Below are positions 1 through 64,000 of a stretch of 64,000 nt of DNA, in pieces. The stretch's first letter is position 1. Each line of letters opens with the position of its first letter. Position numbers and translations under genes: made by a program. The stretch lies in NCBI GenBank assembly GCA_028622995.1, contig JAJQJQ010000004.1, positions 6,758,001 to 6,822,000 of the forward strand, given 5' to 3'. The notes beneath the pieces were generated by a model. The model searched no databases, was not told where the DNA came from, and saw only the letters and a list, made by a program, of their open reading frames with translations. This stretch comes from Panagrolaimus kolymaensis (taxonomy: Eukaryota > Nematoda > Chromadorea > Rhabditida > Panagrolaimidae).

Positions 1-56
1 ATTCAAAAATTATATTCAATCTTTAATTGTCCAAATACTTTCTTGAAGAAGAAAAA

Positions 57-602
57 ATGTTTCAATTCTTGCCTTTGTTCGTTTTGACTTCTTTGCCTGC
101 TTTGTTGTTGGCTGATTGTCCTCCCGGCGCATTTCAATATCCACCAACTACTCCAGCGAAATGTTATTTTTCCATCACCACTACTAAATCATTTTCGGAT
201 GCAGAAGATTTTTGTAAAAAGAATGTGAGTGGACATCTTTCATCCATTCATGACGCATATACAAATACAATTTTAAGCAGTGAGTTTTTTTTAAAACAAA
301 AAAGCAACTTTGATGGGGGCAAAAAATTGAATTTTATTTTTTTTTGTTTTTTAGCTCAAGCTGGATTCTATTTCCATGGCATAAGTAAATATTTTTGGAT
401 TGGAGCTAATACTCTTTCTGGAAATGGTAATTATACTTGGACGGATGGAAGCCCAACGGATTTTAATGATTTTGGACATTATAAACCAACTGGAAAATGC
501 GGAGAAATGAGCGAAGCCGATGGTTATTGGAATTTTGCAAATTGTTCAACTTTGAAACCTTTTTTTTGTCAAATTTCTGACGATTCGTTTGCCAAAATTT
601 AA
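57..602 (+). CDS. Secreted single-domain C-type lectin (clec-like)
   Basis: Two exons, 57-279 and 355-602, give 156 residues. The start at 57 is chosen because it begins a clear signal peptide (hydrophobic, Leu/Phe-rich, ending near LLLADCP). One C-type lectin-like domain follows, with the family landmarks HLSSIH, FWIGAN, WTDGSP and a terminal FFCQ cysteine. I see no EPN or QPD calcium/sugar-binding triplet, so sugar binding is unproven. By family knowledge such nematode proteins are secreted and often act in gut or immunity; the role here is inferred. The 75-bp phase-1 intron is itself a multiple of three with no stop, so retention would give a longer in-frame protein. It is the first of a tandem lectin cluster, and its short 5' leader resembles that of the gene at 1729. 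Confidence 0.85.
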   Translation: MFQFLPLFVLTSLPALLLADCPPGAFQYPPTTPAKCYFSITTTKSFSDAEDFCKKNVSGHLSSIHDAYTNTILSSEFFLKQKSNFDGGKKLNFIFFCFLAQAGFYFHGISKYFWIGANTLSGNGNYTWTDGSPTDFNDFGHYKPTGKCGEMSEADGYWNFANCSTLKPFFCQISDDSFAKI

Positions 603-1618
603 ACATTCAATTTATGATCAAATTTGATTGCCAAAAAAATTAAAACTCGATTTAAAATAATTTGTGATTTATTTTTACAAAATTTTTTATTGAAAAATAA
701 ATTTTTAAAAAAATGTTAATATTATACTTTCTTAAATTTTTTACACAAAATAATTTCTTTGACTATCAAATAAATTAAATAATTTAATTTTTTATATTCC
801 AAAAAAGAAGTAATTTTTCTTAAACGAATAATTTATACCAAAAAAATTTAAAAGCTTTTATAACAAAAAAATTTAAAAGCTTCAACTCGATTCGTTTACT
901 ATTATCGCGAAAAGGTTAATAGCTTTCCAAAGATTTACTAAAAATATAAAATAATCAATACAAAAGTATTTTACAAAACCATAAACGAATTAAATAATCT
1001 TTACATCTTCTCGAAATTTGAGCGAGTCCTAATGAAGTGTATCTAACGTTGTTAAAAACATCATAGCGAGCTTTTATATGGTTTGAAATAAATGAGATAA
1101 TTAATGATTCATAAAAGAATACTAAAAAAATTTTGTTTTCCTATTTTTTCTTTTGTTTAAAATGATAAAAATAATTTTTTGATTGATCTTTGCTTTATGT
1201 TTTTCTAAATTAGCTACAACATACATTCACCGCAAAAAGACAATAGCGCTACATTATTACTGTAAGTTTATATCTAAAATAAGTGAGAATGTATTCATTT
1301 GTTTAAAAAAAAAATGAATGACGTTTTTTAAGAGTAATAATTGATAAAATAAAAGTTTTCTTTCACGGAAATTGTCTTAAAATCAAGCATGCACGGAAAT
1401 AAAAGAAAAATGATGTATTTTTTTTTTGAACCTTATCAAAAGATCCAATGAGCTCAAAAAAAAACATCAAAAAGAGGGTATGTCAAACTTTATCATAGAT
1501 TAAAATTTACGTGCTTAATTAGACTAAAAATGACATCATTATTTCCAAAAGATTAGAGGAAAATTTAAATTGTTGTTTCTTTCATTTTTCCATAGACAGA
1601 TAAAACAAAGATTAAATT
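603..1618. other. Intergenic, AT-rich, no gene seen
   Basis: This is the 3' flank of the first lectin and the upstream region of the second. It is A/T-rich and holds a short direct repeat (AAAAAAATTTAAAAGCTT twice near 840-880). I see no coding exon. Confidence 0.6.
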
Positions 1619-1659
1619 TGATAAGAAATTTGAGTGGTGTTTTTATTTTTAGTATAAAA
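1619..1659 (+). promoter_or_regulatory. GATA site plus TATA box of the second lectin
   Basis: TGATAAGAAATTTGAG begins at 1619 and TATAAAA lies at 1653-1659, about 70 bp upstream of the ATG. The same TGATAAGAAATTTGAG module plus TATA box occurs before the lectin at 6550. TGATAA is the classic site of nematode intestinal GATA factors of the ELT-2 type, so gut expression is a reasonable inference. Confidence 0.6.
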
Positions 1660-1728
1660 ACGGATAGTCTCTCGCTTCAAATATTATATTTATTGTTTCA
1701 TTGTTCAAACATTTTCTTTGAAGAAATA

Positions 1729-2281
1729 ATGTTTAAATCCTTGGTTGTATTATTCTTGGTTTTGCCTGCCATTTTTGCTGATTGTCCTTCAGGATCAGTT
1801 CAATGGCCATCAAATATTCCAGGAAAGTGTCATTCTTTCAAGTCAACTCCCCTACCATTTTCTGATGCAGAAGATACATGCAAAAATTTGAGTGGACATT
1901 TGGCATCAATTCATGAAGCTTTTACAAATTCTTTCATTGGGTGTAAGTAAAAATTAATTTTAAATAAATCAAAAAATAATTTTAATTACATCTTTAAATT
2001 TTTCTTTTTACATTTTAGTTGAAGGTGGAGGTGAATTAAATGTTAAAGATTTTTGGATTGGAGCTAATACTCTTCCTTCTGGCGGCAAATGGACATGGAC
2101 GGATGGAAGTCCAACGGATTTTAATGATTTTGGAAATTCTACCAAAACCACTGGAGATTGCGGCGTTATGAATACAAAGGATATTAATTGGTATTTAAAA
2201 GATTGTTCGATTTCAAAACCTTTTGTATGTCAATTTCCTGAAGATATTGTCCTTACAACACCGAACACTAAAAAACAATAA
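1729..2281 (+). CDS. Secreted single-domain C-type lectin
   Basis: Exons 1729-1942 and 2019-2281 give 158 residues, with a phase-1 intron at the position used by the neighbouring lectins. The start is the ATG opening the signal peptide (MFKSLVVLFLVLPAIFADC). The in-frame stretch upstream back to 1570 overlaps the TATA box and is not coding. The domain shows HLASIHEAF, DFWIGANTL, WTDGSPTDF, DCGVM and KPFVCQ. No EPN/QPD triplet is visible. It is a close paralogue of the gene at 57 and very likely arose by tandem duplication. The 3' tail (VLTTPNTKKQ) is not part of the fold. Confidence 0.85.
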
Positions 2282-2572
2282 ATTTCATAAGTGCTAGCTA
2301 GCCGGCGTTTAAATTAGAAAATTTTACTATCTAAATTTGTTATCCAAAACAAAATAAATTATAAATTTTTATATTTTTAAATCATAAATAAAATATCGAA
2401 AAAATAAACCTAACAAAGAAATACTTTTTTCTCAATCGAAATTAAAATTTACAAAAAGATGTGATATGTGCAATAAATAAACTCTGTGATTTTCGCTTTC
2501 TATGTATATAATTAAGAAGAAAGGAATTCATTTGATTTAATTTAAATAAAACTCCTTATTTTCTAAATATTG

Positions 2573-2665
2573 TTTTTGGAATGGAGCTAATATCCTTTCT
2601 GGAAATGGTAATTGGACTTGGACGGATGGAAGCCCATCAACAGATTTTAATGAACTAGAAATTCC
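2573..2665 (+). pseudogene. C-type lectin exon remnant
   Basis: This stretch translates to a second-exon fragment with WNGANILSGNGNWTWTDGSP, nearly identical to the corresponding part of the lectin at 57. It has no first exon, signal peptide or splice acceptor in register. The family's WIG is altered to WNG, and similarity stops near 2665. It is a decayed or partially duplicated lectin copy. Confidence 0.75.
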
Positions 2666-2877
2666 AACTAAAAAAATTATTAAAAGCGGGAAGCATTCGT
2701 TAAAAAAAGATTATTATAAGTTTTATTAAAATCATGGTTTATTTTTAAGTGCAACAACCAAATCAATATAATTTGTCAAAAGAAAATAAAACAAATATAA
2801 CAAATCAAAGGTTAGTTTTTTAAAATTTAGTTAATTTTTTGTAATTCGAAGAAGATTTCAGTAAACCCAAAACGATA

Positions 2878-4508
2878 ATGGCAAAAAATTCAATTCCAAA
2901 AGAGCTTGGGAATATCAATCCAAATTTGGACGTGTTAACCCAAAATATCCAAGAAGATGCTACAAAATTTAATGAAAATACAATACTCTTTATTACAGTT
3001 GGTGCGCTATTGTCTAATAATACGTAAGTTTTTTATTTACATTTAAAAAATTAAATATGAACATATTTTTTAGAAAAAATAATCATTACCGTGTTATATG
3101 TAAAATTGGTTATGGCGGTTTTTCAATTGTTTGGCTCGTAATTGATATGAAAAGTAAAGAATTCAAGGTAGCAAAAATTTTCAAATTTGGTCATTGTATT
3201 TCAAAGTTAGAAAGAAAAGTAAGTTTGTTTTTGAGTAAATAAAATTCTGGAAAATAAACGAAACAAAAATGGTATTATAGTTGATGCATTAAAAGCAAAA
3301 CCATTTTTGACGAACAATCTACTTCATTAAATTAAGATTAATAATATTCTTTGATATTAAAAAATAGTTTTAAATTTGTTACTTTATTGTAGACTCTTCA
3401 TCAAACTTCAAATCATCCTACCATATTGCGTTACTATGAAAGCTTTGAAATTTCATCTCGTGAAAAAAATGGTTTCATTGGTATTTATGAACCACTTGGA
3501 AAAGATCTTACAATGTTGATGAAAGAAGCTTCAAAGCATGGTGGTCTATCAATTTGCGTCGCTAAAAAAGTTGCAAAACACGTTCTAATGGCTCTTAAAA
3601 CTATTCATGGTCTTAAAGTTATTCACAGTGATATTAAACCCAGCAATATTGGTACATGTGTTTCTCAACTAAGTTTACAGCGTCAATTAGAAAAAATTGT
3701 TAAATATTTGAAATCTTGGAGAAGTATCTCATCACTTGGAATGGTATGTCAAAAAAACTGTAAATATGATAAAAATGAAATTGAAAACTTTTTGAAAGAA
3801 CTAAGTGAATTACCAAAGATAAACCATAAAGATATGACAGAATTGATTTTTAAATTAATTGATTTTGGAAATGCTATGGTTAGGTTCTTTTAATTTCTTC
3901 CATTATTTATATATTTCATCACATATTTCCAGGAAGAAGGAACAGAAAGTTCTACTGGTACTTATGGTTTTCGTCCTCCGGAATATTTTTTTGGTGCTCC
4001 ATTGCTTCCTTCACATGATATTTGGTTACTTGGTGTTTCGGTAAGTTTGCTCAAAAACTTTTTCATAAAAATGCTTAATTTGTAAAATTTTTAGATCGTT
4101 GTGTTATTGACTAACAAAATGTTTCTCGAATTTGGAAAAGCGAAGAAAATCGACGAAATTATTTCATTAAGAAATATGTTTGGCAAGTTTTCTCGACGTC
4201 ATTATAAAGATTTCAAAGATCCTGATTGTTATAAAACGAAATTTTCAACGCGATTCTATAATTCTCAAAAATCTAAAGAACGGATTACAAAAGTTTTACA
4301 AAACAAATTTAATACACGAGAAATGCTTCAAAAGGATCGAAAACTTCTTATTGATTTCTTGCTTCAAATGATTAATACAATTCCGACTAAAAGAAAATCA
4401 GCTGAAGAATTACTTTCTCATCCATGGTTGAATGATGTCAAAATTGGTGGTAATATTGAATTCGTAAATATGGCGCATGATGATCGTTTCAAATACAAGC
4501 TTAATTAG
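2878..4508 (+). CDS. SRPK-like serine/threonine protein kinase, divergent and short
   Basis: Five exons (2878-3023, 3074-3218, 3393-3878, 3933-4040, 4095-4508) give 432 residues. Kinase landmarks in order are a glycine loop (IGYGGFSIVW), a likely ATP lysine in KVAKIF, catalytic HSDIKPSN (D177), metal-binding IDFGNA (D254), a GTYGFRPPEY activation segment and DIWLLGV. HSDIKP and DFGNA resemble the HTDIKPEN and DLGNA of SR-protein kinases. The spacer between the lobes is only about 60 residues, far shorter than in typical SRPKs. Targets would be RS-type proteins if the family role is kept; this is inferred. It sits inside the lectin cluster on the same strand. The TAG stop is followed by a long open stretch in the same frame (next entry). 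It may be a lineage-specific SRPK copy with altered activity. Confidence 0.8.
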
Positions 4509-4754
4509 TATGATGGCGACAATGATTTATCACCAATTTTTTCTGATGCATCTAAAACTCATCGACGACGAAAAGAGCAAACGTTAATGAAATTGGAACT
4601 CCTCTTACTTCTGTTGTTGTATTTAGTATATTTTATTTATAGCATGATAAATCGATTTTTTCTTATTTTAGTTAATTCAGAATCGGAGCAGAATCCCTTG
4701 AACACTAGATCTAAAAAACTTGTTTCTTTTTTCCAATTAAAGCACCAATCAATT
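4509..4754 (+). pseudogene. Open continuation of the kinase frame after its TAG stop
   Basis: Immediately after the TAG at 4506-4508 the same frame stays open for 82 codons, to the TAA at 4755. It starts with a coding-like segment (YDGDNDLSPIFSDASKTHRR). In such AT-rich DNA 82 stop-free codons are unlikely by chance. It may be the lost C-terminus of the kinase, cut off by a recent nonsense change, or an alternative 3' exon. The leucine-rich part near 4590-4660 could also hide a short intron. Confidence 0.45.
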
Positions 4755-4757
4755 TAA

Positions 4758-5272
4758 AGGATAATTTCTCGATGTGGTTTGATATTATTGCTGAATATTT
4801 TTAATATGAACTTTTTTTCTTTCGAGTTTTGATTTTACTTCTTAATTAAAATAATTTATACTTTTATTTTCTATTGTTTATGTTTTCTCATAAATTTTTT
4901 GGAATAATTCCTTTGAAAATAAAAAATAGTAAAAGCAAAGAAAATTTTTTTATGGAAAAACTTTTTTGTTTGTGCAAAAACAGTGATCTTTGCTTACTTT
5001 GTAGATAATTAAGATGAAATGAACTCATTTGATTTGAATGTAACAACTTTTGCTACAAAATTATCATGGAATTAGGTTTTTATCAAAATAAGATAGTTCC
5101 GTATTTTAAGGATTTATACCAACAAAAAAATGTGAAGTCAACTTCCGTTATTTTACAGCACTCAAGCCACGCCAAAAAAGGTGGTTGTTTTTGTTAAGAA
5201 AAGTATTGAACAAAGTTGGAAAAAGTCAAAAACTAAAATTTATCATTCTTTTTTTTCACAGTGGTTTTCGTC
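4758..5272. other. Intergenic, no gene seen
   Basis: AT-rich spacer between the kinase and the third lectin. A segment near 5150-5190 (GCCACGCC then AAAAAAGG) has a counterpart near 6140, consistent with tandem duplication of lectin upstream regions. No coding signal is seen. Confidence 0.55.
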
Positions 5273-5317
5273 GATAAGAAAAAAATAAGATTGAGTCCAA
5301 ATAATTTTTCTATAAAA
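5273..5317 (+). promoter_or_regulatory. GATAAG site and TATA box of the third lectin
   Basis: GATAAGAAAAAAATAAGATTGAG begins at 5273 in the form GATAAG..TTGAG, and TATAAAA lies at 5311-5317, 44 bp before the ATG. The layout matches the promoters at 1619 and 6454, though the GATA module is more diverged. Confidence 0.5.
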
Positions 5318-5360
5318 TATCTTTAAACTTTTGCCAAATTACTCATTTTTTATAATAAAA

Positions 5361-5895
5361 ATGCTTCGATTTTTAACTTTGCTTTTGTTGTTTTTGCCTG
5401 GCTTTTTTGCTGAATGCCCTTCAAGTTCGATAAAATATCCAACAAATGGGCCATCATCAAAATGTTATTTTTTCATTTCAACCCTCCAAATATTTGATGA
5501 TGTTGAAAAATCATGTAAAAATAAAAGTGGACATCTTTCTTCAATTCATGACCAATTAACTAATCAATTTTTAAGTCGTAAGCCTTTTATTTTTATTTTT
5601 TAAACTATCGAATTTTATGAGAAATATTTTTTTAGATCAAGCGAAAACTTTTTTTATTAATAACTCTGATTTTTGGATTGGCGCGCTTTATGCTAACAGT
5701 AATTGGCAGTGGAGTGATGGAAGTGTTGTGGATTTTGTTGATTGGGGTCCTTATGTTTCAGATGGAAATTGTGGAGTTATTAATATAATTGATAGTTATT
5801 GGAACTTAAAAGAATGTACAGGCTTGAAACCATTTATTTGCGAAATGGATGAATTAATTTTGCAAAAAAACCATTTAATAATGCTAACTAATTAA
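5361..5895 (+). CDS. Secreted single-domain C-type lectin
   Basis: Exons 5361-5577 and 5636-5895 give 158 residues, with the cluster's usual phase-1 intron. The start opens a strong signal peptide (MLRFLTLLLLFLPGFFAEC). The C-type lectin fold is marked by HLSSIHDQL, DFWIGALY, WQWSDGSV, NCGVI and KPFICE. No EPN/QPD triplet is visible. It is more diverged from the two upstream copies and shares its MLRF start and leader with the four-domain gene downstream. The C-terminus (LILQKNHLIMLTN) is an unstructured extension. Confidence 0.85.
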
Positions 5896-6453
5896 TATAT
5901 TTTTTTAAATTGTAATTTGTTTTTGTAATAAGATATATTAAATAAAACTTAATTCATTAATAAAACTTGTTTTGAAAGATTCAAGTAAGAAAAAAACGAC
6001 AAAAGTATTTATGATCAAATAGGGAAAAATATGAATAAATTCCAGATCTTTGTTTCTTTGATTGACAACAAAAAGTTTGAGATCGAGCCTCATTTAATTT
6101 GTTTGATAAAACTTTAACACAAATTAACAACATCAGGCACATGCACGCCACAAAAAATCATTCCTTCTTATCAAAAAAAGTTCCGTATATTTTAATACAG
6201 CAAAACAAAAAAGATTCCTTCTAGAAAAGAAAACTGATAAAAGTATTAACTTGCATTATTTACAATGAAAGTTAGCAGAAACAAAAAAGGCAAATAGAAA
6301 AAATTATAGCAGAATAAAGTGATACTCTTTTGTAGATTGAAACAAAAAATAAAAAGCCTAATTAGCAGCAAATGAATCATTATTATCAAAAGTTTAGAGA
6401 ATTTTCTTTATTGTTTTCTCCATTTTTCTAGAAGCGGAAAAGCAAAGGTCGTT
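5896..6453. other. Intergenic, upstream region of the four-domain lectin
   Basis: AT-rich. It contains poly(A)-signal-like AATAAA near 5940 for the third lectin and extra GATA-type sites (CTGATAAAAG near 6233, TTATCA near 6383). No coding exon is seen. Confidence 0.55.
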
Positions 6454-6490
6454 TGATAAGAAATTTGAGTGAGTTTCATTTAGTATAAAA
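6454..6490 (+). promoter_or_regulatory. GATA site plus TATA box of the four-domain lectin
   Basis: TGATAAGAAATTTGAGTG begins at 6454 and TATAAAA lies at 6484-6490, about 60 bp before the ATG. The 16-bp GATA module is identical to the one at 1619, in otherwise diverged DNA. Confidence 0.6.
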
Positions 6491-6549
6491 TCAAATAGCT
6501 CCATTTTGGAATCATTAAGTTTTCTTTTCTTTTTTCAAAACAAAAAAAA

Positions 6550-8506
6550 ATGCTTCGCTTCTTGGCAGTTTTCTTGTTGTTTCTCCCAAGTTTATTGGCT
6601 GATTGTCCTTCGGGTTTCATAAAATACCCAACAAAGCCTCCATCTAAATGTTATGGATTCATGACTCCTCTTCAATCATTTGCTGATGCAGAACAATCTT
6701 GTAAAAATGTTGGCGCACATTTAACATCCATTCATGAAGCATTTACAAATCAATTTTTAAGTGGTGAATTTTTTTAAATATTGTATATTTAAAATTTTTT
6801 TATTAATTATTAATGATGATTCATTTTATTTGTTTTAGAGCAAGCACATATTTATTTCAATAATAGCACTTATTTTTGGATTGGCGCCAATTCACTTTCT
6901 TCTGGAAATGGTAATTGGTCATGGACGGATGGAAGCCCAACAGATTTTAATGATTTTGGAAATTCTCAATCATCTGGAAATTGCGTGGTTATGTATTCAC
7001 CTAATGGTTATTGGTACATGATTGGTTGTTCAACACAAATTCCGTTTGTTTGTGAAACTGATGATGTAATTCCACCAAGCACTACTCTAGCTCAACCAAG
7101 TCAACCTTGTGAGTCTGATTGGTTTTATTTGGAAGAAACAAATTCGTGTTACTATTGGACCGACCATTTTGAATGGGCAGTAGCCGAACAATTTTGCACC
7201 AATCACAGTTCCCATTTAGCTTCTATTCATAGTGGTGATGAATTACAATTTACAACAAGTTAGCTTTTCATTGAATGCAAAATTAAAATAAATTTGGTTT
7301 AATTTTAGCGATTTATAATGGTGATTTATGGATTGGCCTTCATGCAGATAACGGCCCGGTAGTATGGAATACCACTTGGAAATGGACTGATGGCTCATCT
7401 CTTGATTATTCCCGATGGTCTGGTATTGGTATGCCATCACTAAATACTACAAATCTTTGCGTCGTTACAAATGGTCAATATTTTTCTAACATTAATTGTA
7501 GCACATCAAAATATGGCCTTTGTAAAAAATCATCTAACAAAATTGTTCCAACACCCAGTCTAAAACCTCCAACTGATTGTCCAGCAGGAGGATGGACATA
7601 TAATTATGAAACAAATTTATGTTATTTGATTAATAATAATAAAATGACATGGAAATTTGCTGAAGAATATTGTGCCTTCAAAGGTGGTGATTTAGCATCC
7701 ATTCATAGCGAAACTGAATATTCATTCATACAAAGTAAAATTCGGTGTTAACTTTGATAAAATAAGTATTTCGTTATAATTTTTTAGGTATTAATAATAA
7801 GAATCCATGGATTGGTCTTTATACTAATGATAATCCAGTGCAATGGAACAGTACATGGAAATGGACAGATGGATCTGAAGTGGATTATCAAAATTGGGGA
7901 GATTTTGGAATTCCCACTTTAGACGGAAATCTTTGTGTTTATGCTGCAAACGACGGTTTTAGAAATACTAATTGTTCTTCAACACAAAGCGTAGTCTGTA
8001 AAACCAAATCTTATATTCCAACTCCAACAACCATCTCAATATCAACTACTCCCATCACTCCAACAAATTGTTCAGATAGAATGAGTTATAATGTAGCCAC
8101 TAATTCATGTTATTTTGTAATTAAAAACTATTTTAATTTGACTACAGCTGAATCATATTGCGCTTTTTATGGCGGGCATTTAGCATCTATTCATGATCAA
8201 AATGAATTAGATTTTACTTATAATTTGTGGATCGATTATGTCAATTACTATGCTAATTGTATATACAATAATTACAATTATTGCCAATATTATTGGATTG
8301 GGCTTTATTCTGATAATAACGCAATAATGTGGAAATGGACTGATAATTCTGCATTTGATTATCCAAGTTGGGGCTCACAATATCCAATTCGTGGAGGAAA
8401 TCTTTGTGCTAATGCTTACGCTAGCTCGAGTTACTCAAATTCAATTTCTTGTGACACGAGTTTATTTGGAGTTTGCAAAAAACCATCTAATAATGTTATT
8501 AATTAA
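6550..8506 (+). CDS. Secreted lectin with four C-type lectin-like domains
   Basis: Exons 6550-6763, 6839-7258, 7309-7734 and 7788-8506 give 592 residues. The signal peptide (MLRFLAVFLLFLPSLLADC) is followed by four tandem C-type lectin-like domains joined by short Pro/Thr linkers such as PTPTTISISTTPITPT. Each domain shows an HLxSIH-type motif (HLTSIH, HLASIH, DLASIH, HLASIH), a WIG motif and W.W.D(G/N)S. Domains 1-3 each carry a phase-1 intron right after the SIH helix. Domain 4 has none and contains a Tyr/Asn-rich insert (near 8230-8290). The phase and position are those of an exon-shuffled domain copied in tandem. No EPN/QPD triplet is seen in any domain. It is probably a secreted gut or immune lectin; the ligand is unknown. 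Confidence 0.88.
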
Positions 8507-10442
8507 TCAATACATTTTATTGTAATTTGCTTTTTGCGCCAAAATATATTGAATAAAGTTTTAATGATTGATGACGGCTCTCCATTCGCATTTTAAATTT
8601 AAAAATAACTACATTATAATATTCTTCGATTTTATCCAAGAAAAATTCTTTTCCAACACAGCTAAAACATATTTTTCAATTTTTTATATCAAAACTTTGT
8701 TAACATATCTGCAAATTTAATTGTTATTACTTTACTTAATATTTTTATTTTTCTGCAAATAACTTTTTTGTAGTATAAAACATCACTCATTCATCTTTGT
8801 CTGCTCCCATATTTTTTAAGTCCCTCATTACTCAAAGAAAACATTGAAAACAATAACAATTTTTTTTGCTTTTTTGAATCTCAGACACATTTTCGCAGAA
8901 GCTTGGTTCTTTAAATGTTATTCCACCTCTGTTTTTTTATTGGCTATTTTGCCTTTAAAAAACATGCAACATTTCGGCCGTTGTTTTTGTTTTTTATTTT
9001 TGCTTTGGAAATTTATTCGAAGAACCGAAAAGGATTTTCTAAACAATTTTTTTGATGTTTTAACTTTTTATTTTTATGGGAAACAACAACAAACTCAAAT
9101 CTTGTTTGAAAGAAAGAAGAAGAAAAAAAGTGTCAAAAATTAAACTAAAAAAAATAAAGTTAATCTGCGCTTCGGCAGCTTTTGTTTTTATTGTTGCCTT
9201 TTTATTTTTATTTTTTGCCGCAACAAAAAAAAAGTGTGCAAAAGCAAAACAAAAACATTAGTCAATTATCTTTTGGGCATCGATGACGACGAAAATGGCG
9301 TCAAAATAAATAAATTTTATATATAAAAAATTAAAACATTAAAAACGTAAAACTAAAAACAGCAAAACAAAAAAATAAATAACTTTTTTTTTCTTTAAAA
9401 ATTTGCAAAAAATAAATAAAGAAAGTTCAAACTTTGTTATTTTTTTGTTTTTTGAGAAATTTGTATAAAAATAAACTCATAAATATGTTTGTTTATATTT
9501 TTTCTTTGTTTTTTTCTATAAAAATTACAGTAATTTCAATTTGAAGATAGGTGCAAAAGAAAGGAAATGATGTAAAAAAATTTAGCCGGTAAAATTATCT
9601 TTTTTTGCATACATAAATAATTAATTATTTGGTTGTCATAAAAAAATAGAAGAAATAAAAGATTATAATTATAATAATGACTAAATCGAACAAACGAGAA
9701 CGACTATGAATATTTCATATTTTAAACACGTATGTATGAACTTTAAAAAAATAATTTTTACAACAGCAGCTTTATTTTATTTTTTTGTAGCTTTTGAAAT
9801 AAAATAAACTTTTTTGGTTTGTAGCGAGTAGAGACAGATTGAAAAGATTCTAAAAAACTTTATAAACTTAAAAAAAAGTTTTAAAGCTTTAATTAACTTT
9901 TCATAATAAAAAATTTTGCGCTTTTTAAAATATCCAGCTGTAGTCACTTATTAATAAGTTATGCTTTCAGAATTAAAATGAGCACCTTTAAAGAAAAGAA
10001 AAATGATAACATGGGTTTTTGATCTTTTAGTTTTTAAAAATTACTCTGCAAAATTTGGGGGTGAAACTTATTGAATTTTGAACCCCGAATACGCCAGATA
10101 AAAAGATTGTAAATAGAAGTGCAAACTTGAAAAATTTAAAAGGATAACAAAGAATAATTTTCTCCAAAAACAAAGACATTTTCAAAAAATTTTTGAGCTA
10201 ATTAAGGTCGTGGAAAAAACTTTTATCTTTTCGAAAAAGAATGAAGCTTTTATAAAAACCATAAATTTGACATCAAATGATCAAATGTACTTTTTTGATT
10301 CTCACTCGACCAAATCTTTTAGAAATTAAGATAGTTTTAAATCCAACCTTTTTTTGTTGTTAATTTAAGAAGCGTAAAGATCAGATAAAGATCTAGAAAC
10401 TTTATTTTTATCAAATTTTAGTTTTTTCATATCACTATGAAC
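8507..10442. other. Intergenic, AT-rich, no convincing gene
   Basis: The segment after the lectin has a poly(A)-signal-like GAATAAAG near 8552. A TATA-like GTATAAAA near 8774 precedes low-complexity open frames (8844-9261) that are Lys/Phe-rich and lack a family match. The rest is A/T runs. I do not call a gene. Confidence 0.5.
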
Positions 10443-10672
10443 CAGTGTGACGGATTTTTATTTTTATCGCCTCGCCTCTCGCCTCCGCCTCTGAGGCGTG
10501 AGGCGATAGAGGCGCCTCTGAGGCGCCTCTGAGGCGAAGGAGGCGATAAAAATACGTTAGTTTTTCGATACATAGCCTCAGCCTCAGCCTCAGCCTCAGC
10601 CTCCGCCTCAGTGGCGTGAGGCGCCTCGCGAGGCGATGGAGGCGCCTCATGAGGCTGAGGCGTGTCACACTG
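10443..10672. mobile_element. hAT-type miniature inverted-repeat element, GC-rich
   Basis: The 230-bp element starts CAGTGTGAC and ends GTCACACTG (9-bp terminal inverted repeat). It is flanked by perfect 8-bp direct repeats CTATGAAC (10435-10442 and 10673-10680). An 8-bp target duplication and a CAG-type terminus are hallmarks of hAT transposons. The interior is GAGGCG/CGCCTC repeats and a run of GCCTCA units, strikingly GC-rich in AT-rich surroundings, and partly self-complementary. It has no coding capacity, so it would need a hAT transposase supplied elsewhere. The 77-codon Arg/Leu frame across it is repeat-derived. Confidence 0.85.
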
Positions 10673-10680
10673 CTATGAAC

Positions 10681-12308
10681 AGTCCCTCATAAAAGAATCT
10701 TTCGCTCAAGCATTGTTTTTTAATTAAAAAAAACGATAAAAACCAAAAAAATAAAATATGAAAGAGTTCATTCACGTTTTTGGTTATTTTCGTTTTCCTG
10801 TTTCGTGTAATCTTCCTTTTATCCTATTTACCATATGATAGAGCTTAAATATTTAAATACAATTTTTTTATAGTCTTAGACTTTTTTAGTTTATTTTTTT
10901 GCTAATGTTTTTATCCTTTTATTCTCAGATATTAAGAAATTTGTAGCCTTTAGCCACTCAGCCGCCAGCCACTATCATTACTATTAGCTTAGTAGCTAGC
11001 TACTATGTACCTCATGTCATATTTATTTTCCGGTTATTCCATTAAAAAAAATATGACACCTAAGAAATGCAGCTGTTTTGACAAAAAATAAAAAAATAAT
11101 CTTTTTAATGTTTTATTTTTTAAAAGTTAAACAAGTTTACCAAAGGAAAATTTTGTACAACGAATAACAAATTTTCTAATAAAGCTTTTTTTAACTATTT
11201 TATTTTTATATCGTGTGCTTCTAATTTTAGAATTACGCTTAAAAAAACAGGAAAACGTCGGGAGCTTATTTTTAAAAATAATTTATTTATTTTTACGTCA
11301 GAAATAAATGTAATTACATTTCTTTTTCTTTTCTTTTTTTGAACTATTTTGTAACACCTTTTTTTTCTCTTGCTTTTGCCATATTTGTGCTACATTAAGT
11401 GAATTTATAAATAAATTTTTTATTATCTTAAAAAACACCGAAGAAATATTTCACAAAAAATGAACAAATAATTTTATCACAAAAATTTTTAAAATAAATC
11501 AAAAATACAAACAAATATAAAATTAATTTGTTCAACAAATAATATACAAATCAAGAATGAAAAAAAGAAGGTCTTAACTAAAGAAAAAAATTTCGTTCTT
11601 TATATTTATATGAAAATGGCCCTAAAGAGGTAGAAATCATATATACAATATATTTACAAAATATTTATTATTAAAATATAAATTATTGAAGGTTATTTAT
11701 TACTACGGTTGACAAAAAGTTTAAATAAAAAAATGCCCAAGGCTACAAAGAAAAAAGAATCACTGGCAAAGTTCCTTAGTATTAAAAAAAATAAAAATAA
11801 AAATATACAAACAAAAAAACCCGACCTTCAAAGTTTTAGATTCACACATAATTTTTAAAAAATGGAGGAGACCAATCAAAGACAAAAAAAATATATTTAC
11901 ATATTCGATTTTTAAAAAATAAAATACATACAAACAAATAATAATATGTGATGACTTAAAACAATAGCAACCCTTAATGGCTTTTTACGCAAATAACTCA
12001 AAGCTTTAAAAATACACGAAAAATGGTCTCAAAAAATATTTTAAAAAATGTTGATAGTAACTCAAAAATGAAAATTATTGTTAAAAGTGAATTACTATTT
12101 TTCCTTGATGAGAGAGAGAGGCCAATTTTTTGGTAGTTTTAAAATCTTTGGTTTAAAGAAAAAAAACAATTTGCTCCAAAAAAATATTGAATTTAATCAC
12201 AGAAAAATATTTAAAAAATATTATTTACAAAAGAAAGAGAATCCTGAGGTATCGTCGGGCAAAAAAATAATAATCAGAGGATTGGGGAGACATGAAATGG
12301 AAAAAAAA
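10681..12308. other. AT-rich 3' flank of the DM-domain gene, no other gene seen
   Basis: This lies between the hAT element and the stop codon of the minus-strand DM gene. It probably holds that gene's 3' untranslated region and poly(A) site. No independent coding signal is seen. Confidence 0.5.
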
Positions 12309-14126
12309 TTAAACAGTGCAAATATCAACAAAATTTGTTGAAATTGCCGCATTGGATGGTTTATTTTCATTTTTAGGTAAAGCTTGAGGAATAATATTAT
12401 TCGTTTCAATATTATTATTTCCCGTTGAAGTTCCTTCAGGTTCGCTTGCACAATTATTATTATTTAAATTTAATGATGGAAAGCAAGATGAAAGTTGAAC
12501 GTTTGCTAAAAAGGCCAAAAGTTGTTCATGAGTAGGCATATTAGGAATATTATTTAAATTATTTTGATTGATGACGGCGGCATTATTTGAAGTTGGAAAG
12601 CTTGAAATTAAATTTGCAAATGGATTTATTGGAGCCGCAAAACTTGATCTCGCTGATACATCAAATAATGGCGGAGTTGAAGCCGATGCCGATCCTGCCA
12701 ATGCTGATGGGGAAGGACTATTAGAAAGTGAAGGATTGGAAGAAATATCCGAGCATGAATAATCTGATTTTGTTTCGTGACCCATCGCCCCCGCTGAGTA
12801 AGAAGAAAAGTTTAAAGGTGTTGAAGATGGAATTGGAAGGGAAGCTGGAGGCGAACCTGCTACGGTTAAAGCAGCCAAAGCTGCAGTTGGAGAAGTTCCA
12901 AATAAAAATTGTGAAAGTTGAAGGGGTGAAGTGGCTTGATGATGATCTCCAGCAGCTGCTGAAGAAGAGGTCATAGCTGCTGCAGCTTTAAAGAATTCTT
13001 CTTGATAGTTGTTGTTGCCCGATGAAGAAGTTGGAGCACTTGATGAAAATGGAAGAAACGATGAAGTTTGTAGTAATGAATTTGGTACAGATTCCGAATT
13101 TAAATTTAAATTATTTGTTGTTGATGTTGGACTTAAACAGTTTGTTGGTGGAATATTAATAGCTGACGATGAAGTAAATGAAACAGGGGCATTTAAGGCA
13201 ATGGGAGATGTCAATGGAGAACTTGATGTTTGATTTTGATTTAATTGGTTATCTAAAAATAAAACAATAATAACAAATTTGTATTTTAATTCTTCTTTCC
13301 ACACAAATGCGCTTTAAAATTTTAAACAAAATAATTTACAAAAAAAAAATTTGATTTCGAAATGAAAAATGACAGTAACCCAAAAATGCAAAAAATCGTA
13401 AAAAATGAATTACTATTATTTTAGAAAAATTTTCGCAGAAAAAAAATTTTAATTTTGCATAAGTATTGCAACACGAAAAAAACATTGTAAATAATTCATT
13501 TGTAAAGTAACTTACATAAAAGTCCAAGATTATTAAGATATGGTAAAGGACCAGCTGCAGCAACAGCGGCGGCTGCATTTAAAGTTGCAGTAATTTTATC
13601 GCGTGTAAAATTCATAATTGTATCTTTTCTTTGTCTACGACGAATTTTAATTTGATCTGCCATAAGTTTTTGTCTTTCAGAAACCACTTGACATTTGGGG
13701 CAATTGCAATCCTTGAATGGGCATACACGTTTGTGGCCCTTCAAACGGGATTTTCGGCCATGTTGACCGCATTTTTGGCAATTTGGTACACGTTCTGAAA
13801 AAAATAAAAATTAAATATTAGAAATTTGAATAATTTTTTTTGTAAAAAATATTTAACTTTGAAAAAAAAAATTTAAACCCATATTTACAAAATAAAAAGA
13901 CTAAACACTAACACACAAAATATTTTTAAAAGTTGCATGCAAAATGCAATTTGAATTTCAGCCACCACAACAACAGTAATAACAACAACATCAATCCCTT
14001 ACTTGTATAACTGACGCCTTCTTTAAATGTCGGAAAATTAGAGAAACTCAAAGTTCCATTATTTGAAAATGATAATGGATTATTATTCATTGCTGATGCA
14101 AGTAAAGATATTTGTGACATTTTCAT
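12309..14126 (-). CDS. DM-domain transcription factor, short form with alternative first exon
   Basis: Exons 14126-14003, 13794-13516 and 13252-12309 give 448 residues. The first exon begins MKMSQISLLASAMNN and ends with a phase-1 GTAAGG donor that fits the same acceptor as the long form. An in-frame TAA lies 9 bp before the ATG, so translation does start here if this exon is used. A second in-frame ATG two codons on could also serve. The product has only the second DM domain (NCQKCGQHG to RRRQRKD, about residues 45-92), an alanine run, and the Ser/Asn/Ala-rich tail. If the long form does not exist, this is a complete gene on its own. DM proteins bind DNA as dimers, so a one-DM form could differ in partner or site choice. 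Confidence 0.8.
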
Positions 14127-17100
14127 CTCTTTTCTTTACTATCAAAAAGATTTTTTAGATGTTTACAGTAATATTCTTTATAAATACACAAACAAGGCTT
14201 GGATGAGAATATATATTTAATAAGTAAGGCTGAAGTTATTAAATCAAGATATGAATTATAAAAAAAATTTTAAGCGATTTTATATCAAACAAAAAAATAT
14301 TTAATCGTCGCCAGAAAAAATAAACTTATAAATAAAAAAAAACACACGAATGAATGAATAATATTTATGTGTAAATGAATAAAGTAAAGTAAAAAAAAAG
14401 ATATGTATAAGATTATTTGTAGACGATGGTGTTATTTTTTCTCGCGCAGGCAAGGGTGGAGCTTAAAAGAAACGCCGCCGTTGCTGCACCGCCTCAGAAA
14501 AGTAAGTAAGTAAACGCCTATTTTTTTCCTGTGTTTTGTTTTTGCAAAGTAGTGCCAAAAATGGAGAGAATTATAGAATATCAAAGACGAATATTTTTTT
14601 ATATATGAAATCCCTGTTGTTTTGATACTTTTTATATTAAAACAAAAACAAGTTTATTATTATTCTTTTTCTTTGGTGTTTTGCTTTGTTTTTTTGTACA
14701 TACATCGAAAATTGTCTTAAACACAGAGGAGTAAAAAAAAATAAATGAAGTTATTAGTTTATTATTATTTTTTTTGTTGTTGAAATATATCCCTTCGCTA
14801 AACTGCTTAAAAATAGGCTATAATTTTTTTTATGAGGAGAAGATATTTATGGAATGATGAGGCTTGTTGAGGAAAACTAAAAATAGAAAAGGAGGTGGTT
14901 TTGCATATACATATAAAAAATATTTTAAGGGAGCAAAGGGGAAAAAGTTCTTTGAATAAAATAAAATAAGCAAAGAAAAGTAAATCCAAGGATCACATTT
15001 ATCTTAGTCGGCTATTATGTCGAGACACGAAGAAGAATGATGGAAGAATGAATGGGAAAAATGAAAAAATGAAAAAAGTGTAAGAAATTAAAGTTTAATG
15101 AAAACAAGAGAAAGAGAAAGAAACATTTTATTTTTTTCAATAATATTTTGATGTATTTTGCTCCAACTTTCGCAAAAGAAAGAAAAAAGATGAAAAAAAT
15201 TTGTAAGTACTATTTTTTGGAGATCTCTGAAACTTTGGATGGTTTGTAAAAGTTGCAAAAAATTTCTTTAAAAAATATTGTAAAAAAATTTTTATGCAGA
15301 AAAAAGCCTGAAATCCTCAACCAAAAAAATGATAATGAAAATACATGTTTCATACTAAATTATAAAACTCATAAAAAAATTTAAACTTTTTTTAAGAAAA
15401 CAAAAATTTAAACTCAAGGATCACTTTCAACTCCCAAAAGAAAAACATTGAAAAATAAAGAAAAGTATAAACATTATTTTTTATTTTATTTTTTAAGTTG
15501 AAAACATTAAAACTTTCGAAAACATTTGAAACAACAAAACAACCAACGACAACCAACGATGTTGGAGCTTATAAAACAAAAAACACGAATTATATAAACT
15601 GTTTTTTTCTTTTTGTTTCAAAGTTTTTTTTACTCCTTCTTCAAAATAAAATAAAATAAAATAACAAAGAACGTCGACGAAGGGCAGCAGCAGCGAAGAA
15701 GAAAAAGGGTCTAAAAAAACAAAGTTTTAAATGACAGTTGTCCATTGCTCGCCGCAGCCGCTGGCCATTATCACCATCAACAACATCATGAGGGGCCAAA
15801 ATAGAATAAAAAAAAACACATTCTTTCCATCCGAAAAAAATAAAATCTTTGTTCAAATAAAAAAAATTTTTCAGTTCGTGCCAGTCTCAGAACATTTTTA
15901 GAAATTTATTTTTTTGGGAAGAAGAAAAAAATTTGTTTTTGTGCCATTAAAAAAAAGTTTGCAACAAAAAAAACTTTGTGTATCCTTGTTTTTAAACAAG
16001 TTTTCTTTTTTTTCATCTTTGTTTTGTTTTCTTTTTTGTTGCTGCGACAAAGAAGAGAGAGAACGAGAAAAACAACTTTCGGGTGCTTTGCTTGCTCGCT
16101 TGCTATTTTCTCAAAAAACCAATTGTTTGTAGTTCGTTGGCTAAAATAAAATAAAATAAAAAAGTTTGTTTTTGGCAACAAGAAACTCTTTTTTATTTTT
16201 GTTTCAAACTTCCTGAAAAATATTGGAACAACATTCGAATTTATTTGAGTTTTGCACCGAAGAAAAATCTTTTTTTAGATTCAACGCGTTCCAAAAAAAG
16301 AGCCATACACTTTCAAGGGACTCGACTAACTAAAAAAAAAGGGAGGCAAAGCAAACAGCTGATGACCAGTCTCTCTGTGTGTTTTTTAAATTCTTACTTA
16401 CTCAGTAGATAGACTCAGCCACTTGCTGTTGTTGCTGATGCTACTTTTTTTATAGCAACAAAAAAACATTTTTTAAGCAATAACAGAAACTCGTGGTTTT
16501 ATTTTTAAATATTTTTTCTTAATCAGAGCAAAGTCTAGTATTTAGTTAGCAAAAGAAAAAGTACATAGTAGCCGCCAAGCAGGCAAAGAGTGGCACATCA
16601 AATATTTTGTTTAGTTTAAATTTTGTTATTTGTAAAAAAAATAAAAAGTAGCAAAAAAACATAAGCCACCTTCTAACTGTCTGTGTTGTACTTTACCGCA
16701 CCCTTCCTTTCATCCCTGCGCCAGAGGCGATTACGGTTGTTTATGTATATCTTATTTTAATATTTTTATAATTTTGTTGCTTACATGTTTTTAATAATAA
16801 AAAATAAATAATAAAATAACAAGTAGTAATAAGAAATAATAAGAATATGAAAGGGATGGATGGATGACTAGACGAAAAACAACTACGAATGAAACAAGGT
16901 AACGAGAAAAAAAAATATATGGGATAAAGAAAGGGATATTTCTTATTTTTTTTATTGGGAGACTTACTTACGAAAAATTATATTTGATCCTCAAAGAAAA
17001 AAAACAGAGAATATGCAAATTTGTAAAAAAAAATTTAGCTATCATAAAATTAAAGTAAGCAGAAAAATTAATAAGATAAAGATAATTTTAAATTTTCGAG

Positions 17101-20100
17101 ATGAGAAAAATGAAAAGATCCTACGACAAAATTTTGTTAATTCAGATGGTCAAGGGTTTATATAAAATTATCAAACAAATTATTTCTCCCTTAAATTTTT
17201 TTCCAATGCAAAACCGCCACCTTCTTTAATCTATCAAAACAAAAACACACAAACACCCTTGCTTCCAACTAACTATGTTACTATTTTTGGCACACATGGC
17301 TTCAAAGAGTAACAAATAAGTTTAAGCTTTTCATTCTTTCTTTCTCGTGTTTCTTATGTTTTCTTTTTATTTATTTATTTTTTTTGCTTTGAAAAAAACA
17401 ACATTGAATTTTTGAAAAGAAAAACAAAGAGTAAAAAACAAAGTGAAAAATATTTTTGTTGCAAACTAACTAACTTTTATTTTTTATATTTCAAGTGTAA
17501 ATGCACCCATGTTTTTTTCTTTTTTCTTTTATCTTTAAAACATCAGATTTCTTTCGTTTGCTATTTTTATGTTTTGTTTTTTCATAAAAAAAGAAAGAGG
17601 AACGTGAAAAACAAAACAATCCTATCTATTTTTGTTTTAAAGTTTGGTTTGTTGAAACACTTTTTTTCTTCACAAAAACTTTCTTTCTTTTTTTTCGAAA
17701 CATGTAGTCAAACATATTTATTTTTTTTATGCATTGAGCGAGAGAGAGTCCATCCATCCTTAACTTTCTTCAGAAACATGCATAAACAAAATACACAAAC
17801 ATGCAATGCACTGGGTTCGTGTGCCTTTAACGAAGGGTCTTTGATCTTTAAAAAAAAATTTTAAAGCGTCATAGAACGAAAGAAAGATTTAAAAGTTATT
17901 AACACATTTTTCATTTTTATTTTTTGTTGAAATGATGATTTTGAGAATTGAAAACTGACTTAACTGAATCTTTTTCTAATTCATTAAAATAAAAATGTTT
18001 AATGTTTACAAATTATATATATATATTTTTTATTGGAGTGCTGCTTTTCTTTCAAAAAACTGGTTCAAAAAAAAAAAACAAAAGTGTTTGTGAAACTTTT
18101 GTTTCAAAACCCACATTTTTAGACATATGAAAACACATTTTTCCAATGTTATTTTTTTTGCGGTCACTAAAAGTTCACAGAATGTGAACTCTGAAATTAT
18201 ATAAAAAAAATAAACACTATTTTAACTGCAAACTTTTTTTTTGAGAAAAATAAAAAAATAATTTCATAGTCTCGTAAACTCTCTGTTCTTTGAATAAAAA
18301 AAAAGCAACAAAAAAGAGGGTTAAAAAACAAGTTTGCAACTAAATAAAAAATAAATAAATATCTTTATTTTTTATAAAAACTATAAATTTTCTGTAGCTT
18401 GAGCAGTTAACAAATTTTTTTCTTCTTATTTTTGTATCAAAAACAATTCCTTGTTTTTTTAAATTTAGTTTTGGCTTAAACGATTTTAGTATTAAAGAAA
18501 CAATTTTTAATACCTCTTTGATGAAACTGAAATAACCTAAAGGTGTTGATATTTTTCTTTTTTCTTTGGTTTATGTTTTTAATACTTAAAAAAAATAAGA
18601 AGCTAAAAATTATAGTATGAAAGACATTTTCTTTTATCTTGTTTTTTTTTGAAAAGTTTAGTTTTGCAACAAAAATTAAAAAAATAAATAAATAGAAAAT
18701 ATTTTTTTATTTTTAAAGGTTATTTTTAGGTATAAATTTATTTTTTTGTTCGAGAGATTATTGATAAAAAAATTTAAAAAAAACTGCAGTTGTTGAAGGA
18801 CGCTGGATATTTTTAAACAAGCAATTAGAACGACGAAAAAAGATTGATATGATAATAGCAGACGATGAAATAAACTGACAAAAAAGGCATACAAAATAAA
18901 TAAACTGTGTTAATATGTCCAAAAAGTTTCAAATTATTAAATTTAAAACAAAAAATTTCATAAAAAAACTGCATTGTTTGTTATAGTGGTGAAACAAGAA
19001 GAATGGTTTTAAACCTAAATAAAATTTTGCCAAAATTTCTTTGTTCTATCTTTTTTTTTAAACTGTCTCTGGTTAGTTGTTCTTTATGAATGATTCTTGA
19101 ATCATTATAAAAGACAAATTTTTTAAACTGAAATTTAATATCGGAAAAGGAATCCTTCCTATTATCTTTTAGATGGGATTGAAGCAAAAACTGAGCAACG
19201 CGAAAGAAATATTAAAATTTTTATTTCGCATTTTATATAATTTTTTAAACTGTAGTTTTCTTTATAACCATTTTAAAATTTTTTTAAACTGTTGGCCACA
19301 AGAAGAGATTCAAAAACTGTACTTTTACGAACTTTATGGCTTTCGTGCTTAGAAAATAAAAACACATTTTATTATAATCAAAATGGTGGATCGTGATTTT
19401 TCCAAATATTTTTTAATTTAATTTTCATTAAACTGTCGTTGGTTTTAACTGACGGAGCCAGAAAAACAAATTTTTGCTTGGGAAAAATTAAACTGTCAAG
19501 ACAAAATTTTCGATTTCTTACAATTTTTTATTTTCTATTTTTACAATGCCTAACGACGACATTTGTTCTGACTAGGGTTCCGATCCCCCCCCCCCCCCGA
19601 AATCAGAAAAAGTCGGGGAACGGGGAATCCCCGAAAATCGATTTTGACTCGGGGAATTCCCTGGCCGGGGAGAGCATCTGTCGGGGACGGGGAATCGGGG
19701 AATCCCCGAAAATGAAATTTTACCCGGGGAATTCCCCGAAAAATTTTTTAATGTTAATTTTTAAAGGAAATTTTTTTTCTTTTGTTTAAATAGTAGCATA
19801 TTTAGCCTTAATTAATAAGAATCTAGAGTTTGGGCTAAGAAGAACTCATGTTTTAAAGAAAATCAAAATTCTCCCCGATTTTTTCCCCGTCAAAAATAGG
19901 TCGGGGACGGGGACGGGGAATTTTCCGACGGGGAAAGCTGAGTCGGGGAATCCCCGGCCGGGGAACGATATTGGTCGGGGACGGGGAATCGGGGAGTTTC
20001 CCCGGCCCGGGGAATCGGGGATTTTCCCCGACTTCGGGGGGGGGGGGGGGGGGGGGAATCGGAACCCTAGTTCTGACCATGGTCAACCATGGTCAAAAAG

Positions 20101-23100
20101 CATGGCAAGCAATATGCGAAATGTTGCGAAGGTAAAAAATTTTCAAACTTCGAACTTTTTTTAGCAGTATTTTTTTTGATTTCAATATTGAATTTTTGTT
20201 CAAAAGAGTCTAAATCGATATATCAAATACATAAATAGGTAGTAAAAATAAGTTACTGTTAAAAAATAAATAAAAATTCATCAAAAAAATACTGTAAAAA
20301 AAGTTCAAAGTTTGAAAATTTTTTACCTTCGCAACATTTCGCATATTGCTTGCCATGCTTTTTGACCATGGTTGACCATGGTCAGAACAAATGTCGTCGT
20401 TAGGCATTGTAAAACTATATTCAATCTTATAATCCTTTTTTACGAATAATTTTTGTGAGCTTTCAACTTTACAGTAGTCATATTTATTTTTCTATGATGG
20501 AGGTCGTAATAAACATGTCTATTTTTTTATTTTTAGCAACTAAAAAACTGGCATATGCAATCCACATGAAAAAAATTTTAAATTTAATTTGTTACCTCTC
20601 TCTATTTTTAAAATATTTATGTCTCCCTCTTTTATTTTTGCTATTTTCAAAGAATAAACAGAGAAAAAAAAAGTTGTAAACAATAATAACTTTATTTTTT
20701 TTGCTAATATTTTTTCAAATAAAATATTTAAAAAATGTTAAAAGTAAGTTTTATGATTTTTAAATGCAAAAAAAACTTTGTTTATTAAATGGAGAAAAAA
20801 AACATTTGGAAAAACAAACATTGCTGAGGCACATGTGAGCGAGCCAATGGCATCATAGTTCATTCTCATGATATTTATAAACTGGAGTGAATGACCAAGT
20901 GCCATGGTGCGGCGATCATACTTTTTTTCCCAAAATAAAACTGTTGATGGTTGCCCAATGGCTATTTGCTTTTGTTCTTAGCAAATGAAAAAAAGTTTTT
21001 AGTAGTTTCAAAAAAAACTGCGTTTTATAATACTTTTTTTTTAAATTATAAAAAACTGAGTTTGTATAAAATAGCTATTTTGGTAGACATTAAAATGAAG
21101 GGAAAAAATAATGTTGTTATTATTGGTCAAAATTTGACGACGTCATCTTTTTGAATTAACAACAAACAAAAAATGAGAAAAACAAAAAAATAATTTTTAT
21201 GTAAGCATCAAGCGGAAAAAGTGTATAATAACAAATTTTTAAAAATAAATAAAGTTTCTTAAAGGTGCAAAAAAACTGAGGTAAAAGAAAATATATAATT
21301 AGGGGGAGCTGCAAAAAATAAATAAATAAATTTGCAAAAAATTTAAAGTTTAACTGCCAACTTTAAACATACCAATATTATTTGCATGATTTCGCAACAA
21401 AAAATTTACTGTATGGTTTAAACTGAGCCACTTCGCTTTTTCTTTCTTTTTTTTATATTTTAAACTGCTTATTATTACCATAAAACGCATGGATTTTTAA
21501 GATCTCTAGACAAAAACTGAATAAAATGTTGTTTTTAATTTCGTTAATTTCAAAATAAAAACTAAGCATAAAAGTGAGACATTTGGAGTTTATAGAATTT
21601 TTTTTAATAATAAACTGCATCGAAAATTCTCCTGTTTGGCCCACAAAAATTTTCTTAATTTTTTAAAATTTAAACTGTCATGACTCACGAGGAGATGAGA
21701 TGGCTATTCCATGTTAAAAAGCTTTTTGAAATATTTTTTAATTATAAACTGCATGTTGATTTCCTGAATTTTAACTCATAAATCTTTTTTAAATTTTTTT
21801 AAACATTTTTCTTACCAAAAAAACTGAACCATTCTTGCTTAAAAAAATTTTAAATATCGAATATAAACTGTGTTTCTAAATGGCGTTTGTCTTCGATCTC
21901 AAATTTTTGCATTCAAAATAATAATTATTTCTAAGGAACACATATTCTGTTTTAATGCTTCTCACCAAAAGTGATTTATATCTTTTTTTATTATTATTTC
22001 CAAGAATTAAAAGTCATCTTATTAACTTCCTAAAAGCTTCAGACATAGAGGATATATATATGACTGGACAAACTTATCATCTTTTTTTCATTTCTTTTTC
22101 TTCCTTATCTCTTTTTTATTAAAAAATGAATAAAATGTTTCTAAAGCCGTACAATCCTTTCTTTTTAGTGCACCAACCAAATCCCTGGAAGATTTCTAAA
22201 AAGAAAAAAAAAATAGCTACGAAAAACATTTATTTTTCACTGACGTCTTTTAGCCTTGCAATGTTTCTAGTCATCATAGCATAGAAGATAGACTCATTGA
22301 TGTTACATATATGGACAATAACTTAAGAGAAAAAAAGTAAGAAGAAAAAAAGTAAGAAGAAAAAAAGTAATAATTATTTCATTATTAATTTTTTTTATTT
22401 TCATTAATCAAAGAACAAAGCTTTATAAAAAATATTTGTAAGAGCTTAAGAAAACTGACATTTCATATTTATTTGGTAGAAGCAAAGAAAAACTGAGCAG
22501 GGCTCTCTGGCTTTGATTACGGTAACCTTTGCATAAAGGAAAAGAAAAAAAACTGACTTGATGAATAACTTCAAACTTTTAGGCAGAAAAATATTAATTT
22601 AAAAAAAAGAATATTTTGTTGTTGACTCACATTATTTTCTTTTTTTCGTTTAATTATGAGAGTTTCAGTAATTTTCCTATACAAAAAATTGAGAATAAAG
22701 TTTTCCCGTTTCTCATAGACAAAACTACAAAATAAATTTAAAAATTAAAACTGAGTAAGAAACATCATTAAGGAAGGAACACTTTTTTATATTTTTTATA
22801 AGCTTTTGATGGAATGAAGAGTACGAATCTCATATTGCATTGCACCTATAAGGAAGTTAAAAAAATAAATTAAAGAAACAGAAAAAAAGGAACGGATAGT
22901 AAAAACTGTAACGATCATACAAAATGATAAAAACAAAAATAAACTGTGTCGGAAAGAGGGGTTTAAGAAATTAAAAATATTCACTGTAAGATGTTTTTTC
23001 CATTTTTTGATAAGGATTTTTTAAAATCAAAAACTGATGTTGATCATTCATAAAAGTAATTTATAAAATCATTCAAAAAAACTGATGTTGTTGCTGTTAT

Positions 23101-26100
23101 TGTTTTTGTCTTTTGAATTTTAAACTGTTAAATAATTCTCATTACGGAATTAAACAAAGCATAATTTTTTTTTACAAAAATAACGAGAAAGCTGTGTTTC
23201 GGTATGTTTATAGGTGATGGTTTTTTACTTTTTTGGAAATTTAAAAAAATAGAAACTGTGCGAAAAATAAATCTGTTTTAAAGCGACATCAGGAATTTAC
23301 AAAGAAGATTCGAAAATTTTGAAAATAAAAAAACTGTATTGTTTAAATTAGATAGGAATTAAAAAACTTAAATAAAATAAAAATTAGCGGCGAATTTTGA
23401 AAATTTTTTTACTTTCGATTATTAATTATAAACTGTTTCATTAATTTTAATTCGAAAATACTTATCAACTGCGGAATTAAGTGGCTCATAAAATTTTTTA
23501 CAAAATTAAGGATAAAACTGTGGCGTTCCGTTAAAGTTGTTATTCAAATTATTTTTGGAAAAGTTTAGAAAATAAACTGGTTCTTCTTTAAATTTCTTTA
23601 ATAACATTATCCATAAGTCGGAAGAAGAATTTTTAAAGTATTGAAAAATATTAAACTGTATCTTTGATTTCCGGGTGGCACTTTTAAAAATTTTGGCAAA
23701 AAAACTGTAAAGATCATTATATTAGGGAAATCACATTTGGTATTTTAAACTGATTTGTATGAACAACAAATAACAAAATATTTGCAATAAACAAAAACTA
23801 TACTATTTTTTTTCTTTGCTCATGAAGGAAATTTTATTTCAAAAAGAAAACTGTGGATTAATTTCAATAGCATAAATTACGATTTTTTTTATATCATCTT
23901 GATTTTTTAAATTATAAAAACTGTCTATCTTTTTGATTTGGCGCTCCACATTTTTTGTTTCTAAATATACTGTGCTCTTTATTTGTAGCAAAAAATACTC
24001 AAAAGAAAAAAACTTAATTACCACTTATCAAATTTTTTTAACAGCTTTAATTTTGTTGTTTTTAATCATTAATTTTTAAAAAAACTGAATAAATATTTTT
24101 TTGGCGTTATTGTTTTTTGAAGCATAAATGTTCCTTTTTTAATTTTATTTTTCGATGTTATCATTCATTCATTTATTTTTCTTGAAAAAAATAATAAAAC
24201 AAAAAACAGCAAAATATTTTGTTATTTTTTTGCTGTTGCTGTTGCAAGTATTTGTTGCTGCTGTTACTCAACCTATTTTAAAGCCTCCTTCAAAGGTATG
24301 TGTGTCTCTAAGGTCAATGAAATGAAGCAAAGAAAAAATGAAAAACATTGAAAAAACAAAGAACCAAACAACTACTTTTCTCTTCTTTTTTTCTTATGAA
24401 AATAAATAAAACAAATGAGCTTTAAACTGTTAAAATAAATAATAATAAGTAGCTTTACTAAAGGTAACACTTTTTTTAAAGGTGTTAGTATTATAACTGC
24501 AAAAGGAGATAAATAAAAAAATGAAAATGATGTGGAAAGGGTTTTTCTTAAAACAAAAGACAGTAGTATTTTTTGAGGGACCAATAATGTCTGCTTGAAA
24601 ATTAATTTTAAGAAAATATTATTCTTGTATTTTTATTTAATAAACTGTTTTGTTTTTTGCCTCGAGGTAAAACCAATGATTTTTTTTTTAAAAAGTATAA
24701 ACTGCAAGAACAATGCCATGATTGTTAATAAAAATTAAACCTTTAGAATTTGGATTTTAAAAAACTGTATTTAGTTATAATTAAATTAAAACGAATTTCT
24801 CTTCAACTAGCATAAAAATTAAACTGTATCTTGGATGGGCTTCGTTTTTTATAAAAAAAACTTATTTGGGTATTAAAAATATAACTGTGATATATCGTTA
24901 GAGGGGAAATAATTTTTTATAATAAAACTGCGGAAGATGAACAGTGTGGTAACAGAAAATCAATCAAAAAGTCATGCCGTGATATTTTATTTTTTAATTT
25001 ATAGAAGAAAACTGTGAAGAGGATTTTAATGGTTTAAAATTAAAACTGGGCCATCAAAAGAGGGACTCATTAATCACAATAATACAAAAATTCAGAGCTA
25101 CAAAAATAAAAACTGCGATCGATTCTTCTTTGGAGGATAATTTTTATCATATACATTAATAAAACTGAGATTTCTGAATCAATTGCGCAAAACCGTTTCA
25201 AACCATAAAAATTCATTAAAATTTAAATAAATAAAAACTGAGGAGTCTTTTTAAGGGATTAAGTTTTAACTGGACAAAACAAAGAGTTTTTTAATCGTAT
25301 AAAAGATAATTCATACCCAAAACTCTAAAAAATTAACTGATTTGAGGTGCGCATTGGTGAGATAATTATTTTATCCTTCTTTAATAAAACTGAATTACAA
25401 AGCTGGATATCGTCAAATCGTCACAAACGAAAAAATCATATTTAAATTTGTAAGAAAAAATCTGTGAAAATGGTAAAATGACTTTAAATTAAAACTTTAC
25501 AAAATAAAGCGTTAAAAATTTCTTTTCAAAATCTTAAAAATATAACTGTGAAAATGTGCTGCGAAGGTTATTATTTTTTTATACTGTACTAATAAAACTG
25601 AATAAAACAAGTTAAGACCACAAGACAAGAAAATCTTAGATAAAATTATTTGAAATTTTTCAATAAAAAACTGCGAAGTTGACATGGCGACGGATCGTTA
25701 AAAACTGTGTCGTTTTTAAAATTATTCCTCAACAAATCATAGTTGAACAAGAAAAAATTAAAGACACAAAATAAGACGTTGTGTTAAAAGTTTCTTGCAT
25801 TTTTTTTAAAAACTTATCCTCATGGAAGAGAGAGAGGCCTAAAATTTCGAAAAACTTATCACTGGGATCCCTTAAAAGTTTTATATTTTGGAGAAGAAAA
25901 AAACTGGATTTTATTCAATCATGTTGCTCTGTCAATAATTGGCAGGTGATGTCGTTGGTTCATCGAAACAATTTTTAACTTAAAACTGAATATAAGGTAC
26001 CTCGATGGCCACTAAATTAAACTTCTAAATTTTATAGCCCGTTGATATTTTTTAATCAAAGCTATTATTATAAATATAAACTGTCTTAAAATCTTTTCAA

Positions 26101-29100
26101 ATTGAATCGTTTTTCAAAATATTTTGATATCGATCGCTTCAAAAATTTTTTAATTTAAACTGTCTTGACCAAGTTTATTTTAAAATTTCAGATCTTTAAA
26201 ATAAGCTTTTTAAACTGTAATATCAATTATCATGTTGTTTACTAAAAAAGCAAAAAATAATAATTTAAACTGATGCTGAGAATAAACAACAATCCCTTTT
26301 GAGGTATGAAATAAAATATTTAAGTTATTTTGTTGTTGTTTGTTTTTTTTACCTAAATTATTTAAATGCAGCAAAAAATTCCCACTATTTTATTTTTTCT
26401 CCCCAAAGATTACTCTAAATATTTTTCTTTAAACTGAGTAAGCAAAACTGAAAGAAAAAATTAATAATCGCTACTTCTTTTTTTTTTGTTTCGGTCGAAC
26501 TATATTAGTTTCATAAATTTAAATAAAAAAAGAACTTTGCTTTTTTGTCCACAAAAATTTTTTTTTGTTGAAAAAATATCGAAAAGAATAAAAAGGAAAA
26601 AAAGGTCAAAATTGAAAAAATCAAGATAATAATGTATGATTGCGAAGATTTTCTTTCTTTGAAATTTATTTTAACTGGAACCGGAAAACAAAGTTGTTTA
26701 TTTTAAAGATGGATAAGATGAAACATTGGGAAATAAAGGGAAAAAGATAAAACTGAAGAGATTGAAAATTGGGAGAAACCAAAAGTATTGAGCTCTCAAA
26801 AAAAACTGTGTTATGCTTATTCATCTTTAGATAACAAAATAAAAACTGATAATTTAATCAATTTGTTAAACAAATTTTTTCTCTCGCAAATTTGGCCGAT
26901 AAAAACATAATAAAACATACGGGACAAAGAAATACACAAGAAATTGATGGATAACTGAATAAAAAAATACATGATAAATATGGATGAGACGGGACTTATA
27001 TTCTAATATAATTAAAATAAAAACTGGAATCAATTTCAATAAACGAAATAACTGTTTGCGAAAAGATTGTATGGGTGCTTTAATGCAAAAACTTTAATTT
27101 AAACTGGGAACGGCTGCAACGATTCGATGCAAAAATATATATTTTTTAGAAAGAAAAAAGCTCTAAAGTTATTTTGTTTTTTAAATTTTTAAACTGATTG
27201 AAGAAATCGCTTAAGATATTTTTGATCAATATTTTTTTATTAACTGTATTTTACAATTTGTTTAATGATTTTAAGAAAAAAATTTTTAAATAAAAACTGT
27301 AAAATATAAATTATTTTTAAAATAATTCATTTTTATATTTTTAAAAACTGAACATTACTTTTATTTTTTATGCTAATCTTTGCACATCTCTTTTCTCTCT
27401 CAATATTATTTAAACTGTTGACTTTTATAAAAACTGAGTAATTCAGGCTGTAAACCAACTCGCGATCGGTCAACTCGCGATAAAAAAAATCAATTCATGA
27501 TATTCTTACCACGAAAATATCGCGAGTTGGTATCTTTTTTATCGCGAGTTGACCATCGCGAGTTGACCGATCGCGAGTTGGTCATTTGCCAGTAATTCAA
27601 ACCTCTTTCAGAAAAAAAAGAAAGAAAAAAGAATAATAGAGGAATGGTCACTTTGCCATGTGAGCATTTTTTGGACTCCAGGAAATGCGATATTTTGATA
27701 ATTTAAAACTGTTAATAGCTAAGCTTTTTATTATTATAAAAATGTAAATTAAAATTTGTTTGGAAAAAAACTGGTGAACGAAATCAAACCTTTTTATGAT
27801 TTCATTATATTTTAGGGGATTTTTTAAACTGGACTTGTATGCTACTTTTTTTACCTTATCAAAAACTGTGAGCTTGAAATGCTTTTTCTGCAAGAAAAAG
27901 AAAGAAATAAACAATAACTGGTGAGTGTGTTGATAGGTGGTTTGCATGAAAAATAATACAAAAACATTGACTCTTAATAACAAGAAATGAAGAATTCCCT
28001 AAACTATTGGCACATAAAAACAAGTAGCGAAAAAATGTATAAAAACAAGAGGGATTTAAAACAATAAACTCTGTTTACTGTTGTTTTTATTTTTTTGAGT
28101 AACCATAAAAAAATGAGTGAGAGAAAGAAAAAAAGATAGATAAAGAACACTTTGTAGTGTTTACTTCCGTTTAATAAAAATACCTAATAAACTGACATAA
28201 ATAGAAAGTGCCGTAATGATTTGAGAAATTAAATATGCTAAAAATATTGTAGAAAAAAACTCATGATGTAATTAATGCTTATTTTAATAAAAATTAATAA
28301 TGAAAAAACTGTAGATATAATTGGCTGTTGGCTGAAAAATTATTTAAAAAGGAGAAACTGAAAACGAGAAAAAAGTGGTTGTAAAAATCAAAACTGCATC
28401 TTTTGTTTTTTACAGATTTTTTAAATTTTTTAAATTTTATAAACAAATAACTGTCGCATTAAAGCATGATTCAAATGTTGTGAAAACAAATTCTTCACCA
28501 TTTTTTTAAAATCAAAAGTATTAGCATTTTTTTGCTTAAAAAGTTAAAAATAAACTGGAAAAAAGTTTGAAGAATGAAAAAAAAGAAGAATAAAAACTGC
28601 ACAAAATATTTTTAAATCGCATTAATATCATTTTTTGTCATTTAAAACTGTGATCAATGCTAGTCGCCGCTGGAGAGACATTTTGCAAATTTTTAATTAA
28701 TCCATAGCTTCCTGTTTTGAAAAAACTGTATAATAACTGTTAACAAAATAAAACGAAGAAAAGAATTTTTTCGTGATTTTACTTTTTATTGTATCGCAGT
28801 TTATTATTTTTGTTTAAAAATTCTTGTAAACTAATTAAGATAAGCCACTACGGAGAGAAAAATGAAATAAAAACTGTGTAAAACTTTGAAAATAAAGTTA
28901 ATAATTTTTATTATTAAAACTGTTGTAGATCATTCAAGGGGGAAAATTAATTAATTTTTTTTTATTTATTCTTAATCCTCCAAGCTTTTAATATTTTAGA
29001 AATAACTGTACAAAAAGTAAATCACAACATTTGCGCTGATGTGTCTTAATTTTTGTAAACTTTGATAAAAAAAAATTATATAAAAATATTTTGAGGTAAA

Positions 29101-32100
29101 CTGTTACTGCATGTTGGAGGATGAAAGAGAATAATTTAAATTTCATCAATTTTGGCAAATTTATTTAATATATTTTTAGATTTCTTAACTGATGTCCTTT
29201 TTATCCGAAGGTGGAAGGTATTTTTATATTTTTTATAAACTGGTACAGGCATTTGTTACGCCAAGAAAAGAGGGATAAAACTGTTGACGTTTTTAACTCC
29301 AACAAACTTTTAAATTTTTTTTGATTCTAAATTCAAAAAACTTTGATTTTTTAAGATTAACTGTCGTGAAAATAATTTCTTTAAATATAATTGCAGTGAC
29401 GATGATTTTGGTAAATTTTGCATATTTCTATTACTATCACTTTTATTCAAAAAGGTAAATAAACTGTTGCAGGTTTTAGTTTTGAATATAAAACTGAAAT
29501 ATATGTTGTTTCGTTATATTCAAAACAAAATATTTTTATCCATTTTGATGACAAACATAAATATTTTTAGAAAGCCAAGGGTTTATATTTAGCTAGAATG
29601 AATGAATAATCTTCGGTGCTTCTTTATTTTTTTTATAACATTAAAAAACTGGATTATCCTCTTTTTTTCTTCATTCTTATTATATTTTTTTTTCTTACAA
29701 ACACACACGCTTTTTTAAACCCTGATTTAGTTACTATAAACTTATAAACCCCTTTATTCATAAGTAATACAACTAATAACAGCTGATGAAAGTTGAATAA
29801 AAAGGTTTTTAAACTGTTGAAAAGAAAACTGTGATTTTGCAAAAAAAGATTAGAAAAATAAAAAGGCAAAACTGTTGATCGACTCTTTTGAAGAAGAAAA
29901 AGTATTGAGAAGATTAGAATAAAAAAATTTATAAATTTGTAATTGATTTATATTATTGATGAGTTATAAAATAGTTGATAGAAAAGAGGGATTATAAAAC
30001 AATAAAGACATCACTCATACATATAAAAAATTTTGTTATGGATAAAACTGATAAGCCATAATCGTATTTCTGTGATGAGGCAAAAGAGAGGCTTTTTTGC
30101 AAAAATGTTAAAGTATTAAAATTTTATATTTTCTAAGAAGATAAAACTGATTAATTAAATATATGGGTAAATTCCAAAAAAAAGAACAATAATGCGCGTG
30201 TTTATTATTTTTTAATGCATAATTTTTAAAAACTGTAATGAGAAGATCAAAAACATCAATCAATTTCATTATAGTTTCATGGAGAATTTTTTTTTAAAAG
30301 AATTAAACTGTGTATAGGTGTACTAATAGGAATTATAAAAAATATAAAGCTAGAAAATTTCCTTTTGAAATTATCAGTGTTTTTTTAAAAACTGTTTCAG
30401 GATATAAGTATTTATAGAAAAATAAATTGCGAACTGCTTCGATAAGTAGTTTGAATTTAAAAAAATACTGAAAAAATAAAAACTGTTGGATCAAATTCGC
30501 GATGTAAATTAATTTTTAACTGATCCAATTATTTTTTATCGCAGACTTTTTTTTAAAAATAAAAGCAAGTTTAAAAAAAGTTACAAAACTGTAAATACAT
30601 TGATTCGTTTTCTACAAAAGCAATTATCAAATTTTATTGAGTTAAACTCTATTTAAATTTTATCATTGATTTTTTTTAAATTAAAACTGGAGAGGAATAA
30701 CAATGGGTGTGACTTATATTTACTTAATAGTAAAATCAAACAAAGTTTTTTAAAGCTGTCAAAAAACTTTACACATGTTTTTTTTAAAATTAAAGATACA
30801 TAACTGATAAATGCCTTTAAAAAATCATGGTGGTTCGCAGCTGATCCGGCCACCATAGGGAAGACCCGTTGGCTTTTACACCGGTTTTCCAGGGACATAC
30901 GCGTTTTTTAAAATTAAATATAAACTGAGATCCTTTGTCCTCATGACTCATGATGTTCAGAATTTTTGTTTTAATAGTAAAAAAACTGCAACAGCTTTCA
31001 GTGTTGTAGAGTAAATTTACTCAATGAAAAAAATATAAAATAATTATTAAAATAACTGAAATAATTTTTTATAAAAAGCATTTTTCAAAACTTGATTCTC
31101 TTTTATAGAGCTTTGTAAAAATAAACTGCATCCTTTAGCTCTTGATAGCATCTTCTAATCCTCAAAAAAATTTAAATGAAAAGGTTTCAAAGATCAAACA
31201 TAATCCGTCTCAACTATATGGGAGTTTGACTTTTAGTCTTTTGACAAACAAAAAAAGGCAAAAACACTTCAAACAAATAATATTATTTTATATTCTTTAA
31301 TGTTGCAATTTTTAAACTCTTTAATATTTAACTGTCATTTATTGTTATCCATTGCCTTTTAACTGAGATATAGCTTTTAATATTACAAAACAAACTTATA
31401 TTTTGTAACGCGTGTTTTTATACAAAATTATTTCCTCTTTTTTTTTAGTAAAAACTGAGATAATTTTTTTTCATTGTTGAAATAAATATATTATTTTAAA
31501 AGAATCTAATGAAGAGTAAAAAAAATGAATGAAAAAGAAAGGGAAATCCCAGGGAGCAACAACAGAAACGTGATAGAAATAGTAAGCGAAGACTACATTT
31601 TTTTCTGAGTATGTAAAAACTATTTTTAGATAATAAATGTAATAAAAAAAAGGAAAGAAGAGAGAAAAGAGGATATGAAATTGTGTGTAAAAAAAACATG
31701 AGTAATTTCCACTACAAAAGTACTTTTTTTAGCACAAGGAAAAAAAATGACGGGAGAATCTCAAAAAAATATCATAAAAAAAAAAAGGAATGAAGAAAGA
31801 ATATCATTATTTTTTTAATGGACAAAAAACTGAGGATCAAATTGCGGTTTTAAACAAAGTTGTAAATAAACTGTGTACCTTGTAAGTTTGGTTTAAGAGC
31901 TCAAAAAATTTTAACAGAGTTACGAAGCATTTCCTCTTCAAAAACATGCTTATAACATAACAAAAAATTAATTTAAAACTGGTGTGGCTCGATTTTGTAG
32001 GGAAGAGTCAAAAAAATTTTTTCCTTACTTTTTGGTTTATTTAGGGTTTAAAAAACAAAAGTATAAAAACTGCAATGTCTTGTTTCATTAGGAAGAAAAA

Positions 32101-35100
32101 ACTTAAAAAAGCTAAAAAAAACTGTAAAGCTTTTAGCTTTTAAAAATTTTCGTAAAGGGCAAAATAATTACAAAATAAAATATTATTTTACGAGAAATAA
32201 AAAATTAAAAACTGTTTCGATTTGAGTTAGTTTCAAGATTATAAATAAAAATATTTAAAACTGTGTTTCTTTTTTTATTTACACGGCTATATTTTTTAAA
32301 TTTAAAATTAACTGCAAGGACTTTTTGAGAGAGTCACAAAATGAAAAAGGTTTAAAAATATAGAAGAAAAAGAAAATTTAAAAGTAAAATAGCTGTTATG
32401 ATTTTTGATGTCGTAGACAATAATTTGATTTTTTTTTGCCTATTTTTAAACTTTTCATTTATAAACTGCATGAATAAGAATGGATACATAATTTTAGGTT
32501 TAAAAAACTGAATCAGTTTCCCATTGGGTTTATTTGTTAAAAAATTGCTTTTAAACTGCTAAAAAATTAAAAACAAAAAGTTTTGCCTTTTTTGAAACTG
32601 TGTCGATTTTCTCAGATATTTTTTTGCTTTAAAAAATAATAAAAAAATAGCTAAATTTTTATAAATTCCAGACCATACTAGCCTATTTTTCTTGGTCTAA
32701 AAATTATTTTGTTTCTTAATCTCTCTCTTTTTTTTCTTGCTTTTTATTTTCTCGGTGCTGTTGCGCTTTTTACTTTTTTTATCCCACAAAAGTGCAATTT
32801 CACTGAATTTATTACTTTTTTATGTTTTTTCAAAAATCTTTCTTATTTTTGATGTTTTAAATTTTTATTTTAATGCCATTTCAAAGCTGCTGCGACTGTT
32901 GCCAAAAAAGACAACAAAAAATATATGGCTTTGAAGAAAAAAAAAGCTTGTTATTTTTTTGCACTTTTAAATGCTCCCTTTGAGTTCTAAAAAAATTCCA
33001 TTGGAAGCCGCCCAAAAAAATTAGGGACCAAGAAAAAAAATGCAATAAAAAACATTGCAAATTTTCAAAACAATCTCGAAATCAGGTCAAATGAAAAAAC
33101 TGTTTTGGGTTTATTCAGTTTAAAATTTTTAAAAATTATTAAATAAATGTTTTTTATTATTGCAATATTATCTATTTTTTGTTTTGTTTTTTTTTTGCGT
33201 CTGTTTGTTTGTGTGTTTGTTGTTTAATCAAGCGAAATAAAAATAAATTCGGTGCATGAAAGAAAAAAGACAAAAAGACAGGGATCTTTTTTTGCAAGCA
33301 GCAATCTAGCAGCTTGGAAAAATAAATATCTTGCAACAATAAAAAAGAAAAACAAATTATTTTTGAAGTGATGGATGATCTTTGATTGAAAACTGGGTAA
33401 TATAAACCAATTTGGTTGAAAACTGGATTGAAGCTATAATTTTTTTTTGGAAAAATAAACTGCGGCTTGACAAGAAAATAAATGAAAGAAACGTTATGAG
33501 ATTTCAATTTTAATAATGAAGAATTAACTGTTCTGAGACAATACAAACTGCACAATAAATAAATAAAATAAAGGTATGGATAAAAACTGAGAGCAGTTGA
33601 ATCATCAGCCTTTTACTTTTAAAACATTATTAAATTTTTATTTAGGCATTTGCCATCAAGCATATTTTTTATAACTCAAAAAACTGTATCAGTGTCCAAG
33701 TGACTTTATTAGTAAATAAATTATTTTTAACTGGATTGATTAATTATAGATTTTAAAGATTGAATAAACTGAGCTTCTTTTGATAAAAGTAATAAAAAGA
33801 ATTTAAATATAACTTTTTCTAAAATTAACTAAAATTTGTTTTAAAAACTTAAGCATGCTTCTAAAAAACCATAACAATATTTTGGAGAAATTTTACAAAA
33901 TGGCTTTCGATAAACAAAACTCGAGTTATTTTTTTAGACAAACAAAAAAACAATTTCTTTTTTGAATACATTCATCCCTCAAAGAAAAGTGTATGAAACA
34001 ATGTTTTTTTTAGATAAAAATAAACTGCGTTTTGACAAGACAGATAGAAAAAATAATTGATGGAAATTTATGAAATTTTTATAATGAGGAATTAACTGGG
34101 AACCTATGACATAAGACGGGGCTATTAAACTGCGAAATAAAAAAATTAAGTAAAGAATATGATAAAACCTGGTAGCCTAGGATGCCACTCTACTTTAAAA
34201 CTGAATCACATAACTTTAGAGTTGAATATTTGACATCAAAGAATATATTAAATTTTCATAACTCAAAAAACTGTTTATAAGGTTGGAAATAGGAAATATA
34301 TATATTTTAATTCTTAAATTTTAGAGAGAATTCCTTATTGTTGTTGCTGTTGTTAATTAATAAACTGTTGCGTTTTTTATAAGAGATTAAAGTTAAACTG
34401 AAGAATAATAATAATACGAAACTAGTCATAAAAATAGAGAAAAATTTAAACAAACTCTCGTCAAAAAACTGTTATTTAATTTACAATACGGCAACTTGTA
34501 TTAAAGGACGGGTTTAGCAAATATATTTTTTAAAACTATAGAATAACTTGTGAAACTGTCAACCGCCGTAATATAACATTCTTTTTTTTTTATAAATGCA
34601 ATTTGAAAATTTTTGTCAGAAAATATTTGGATTTTTTTAAAATTAATTTTAAACTGCATATAATCTTAGGTTGGGGTCAATGAAAAAAAAAAACTGAGGT
34701 GTAACTTCGTTTTTTGATTTAAGATACATATAAGTTATTCTAAAACAAGAAAATAACACTCAGGAATATTTTTTTTAACTGGACCATAGAGTGAAAAGGT
34801 TTCACAAACTGACTTCAATAAACGAAAATGGGATTTGCTTTTAGAAAAAAAAACCTAAGAATTTTTTTAACTGAGTTCATAATAGTAGGGGTATCAGTAA
34901 ATAAACTGCTTTATTAAAAATAGCCATTACTTTAGTTTGTGATGGAATAAAAAAATTCGAAATTAAAACTGTGGCGAACATACAAAATTTCAACAATTTT
35001 CTTACAAGTAAAATAATACTTTAATTAGAAAAAATGGTGAAAAAAAACTGCTATTAATTTAAGATGACCAAAACCAAATTGTTGAACATTTATGGTTTAG

Positions 35101-36892
35101 TTTAAAGTCTATTAATTTAACTGACAACTCTAAAAAAATTGCATTTTTTTTTTGCGAATAATTATGGAAACAAAAATTGCTTTTATTGCTGTTTTTATAC
35201 ATTTTCCAAGTAAATAAATGAAAAAACTGTGATTGTTGTTTATTTTTTCGCAAAAAAATTTACAAAATTAAAAAAAAGATTCAAACTGACAGAAGCTTAA
35301 TATTTTAGAACAATTAAGGAAGACATAAATATTTCGAATATAAAACTGAGAACTACGAGAAGGTGTAACAAAGATTACTTCAGTGAGATAAAAAATATAA
35401 AAAATATGTATCATTCTTATAATTAAGGATGTAAATAAAAAAACTGCATGCGAATTTTAGCCGTGGAAAATTTTTTTTAAAAATTTTATAAAAACGATAT
35501 TCTATTTTAAGAAAAAAGACGTCGCTTTAAAACCCATATATTTAAATAAAATATTTTTAAACTGACGCAAAAAATAATTGCTGAAAAAGAAAAAAAAACT
35601 GTCGTTTAATAATTTTTGTAAAACTTTCATATAATATATTTTTATTCCCAAATAAATTAAATCAAAAAAACTGATAAACGAACCTCCTTTCATTCTTCCA
35701 TGTTCTCCATCTATTCCTCCACCACAAACATTAGTGGCGGCATTCATCATTTCAAAATCAAATAAAACTGAATTTTCTTCATTCGTATTGGAAGATGGAA
35801 AAATTATTGCCATAGCTGGTTTATTTGAAGCATTAAAAACTGAGATATGGCCATTGATTGCCTGGCTTTTTGGGAATTCATTAATTTTTTCTTCTTCAAC
35901 AATTTCTTCTAATTCATGCAATTGAGTATTTAAAACTCGACGCTTTTCAACCAAAATGCATTTCTGGCATGCGCATGAAGCAAACGCGCAATCACATTTA
36001 TGATTTTTTCTTGGCTCCAATAAGCCATGATTCAAGCATCGTTGACAATAATATATTCGTTTATTATTAATTGGAATTTGGCCTATAAAAAACAGCAAAA
36101 GTATGAATTTTTAAATAATTTATTTGGTTTATAATTTATAAAAGTAAAAAATTTGGAATTTTTAACTGAATCTTTTTGGATCAGCTATATTAAAACTGCA
36201 AAAATGTATTTAGTTTCAAGTTAGGTATAAAACTGTCTTATGGCAAAGGAATACGCTTTTTTAAAGAAATTTAGAAAACTGTGATAGGCTTACACGGAAT
36301 ATTTTGAAAAGGTAATATTTTAAGAATATTTTTTAATTTTAAACTGCTTCCGAAAAGTCTTTTCCGGGTTTTTCTAATTATTAATTTATTTTTATAAATA
36401 AAACTCAATAAAATAAATAAAACTGCTTTCCAAAACTAAAAAACCAATGTTCTATAAAAATGTCAAAATACGCACTATTTTTATGTAAGTTAAAACTGCC
36501 ATGTCGGACAATGCTATGAAATTAAAATAACTAAGCTTCTTTTTTTGCAATGTAGAATTTTATTAAATTATTTTTTAACTGTTGTGTGAGTAAAGTGAGA
36601 GGTTTTAAAACTGTCCCCAACTCGGGTTGTTTGATATGGTAAAGACCAATTGGAGTTATGGATTATATTACTTTCAAAAATGAAAATATAGCAAACAATT
36701 CTTAAATTAAACTGTTTTGTATGAGAATATTTACGGAAATGGATTAAAAATATTTTTAAAATTTAAATAAACTGTTGTTGCAACAAAAGTTGTTGAAATA
36801 AAGGATTTTAAAAACTTACCACTGATTTTATCAAGTTGCCCTGATACTGCGTTAAAAGCACTGAGGGTATTTATGGATTCGAATCCCAACAT
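12309..36892 (-). CDS. Two-DM-domain transcription factor (MAB-3/DMD-3-like), long form
   Basis: Exons in order are 36892-36820, 36082-35684, 13794-13516 and 13252-12309; all junctions are phase 1 and the sum is 564 residues. DM1 (from about residue 35) has YYCQRCLNHG, PRKNHKCDC, CACQKC and VEKRRVLN, very like the first DM domain of MAB-3. DM2 (about 160-208) has NCQKCGQHG, GHKRVCPFKDCNCPKC and ERQKLMADQIKIRRRQ. Both carry the Cys/His zinc ligands of DM DNA-binding modules. The C-terminal 300 residues are Ser/Asn/Ala/Pro-rich and probably a regulatory tail. MAB-3 and DMD-3 act in male differentiation; a sexual role here is inferred. The join from exon 2 (donor G|GTTCGT) across 21,889 bp to exon 3 is in frame but not proven. 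The alternative is two separate adjacent DM genes. Confidence 0.6.
14127..17900. other. First part of the giant DM intron, or promoter of the short form
   Basis: AT-rich, with GC-richer islands at about 14430-14515 (CGCGCAGG, AACGCCGCCG), 15670-15800 (CGTCGACGAAG, GCCGCAGCCGCTGG) and 16360-16440. These could be promoter or enhancer sequence of the short form. The AAACTG motif is rare here. No coding exon is recognised; open frames at 15906-16181 and 17412-17864 are Lys/Phe low-complexity. Confidence 0.4.
19539..20414. mobile_element. Fold-back (palindromic) element carrying a nested hAT element
   Basis: Long inverted arms begin TTTTACAATGCCTAACGACG at 19539 and end with the reverse complement at 20414. 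The arms include CCATGGTTGACCATGG-type and GCATGGCAAGCAATATGCG segments and run to about 20150 on the left and 20290 on the right. Removing the inner insertion and one target copy restores a continuous left arm. There is no coding capacity. The family is not identified, and the target duplication at the outer ends is unclear. Confidence 0.75.
19573..20069. mobile_element. hAT-type miniature element with long C and G homopolymers
   Basis: The 497-bp element has termini TAGGGTTCCGAT and ATCGGAACCCTA and perfect 8-bp direct repeats GTTCTGAC (19565-19572, 20070-20077). It is inserted in the left arm of the fold-back element. The interior is GGGGAATCCCCG-type GC-rich palindromic repeats, bounded by a run of 14 C near 19585 and 21 G near 20036. 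Termini and target size fit hAT. The G run could form quadruplex structures. No transposase is present. Confidence 0.85.
25081..25245. repeat. Array block duplicated at 48391-48562
   Basis: Both copies start AATACAAAAATTCA and end with A/T-rich AAATAAATAAAAACTGAG. Their AACTG motifs fall at matching ends while the sequence between them differs. Same orientation. Confidence 0.7.
26581..26848. repeat. Array block duplicated at 47545-47808
   Basis: Shared landmarks are TGTATGATTGCGAAGATTTT, TTTTAACTGGAACCGGAAAA and CTCAAAAAAAACTGTGTTAT, in the same order and orientation. All shared AACTG motifs are kept while intervening bases have diverged. The copies lie about 21 kb apart, in the intron and upstream of the DM gene. 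Confidence 0.8.
27446..27590. mobile_element. Palindromic element with CAACTCGCGAT repeats, 9-bp target duplication
   Basis: The 145-bp element begins GGCTGTAAACCAACTCGCG and ends CGCGAGTTGGTCATTTGCC. Internal copies of CAACTCGCGAT face each other. Flanks are AGTAATTCA at 27437-27445 and 27591-27599. A 9-bp duplication is typical of Mutator-like elements, so this may be a non-autonomous MULE. It is non-coding. Confidence 0.75.
30828..30903. other. GC-richer island inside the array, function unknown
   Basis: About 75 bp of clearly higher G+C than its surroundings contains a TGGTGG/CCACCA hairpin. It sits between normal AACTG units. On the minus strand it reads MSLENRCKSQRVFPMVAGSA and further, without clear splice sites. 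It could be a stray exon, an RNA or a transposon scrap. Confidence 0.35.
33449..33560. repeat. Array block duplicated nearby at 34013-34145
   Basis: Both copies share AAATAAACTGCG, TTGACAAGA, ATAATGA(A/G)GAATTAACTG and a following AAACTGC motif in the same order. Three AACTG motifs are conserved while the sequence between them has drifted. Confidence 0.7.
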
Positions 36893-38019
36893 ATTTTTAT
36901 TCCATTAAATACTTTTATTAATTTAAAAAAAACTGACAACAGATAGTTAAAGATGTGAGAAAAAAGTCTGAAAAAAATTATATTTTATTTTTCATATACT
37001 TTTAAAATTATTTATATAAACTGTTAATAATCGCGGAACGGTGAGATTGAGTCAATCAGAAATTTACAAAAAAAACTTTTAAAAAAACTTCAAAAGTATG
37101 GAAACGTTTTCGTTAAAATAAAATAAAAACCCATTTTGTCTTATAACTGTTATGCATAATTTGGATTTTGTATTTACTTCAATTACAAGATCATTTTCAA
37201 TATAAAAAAAAGAAAAATGAGGCAAAAAATTGGTAAATCCTTGGATCGACCAAATATATAATTAATATATTTAATAAACTGTCCTTCTAAACGCTTTGTT
37301 TTTTTATTTTAAAAAACTGTTTGAATTTAAAAAAATCTTTTTTTATTAGATAACTGAAATTGAAGTCGAACGAATGAAAATGCAAACCTTTAAAAAATAT
37401 TTTAAAAAATTGCGCAGAGCAGGACGACAAAAAATTATGTTAAATTGAAAAATTAATAAACTGTCAATAATAAATAATAATTAAAGAAAGTAAAATTAGT
37501 AAAAATTAAATAATAAAGGAAGATTTTAAACTGGCACGTAAAATACCATAACAATAAACATTTTTGAAACTGCAAAGCAATTAAAAAACAGAAGTATAAT
37601 TATGATAATTTAAATCCCAATGATTAAAAGAAAAAAAATTGGTTACCCTTACAAATATTAGTGTTTTTAATAGAGAAATTTATAGAAATAAAATAAAACT
37701 GATACATTTTTTAGTTAGGTTTAAAAATTTAATTGTAAGTTAAGGAGGGAAAGAAAATATGAAAAAAAAGAAAAAAAACTGACTAGAAGAAACCTTGGGG
37801 TAAAAATTTTGAAATAAATATTTTAAAACAACCAAAAACTATAAAACTCCAAAATAATTAGAAAGCATTTTTTTAAAATCATAAGTAAGAAATAATTAAA
37901 CTGAGCAACATATCCCGGTTTGAGGGAGAGCTATGACAAAATTTGCCAAAGATCACAACTCTTTTTCACTACAAAAAAACAATATGAAACCTATTATTTT
38001 ATTTTAAGGGATCATTTTT

Positions 38020-38345
38020 GTTTTTAACAGCTGATGGCCCATGCTTGCCGGCTGCATCCTCCATCGCGTCATTTTTTTATTGTCCATATTTTCTTATTTA
38101 CCCAAAAAAAAATTTTTCCCTATTACTGCTATTGTAAATACCCATCGCGTTAGGTCTACGTCGTATCTCTCTTTTCTTTTTAACTCAAACGTAGTAAACA
38201 TGTTTTTCTTTTTTGTTGCTAAAATAAAATAAAAAGGAAAATAGTGACTCCGTCGAGGCGAGGCGTTGCGTTGCAGTTCGAACGGAACACGTCGTTGGTC
38301 GAACTAAGGACAGCGACCTTTTTCATGGCCGCCGCCGCATCAGCT
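38020..38345. promoter_or_regulatory. Motif-free GC-rich island upstream of the DM gene, candidate promoter
   Basis: No AACTG unit lies between about 37900 and 38560. The island contains CAGCTGATGG, GTCGAGGCGAGGCG and GCCGCCGCCGCATCAGCTG, unusual for this AT-rich region. It lies 1.1-1.5 kb upstream of the first long-form exon. The role as promoter or enhancer is inferred from composition and position only. Confidence 0.35.
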
Positions 38346-39271
38346 GTTTTCGAATATAAAAAACCCAAAATAATAATAAAAAAAGATAGTTTCAAAACAG
38401 GTTAAACAATCAAAAAAATTCTATTATTTTTCTGCGTTTAAAAAAGTGAAAAAGCAGACGAAAACGAAAAAAAATAATGTCTGCAAAAATTTAATAAATT
38501 AAAAGTGACGGAAAAAAAGTTAGAAGTTTGAAAAACAGATGGTAAACATGTGAGAAAAAAACTGAGCAGCGAAGAAAAAGGTTATCGTTCCAAATAAAAA
38601 AAAAAGGAAAAAATAATGATAATTGGCTAATCACAACCAACCAAAAAAACTGACAAATGAAAAGAAATGTAACAATCAGTAAAAAAAAGTTTTTAAAAAA
38701 GAAAAACACGGATGGCTGTGTTTTGAAATAATATGTTCGAATTATTTTTAAATTCAATATTTTTTCAAGTTTTTGGAAATTTTGCAAAAGGAAAAACTGA
38801 ACACGTTCGAATAGGCCTATTAAAATTTAGCAAGAAAAAAACTGAGGAATATAACTGTGGTCAGGCATTTACAAAAATTAAGAAAATTATAACTGTTATT
38901 ATTAATAAAAAAAATTTTTCTAAAATTGTGCATCATGAAAACTGCATCATTTTTAAGTTTATACCTTCTCAATTTTTTATTTCGCTCATCTTAAAAAGAA
39001 TTATTAAAACTGCTTAGCGTTTTGATCGTAGGTTAAAATAAAAAAGAGGTCACGAAAAAACTGAGGTCTCATATTTAACTAGAAATTTTGCCTCCTGGCG
39101 GCCATGAAAAAATTTATTACTATTAAAAATTAAACTGAATCGTAACGTTATCGTTTTTTTTAAATTTAAATATAAGCTTTTTTGGCAAAAAAAAAAGCTG
39201 AAAATTTTTTTCAAAGAGGGCAATGAATTTGAAAAACAAGAAAAAAATTCACGTTTCTTAAATAAATCATA

Positions 39272-41586
39272 CATGGGCAACCCAGACGATTCCAGACGAT
39301 TATCGTCTTTTATGTAGCATGTAGCGCAACGATTTTCGGTTATGTAGCGCAAAATTTGTGAAAAAAAATAAAAAAGAGAAAAAAAGGGCAGAAAAAGAGA
39401 AGAAAAAAAGAAGAAAAGGGAAAGAAAAAAAGGAAAAAAGAAGAGGAAGAGGATCAAAAAAGTAAGAAAGTAGGCTAAATACTAATTCTTGTTTTTTTAC
39501 TGAACGTTTTGGAAGCTATTAGTCGCAAAATTATAATTAGGTGAATTTTTAGCAATTAAAAGACTATAGTCATAAAATAATTTATTTACAAATACAATAG
39601 TCAATGCGGAGAAAAAAACAAATCAGGAATTTTAAACATAGCCAGTTCGCAAAATTAACTGTATTTACATGGGTCAATACACCATAAAGCAAGAAAATGT
39701 TCGCTCAATATAAATTTTGCTTTCAGCTATCAAGTAAGATATTGTTAACGCTTATATAACTAATTTTTATTATCGTAAGTGTTATTACTTATCATAGCGG
39801 CTTACTAAATGTCTCAGAAAATGATAAATGCATGTTAACCAATGTTCTTATTGATAACATTTTTTTAACCCAAATTTTGATAATATCATTCCTTCCACTG
39901 ATTTCTAAAGGCTTTAGAGCACCTTAAAGTAATCTATAATTTATAATCATTTCATTTTAATAATATAAAATAACAAAAGTTATTTTATCAAATGAGATTC
40001 ACAAAAAAAATAAAACTCTTTTATGTGAATATATTTTTTTAAATTTCTTTGCTTTTTATCGATTTGTTGATTGCAAAGCGAAAACAAAGAGTTAGCATAG
40101 AAGCAACATACTCACATATGAAAAGATAATTCAAATTAAGAAGTAGAGGATTTTGCTAAAATATTAGAATAATTTTTTTATATTTCGGAACTAGCAAAAG
40201 CTCAAAATACTCTTGAAAAATAAAACACTTAATTATTAATATAATTAGAACTATTAAAATCTTTAAAAAATCCTCTTTAATATTTGTAAATTCCCCATTC
40301 AGAATAGATGTCATAGTTATCAAAAAATAAAACAAAGTGTTGTAAAAAATCGGTGTTAGCTATAATTATTTCAGAATTAAGTTATTTGTAATGAATATAA
40401 GATGCCCAAATAAACAAAGTTTTGCAACTTGGTCGAAATAGGGCTTCTTTTTAAAAAGCTTACATATGGTATTTTGAATAAAACGCTTGACTTTGGAAAA
40501 CATCGTCAAAAAAATCTCACAAATGACATATTGTTTGTTTTGGATTTTTGCCTCACCATTTTGGGTCAGATGCGGGTTTCTCTTCTTTTAAACATTTTGT
40601 GTCAAAAAATTTTACTCTGGGAATAAATTCTAAATTTTGAGTCATTTTGAATTATTCGATTGGATTCTTACTATGAAAAAATTTTTAGAATTTTAAAGAG
40701 AAAAAACGTCTTTTTAAATCAGAAACTTTTCTGTGAGGGAGAATAGTAAAAATATTAAGTTTTTGAATGTGAAAAAGGGTGAGAGGATTTTTAAATAAAC
40801 ACATATTTCGACCAAGTTGAAAAATTATATTTATTTTGGCGCCTTATATCAAGGAATTAATTGCAAAAAAATTAAGCATATTTTTCTTGGAATCATAAAA
40901 GCTTTGATAAACAAACAAATAATTTGGAAACAGAGCTTTCTGGTTTTAAGTTTCGTGTTGTCGAGTTGATGCACACTGAAACTCAACTCGAAGAATTTCC
41001 GATGAACCGAAAGCTCGCGCTAGAATGCATAAATGCTTGAGAAGAAATAAAATTTTGACTCTTTAAAAATAACTATGATAGCGAAGTATCGAAAGGTGTT
41101 TTTTATATTATTTGACTCAAGTTATTAAATTCATTAAAATCAGAAACCCTTTAAAACTAAGAATTCAAAAATTATAAACTAATAAATAAATAAATAGTTT
41201 AGAAAAATAACTTGGGAAAACAAATTTTAAAATAAAGCGATGAAAATTTTTCTAAATCAAATCTATTAACTAATAATATCAAAAAAAAAGAAAATTAGAA
41301 CTATTTTTTATATTTGTCTTAAGAATTTGCCAAAAATTAAAGCTCAGAAAAGAAATTGAAAAAATAGTTAGAATCAAGGGTGCTCAAAGTAAAAAATCAA
41401 CTAATTTAAAATTGCTACATAGCTGGGCTGCATATCTTTCGTTTATATATATAAAAATTTTATTTTAAATAGAACTGGAAAGACCAAAAAATTATAAGAA
41501 AATCATCCAAAAAAACTACAGGGGGGACCCTTTGCTCGAATTATGTAGCGCAAATTTTCGAAATTTGTCGTCTGACCGTGCCCAAG
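39272..41586. mobile_element. 2.3-kb insertion interrupting the array, possible Tc1/mariner-like remnant
   Basis: The ends are CATGGGCA and TGCCCAAG, each flanked by TA. CAGACGA and TATGTAGCGCAAA recur near both ends. The AACTG array is almost absent across it (one instance near 39660) and resumes on both sides, so it looks inserted after the array formed. I see no transposase. The TIR match is short, so the class is uncertain. Confidence 0.5.
40425..40819. mobile_element. Smaller inverted-repeat element nested in the 2.3-kb insertion
   Basis: CAACTTGGTCGAAATA at 40425-40440 is matched by its exact reverse complement at 40804-40819. The 360 bp between them carry a short open frame without a recognisable domain. 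This suggests a further MITE-like insertion; target duplications were not resolved. Confidence 0.5.
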
Positions 41587-43180
41587 TATGAAATAAATTA
41601 AATATTTTTTAAAGGATTAAACTGTATTTATAAAAGAATAAAATTGGAATTAAAAAACTGTATTACATGTAAAAAGTTTCAAATCATTATACATCATACA
41701 TTCATTGAAAATCAAATGCTTCTTATTAAAGGTGCAACGAAAAAAAACTGTAGATTGGCAATAAAATTGCAAACTTTTTTAATTAATTACACAAATCTCT
41801 ATAAAACTGAAATAAATTTTTTTTTTTTGGAAAACTAAAAGCTGGATTCCATTAACTTTTCTTTAGCATAATTAACTGGCTTCTTCCATTTTATTCTTAA
41901 AAGAGGTACAAAAAAAACTGAATATCACGAATAGATTTATCCAAAATGCACAAATTTTTGGTTTCTTGGTTTATTTTTAAAATAAAAAAACTGATTTGAT
42001 GCCATGGTTTTGAAAGATTTATAAATAACTAAAAAAATTTACAAAACTGCATAGTCTATACCAGATGCAAGAATACAAGAACATTTTTATAATTTTTTAA
42101 AGACTCAAATAATATTATAATTTTAAAACTGGATTCCAAGATATATGAACTTCGTCTTTACTAAAGAAAAATAAATTAGTTACTAACATTAAAACTGATA
42201 ATAATAAATAAATACTGTAAAATATCAAAATTTTATTCTTTAATTATAACAATGATGAAAAAAGACATGTAAGAGGGGATGAATAAAAAGCGAAAGCAAT
42301 ACATTTATACAAAAAGAAAGTTAAAACTGTGCCGTCTTTAAAGATTTTGTCTAAAAATAAAACTGAATTATACCATATTTTTAAGCTCATAATTTCTTTG
42401 GAAGTAATAAACTTGGAGAATTTCTATCCTGTTCAGATAAATTCAAAAAAAACTGCATTTCTATTAAATTGAATAAAGTTAAGTAAAATAAAAAACTGTA
42501 TCTCGAAGATTTACGTTTGAACCAAAAACAACTATTCTATTTTTTTGGTATTTTTTTCTCTATAAAAATTTGTAGGACATATAAAGAGAAAATAAAAAGG
42601 GGGAATGTCAGTTCAATGAACTAACTTCAAGAAGGTGACGACGATAAAAGGAAATGGAAAAAAACAAATGTAACAAACATTTGATGATGATCAGCTGAGT
42701 TTTTGTGCTGTGCTTGCCGGTGCTGGCTGTTGTTGGTGGGTCAATCACCTTTCTTTCTTTTAAAGGAAAATAAAATTGACGACGTGGAAAGTAAAAAGTC
42801 AAAAACACTTTTTTAATGCAACTTTTTTTTGTTACAAATAATAAAAATAAAGTTCGTTTTTATTTTTGCAAAAAAAAGTGAAGAAAAAAATATTTGTTAC
42901 ACAAGGTTTTGAAACTGGGGCAGAACATTTGATTATTGTTGGGAAAAAAAATAAATTTAAAAAAAACTGAATTCAAACATAATTTTTAGGAAAAAAACTG
43001 CATTATTGTATCACTAGGAGAAAAAAATTTGCTTTCACTACATAAGTAAAAAAACTACCAAACATTTAAAACAAATAATTTTAAAAAAATAAAAAAAACT
43101 GGACGGAACATTTTTTCTTGAAAATCGGTTTAATAAATCGTAATTTAAATTTTAAATTAAAAACTGCATTTTAAATTTTT

Positions 43181-43305
43181 ATGTAATGTTTACCGAACGA
43201 TTGAATTAAGATAAAAAAAATTATAATTTGTTACTCTAATCAATAAATTTTGTTAAACTGTTTTATTATAAATCAAGAGTTATGTTCATTTTCCCAATAA
43301 GAAAT
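43181..43305. repeat. Array block duplicated at 49265-49392
   Basis: Shared landmarks are TTTACCGA(A/G)CGATT, AATTTTGTTAAACTGT, GTTATGTTCATT and CCCAATAAGAAATC, in the same order. The central AAACTGT is intact in both copies. Confidence 0.75.
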
Positions 43306-43744
43306 CAATAAAAACTGGCTAACTTTTTTTAAATCTTTATTCGAGCTTCAACAATATAAAGTTTCAAAGACATAAAAATGTGGAAGATTATGTTTTTTAA
43401 AGAAACTTATTATAATTAGCAAATTTTAATATATAGAAAATTGAGCAAAAAAATAAAAACTGAGTTTAGTGAAAATAGCGGTTTTAAATAAATTTAAAAC
43501 TTTTTTTGTAAACTGTTAGCTTTTTTCGGGGGATTATTTTATTAAATAATTCTGATTTTTTATTATACATATTATAAACTGCCACGATATGTATTAGAGA
43601 TAATTATAGAGGAAGAAAAATTTTCTATTCAAACCTATGCTTTAAAACTGAGATACGATGAAAACTTTGGTTTAAAAAAACTGAAAACATAAAAAGTTTG
43701 CTAAAAACAAAAAACTGCAAAAAAAAACAAACTTTTTCCGTTCA

Positions 43745-44415
43745 TGTTTGATTTTGAGTGAGGACCTCCTTCCTCATTGAAAAAGGAGGTTGTTGGTTGG
43801 TTGGTCACCATCAACAACAATCATCACTGAACTTTTTTCTTTCACTTCCCCAAATAAAAATTTTTTTTTTATCTTTTTTCTCTCTCACATTGCAACATTT
43901 TTTTGTTTTGTTTCCACTTTTTGCAGCATCAATAAAAAAATTTTGTTGTTGTGATCTCTGTCTTTTTCCTCGTTGTTTTCGGTTATTTTTTTAGTTCGAT
44001 GATTTTTTTGACAAAAAAAAGTTGAAAATTTAAGGGAAAAACATACACAAATAAAAAAAATGGAAGGAAATAAATTTGTTTTATCAAAAAAACAGAAACA
44101 AAAAAGTTTCTATTTTTTTACCATTTTTAGAGAAAAAAGAAAAAAGGACCCAGATTAATCGGTGGTGTAGCTTTAAAAAGAAGAACTCTAATCAACAAAA
44201 AAAATAATGTTTGGACAATGAAAAAATGGAAAAAAAAGTTTAAGGGAAGAAAAATCACTGTCATGTGAAATATTTAATAAGTCTGGAAAAAATAATGTTT
44301 CAAAAAATGAAACATATCATTTGCAAAAAAAATAAGGGCCTCCAAAAAAAGAATTGTAAAAAACAAAGCGATTAATAAATAAAAAAGTTTTTTTTGGGGG
44401 AGCGCAAAAATAAAA
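43745..44415. other. Motif-free island in the array
   Basis: No AACTG occurs for about 670 bp. The stretch holds GGACCTCCTTCCTC, an AGGAGG/CCTCCT inverted pair, and GT/CA-rich segments (TTGTTGGTTGGTTGGTCACC). Similar motif-free islands lie at about 24.1-24.4, 31.2-31.8, 32.6-33.1, 42.5-42.9 and 46.3-46.65 kb. They may be older intron or enhancer sequence between array blocks. Confidence 0.4.
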
Positions 44416-47400
44416 GGGAAAAACTGAAAAAGGAATAACATTTATTTTATGATTTTTGATTTTTTAAACTGCTATTTTTGAAACAATGATAATTTTAACT
44501 GTCTGTTATGGCGATGGTTATAAGTTAATTTTTTTTAAGTTGTAAACTGATCAAAATTGATTTCATCTTTGCAATAAAAAAAAGTGTAGTTTTTTGATGA
44601 TTCATGCTTTTTTTTTTTGGGGAATCAACGCTACAAATTCTTTGTAAAACTTTTATTCTTGTTAAACTGGATTAATAAACGAAACATTTTGATGAAAGAA
44701 AACAATAAACTGTGATGACAGATAAAACAAAACGCAAGTAAATAATATAGTGGAAAAAAGTTTAACTGTTGTTCGGGATTTTGCTTTTAAATAATTAAAT
44801 ATCAAGCTTTTTTTCGGGTATTAAAACTGAGTGCTTGTTTTTTCAGCAAATGTTAAATTTAAATTAAAACTGTTAAATATTCTTTTTTGAATGTCGTTTA
44901 ATTAGGTAAAAAAATATGAAAGGTAAAATTATTAGGAACACTTTTTTTAAACTGTGAGCTTGATTATTCGTGAAATATAGCGACAACAAAAAAAGAATTT
45001 AAAAGCTAATTTACGTTAATAAACATTTAAAAAAACTGATATTGTATGCCTTACTTTTGATATAAACTGTGTTGAGTGTTTGGTTATTGAAGTTAAGAAA
45101 GAAATAATTTACATAAATTTTAATTTAAACTGGAGATTGTCGTGGTTCGGAGCTTTTCAATTTAATGGAGGAAATAAAACTGAATAATTAATCGCTTTTG
45201 GGCATATTTGTTTTAAACTGAACAAACTGGTAATATCCAGGTTACATTGACATCAAAATAATATATGTAAACTGTACACTTCTAGGGATTATCGCATTTT
45301 AAAAAACTGAATTTTTTTTATTTCTTTTTAAACTGCATTCAGAAGATATTTTGCTGTTGTCGATCAGAAAACATAATATTTTTTGGTATAATATGATTTA
45401 GAAAAATTTGGAAATTTTTTAGAGGATATAATAAAAAAGTTAAAACTGGCTTTATCAAGTGCAGCATGGGACCAAACTCTAAAAATTAGAGTAAGTATCC
45501 GTGAGTTTTTGAAGTTATAAAAAGCACACGTGGTTGGAATTAAAAACAACTGTAAAATATCGTACAAAAAATCCAATGATTTTACTAATTTGTTTTTGTG
45601 AACTCTTTATTTTGTAAAAAATTTTTTAAACTGTAATAAAAATGCCAAAAAAATAATTATTAATAACTGAATTTTGAGTGAATGTATCACTGTTTAGGAT
45701 ATTTTTTTGTAAAAAAATGTAAAGAAAAATAAACTGAGGATGTAATATCAATAATTTTAACAATATTCAAATCACTGTAGATGGTTGTTACAATTCTAAA
45801 TTCGGCTTATATTTCGCGAATTTAAAAATTAAGTTAAATTTATAACTGTGTTCAAGTGCTCTATCGCCAAAAATAACTTTTAAATATACATAAAACAGAG
45901 TAAATTGAACAAACAAGGCAAATTTATACAAATTCAATAAAATAAAATTCAGTATTTAATTAAAACTGTTATATTATATGAATGTCGGATATGGGAATTT
46001 TAACGATTTTTTAAAAAGTATCTTCAAATTTTAATAATAAAAAACTGAAAAGCAAGAGTATAAAAAAAATTTAAAACTTTAAAGTTTCTCTTTTTTGATA
46101 ATTTTTAACTGCGTATTGAGTCTTAGGTATGGAAAACCAAAGACCACAAAATTTAATGAAGCACTTTTTCAATGCAAACTTTTAATAGCTAAAAATCCTT
46201 GCAATTTAAACAGTCCAATTTTCTATTTTTTTAATAAAATATGTTTTAAAATTCTTCATTTTTTAAACTGCGTCAAAAAAATCTTTGATTCGAATAAGTT
46301 TTTTAATTTTTTTTCCATGTTTTGATTCTTTTTTTTATTTAATGCATTTATTTGACATAAACAACTTTTTTTTATTTGTGTTTCAAAATAATAAAAACCT
46401 TTGAAACTTTTTCAACAACTTTTTTTTCTTTATTGGTGTTGCATTTTATTTTTTGTGTCGCGTTCGATTTTAGTCCAGCCATCATCGTTAACAAACAACA
46501 AAAAAAAACCCATCGTTCGAACTTTGTTCTTTTTTTGTTGTTGACGCATAAATAAAATAGGAATAACATGCGAAGCAAAGGGAGAAATGAAAAAAAAAAA
46601 TAGCAACAAAAAAACTTTAAAGTTTTGTTCGCAAAAAAGAAGGGATATATGTTTTTTTTTAATTAGGAAACTGTTTTTTTAATTTATCAGCAACTTTTCC
46701 ATGTTTCAAGAATAATTCGCGCCAAATTAATTATGGATTTAAATTTAACATCAAAAAAACATTTTTAAAAAATTGCTACTGTCCTTTTTTATTATTTTAT
46801 TCGCTTAAATAAAATTATCTTTAAATTTTGGTGGAAAGAAAAAACTGAGAACAGTGAGGCTAAAACAGATTTTTTTTGATAAAAACTTCGATAGGGACAA
46901 ATTAAAAAAAACTGTGGGGTCCATAATTGAGGATGCTAAAACTGGAGTTAAATTATCAATGGGCTAAATACAAAAATTTTTGAATAAAGAAAAATTTTCT
47001 TTTAAAAAGGCGTCAATGATTTAATATAGTTGAAATGCGTTTGAGTGATATATTTTTTGCCTTTAGTTAATAAAACTGCATTTTTAAAACTAAGAAGGAA
47101 AAATCAGGAAATTATAATTAAAGTTTTTTTGGAATTTTTCTTAAACTGGGGCGAGCATTTGGAGAAAGACTAAGAGCCTCACTGTGCTCTATTAAAAACT
47201 GTTAGCAAGAGGTTGAAGGTTCAACGAAAGAAGTTTTATTATTTTTTAAATAACTGCAAAAAGAAATCATGATCGAAAAAAATGTTAAATGTGTTATTGT
47301 TTCGCGTTTTGCTAATTGGGTATATAACTGTTTTTTATAAGTAAACTGTTGAAAGAATTTTGAATTGCTTATGTTTTTCACTTTAAAAAATTTTTAAATT

Positions 47401-50400
47401 TAAACTGTCATATTTATCGCAAAATTTTATATTTTTTAAATAGGCTTTTTAAAACCGTCGTTTTTGTTTCAAAATTTTTGAGAAAAAAAGTTGAAAAAAA
47501 AACTTTGCTTTTTTAACCATATTTTTTGGGTTGCAAAAACAAGGAAAAGAATAAAAAGGAAAAAAGGGCGAAACTGAAATAAACAAGAAATAATAATGTA
47601 TGATTGCGAAGATTTTTTTTCTTTGAAATTTATTTTAACTGGAACCGGAAAAAAAGTTGTTTATTATAAGGGATGGATGAGAAGAAACTTTGGGAAATAT
47701 AAGAAAAAAGACAAAACTGTAGAGTATGACATAGAGATATTAAAATTATTGAGATCTCAAAAAAAACTGTGTTATATTTATTTTCAACTTTAGATAACAA
47801 AAAACTGAAACAAATCTTACAACAATTTTTATAGAGGGAAAAGAAGGATGCAAACTGGGAAGAATAATGCAAAAAAACATTTGGGGTAAAAATAACTGAA
47901 TGAGTGAATGGATAAATGAAGATACATTTCATGCAGTTGCGATATTTTTAGTTTAACATAATGAAAATTAAAACTATGAAGCCACTTATTCGAAAAAATA
48001 GTTTTTCGTGTAATATCTGTTTTAATGCACAAAAAATTTAAGTAAAACTGAGATGCAATTTAACCATCGACGATACAATATTATATTTTTAAAGAAATAC
48101 CTTCTACAGATATTTGGTTTTATGAATTTTTAAACTGCATGAGAAGAGATCGTTTACCATCTTTTTGAACCTAATATTTCTTTGAAAAACTGACAATGAG
48201 TTGAATAATTTTTTTTATGAATTTTAGCAAAACTTCTTGACTAAAAAACTGTACCACCAACGTTAAGTTTGTTAAAAAAAATTTTTTTTAAATAAATAAA
48301 AAACTGCAGCCTTACTTCGTACGCTAAAATATGGGATTTTGATTTTTTATTAAAACTTGATTATTCGATGAAAGGTCTCTTTAATAAAAATAATACAAAA
48401 ATTCATAGCTTCAAAAATAAAAACTGACATCGAGTCTTGTTTCGAAAATACATATATTTTATTCAAAACAATTATGAAATTGGAGCAATGAGCTATCGAT
48501 AGAGCAAAATCTTTTCAAGGCAAAATTACTCATTAAAATTTCAAATAAATAAAAACTGAGAAGTTGGCTCACTTTAAGTGATTTTCATTTTTTAAATTAA
48601 AACTGAATCTAATAAATTCTTATTGTAAAAAGAATAATTTTCATCAATTAAACTGGATTTATTTAAATATGCAATGGGGCTATATATTTTTTACTATGTA
48701 ATTATAAAACTGCTCATTGATGACTGGCTCCTTTCAAAAACATAACAATAAATTATTTGGAATGTATCAGAATAAAAAACTGTAAACATCATATTTTTAG
48801 GTGATGGATTATGAAAACTGCAGCAAAAAAATGTTGCATTAAGAAAATCATTCTTGTAAGATAAAATAAAAGACAGCCACTAAGTTAGAGGAGTATCATT
48901 AATTACTTTCATTTTTTTTTTGAAAACTGGCTGAAGGGTTTAGCTGATTTTATATATAATATCTAATTCCGGAAAAAGGTTGACAAGGGAAAGAAAAAAA
49001 GTTAATATGCAACTTTTTTTTATAAAAACTGAAAAAAGAAATATTTGATATGGTTTTTTAAAGTTTAAAACTGAGTTGACGGTTTTTTGTTAAAAGTAAA
49101 TTGAACGAAAGCAGCGACACAAATAAAAAAATTTGAGTAAAAAATAACTGGATTACTTTAGCAAAAAACAAAATAAAACTGTACATCCTTATTTTTTTTG
49201 AAGTTCGGTATATAAAGCTATTTTTATTTAAAAAACTTTAAAAAACACCTCTTTTAATTTTTTGGGGAATATTTACCGAGCGATTCAATTAAGATTAAAA
49301 TTAATTCTTTTATTTAATAATTTTGTTAAACTGTATTATAATAAAGCATATGAAAGATACAAGTGTTATGTTCATTTCCCAATAAGAAATCGCAATATTT
49401 TTTAACTATAAACACTTTCATTTTTATTTTATTTTTAAACTGTTATTAGCTTTTGGAATTTTTATATCCGAAATTTAAATATTTTTTAACTGATAAGCCT
49501 TAGCAGTAGACACTTTGTTTCTCGCCGTAGCTTCAGAAAAATGACTCAATTTGGTAATTAAATTAAATTTAAAAAATTTTAAACATTAAAAACTTTAAAA
49601 CTTTCGTGGGGAGTAAATCAAGAAAAACTGTGGGGCTTTAGCGAAGAAGCTAAAAATAAAAGAAAATTTTTAATTATATATAAACACTGAGCACTTGTTT
49701 CAGGAAGTGTATTTGATAAATGTTCGATAACTTATAATTAGTTCTAAAAAATGGAACACCCATTTTCGCAAGCAGCAACGCCTTAAAACGTACAATAATA
49801 ATATTTGCTAAATATTATGATAATTAAAATAATAAACGTGAAACAAAATTTTTTATTGTTCAATAAAACTGGAACGACGATCGTATATTCATAAAAGAAA
49901 ACTGTAAAATTTATATTATTGCTTTAATTAATTATTTTTTTTTAAAACTGTATATTCCAATAAAAGGCTTTTTTACATAATTTCAGCCATTTGAGTAAAT
50001 TATTTTTTGTTTTTAACTGGAATTCGGCTAAGTTTGGTTTGAATCATCGGCATAGAAGATTTTTTTTTAAATTTAAAAAGAAACTGTTACATATCCAAAA
50101 TGCATGGTAGCAAAAACAAATTTTTTTGTTTAGTTTATTTTGTATAATTAAACTGAAAATTTAATATTTCAAATGTCTTATGATTTTTTTGTTTTCATAA
50201 AAAATTAAAACTGAATCACGTTAAAAATCTATTTTATTTTTCTGTTTATGAAAATAAAAAATTTAAACTGCACATTTTGTTGTTTCAACAAATTTTTGAT
50301 ATAAAAAAACTGCATTTGATCAAAATTGCTTATATCACAGCTGTCTGCCACTTTATTTTTTAACAAACGCAATTTATTGTCGAATGATTAAAAAAATTAA

Positions 50401-50790
50401 ATTAAACTTTTAACTGTATTCACCCGTTATATGGCCAAAAATAGCTTATAAATAAAACTGTGACAGGACACTGAAGGCGGCACAAAGTTGTTACAATTTA
50501 AAAAAAGTTTTAAATTTTTAAATAAAACTGTTCCATTCTTTCGAATAGCGAGATTTGGATGAATATTTCATTAATATTTCTTCTAAATTTATGTTTAAAA
50601 AAAATTTCACAATTCAATTTCAAGAAATAATAAAACTGAAATTCTGCATTTTTTGATATTTTTTTAACTGCGAACAAGCAACATCGTAGGCTAGAGCTCG
50701 ATGATGGAATTTAATGCTTTTCTTTTTTGTATGTCCAAGAAAAAAGGCTTTATTTCAATAATTAAATAATAAAAAAACTGTGTAAAAAAA

Positions 50791-51275
50791 TAACAAGAAA
50801 AACAAAGAGATTCCCGCGGACTATTTGTTCCAAATGACAAAAATTTTTGCCATCAATATCACTTTTTTTTATAAATATATTTGTTTTAATGCAACAAACA
50901 AAAAATAAACAGCTAGCCGCCAAAAATTATTCAAATGAAAAAAATAGAGAACCATATTTTTAAAAACTCCATATTGTTACTTCATTGATACCCTTAATTC
51001 ATTGAAAAATTGCAAGTAAATTATTTTTGGTTTTTCTTTTTAATGACAAAATTTATCCAACTGTCTAACTACATCTTACTTTGTCACCAAAGAATCGATT
51101 AACCTAATAGCTTTGCTTCCATTCTTCCATAGTTTTGAAAACTTTAATACACTTTGGAAAAGATTATATAGGATTTATTAAAACCAAAAAAACAAAATAT
51201 ACATAAACAAACAAAAATATTTTACAAAACAAAATAATAATAAACAAAAGAAATAAAAAAATATATATAAAAAGC
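50791..51275. other. Spacer between the array and the next gene
   Basis: AT-rich DNA without AACTG units (one CAACTG near 51058). It probably contains the 3' untranslated region of the minus-strand gene that ends at 51276. Confidence 0.5.
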
Positions 51276-51719
51276 TTAATTAAGTTTACAAAGTTGAAGA
51301 GATCTCCGAACGATGGTCTTCTTTTTGGGTGCCCAAGTGATAGGATGTGATCGTCGTTTTTGTTGTTTCAAAGACGAAGAAGAATCAGATCGTTGAAGGA
51401 TGGATGAAATTCGTCGAGGTCGAGGGGCAAATGTTAGCTTTTCAATCATGGATGGTGAAAAAGGTTTTCGAGGTGGAGTATTAATTATAGCATCCATAAT
51501 ATCATCATGAGTTTGAGATACTTCTGCATCATCAGTAAAAGATAAAGATTCACTTCGAAGTTGACGGTTGGGAAAAAGTTGTCGTCCTTTAGCAACTCGG
51601 GATGGAGCATTTTGAAGTCTCTCATAAATCTTTGATGGAATGGGTTTGACTGGAGTTGAAAATCCTACCATAGCGGAAGCGGAAGAAGAGGCAGCGGGAG
51701 AATGTTGTTGTTGATCCAT
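51276..51719 (-). CDS. Small basic Ser/Thr-rich protein, unrecognised
   Basis: A single exon encodes 147 residues. The start at 51719 (MDQQQHSPAASSS) is preferred over the longer frame from 51863, whose Leu/Ile/Phe-rich upstream part looks like translated 5' flank. I do not recognise a family. It has repeated proline-directed sites (STPVKP, NTPPRKPFSP), Arg/Ser clusters (RPRRISSILQRSDSSSS) and a basic C-terminus (KKKTIVRRSLQL). Such composition fits a cell-cycle kinase substrate or nuclear regulator, but that is a guess. No signal peptide or membrane segment is seen. Confidence 0.65.
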   Translation of the reverse strand: MDQQQHSPAASSSASAMVGFSTPVKPIPSKIYERLQNAPSRVAKGRQLFPNRQLRSESLSFTDDAEVSQTHDDIMDAIINTPPRKPFSPSMIEKLTFAPRPRRISSILQRSDSSSSLKQQKRRSHPITWAPKKKTIVRRSLQLCKLN

Positions 51720-52440
51720 AATTTCTTTGATAAAAAATATTATAAATAATAAGAGTGAGGGAGAGTTGAACCAAGTTGGAAGGGAAAGAACAATTTGGAA
51801 AAGCGTTTCTAATAATAATAATAAATTTTTTTTCAAGCAATGATCAATAAAAAAAATTCGCAATAGGTAAAGCCTAAAAAATATTCTAAGGGCTTGCCAA
51901 TTCGGATATTAGCCACTTGAAAGCTATCAAGGTCACCTGAAATAGTAAAATTTCACTTCTTCTTTTTTCAAAGGCGGGCGGCGGCGGTATTATTGAAAGG
52001 ATTTTTAGCACCTTTTATTACTCCCTTTGGCCAAATTTGATAAACAAATTTTTTGTTATGCAGAAGCAATAATAAAAAGGTGTGAAAAAAAAGAAAAAGA
52101 AGTCATACAATAAACAAAAAATAATCGAAGCAATTAGGTCATTGGATGTCTCCATAATGATATCAGCTGTATAACAGCCTAATGGATATGGTTGTGCATC
52201 TCCCAAACATTGCCTTTAGTTTTTGTATTTTTGCAGCAGGCAAGTTATAACTATAAAGCACACATAAAATTGTTCAGGGATAACAAAAAAACGATCCACA
52301 CTTTGAAAATGAATAAATTAATTTTAATGGCATTAAAATTGCTGTAAGCTGCAAGAATCCTTCTTCTAAATTTTGATTGTTAACCGCCTGGAAATCCATC
52401 TTGGGAAAATTCAATAAAAAATGAAAAAATTATCATAAAA
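51720..52440. other. Intergenic, upstream of the small basic protein gene
   Basis: Contains a GC-rich patch GGCGGGCGGCGGCGG near 51973 and no convincing coding exon. It likely includes the promoter of the minus-strand gene. Confidence 0.45.
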
Positions 52441-52479
52441 AAATGAATGAATGTGCAAAGAATGAAGTTTGCTATTCAT

Positions 52480-53250
52480 TGCATAAAATGGGGCGGTGAA
52501 GAGTGGTGGTTTTTGATTTTGAGGTATCCAAATATATTAAGGCATACAAATAAAGGATTAAAAATGGTAAAGGATCCAAGATCCAAAGAGATTTGCCTAA
52601 AACAAGATTCATGGCCGGCCGTAGGCCGGCTGTGTAATAAATTGAAAATGAATTTTTTATTGGAAAGAAGCAAGTAACTATTACTATTGAGGTGCTTTAA
52701 AGCATTTGAGGTTCTTTAGAAGGAATGGGTGAATTGGGTAAGGAAATTAGTTGCCCGGTGGGAAAACCTTAGTATATGTGATGAAGATCTAAAATACCAA
52801 CTATGAAAAGGATGGAGATTCATGCAATAACATTTTAAAAAGCCATAATGTTAAGAAAAAATTGCTTAAGGAAAAAAAAAAATACATTTGTATTGCATAA
52901 AAATGATGCGCTTAAAAGTGGCGGTTGATTTTGAAGTATTCAAAGATGAAAAAGACCCAAATATGCTCAAAGGATCTAAATGTGGTAAAGAATGCAAATT
53001 CCATAAATTTTAAAGGACATAAGGGCAATGGTTAAAATATACAATATGCTGGGCCGAAGGCCCGCATTTCCCATTCTGTTGGATAAGGTTGGTAACTTTT
53101 ATTTCGTTGAGTAAAAATCAAAACGGATTTAATTTATTTAGAGATGGTATAAAGTTTAAATTTTATGTACTTTTGAAAACGGATAAGATGATATAAAATT
53201 AGGAAATACATAAAGAAGTAGTTATATCGCGGGCCGGAGGCCCGCGTGTT
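52480..53250. repeat. Degenerate tandem repeat ending in GGCC-N3-GGCC hairpins
   Basis: Three perfect GC hairpins, each with a 3-base loop, lie at 52614-52630 (GCCGGCC/GGCCGGC), 53051-53063 (GGGCC/GGCCC) and 53228-53246 (CGCGGGCC/GGCCCGCG). Sequence before the first two is alike (GGCGGT, TTTTGATTTTGA or TTGATTTTGAAGTATTC, AAAGGATC), which suggests diverged tandem copies of one unit. The short open frames here are incidental. Confidence 0.6.
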
Positions 53251-53784
53251 GCCTAGTTAGTAATAAAAAAAAAGCTACAGCGTCTCGTTAAATAACGTTG
53301 AACGTAGTCACATAAATGAAAGCATTCCACAAATAAATCAATAAATGTTTGAAAACAATAATCTGCCTTCCATGAAATAAGCCCTTTACCGAATAATATT
53401 TAAAAGAAAAATTATGTATTAGTAATATTAGTAACTTTTGCCGATTATCACTAATCCAAAAGAAGCCATTGTTGCTTGCTTTTCAACCATCCCATATTTT
53501 TTCTCTTTTTCAAATCCCCGTTTCTTTCGTTCGCACAAAGCTTTCTCAATCAAACAGTTTTGCAGTTTGCACATTTGTCAAGTTTTCCATTTTTTTAGAA
53601 ACGAAATGATTTTTCGTTTGCTTGAAAATTTGCATTTTACTCGTCGACAGCGTTTAGAAAAATGAAGCTTTCAATCCTTCATTTTCATTCATTTCGCTTG
53701 AATTTGCTTCTGCGAATCAGTTGAATTTTGTGTCTTCTTTCGTTTGCCATTGAAAATTCTTGAACATCATCAAAGTCAACAACC

Positions 53785-55944
53785 ATGTCAAATCCTGAAG
53801 ATGGAAACAACAAGTAAGTTTATTTTTTAATATTTCTACTTCTCTTTAATCATATCATGTTTATAGTAATCCTCCTGAATCACCTCCACCTTGCGGAAAT
53901 GATCCAACTGTAACTGGAACAGAAATAACAACTCAAGGTGATTCACCTCAAAATAGCAAACAAAGTCCTGGTGCCGCTGCTGTTGTTTCATCACCTGCTC
54001 CTCTTCCAACACCTGATGGACCACAAGATGGAAATAGTCTTTTGTCGGATGTTGAACAAAAAGATAAAATCGTTCCTGTTATATTGGAACCTGGTTTACA
54101 AGAAAAGGACTTCTTTCATGGGTATGTTTGCTTTCGTTTGTTTACATATGTGCTTTGACTACTTTTCTTTTTTAGGCTTTTACCTCGTGAAGATATTGAA
54201 CTTATGCTTCGTCGAAATGGTGACTATGTCTTACGTATAACTGAACTTCAAGAAAAGAACAAAAAGCCTTCACGTGAACTATGTTTAACCGTTTATTGGA
54301 ATGGCAATGTTCTTCACTATTTATTACGTCCAAACTCATCCAAGCGTTATACAATCTTTTCTCCACCTCCTTCATCAAATGAAAAAGTGATTGAATTTGA
54401 AACTGTTCTAGCATTGGTTGAATATTACATGAAAACTGAAACTTCTTTCAGTGGTCATAAAGTTGTTATCAAAAAACCTATTGGTCGACAGGTAAGTTGT
54501 TTAACTAATAGCTTCCAAACTTTAATGAAATGTATGGTTTTAGGATTGGGAACTACGTCATAAAGATATAATTTGCAAAATCAAACTTGGTTCTGGTGCT
54601 TTTGGTGAAGTATTTTCTGGTGAACTCATAAGAAAGAAAACATCTGTCAAAGTTGCAATTAAGATGCTCAAAGGTGAAAAAGCTGATAAAAAGAAAATCC
54701 AAGAAATTATGAATGAAGCTCGTGTCATGAGACCTATCAAGCACAAACACGTTGTTCGATGTTATGGTGTTGCAGCTGATGTTGAACCACTTATGATTGT
54801 CATGGAACTCATTAGTGGAAATGCTTTGGATATCTTCCTTAAAACTCATCCAGCTAAAATTACACTTTCTCAAAAAGTTAACATGGTCTTTGATGCTGCT
54901 TTGGGTCTTGAATATGTTCATTCAAAGAATATTCTTCATCGGTATGTTTTGTTATATGTCTAAAGTTGTTTCTTACATGTGATTATTTTTAGCGATATCG
55001 CAGCTCGAAACTGTCTCTATGATTCAAAAATTCTTAAAGTCAGCGATTTTGGCTTGAGCGTTGTTGGTGATAAACATACTTTGGTTGACAATGAAAAGGC
55101 TCCAGTTCGATGGCTTTCTCCTGAAGTATTTCGTACACGTGAATACACTCGTGCAGCTGATGTTTGGGCTTTTGGTGTTTTAACTTGGGTTGGCTACCTT
55201 TTTTCAATTAACATATAACTTTATCCTTGGGTTTTTTTAGGAAATATTCAATGATGCTGAAGAACCTTACAAAGGAATGACCCAAGCTCAAATTCAAGAA
55301 ATGGTTGTATCATCAGGAAGTAAATTGGAAATCCCCGAATCTGCTGGACCTAACATGGCTAAATTATTGGCTGAAGTATTTGAAGTTGATCCAAATAAAC
55401 GTTTATCTATGGCTGATGTTGGTAAAAGAATTGAAAGGTTTGCTCCAACGTATGTTTACTACTCTATTGCAAGATTTGCCGAATTTATAACTTTGTTTCT
55501 TTTTTTAGGCGTGATCGTAACGATGAAGAATATTCTCAAGATGATGGCAAACGTAAGAAATCTTCCAAAAGAATCAAAGATGCTGGTGCAACTCGAACTG
55601 AACAAGGAACAGAAGAAGAAAATCTTGATGGAAAGAAATCAAAAATGCCAAAAGTTGCATCATCCAAACGAAAACCAACCAAAGGCAAAAAAGCTTTAAG
55701 CAAAGAAGCATTCAATTTAAGCAAAGAAAGGCGTTCAAAATATGTTTCAAAAGATTCAACAGCAAATACTGAAACTGAACAAACGAAAGAAGAAACAAGA
55801 ACAACTGATGATAATGATAAGAAAAAGGGCAAAAGTAAAGAAAAGCCAAGACGAAAGCCAACAAAAGAATCTGGTAAAAAAGGAGCTGGTATTGGTGGCG
55901 CAAGTCGTACAAAAATTCCAAAATCAAAAGGTCGTAAAAAGTAA
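53785..55944 (+). CDS. SH2-domain tyrosine kinase (Fer/SPE-8-like nematode family) with basic tail
   Basis: Seven exons (53785-53813, 53867-54121, 54176-54491, 54544-54941, 54993-55188, 55241-55449, 55509-55944) give 612 residues. A Pro/Ser-rich N-terminus is followed by an SH2 domain (about 90-197; FFHGLLPRED, GDYVLRITE). The tyrosine kinase domain then has LGSGAFGEV, VAIK (K240), HRDIAARNC (D334), DFG (D351), PVRWLSPEVF and DVWAFGVLTW. All catalytic residues are present, so it should be active. The last 145 residues are highly charged and Lys/Arg-rich (KRKPTKGKK, SKGRKK), perhaps a nuclear or membrane-binding tail. Nematodes carry many such SH2-kinase genes, several expressed in sperm. The exact orthologue is not determined. 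Confidence 0.92.
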
Positions 55945-56465
55945 ATGATTCAATCAATCCATCCATCCTGCAAGCCTACTTCGTAATTTTCATTGTATGT
56001 ATTTTCTTCGTCATTTTGTATTTCTTATATAAAACTTTGTAATTAGAAATTTTTCGTGTTTGTTTATAAACTTTAAATGTTGCAAAAACTACTATAGACA
56101 CTTATTTGGTAACCGATCAAACTCTTTTATATTTATTTGATGGCACTACAAAAAACTATTTTTATGGTTGAGAAAGAAAAGAAAAATTGTTTGGCATTCA
56201 ATTGTTTTTCAGGTCATTTTTTTAGCAATGAACCTCTGAGATAAAGCATGAATTGTTTTTATTATTAATAATAAATAATATCTTTCAGGTATTTTTCATA
56301 AACGTTGTTTTTGCGTTTTTTGCCTTATATGCTTATTATCAATCCAATTGACCCATTTTAATAACAAAAATTTTCTTTTCCTTTTTAGTTGCATTCATTC
56401 ATAACTTTTTTTCAACGAAGCAAACGAAAAAATTTTTTTATTGCTTTAAATTTTCTGGGAAAAAA
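55945..56465. other. Intergenic: 3' flank of the kinase and 5' flank of the HAT/F-box gene
   Basis: AT-rich. AATAATAAATAA near 56266 may hold a poly(A) signal. TTTTTAG followed by TTGCATTC at about 56390 could be a trans-splice acceptor for the next gene. No coding exon is seen. Confidence 0.45.
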
Positions 56466-58305
56466 ATGTATGAATTCTTTTGTGAAAATGCTTGCCCTAT
56501 TTATAAAGAAGCTTATTTAAAAATGATTTTTAATTATGATTCAGCAAAAGATGAAGAAGAAAGAAAAAAAATCTTATTTAAATTTAGTGAAATGTATTTG
56601 ATGCCAGCTGAATTTTGGCGAAGGATTATTGAGTATGTTAATAATACTTTAATTTATCAAAAAAATAAATGTAATTAAATAAATAATTTTAGTCGTGAAT
56701 GTTTATTATTGGAAAAAGAGCTTCGTCATGATTCATTGGGTGATGAAGATCAAAATACAAAAAGGTATGTAAAATTTGCTGATAAATGGCATGAAAAAGC
56801 TTATTCCCATCTTTATTCAACTTCATATATGCTAAACAAATATAAATATTATAAACGGAATGATAAACATATTGAATGGAATAACATCGAATATTTAAAA
56901 TGGAAATTAAATGATGTTTTACAATTTGATGAAACTGCAATCGTTTGTGAAAAAGCTTTATGTTTTCCACATAAATTTTTGCCCGAAATAATGGAAATTT
57001 ATGAAGCTTTTGGTGGTTAGTTTTTTTAAGATCCATTTTTTAAAGTCTCTCATTAAATTTAAATAAAAGCCTTTTATTTTAGTTAATCCAATTGCGAATA
57101 GTCTCGGGCAAAAATATTTAAAAGCAACTATGCTTTATAAAGAATTTGTAGAAGCAGGCGATGATGATGTAAAATGGTTTCAATGCTTAGAAAAACTTGA
57201 AGATGATGATGAAGAAGCCGTGGTTGCTAACATAGAATTAAGACTTGGAAAAGGATTTAATTTTGTAAAAAAACATATTTGGAATTATTATATTAACTTT
57301 TTAAAAAAACGAAATCCAAAAGCCATGCTTGATGTTTATCGTCGATATTGCTGCCTTTTTATTAGTGACACCGAAATGCGAGAAATATATCGAAAAGAAA
57401 TGGAAAAAGCTTCAAAATATTCTGTAGCTGTATCTGAATTTTGGATAGATACCATTCAATTTGAAATTGATTTTGGATCATCCCTCGGTTCAGCTTATTT
57501 ATTGCTTGAAAGAGCTATCAAATCAATAATGAAAAAACCAATTAAATTGGTTCGACGCTCCACCATCGAAGAATTTATAAATACTTTCAAACTATATCAA
57601 CATGAAATGGATTTAGCTGAAGCTTCCCATCCATTAATAAGCAATCCAATATATTTAATTCCAACTAAACAAAACCCACTTTCTGAAAATATGGAACTAA
57701 GCATTCATTTCAAAAATTCATTGGAACAAAAAATTCTCCCAAAACCCCTGCTTTCATACATTTGTAAATTGGCAAAACCTAAAATCCTTCAAAAAATGTA
57801 TTTGACATGCAAATATTTGTATTCTTTTCATCCAATTCGATTCTGTCATAATCTCATTCTTTGGAGTGATAATATTCCGATAAAAACCAAATATGTGGGT
57901 CAATCACTTATTTTTTCACAAAATGATTTGGATTTTAATGGTCTTGAAAATTTGTATTTAACCCATCGATTAAGTTGCTATCAAGGAATAAAGTATTTTA
58001 TGCCACCCAAATTTTTGCCTTTAGGACGAAACCCTCATCTTCCAACCAATGTGGACAGAAATGCGGTATCAAAATTAATTAAAAAATTTCAAAAATGTGA
58101 ATTAAAATATTTAATGCTCGTCAATCAAGATTTAACATTAGAAGAATTTCGATTTCTTATTTCATCCGGGACTATCAAAAAATTAAAAATGAAAGGATGT
58201 AAAATTTTTAAAGGCTTTCAAGAATTAAGTTCACAAAATATTTATGACATTCTTGAAAAATATGGTATTAATCGACAAAATATTGATTGGAATAATACGT
58301 GGTAA
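56466..58305 (+). CDS. HAT-repeat protein with C-terminal F-box-like domain
   Basis: Exons 56466-56632, 56693-57015 and 57083-58305 give 570 residues. The first 350 residues look like helical HAT (half-TPR) repeats as in PRP39-type RNA-processing factors (AEFWRRIIDRECLLLEKEL, HIWNYYINFLKKRNPKAMLD, SEFWIDTIQFEIDFGS). Residues about 380-420 (LPKPLLSYICKLAKP, then MYLTCKYLYS) resemble the F-box-like module found in large lineage-specific families of panagrolaimid nematodes. An F-box would recruit SKP1/cullin E3 ligase; the HAT part could be the substrate or RNP-binding side. This is inference from weak motifs. No signal peptide is seen. The combination may be lineage-specific. Confidence 0.75.
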
Positions 58306-59013
58306 TAATACCTTTTGTAATTATGGTTTTGTTTGTTCAAATAAATTTAATAAATGTAAAACAATATCTTTTTAAATTTCAGTAGCACATTTAAAAAAGT
58401 TTGAAAAAAAAAGAGTTGCCGCATGAAAATAAAAACTTAAAGCAAAACATCTGAGTAAAAATGGAAAACATTGTAAACGCACTTGTACATATGTATCAAC
58501 ATAAGGCCTATAATGGCAATAAATACTGCCAAAGCTTCAGTTGAAAAGAACATAATTCGTTATGATTATCAAAACATTTGTGTTGACTGATAAAAAAAAG
58601 CTTTTACGCAAGCTTTTTCAATTGAATTTTCAAACTCGCGTTTCCTATGACGAAATGCCGTGATACTCTTATTTGAATGATGAGCAAACACCGTATTTTT
58701 TGCTGGATGCTCTTTTCATTTTTGATAAAATCATCCACAATTTTTTTAGACGTCCTTCGACTTTCCTTTTTGCTTGGTTTGACTTCCTACTCTTCGATTT
58801 CCTCTTTTTCTTTTGTTTCGTAACATTCTTCGTGTTTATTTAATGGTAATAAATAATATTATTAATTTACTTCGTCGATTTTCGTGTATCTTTGTCGTGT
58901 TGTTGTCGTCATATTATCTTGCATTCCTCGATTATATAAATATATTAACAAACGCGGTTTCTTCTTATTTATCCTTCTATTTTCTAGAGTATCTTCTTCA
59001 CTCGATTTTCAAG
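58306..59013. other. Intergenic with 5' flank of the PARP-like gene
   Basis: AATAAATTTAATAAATG near 58340 may end the upstream gene. TTCTATTTTCTAG at about 58975-58987 is a plausible cis- or trans-splice acceptor 26 bp before the PARP-like ATG. Nothing else is recognised. Confidence 0.45.
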
Positions 59014-61658
59014 ATGTCTCAAGCGGCAATAGAAGGAAATCCATCGACAAAAACAGAAAATCAACCATCTTTTGGTGCTGAATATGCTAAAGACGATCGT
59101 GTTCTCTGTAACAGATGCAATAAAACTATTACACATGTATGTCTTTAGATTTTGAACATCATTTGACAAATTTTATTCCATGACTTTTTAGGGTTCATTG
59201 AGTATGTCTGTTCGAGCTCCATCAGGTGATGAACTACAAGACAACTGGTATGGAGTACAGTTGCTTTAACATATATTCATCTTTTGATATTACAGGTTCC
59301 ACGATAAATGCTTCTTTAAGCTAGCAAAATCCGTACTACTATCTGAAGGCAACATTCGTGGAATGGAATCACTCAAATGGGATGATCAAGAGAAGATTCG
59401 TCAACGAATCGTGGAAGTAAAAGGTATCTTTGCTATTTTTATGAATGAAACTTATCATAATCTTGGTTTTCAGAGAATGCAACAGAAGCTCCAACACCCA
59501 AATCTCATGTTCCAAAAGTTGAAATTGCAAAGAGTTTAGCAGAAGAATGCTTCCAATGTAAAGAAAAAATCCCTCAGGGTGAACTTCATATTCAACTTAA
59601 AGCATCAAACTTTCATCTACGTTGTTATAAAATGTTAGCACTTACTAAAAATGGAGTTGCAGGGTTGGTTTCTAACTTAATACTTTTGTTTTATCTCGTT
59701 TTCTTTTCAGCATCCAAGGCTATGAATTCCTCGAAGATGATCAAAAGAAGATCCTTGATGACATTTTTGGCAAAGAAGCTGAGTAAGTTTTTTCGTAGTT
59801 AAACTTTTATACATTGTCTGCTTTTAGTAAACGTAAAGCACCTGAAGATGAAGTTTCTAAAACTCCTGCTAAGAAGGCCAAAATGGAACCTAAAGTCGAT
59901 AAACAACACTCACAGAAAAAAAGTACCTTTATCATCCAAAAACTTGGACAAAATTGGCTTTTCAAAAGATAGCCCGGTATTCACATGTCAAAGTCCCAAT
60001 TGGACCAAATAATCCTCTATTATGCCGATAGTTTCTAAAAACTTGGACAAAATTGAAAAAATTTGGGCAAAAAAATTTTTTTGTTTGCGACCGCCAATAT
60101 ATTTTTTATATGAGTTTTTCCAAATTTAGAATTTGAACATCCAAAATTTATAAGCTTTTATTGAAGCATTCGGTCAAGCAATAAATTAGCCAGCCGATAC
60201 CGAAGCATAGTCATCAATCGTGGTACTTTTCCTTGTCTACCAACCCCCTTCAGTTGAACAAAAATATCGACAGAAGAGTGCTGGCACAATGAATAGTCAC
60301 ACCATTAATAGTCATGCAGCCATCATCAGAAATAACTAAATCGGTATACGCATGAAGCAACCAAAACTTGAACCTATATGAATAAGCTAAAACGAAAAAA
60401 TGATGAATTGAAATAGGCCTCCAGACAACCAAAGAAAAAGTTTCGTCTCATTTTATTTGGACCACTTTGTCTAATAAGATAGTCACTATGACTTGTCCAT
60501 CAAAAGTTGACAATATGTACACAAAAATGCCGAAAACAACTTTTAAAGTCGTAAAAAAGCGGGTCCATCAAATTCCAAAAAAGTATTGGACATTTTTTCT
60601 GTGAGTGAATTGAAAGCAAAACTTAAGGTAAGTATTTTTTCTTGCTTTCATCGATTAACTCAAACCGTTTCAGAAGCAATCGGAAGTCCTTTGGCAAGTT
60701 CGTATTTCCATCGCTTGTAAAGTAAGCCATGATGAAATTGATACTATTCTTCAAGCTAATGGCCGATTTCGATTTAAAGATGATGGACCATCTGGAGTAA
60801 GCATTTATGAAACTTCTCAACTTGTATGATATTGAAATTTTTTAGACAATTGAAAAACTTGCTGATTTTATCGTTTTTGGTGTTCCTGAAACATGTACTG
60901 AATGTGATAATGGTGCTATGTATTACAAGTAACTTTTTTTAATTGAAACTAGTAACTACCCTCTTTCTTTTAGTCAATTTCTGAAAGCTTATTTTTGTGC
61001 AAATCTCATCACTCGAACTTCTTCTTGCCCTCATACTGATCGCAATCCACCTAGAAATGCTCTCAAAATCCCAAAGGCTGTTAAAGAAAGCAACGAGTTC
61101 CTCAAAAACCATACTTTTCCTCATCTCGAACAACGATATTATGCTCCTGGAACTTTTAAAGCTTACTTGTATGTTTCATTGGTTATAAACAACCCTTTCA
61201 TCATTCTTTTTTAGACACTCTGAAGGTGAAATGAAATCAAACAAACAAGTTATTGTTAAAAATGGATGTTCCGTGGATGGCAATTGTGAAGTTGCTGAGA
61301 TTGCTCATGTTTACATTAGTGATAAAAGTAAGTTTCACTTATCTTACGCTTTTATTTTGTTTAACTTTGACTTTTTTTTCAGGAACTAAGTATCAAGCAA
61401 CTTTTTATCCTGGAAACATCTCTGAAAATCTTAACTCATATTACAAGCTTCAACTTCTGAAACATGATAAAAAGAATGAATATTATCTATTCCATTCCTG
61501 GTGCAGAATTGGTACAAGTCCTGGTGAATACAAAACTGATTGCTATGATGATGATCTTAAAGGTGCAAGAAAGGAATTCAAAAGGTTTGTTATTTACTTT
61601 CAGCTATGTCTTTTAACATCCTCTTTATTATTTCAGGCTTTTCTTAGAAAAAAAGTAA
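59014..61658 (+). CDS. PARP-1-like protein lacking the catalytic domain
   Basis: Thirteen exons (59014-59136, 59192-59247, 59296-59423, 59474-59663, 59711-59782, 59828-59922, 60560-60627, 60674-60796, 60846-60928, 60974-61168, 61215-61327, 61383-61584, 61637-61658) sum to 489 residues. Zinc finger 1 has C32, C35, H62, C65; zinc finger 2 has C128, C131, H150, C153. An NLS-like KRKAPED..PAKKAK follows. The PADR1/zinc-3 region has FGVPETCTEC and C302, C305, C321, C331. A WGR domain follows (YYKLQLL, YYLFHSWCRIGT), with Gly of Trp-Gly-Arg replaced by Cys. I see no BRCT. PARP-1 N-termini bind DNA breaks. Translation stops at the end of WGR, before the ADP-ribosyltransferase domain. Another frame continues with PARP-like sequence, so a frameshift is likely. 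The 59922-60560 join is phase-compatible but least certain; without it translation ends at 59972. Confidence 0.8.
59923..60559. other. Large intron of the PARP-like gene with inserted repeat sequence
   Basis: This 637-bp intron is about ten times longer than the gene's others. It contains an 18-bp direct repeat AAAAACTTGGACAAAATTG at about 59938 and 60038, and TTGGACCA-type fragments at 59999 and 60457. It looks like a degraded transposon, class unknown. The 60-codon minus-strand frame inside it shows no domain I can name. Confidence 0.45.
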
Positions 61659-62819
61659 AAATGAATGGGAGAATCGTCGAAATTTTGAAAAGAAGCTCTT
61701 ATGACCCTATGATTTTTGTTATTAACCACTTTGTGCAATATTTTTCTTCTTTTTTATTTTTACCGTGATATTCTTTTTTAGAACTATTATGATGATTTTA
61801 TTTATTGTATCATTTTTTTCTTGTTTTATTTTCACATAAATATATTCTTTCTATTTTTTTATCTTTAGCGACTTTCATTTGAAGATTTTGACTTTAAAAA
61901 AGTAAATTGTTTTTCCTTTTATACCCCGTTCTTTATTTGCCATCTTCGAATAGCATTATCAACTCTAAAAAGAGTTGCAGCGAGTAGCAGCAGTGACAAA
62001 ATTACGAGATATGAGTAACGCTGTAAGAGTTATAACTTTTTTAAACATTCATCTCCCGCCTACAAAAAAATGGAAATTTTTTTCTAACATTTTTTTGGAT
62101 GTTCAACAAAATTTATTATTGGAAGTTTTTGTCCATAAACTTTTTGATAAAATAATCTATTTATAGGCAAATTGACACCAATAGAAACCAAAAACTTATC
62201 TTGAAAGGAAGAACGCAAATTTAATAAAGAGATTATGAGATTTTTTGCTACTGATTATGGTCTCGTCTTTTTTTATGAATAACAAATATACATTAGAATT
62301 AATTTCTCATCATTACAAAACTACTGATTATCATGGTTTTTGTTAGTTAACTATGTTGTCGATTACTCTACTTAAAGCGAGAAGTTAGTTGGATACCTTA
62401 ACGTAGCAAAGGTTTCGCACAATTCGATAGGATTTTGTAAGATTGACTTGTAAAGTTATTTTATATGTCAAATATATGTATTTCATTTATTTACGACCAT
62501 TTATTAACAAGAAACTATTAATGAAATTTTGATAAACCAAAAATAAAGCAAGCTCGTGAAATCCAATAATGCCTAAAATTTCAAATTTTGCGCTTCGATG
62601 GCAAAATGCTCAAGAATTTTTATTCAACGAAAGCACCGTATGCTTGCACGCTTCCATGAAAGATTGTTCTCTCACTCGCTCTCGCAAAAGAGAGAGAGCA
62701 AAAAAGACTTAGAAAAAAGTTTTCATCAGCAAAGATTTCTTTCATTCATCTTTATTTTCATCTTCACAGCTGTCTGAAATTTTTTCAATATCTGCTGTTG
62801 CTGATTATCAAAATTAAAA
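61659..62819. other. Intergenic, with remnant of the PARP-like reading frame and promoter of the TRIM gene
   Basis: The first 50 bp still encode a PARP-like segment in another frame (see findings). The remainder is AT-rich. CTCTCACTCGCTCTCG and AAAAGAGAGAGAGC (62669-62702) form an inverted GA/CT pair about 120 bp upstream of the next ATG, possibly promoter sequence. No catalytic PARP exon was recognised. Confidence 0.45.
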
Positions 62820-64000
62820 ATGGAGCCAATGGAACAAGTTAGTTTTATTTTCTTATGTTATTTCTTTATTTATTTTGCTCGTTTTTTAGGAGCTCAAATG
62901 TCAAATTTGTATGCAAAGCTTTTCATCACCCAAAGTTTTGACATGTTTTCATAGCTTTTGCAAGCAATGTTTACTTCAATGTCAATCTTCTGATCCATCT
63001 GCTGCTGGTTATGTTACTTGTCCTCTCTGCTATGCTTCAACCATCATTTCTCCTGTCTTTGGTATTGATGGTCTCCTTAATGATTATGGTCTTCAATGTG
63101 TTTGTGAGAAGCAAAATCATACTGATGTTGTAAATGCTAAGGATGGAAGTCAAAAAGAAGATAATGGAGCATCAACAAATGTCAAAGAAATGGTACCCGG
63201 CTTAACTAGCCTCTCTTCATCTCCTCCCAAAGCTGATGGTGTTCGTAATAGCTCGGTAAGTATCTTCTTTTTCTATTGATGCATCTAACTTTTGCTGAGA
63301 AACTTGGTTTTTTTTCCTTTGCATGGCTATTAACTATTGTACTTAACACTTCAAAGTATCAAATTTGTTAGCTTTTTGATCTTCTCTTTAACTTTTCACA
63401 ATTTCTACTTTTTTACTCATGTCTTTTCTTTCAGGTAGCAAGCAACAATGCTGATGTCGTATGTGTTAGCTGTACAAGTGGTGATAGTGTCAAGGCTTTG
63501 TGTAGCACCTGTGGTTATCTTTGTGACAATTGTCAAATGGCTCATAAGTTCATGCACTGCTTCAAAGGTCATCAAGTCGAACCTCTTCATGTCAAAAGTT
63601 CCAGCAATGAAGGCATCTTTGGTTCAACAAGTGTCAATGGAAAATCATCGTGTAACTGTTTGGAGCATCCAAATCAAAGTTTATCTTTCTTCTGCTTCAC
63701 CTGCAATATTCCTATCTGCTACCGATGTATTGAAACTGAACATAAGAATCCTCATGAAATTCAACCAATTGATGTTATTGCTGGTCAAGAAATCAAACGT
63801 TTGGAAGAAATGGTCAATAAAGCTGTTGGACATAAAGCTATGAACGAATCTTTCGTTGATGAAGTTCAAAATGGTTTGAAGGAAAATCACCAACAAGCTA
63901 TCTCAACAATTCATGGTATCTGTCAAATATTGCTCAATGTTGTCTATGAACTTCGTCAGAAAGTCCTCACTGATCTTGAAGCAAAAGTTGGCATGAAACA
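62820..64000 (+). CDS. RING/B-box (TRIM, possibly TRIM-NHL) protein, partial at the right edge
   Basis: Exons 62820-62837, 62890-63255 and 63435 onward are open to the end of the window. An N-terminal C3HC4 RING (C10, C13, C25, H27, C30, C33, then CPLC) suggests E3 ubiquitin ligase activity. Next comes a B-box 1-type zinc module (CVSCTSGDSVKALCSTC, CDNCQMAHK) and a B-box 2 (CNCLEHPNQSLSFFCFTC, PICYRCIETEH). A predicted helical coiled coil begins (EIKRLEEMVNKAVGHKAMNE). The RING-BB-BB-CC order matches TRIM2/TRIM3/TRIM71 and nematode LIN-41/NHL proteins, but the C-terminal filamin/NHL region lies outside the window, so the subfamily cannot be fixed. Confidence 0.88.

What the first reader, a model, noticed from the sequence alone, without database searches (positions are those of the whole stretch)
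18781..50780. A 32-kb, strand-biased array of AAACTG/CAGTTT motifs in and upstream of a DM-domain gene
Motifs of the form A/T-run plus AACTG recur roughly every 70 bp for 32 kb, almost all in one orientation, and start and stop sharply. My base-composition estimate predicts under 1 AACTG per kb; I count 13-14 per kb in two sampled kilobases. Units are otherwise unlike one another, so selection or a motif-dependent copying process is needed rather than simple satellite growth. I know of no described element of this form. Candidate roles are small-RNA promoters, a chromatin or transcription-through-intron signal, or binding sites for one factor.
Basis: partly seen in the sequence, partly recalled or inferred. 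Interest (0 to 1): 0.92.

Follow-up and report, generated by a model that had tools for sequence, protein, structure and literature searches.

The report
Dense arrays of tiny RNA genes
A 32-kb stretch of a soil nematode genome looks like a row of about 330 back-to-back miniature genes, each a short fixed promoter word followed by its own ~22-letter variable message, resembling the genome-guarding small-RNA clusters of C. elegans although no gene for the Piwi protein those need was found here.

Summary
In detail: 333 AACTG against 9 CAGTT in 18525-50781; a first-order Markov null gives 40 and 19. The genome matches Panagrolaimus kolymaensis, a triploid clade IV nematode. The arrays are not tied to the DM gene: they recur elsewhere, spread over Mb-scale spans, in both orientations, an estimated ~45,000 motifs.

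Each unit has one anatomy: ~25 bp AT-rich, (A/T)AACTG, then 20 nt of GC-richer, unique sequence ending at +24. In homeologous and duplicated copies these same 20 nt diverge faster than both flanks; other pentamers show no such dip.

Best reading: each unit is an autonomous small-RNA gene making a ~22-nt RNA from the U of AACUG. It works like C. elegans 21U-RNA loci, but lacks the Ruby motif and, as far as searched, a PIWI-clade Argonaute. It may be the genomic source of a class like the 21-22U RNAs of Strongyloides ratti (PMC9203780). No RNA data were available; transcription is inferred.

The parts
18525..50780 (+). Unidirectional array of ~333 units, each = ~25 bp AT-rich + (A/T)AACTG + 20 nt variable body; predicted small-RNA genes transcribed on the + strand
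   Evidence: 333 AACTG vs 9 CAGTT; GC step at +25; spacing exclusion
25086..25135 (+). Representative unit: AT-rich lead, AACTG at 25111-25115, predicted 22-nt RNA 25114-25135 beginning at the T of AACTG
   Evidence: sequence read; limits from the pooled profile; the RNA itself is inferred
35502..36110 (-). Open frame with a DM domain (Pfam PF00751) embedded in the array; its DM part is 97% identical in two homeologous copies on C18 and C40
13496..13810 (-). Open frame with a DM domain, left of the array; whether it belongs to the same gene as the one at 35502-36110 is unresolved
12309..13313 (-). Open frame downstream of the left DM exon; best of three matches is a Panagrolaimus superbus protein
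19491..20546 (.). Motif-free gap in the array: GC-rich insert with inverted-repeat arms, judged by eye
39657..41473 (.). Largest motif-free gap in the array; probable insert, judged by eye

Best explanation
The array is a cluster of several hundred autonomous small-RNA genes, part of a set of roughly 45,000 units in the triploid assembly (about 15,000 per haplotype, extrapolated). Shown here: each unit is an AT-rich ~25-bp lead, the strict word AACTG, and a 20-nt body with a sharp end at +24/+25, followed by AT-rich DNA. Between diverged copies the motif is kept more often than comparable words, and the body evolves faster than its flanks. Inferred: AT-rich DNA plus AACTG forms a minimal Pol II promoter/initiator. 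Transcription starts at the second A of AACTG. The higher-to-lower melting step at +25 pauses and ends Pol II, as described for Pristionchus and C. elegans piRNA loci (PMC6436959). Removal of 2 nt leaves a ~22-nt RNA beginning UG. An AGO- or WAGO-clade Argonaute loads it to silence transposons or other foreign RNA, in a lineage without PIWI. Bodies are free or favoured to diversify, so the arrays act as a shuffling repertoire of guides.
For: Strand bias and density. Strictness: W6-AACTG 193 vs 2, while the most strand-biased single-mismatch variant is AACTA, 13 vs 3. GC 0.303 in +5..+24 versus 0.220 in +25..+61 in 391 isolated units, change point at +25 in 876 of 1000 bootstraps. Around nine other words of the array (11-56 places each) GC falls at +25 in 3 and rises in 6. 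In 206 motifs isolated upstream, the 17 positions passing p = 0.001 of the 130 tested (-90..+39) all lie between -10 and +24. Melting profile of 204 units. 2.7% of 734 spacings are 27 bp or less, versus 24% expected. The profile recurs in minus-strand arrays and homeologs (55 units each) but not around 95 AACTG outside arrays. Clustering: strict triples 50 vs 0 in the reversed-pattern control, over Mb-scale spans of several of 14 contigs; looser pattern 4432 vs 159. Body diverges faster in 214 aligned pairs (110 of 134 non-tied; Wilcoxon p = 1.7e-15). At A/T sites 0.260 versus 0.161 in the 123 pairs outside one recent duplicate. Anchored on the 59 other permutations of the letters there is no dip: 0.107 versus 0.104, 105 pairs. 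The contrast shrinks when the partner lost the motif: 0.633 versus 0.703, n=52. Motif kept more than same-composition pentamers in homeologs: 18/21 vs 38/63, 13/18 vs 14/46, 7/8 vs 7/26. S. ratti 21-22Us are 5'U, clustered and AT-rich upstream (PMC9203780; abstract, sections 8, 9, 17 and passages).
Against: No RNA, TSS or chromatin data: transcription, 5' end, length and Argonaute are all inferred. PMC4323106 reports no 5'U-biased small RNAs outside clade V and cites absence of piRNAs in Panagrellus redivivus (passages). No upstream motif was found for S. ratti 21-22Us. C. elegans lacks long unidirectional 21U clusters (PMC3597512 passage), so the one-orientation blocks here need another reason. 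Faster body evolution does not clearly exceed four-fold sites of the DM exon, which differ at 5/39, 9/38 and 8/39, so diversifying selection is not proven. At G/C sites the excess is small (0.406 vs 0.338). In the recent duplicate L042/L043 taken alone the mismatches are clumped (circular shift p = 0.02), the upstream 25 bp also exceed the spacer (p = 0.017), and the motif is not kept better than its flanks predict (11 of 15; 10.6 expected; other words 18/31). The aligned pairs come from 22 alignments and are not independent. The pentamer control anchors lie in better conserved stretches (flank identity 0.85-0.87 versus 0.78), and alignments of AT-rich flanks can inflate flank identity. The melting step is modest.
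Confidence: 0.73

Rival explanations
1. AACTG is a processing site rather than a promoter: each block is transcribed as one long unidirectional precursor and cut before UG to release ~22-nt RNAs, as in long piRNA clusters of other animals.
For: All C3 places that one search lists, 6.777-7.173 Mb, are on +, and reverse motifs in the window array are below expectation (9 vs 19). Such unidirectionality is natural for a long precursor.
Against: The AT-rich lead of ~25 bp and the melting drop at +25 match what is described for stand-alone nematode piRNA units (PMC6436959 passages). The array is interrupted by a coding exon of opposite strand and by probable inserts.
Confidence: 0.13
2. The motif is a binding site for a chromatin or chromosome-domain factor (dosage compensation, pairing, licensing of germline genes), with no RNA product.
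For: Strict triples seen on 14 contigs only, strict short motif.
Against: Does not predict a one-sided 20-nt window with a sharp edge in both composition and divergence, nor fixed orientation, nor the shortage of spacings below 28 bp. No 10-bp A/T periodicity, so not PATC-like.
Confidence: 0.05
3. The RNA is made from the other strand, with CAGTT as a Ruby-like upstream element (CAGTTTTA and CTGTTTCA agree at 6 of 8 places).
For: Resemblance of letters only.
Against: No position in -90..-26, where such a minus-strand RNA would lie, passes p = 0.001 (206 isolated motifs). The distinct window abuts the G of AACTG on the other side.
Confidence: 0.04
4. A decayed satellite or mobile element family left a repeated AACTG word with no present function.
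For: Old local duplications exist in the arrays.
Against: 725 of 725 22-mers unique; no tandem repeat longer than 93 bp in the window; in homeologs the motif is kept while the neighbouring body diverges faster, the reverse of decay.
Confidence: 0.03

Closest known systems
C. elegans type I 21U-RNA (piRNA) gene clusters on chromosome IV
   Same: Thousands of tiny units spread over Mb-scale spans, in introns and intergenic DNA; AT-rich lead; unique ~21-22-nt body with 5'U (here predicted); melting drop at the 3' end; similar number per haploid genome (more than 15,000 in C. elegans, PMC3597512 passage; ~15,000 extrapolated here)
   Different: No Ruby motif ~40 nt upstream; the fixed word touches the predicted 5' end; no PIWI-clade Argonaute found; very dense (median spacing 67 bp) and unidirectional over long blocks
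Strongyloides ratti 21-22U piRNA-like RNAs (PMC9203780)
   Same: Clade IV, PIWI reported absent, 5'U 21-22 nt, AT-rich upstream, two clusters of 1 and 2.7 Mb, same-strand overlap
   Different: No motif found upstream by its authors; loci overlap heavily and partly derive from transposons; whether the loci carry AACTG could not be checked here
Periodic An/Tn clusters (PATCs) of C. elegans germline introns (recalled)
   Same: A/T-run-rich DNA in introns
   Different: No 10-bp periodicity in the array

Membership tests
C. elegans-type 21U-RNA (piRNA) genes | Ruby motif CTGTTTCA upstream | tested here: not met
   CTGTTTC 3 and GAAACAG 2 in rows 18001-51000; no positional signal upstream of -25 passing p = 0.001
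C. elegans-type 21U-RNA (piRNA) genes | PIWI-clade Argonaute (PRG-1) encoded in the genome | tested here: not met
   PF02171 finds 143 matches, but a PIWI-clade bait gives at best 54 bits, 31%, and that best family is AGO-clade (AGO2 100 bits, PIWIL1 60). Active-site signatures found in 17 of the 30 loci fetched all end HP; 13 loci gave none. Piwi_N none, but without a positive control. A very divergent PIWI split by introns could be missed.
C. elegans-type 21U-RNA (piRNA) genes | Mb-scale clustering | tested here: met
   strict triples on 14 contigs, over Mb-scale spans of several; the strict pattern is insensitive, it has no hit in the window's own array
C. elegans-type 21U-RNA (piRNA) genes | High-to-low melting step at the end of the unit | tested here: met
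   modest in size
C. elegans-type 21U-RNA (piRNA) genes | Expressed 21-nt RNA with 5'U, bound by PIWI | not testable with these tools
   no RNA data held; an invariant T (by construction of the anchor) opens a 22-nt stretch ending at the change point
S. ratti 21-22U class | PIWI absent, Mb clusters, AT-rich upstream | tested here: met
S. ratti 21-22U class | No conserved motif at the loci, as reported | tested here: not met
   AACTG is strict here; the S. ratti loci themselves could not be examined
S. ratti 21-22U class | Expressed 21-22-nt RNA, 5'U, 5' monophosphate | not testable with these tools
   no RNA data
PATC | 10-bp A/T periodicity | tested here: not met
   band power 0.92 and 1.01 of background in two array parts; 0.85 and 0.94 outside
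Satellite or minisatellite | Head-to-tail copies of one unit | tested here: not met
   20 short rows, longest 93 bp; 725 of 725 22-mers unique
Known structured RNA families (Rfam 15) | Covariance-model match | tested here: not met
   0 matches in the window at gathering score

The most novel reading that the evidence does not exclude
A PIWI-independent counterpart of the piRNA system: about 15,000 miniature genes per haplotype in a clade IV nematode, driven by an initiator word AACTG rather than the Ruby motif and read by a non-PIWI Argonaute. The 20-nt guide bodies are hypervariable between fixed promoters and terminators, so the domain behaves as a rapidly renewed repertoire of guides, and it would supply the missing promoter logic of the 21-22U RNAs seen in Strongyloides.
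Probability: 0.5. Interest if true: 0.93.

Novelty: new variant of a known kind. Interest (0 to 1): 0.86.

Why it matters
How nematodes outside clade V control transposons after losing PIWI is an open question. These arrays give a genomic address, a motif, a predicted 5' end and a length, so the question can be tested in one small-RNA library from a culturable species. If confirmed, piRNA-like gene arrays either arose again without PIWI or outlived it with a new Argonaute and promoter. The body/flank contrast would also make guide diversification measurable across copies of the same array.

Tried and rejected
Motif as plain satellite: rejected. PATC: rejected, no periodicity. Pol III units: unlikely, TTTT occurs in 32% of 721 bodies and is not depleted against shuffles (21%). 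Rfam families: none in the window. Minus-strand Ruby-like reading: no signal. A role specific to the DM gene: rejected by the spread elsewhere. 12-mer matches of bodies to the Argonaute loci: 513 antisense, 536 sense, uninformative. As an anchor for divergence the reverse word CAGTT gave one pair only, uninformative.

The first divergence test, on the recent duplicate L042/L043, looked strong by Fisher (p = 1.5e-6 against spacer) but its mismatches are clumped (circular shift p = 0.02), so I relied on the wider set.

A second map of the domains (pattern TAAACTG x3) did not complete, so domain limits and orientation blocks rest. One search lists only its first ~100 places (one on C1, one on C2, the rest on C3 up to 7.17 Mb). 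One search lists all its 50 but is insensitive. Contigs without a strict hit are therefore not shown to be free of arrays, C1 and C2 excepted.

Literature, by search listing: AAACTG, nematode, small RNA: 4 papers, none opened; 20 of 817 papers listed, each of the 20 with 0 occurrences of AACTG; papers further down were not seen; Panagrolaimus, small RNA, Argonaute: 2 papers, unrelated by title; Panagrolaimus, piRNA: 4, unrelated by title. No described AACTG array was seen in these searches; that is not proof that none is in print. PMC10676819 was seen in passages.

Full report
WHERE IT IS. The window is G000:C3:6758001-6822000 of a 265.8-Mb genome in 807 contigs. The protein coded at 12309-13313 has its best match, of three, in Panagrolaimus superbus (53% identity over 83%). 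The published P. kolymaensis assembly has 266 Mb in 856 contigs, and its paper names 49 mitochondrial contigs (passages of PMC10374039); 856 minus 49 is 807. I therefore take the organism to be P. kolymaensis, a triploid parthenogenetic nematode; this is inference from those numbers. That Panagrolaimus belongs to clade IV is recalled (PMC4323106 places Panagrellus there).

THE OBSERVATION. AACTG occurs 333 times and its reverse complement 9 times in 18525-50781; a first-order Markov null gives 40.3 (sd 6.4, maximum 60 in 200) and 18.7. Preceded by six A/T the counts are 193 and 2, while single-mismatch variants are nearly symmetric (most biased AACTA, 13 and 3). Elsewhere in the window and in 38 non-array loci there are about 0.5-0.9 per kb. 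The array surrounds a minus-strand DM-domain frame (35502-36110), has another to its left (13496-13810), and ends before the next open frame at 51276.

GENOME-WIDE. Three AAACTG spaced by 45-74 bases occur 4432 times against 159 for the same pattern read backwards. A stricter TAAAACTG triple gives 50 against 0, on 14 contigs: C3, C5, C18, C20, C23, C25, C33, C40, C42, C55, C81, C104, C214, C550, 28 forward and 22 reverse. Its hits span Mb on several of them (C3 7.85-9.87, C5 0.25-2.47, C18 0.40-2.74, C42 0.18-2.06 Mb). The strict pattern has no hit in the window's own array, so its silence on other contigs is weak; C1 and C2, however, have only one loose hit each. Calibrated on five array stretches (70 loose triples per 739 motifs), the loose count suggests about 45,000 motifs in the assembly, about 15,000 per haplotype; that is an extrapolation assuming equal density. 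All C3 places that one search lists, 6.777-7.173 Mb, are in one orientation; strict hits at 7.85-9.15 Mb are reversed, and those at 9.36 and 9.87 Mb forward again.

ANATOMY OF A UNIT. Aligned on AACTG, 593 AAACTG units show AT-rich DNA from about -25, then raised GC to +24, then a drop. In 391 isolated units GC is 0.303 in +5..+24 and 0.220 after; the best change point is +25 in 876 of 1000 bootstraps. Around nine other words of the array GC falls at +25 in three and rises in six. In 206 motifs isolated upstream, 17 of 130 positions pass p = 0.001, all between -10 and +24. Spacings of 27 bp or less are 2.7% of 734, against 24% if random. All 725 22-mers taken from the T of AACTG are different. 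The same profile appears in minus-strand arrays (55 units) and in homeologous arrays (55 units), but not around 95 AACTG outside arrays. Counting from the T at +3 to the edge at +24 gives 22 nt; to +23, 21 nt.

EVOLUTION. The DM exon has two homeologs, C18 and C40, 97% identical over the aligned ~230 bases, and the arrays are conserved there in the same orientation relative to the exon. I aligned homeologous and paralogous array copies: 214 unit pairs from 22 alignments, not independent lineages, 91 of them from one 97% duplicate. Identity is 0.85-0.90 upstream, falls to 0.78-0.81 over +5..+25 and returns to 0.85-0.88 from +26; the body is less conserved than the flanks in 110 of 134 non-tied pairs, Wilcoxon p = 1.7e-15. 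A smaller, separately aligned set gave 36 of 44. Without the duplicate (123 pairs), A/T sites differ at 0.260 in the body and 0.161 in flanks, G/C sites at 0.406 and 0.338. Other permutations of the five letters used as anchors show no dip (105 pairs, 0.107 versus 0.104 at A/T sites), though they lie in better conserved stretches. Where the partner has lost AACTG the contrast shrinks but remains (52 pairs, 0.633 versus 0.703). AACTG is kept more often than same-composition words beside equally well aligned upstream flanks in the homeologs: 18/21 versus 38/63 (C18-C40), 13/18 versus 14/46 (C3-C18), 7/8 versus 7/26 (C3-C40); in the duplicate L042/L043 it is not (11/15 versus 18/31, 10.6 expected from flanks). 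So two independent measures, composition and divergence, mark the same 20-nt body, and the homeologs show constraint on the motif. Body divergence is not shown to exceed the neutral rate: four-fold sites of the exon differ at 5/39, 9/38 and 8/39, so relaxed bodies between constrained flanks, or transcription-linked mutation, remain possible.

WHAT MACHINERY IS THERE. The Piwi domain (PF02171) has 143 matches, many Argonautes. A PIWI-clade bait (recalled PRG-1-like sequence; 222 bits to Siwi and 97 to AGO2 in the PDB) reaches at most 54 bits and 31% identity in the genome, and that best family is closer to AGO2 (100 bits) than to PIWIL1 (60 bits). Active-site signatures were found in 17 of the 30 fetched loci and are all of the HP type. 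Piwi_N gave nothing, but its control did not ring either. The genome is searched exon by exon, so a very divergent PIWI could be missed. The result agrees with the published loss of PIWI in clade IV (PMC4323106 Table 1, passages; PMC6436959 passages).

HOW IT MOST LIKELY WORKS. C. elegans 21U-RNA genes are autonomous units of an 8-nt core motif, ~40-nt spacer and 21-nt body (PMC3597512 passages); transcription starts 2 nt before the mature RNA and a melting drop at the precursor's 3' end marks Pol II pausing (PMC6436959 passages). The units here have the same logic compressed: AT-rich lead, word, body, modest melting drop. With the start at the second A of AACTG, removal of two nucleotides would give 5'-UG-N20. 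S. ratti, another clade IV worm without PIWI, makes 5'U 21-22-nt monophosphate RNAs from two large X-linked clusters with AT-rich upstream DNA and no Ruby motif (PMC9203780; abstract, sections 8, 9 and 17 and passages read). The arrays may be the genomic form of that class in Panagrolaimus. Against this, no upstream motif was found in S. ratti, no 5'U-biased class was detected outside clade V in PMC4323106, and Panagrellus was reported without piRNAs (cited there). High expression of S. ratti 21-22Us was seen in one adult stage, so absence in one library is not decisive; that is my inference.

VERDICT. It is best explained as an array of PIWI-independent, piRNA-like small-RNA genes with a new core motif and fast-evolving bodies: 0.73 for autonomous units, 0.13 more for processing from a long precursor; the exact 5' end and the Argonaute are less certain. 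It is not a member of the Ruby-motif piRNA family, since two defining features were tested and not met; it works like one.

Noticed in passing
window 27-8506 (+): Tandem genes coding small secreted-looking C-type lectin proteins (the first matched Pfam Lectin_C; the others judged by eye from the translations).
   Followed up: partly
window 19491-20546: GC-rich insert with poly-C/poly-G tracts and inverted-repeat arms interrupting the array; looks like a mobile element.
   Followed up: partly
window 39657-41473: Largest motif-free stretch inside the array, with the word CAACTTGGTCGAAATA repeated in inverted orientation; probable insert.
   Followed up: no
L042 and L043 (C3:7143001-7153000 and 7158001-7168000): A ~10-kb recent tandem duplication of an array, 99% identical over most of its length but much more diverged in its first ~1.5 kb.
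   Followed up: partly
L074, L075, L076: The homeologs are a mosaic: left of the DM exon C3 and C18 share most, right of it C18 and C40 are closest, suggesting recombination or conversion between pseudohaplotypes.
   Followed up: no
G000:C7:2367401-2378876 and G000:C1:9570895-9579405: A large Argonaute repertoire with several Piwi-domain matches lying close together (three on C7, two on C1); candidates for the partner of these RNAs.
   Followed up: partly
window 13496-13810 and 35502-36110: Two DM-domain frames 22 kb apart on the same strand; a related protein (P0002) has the left one only, so they may be two genes.
   Followed up: partly
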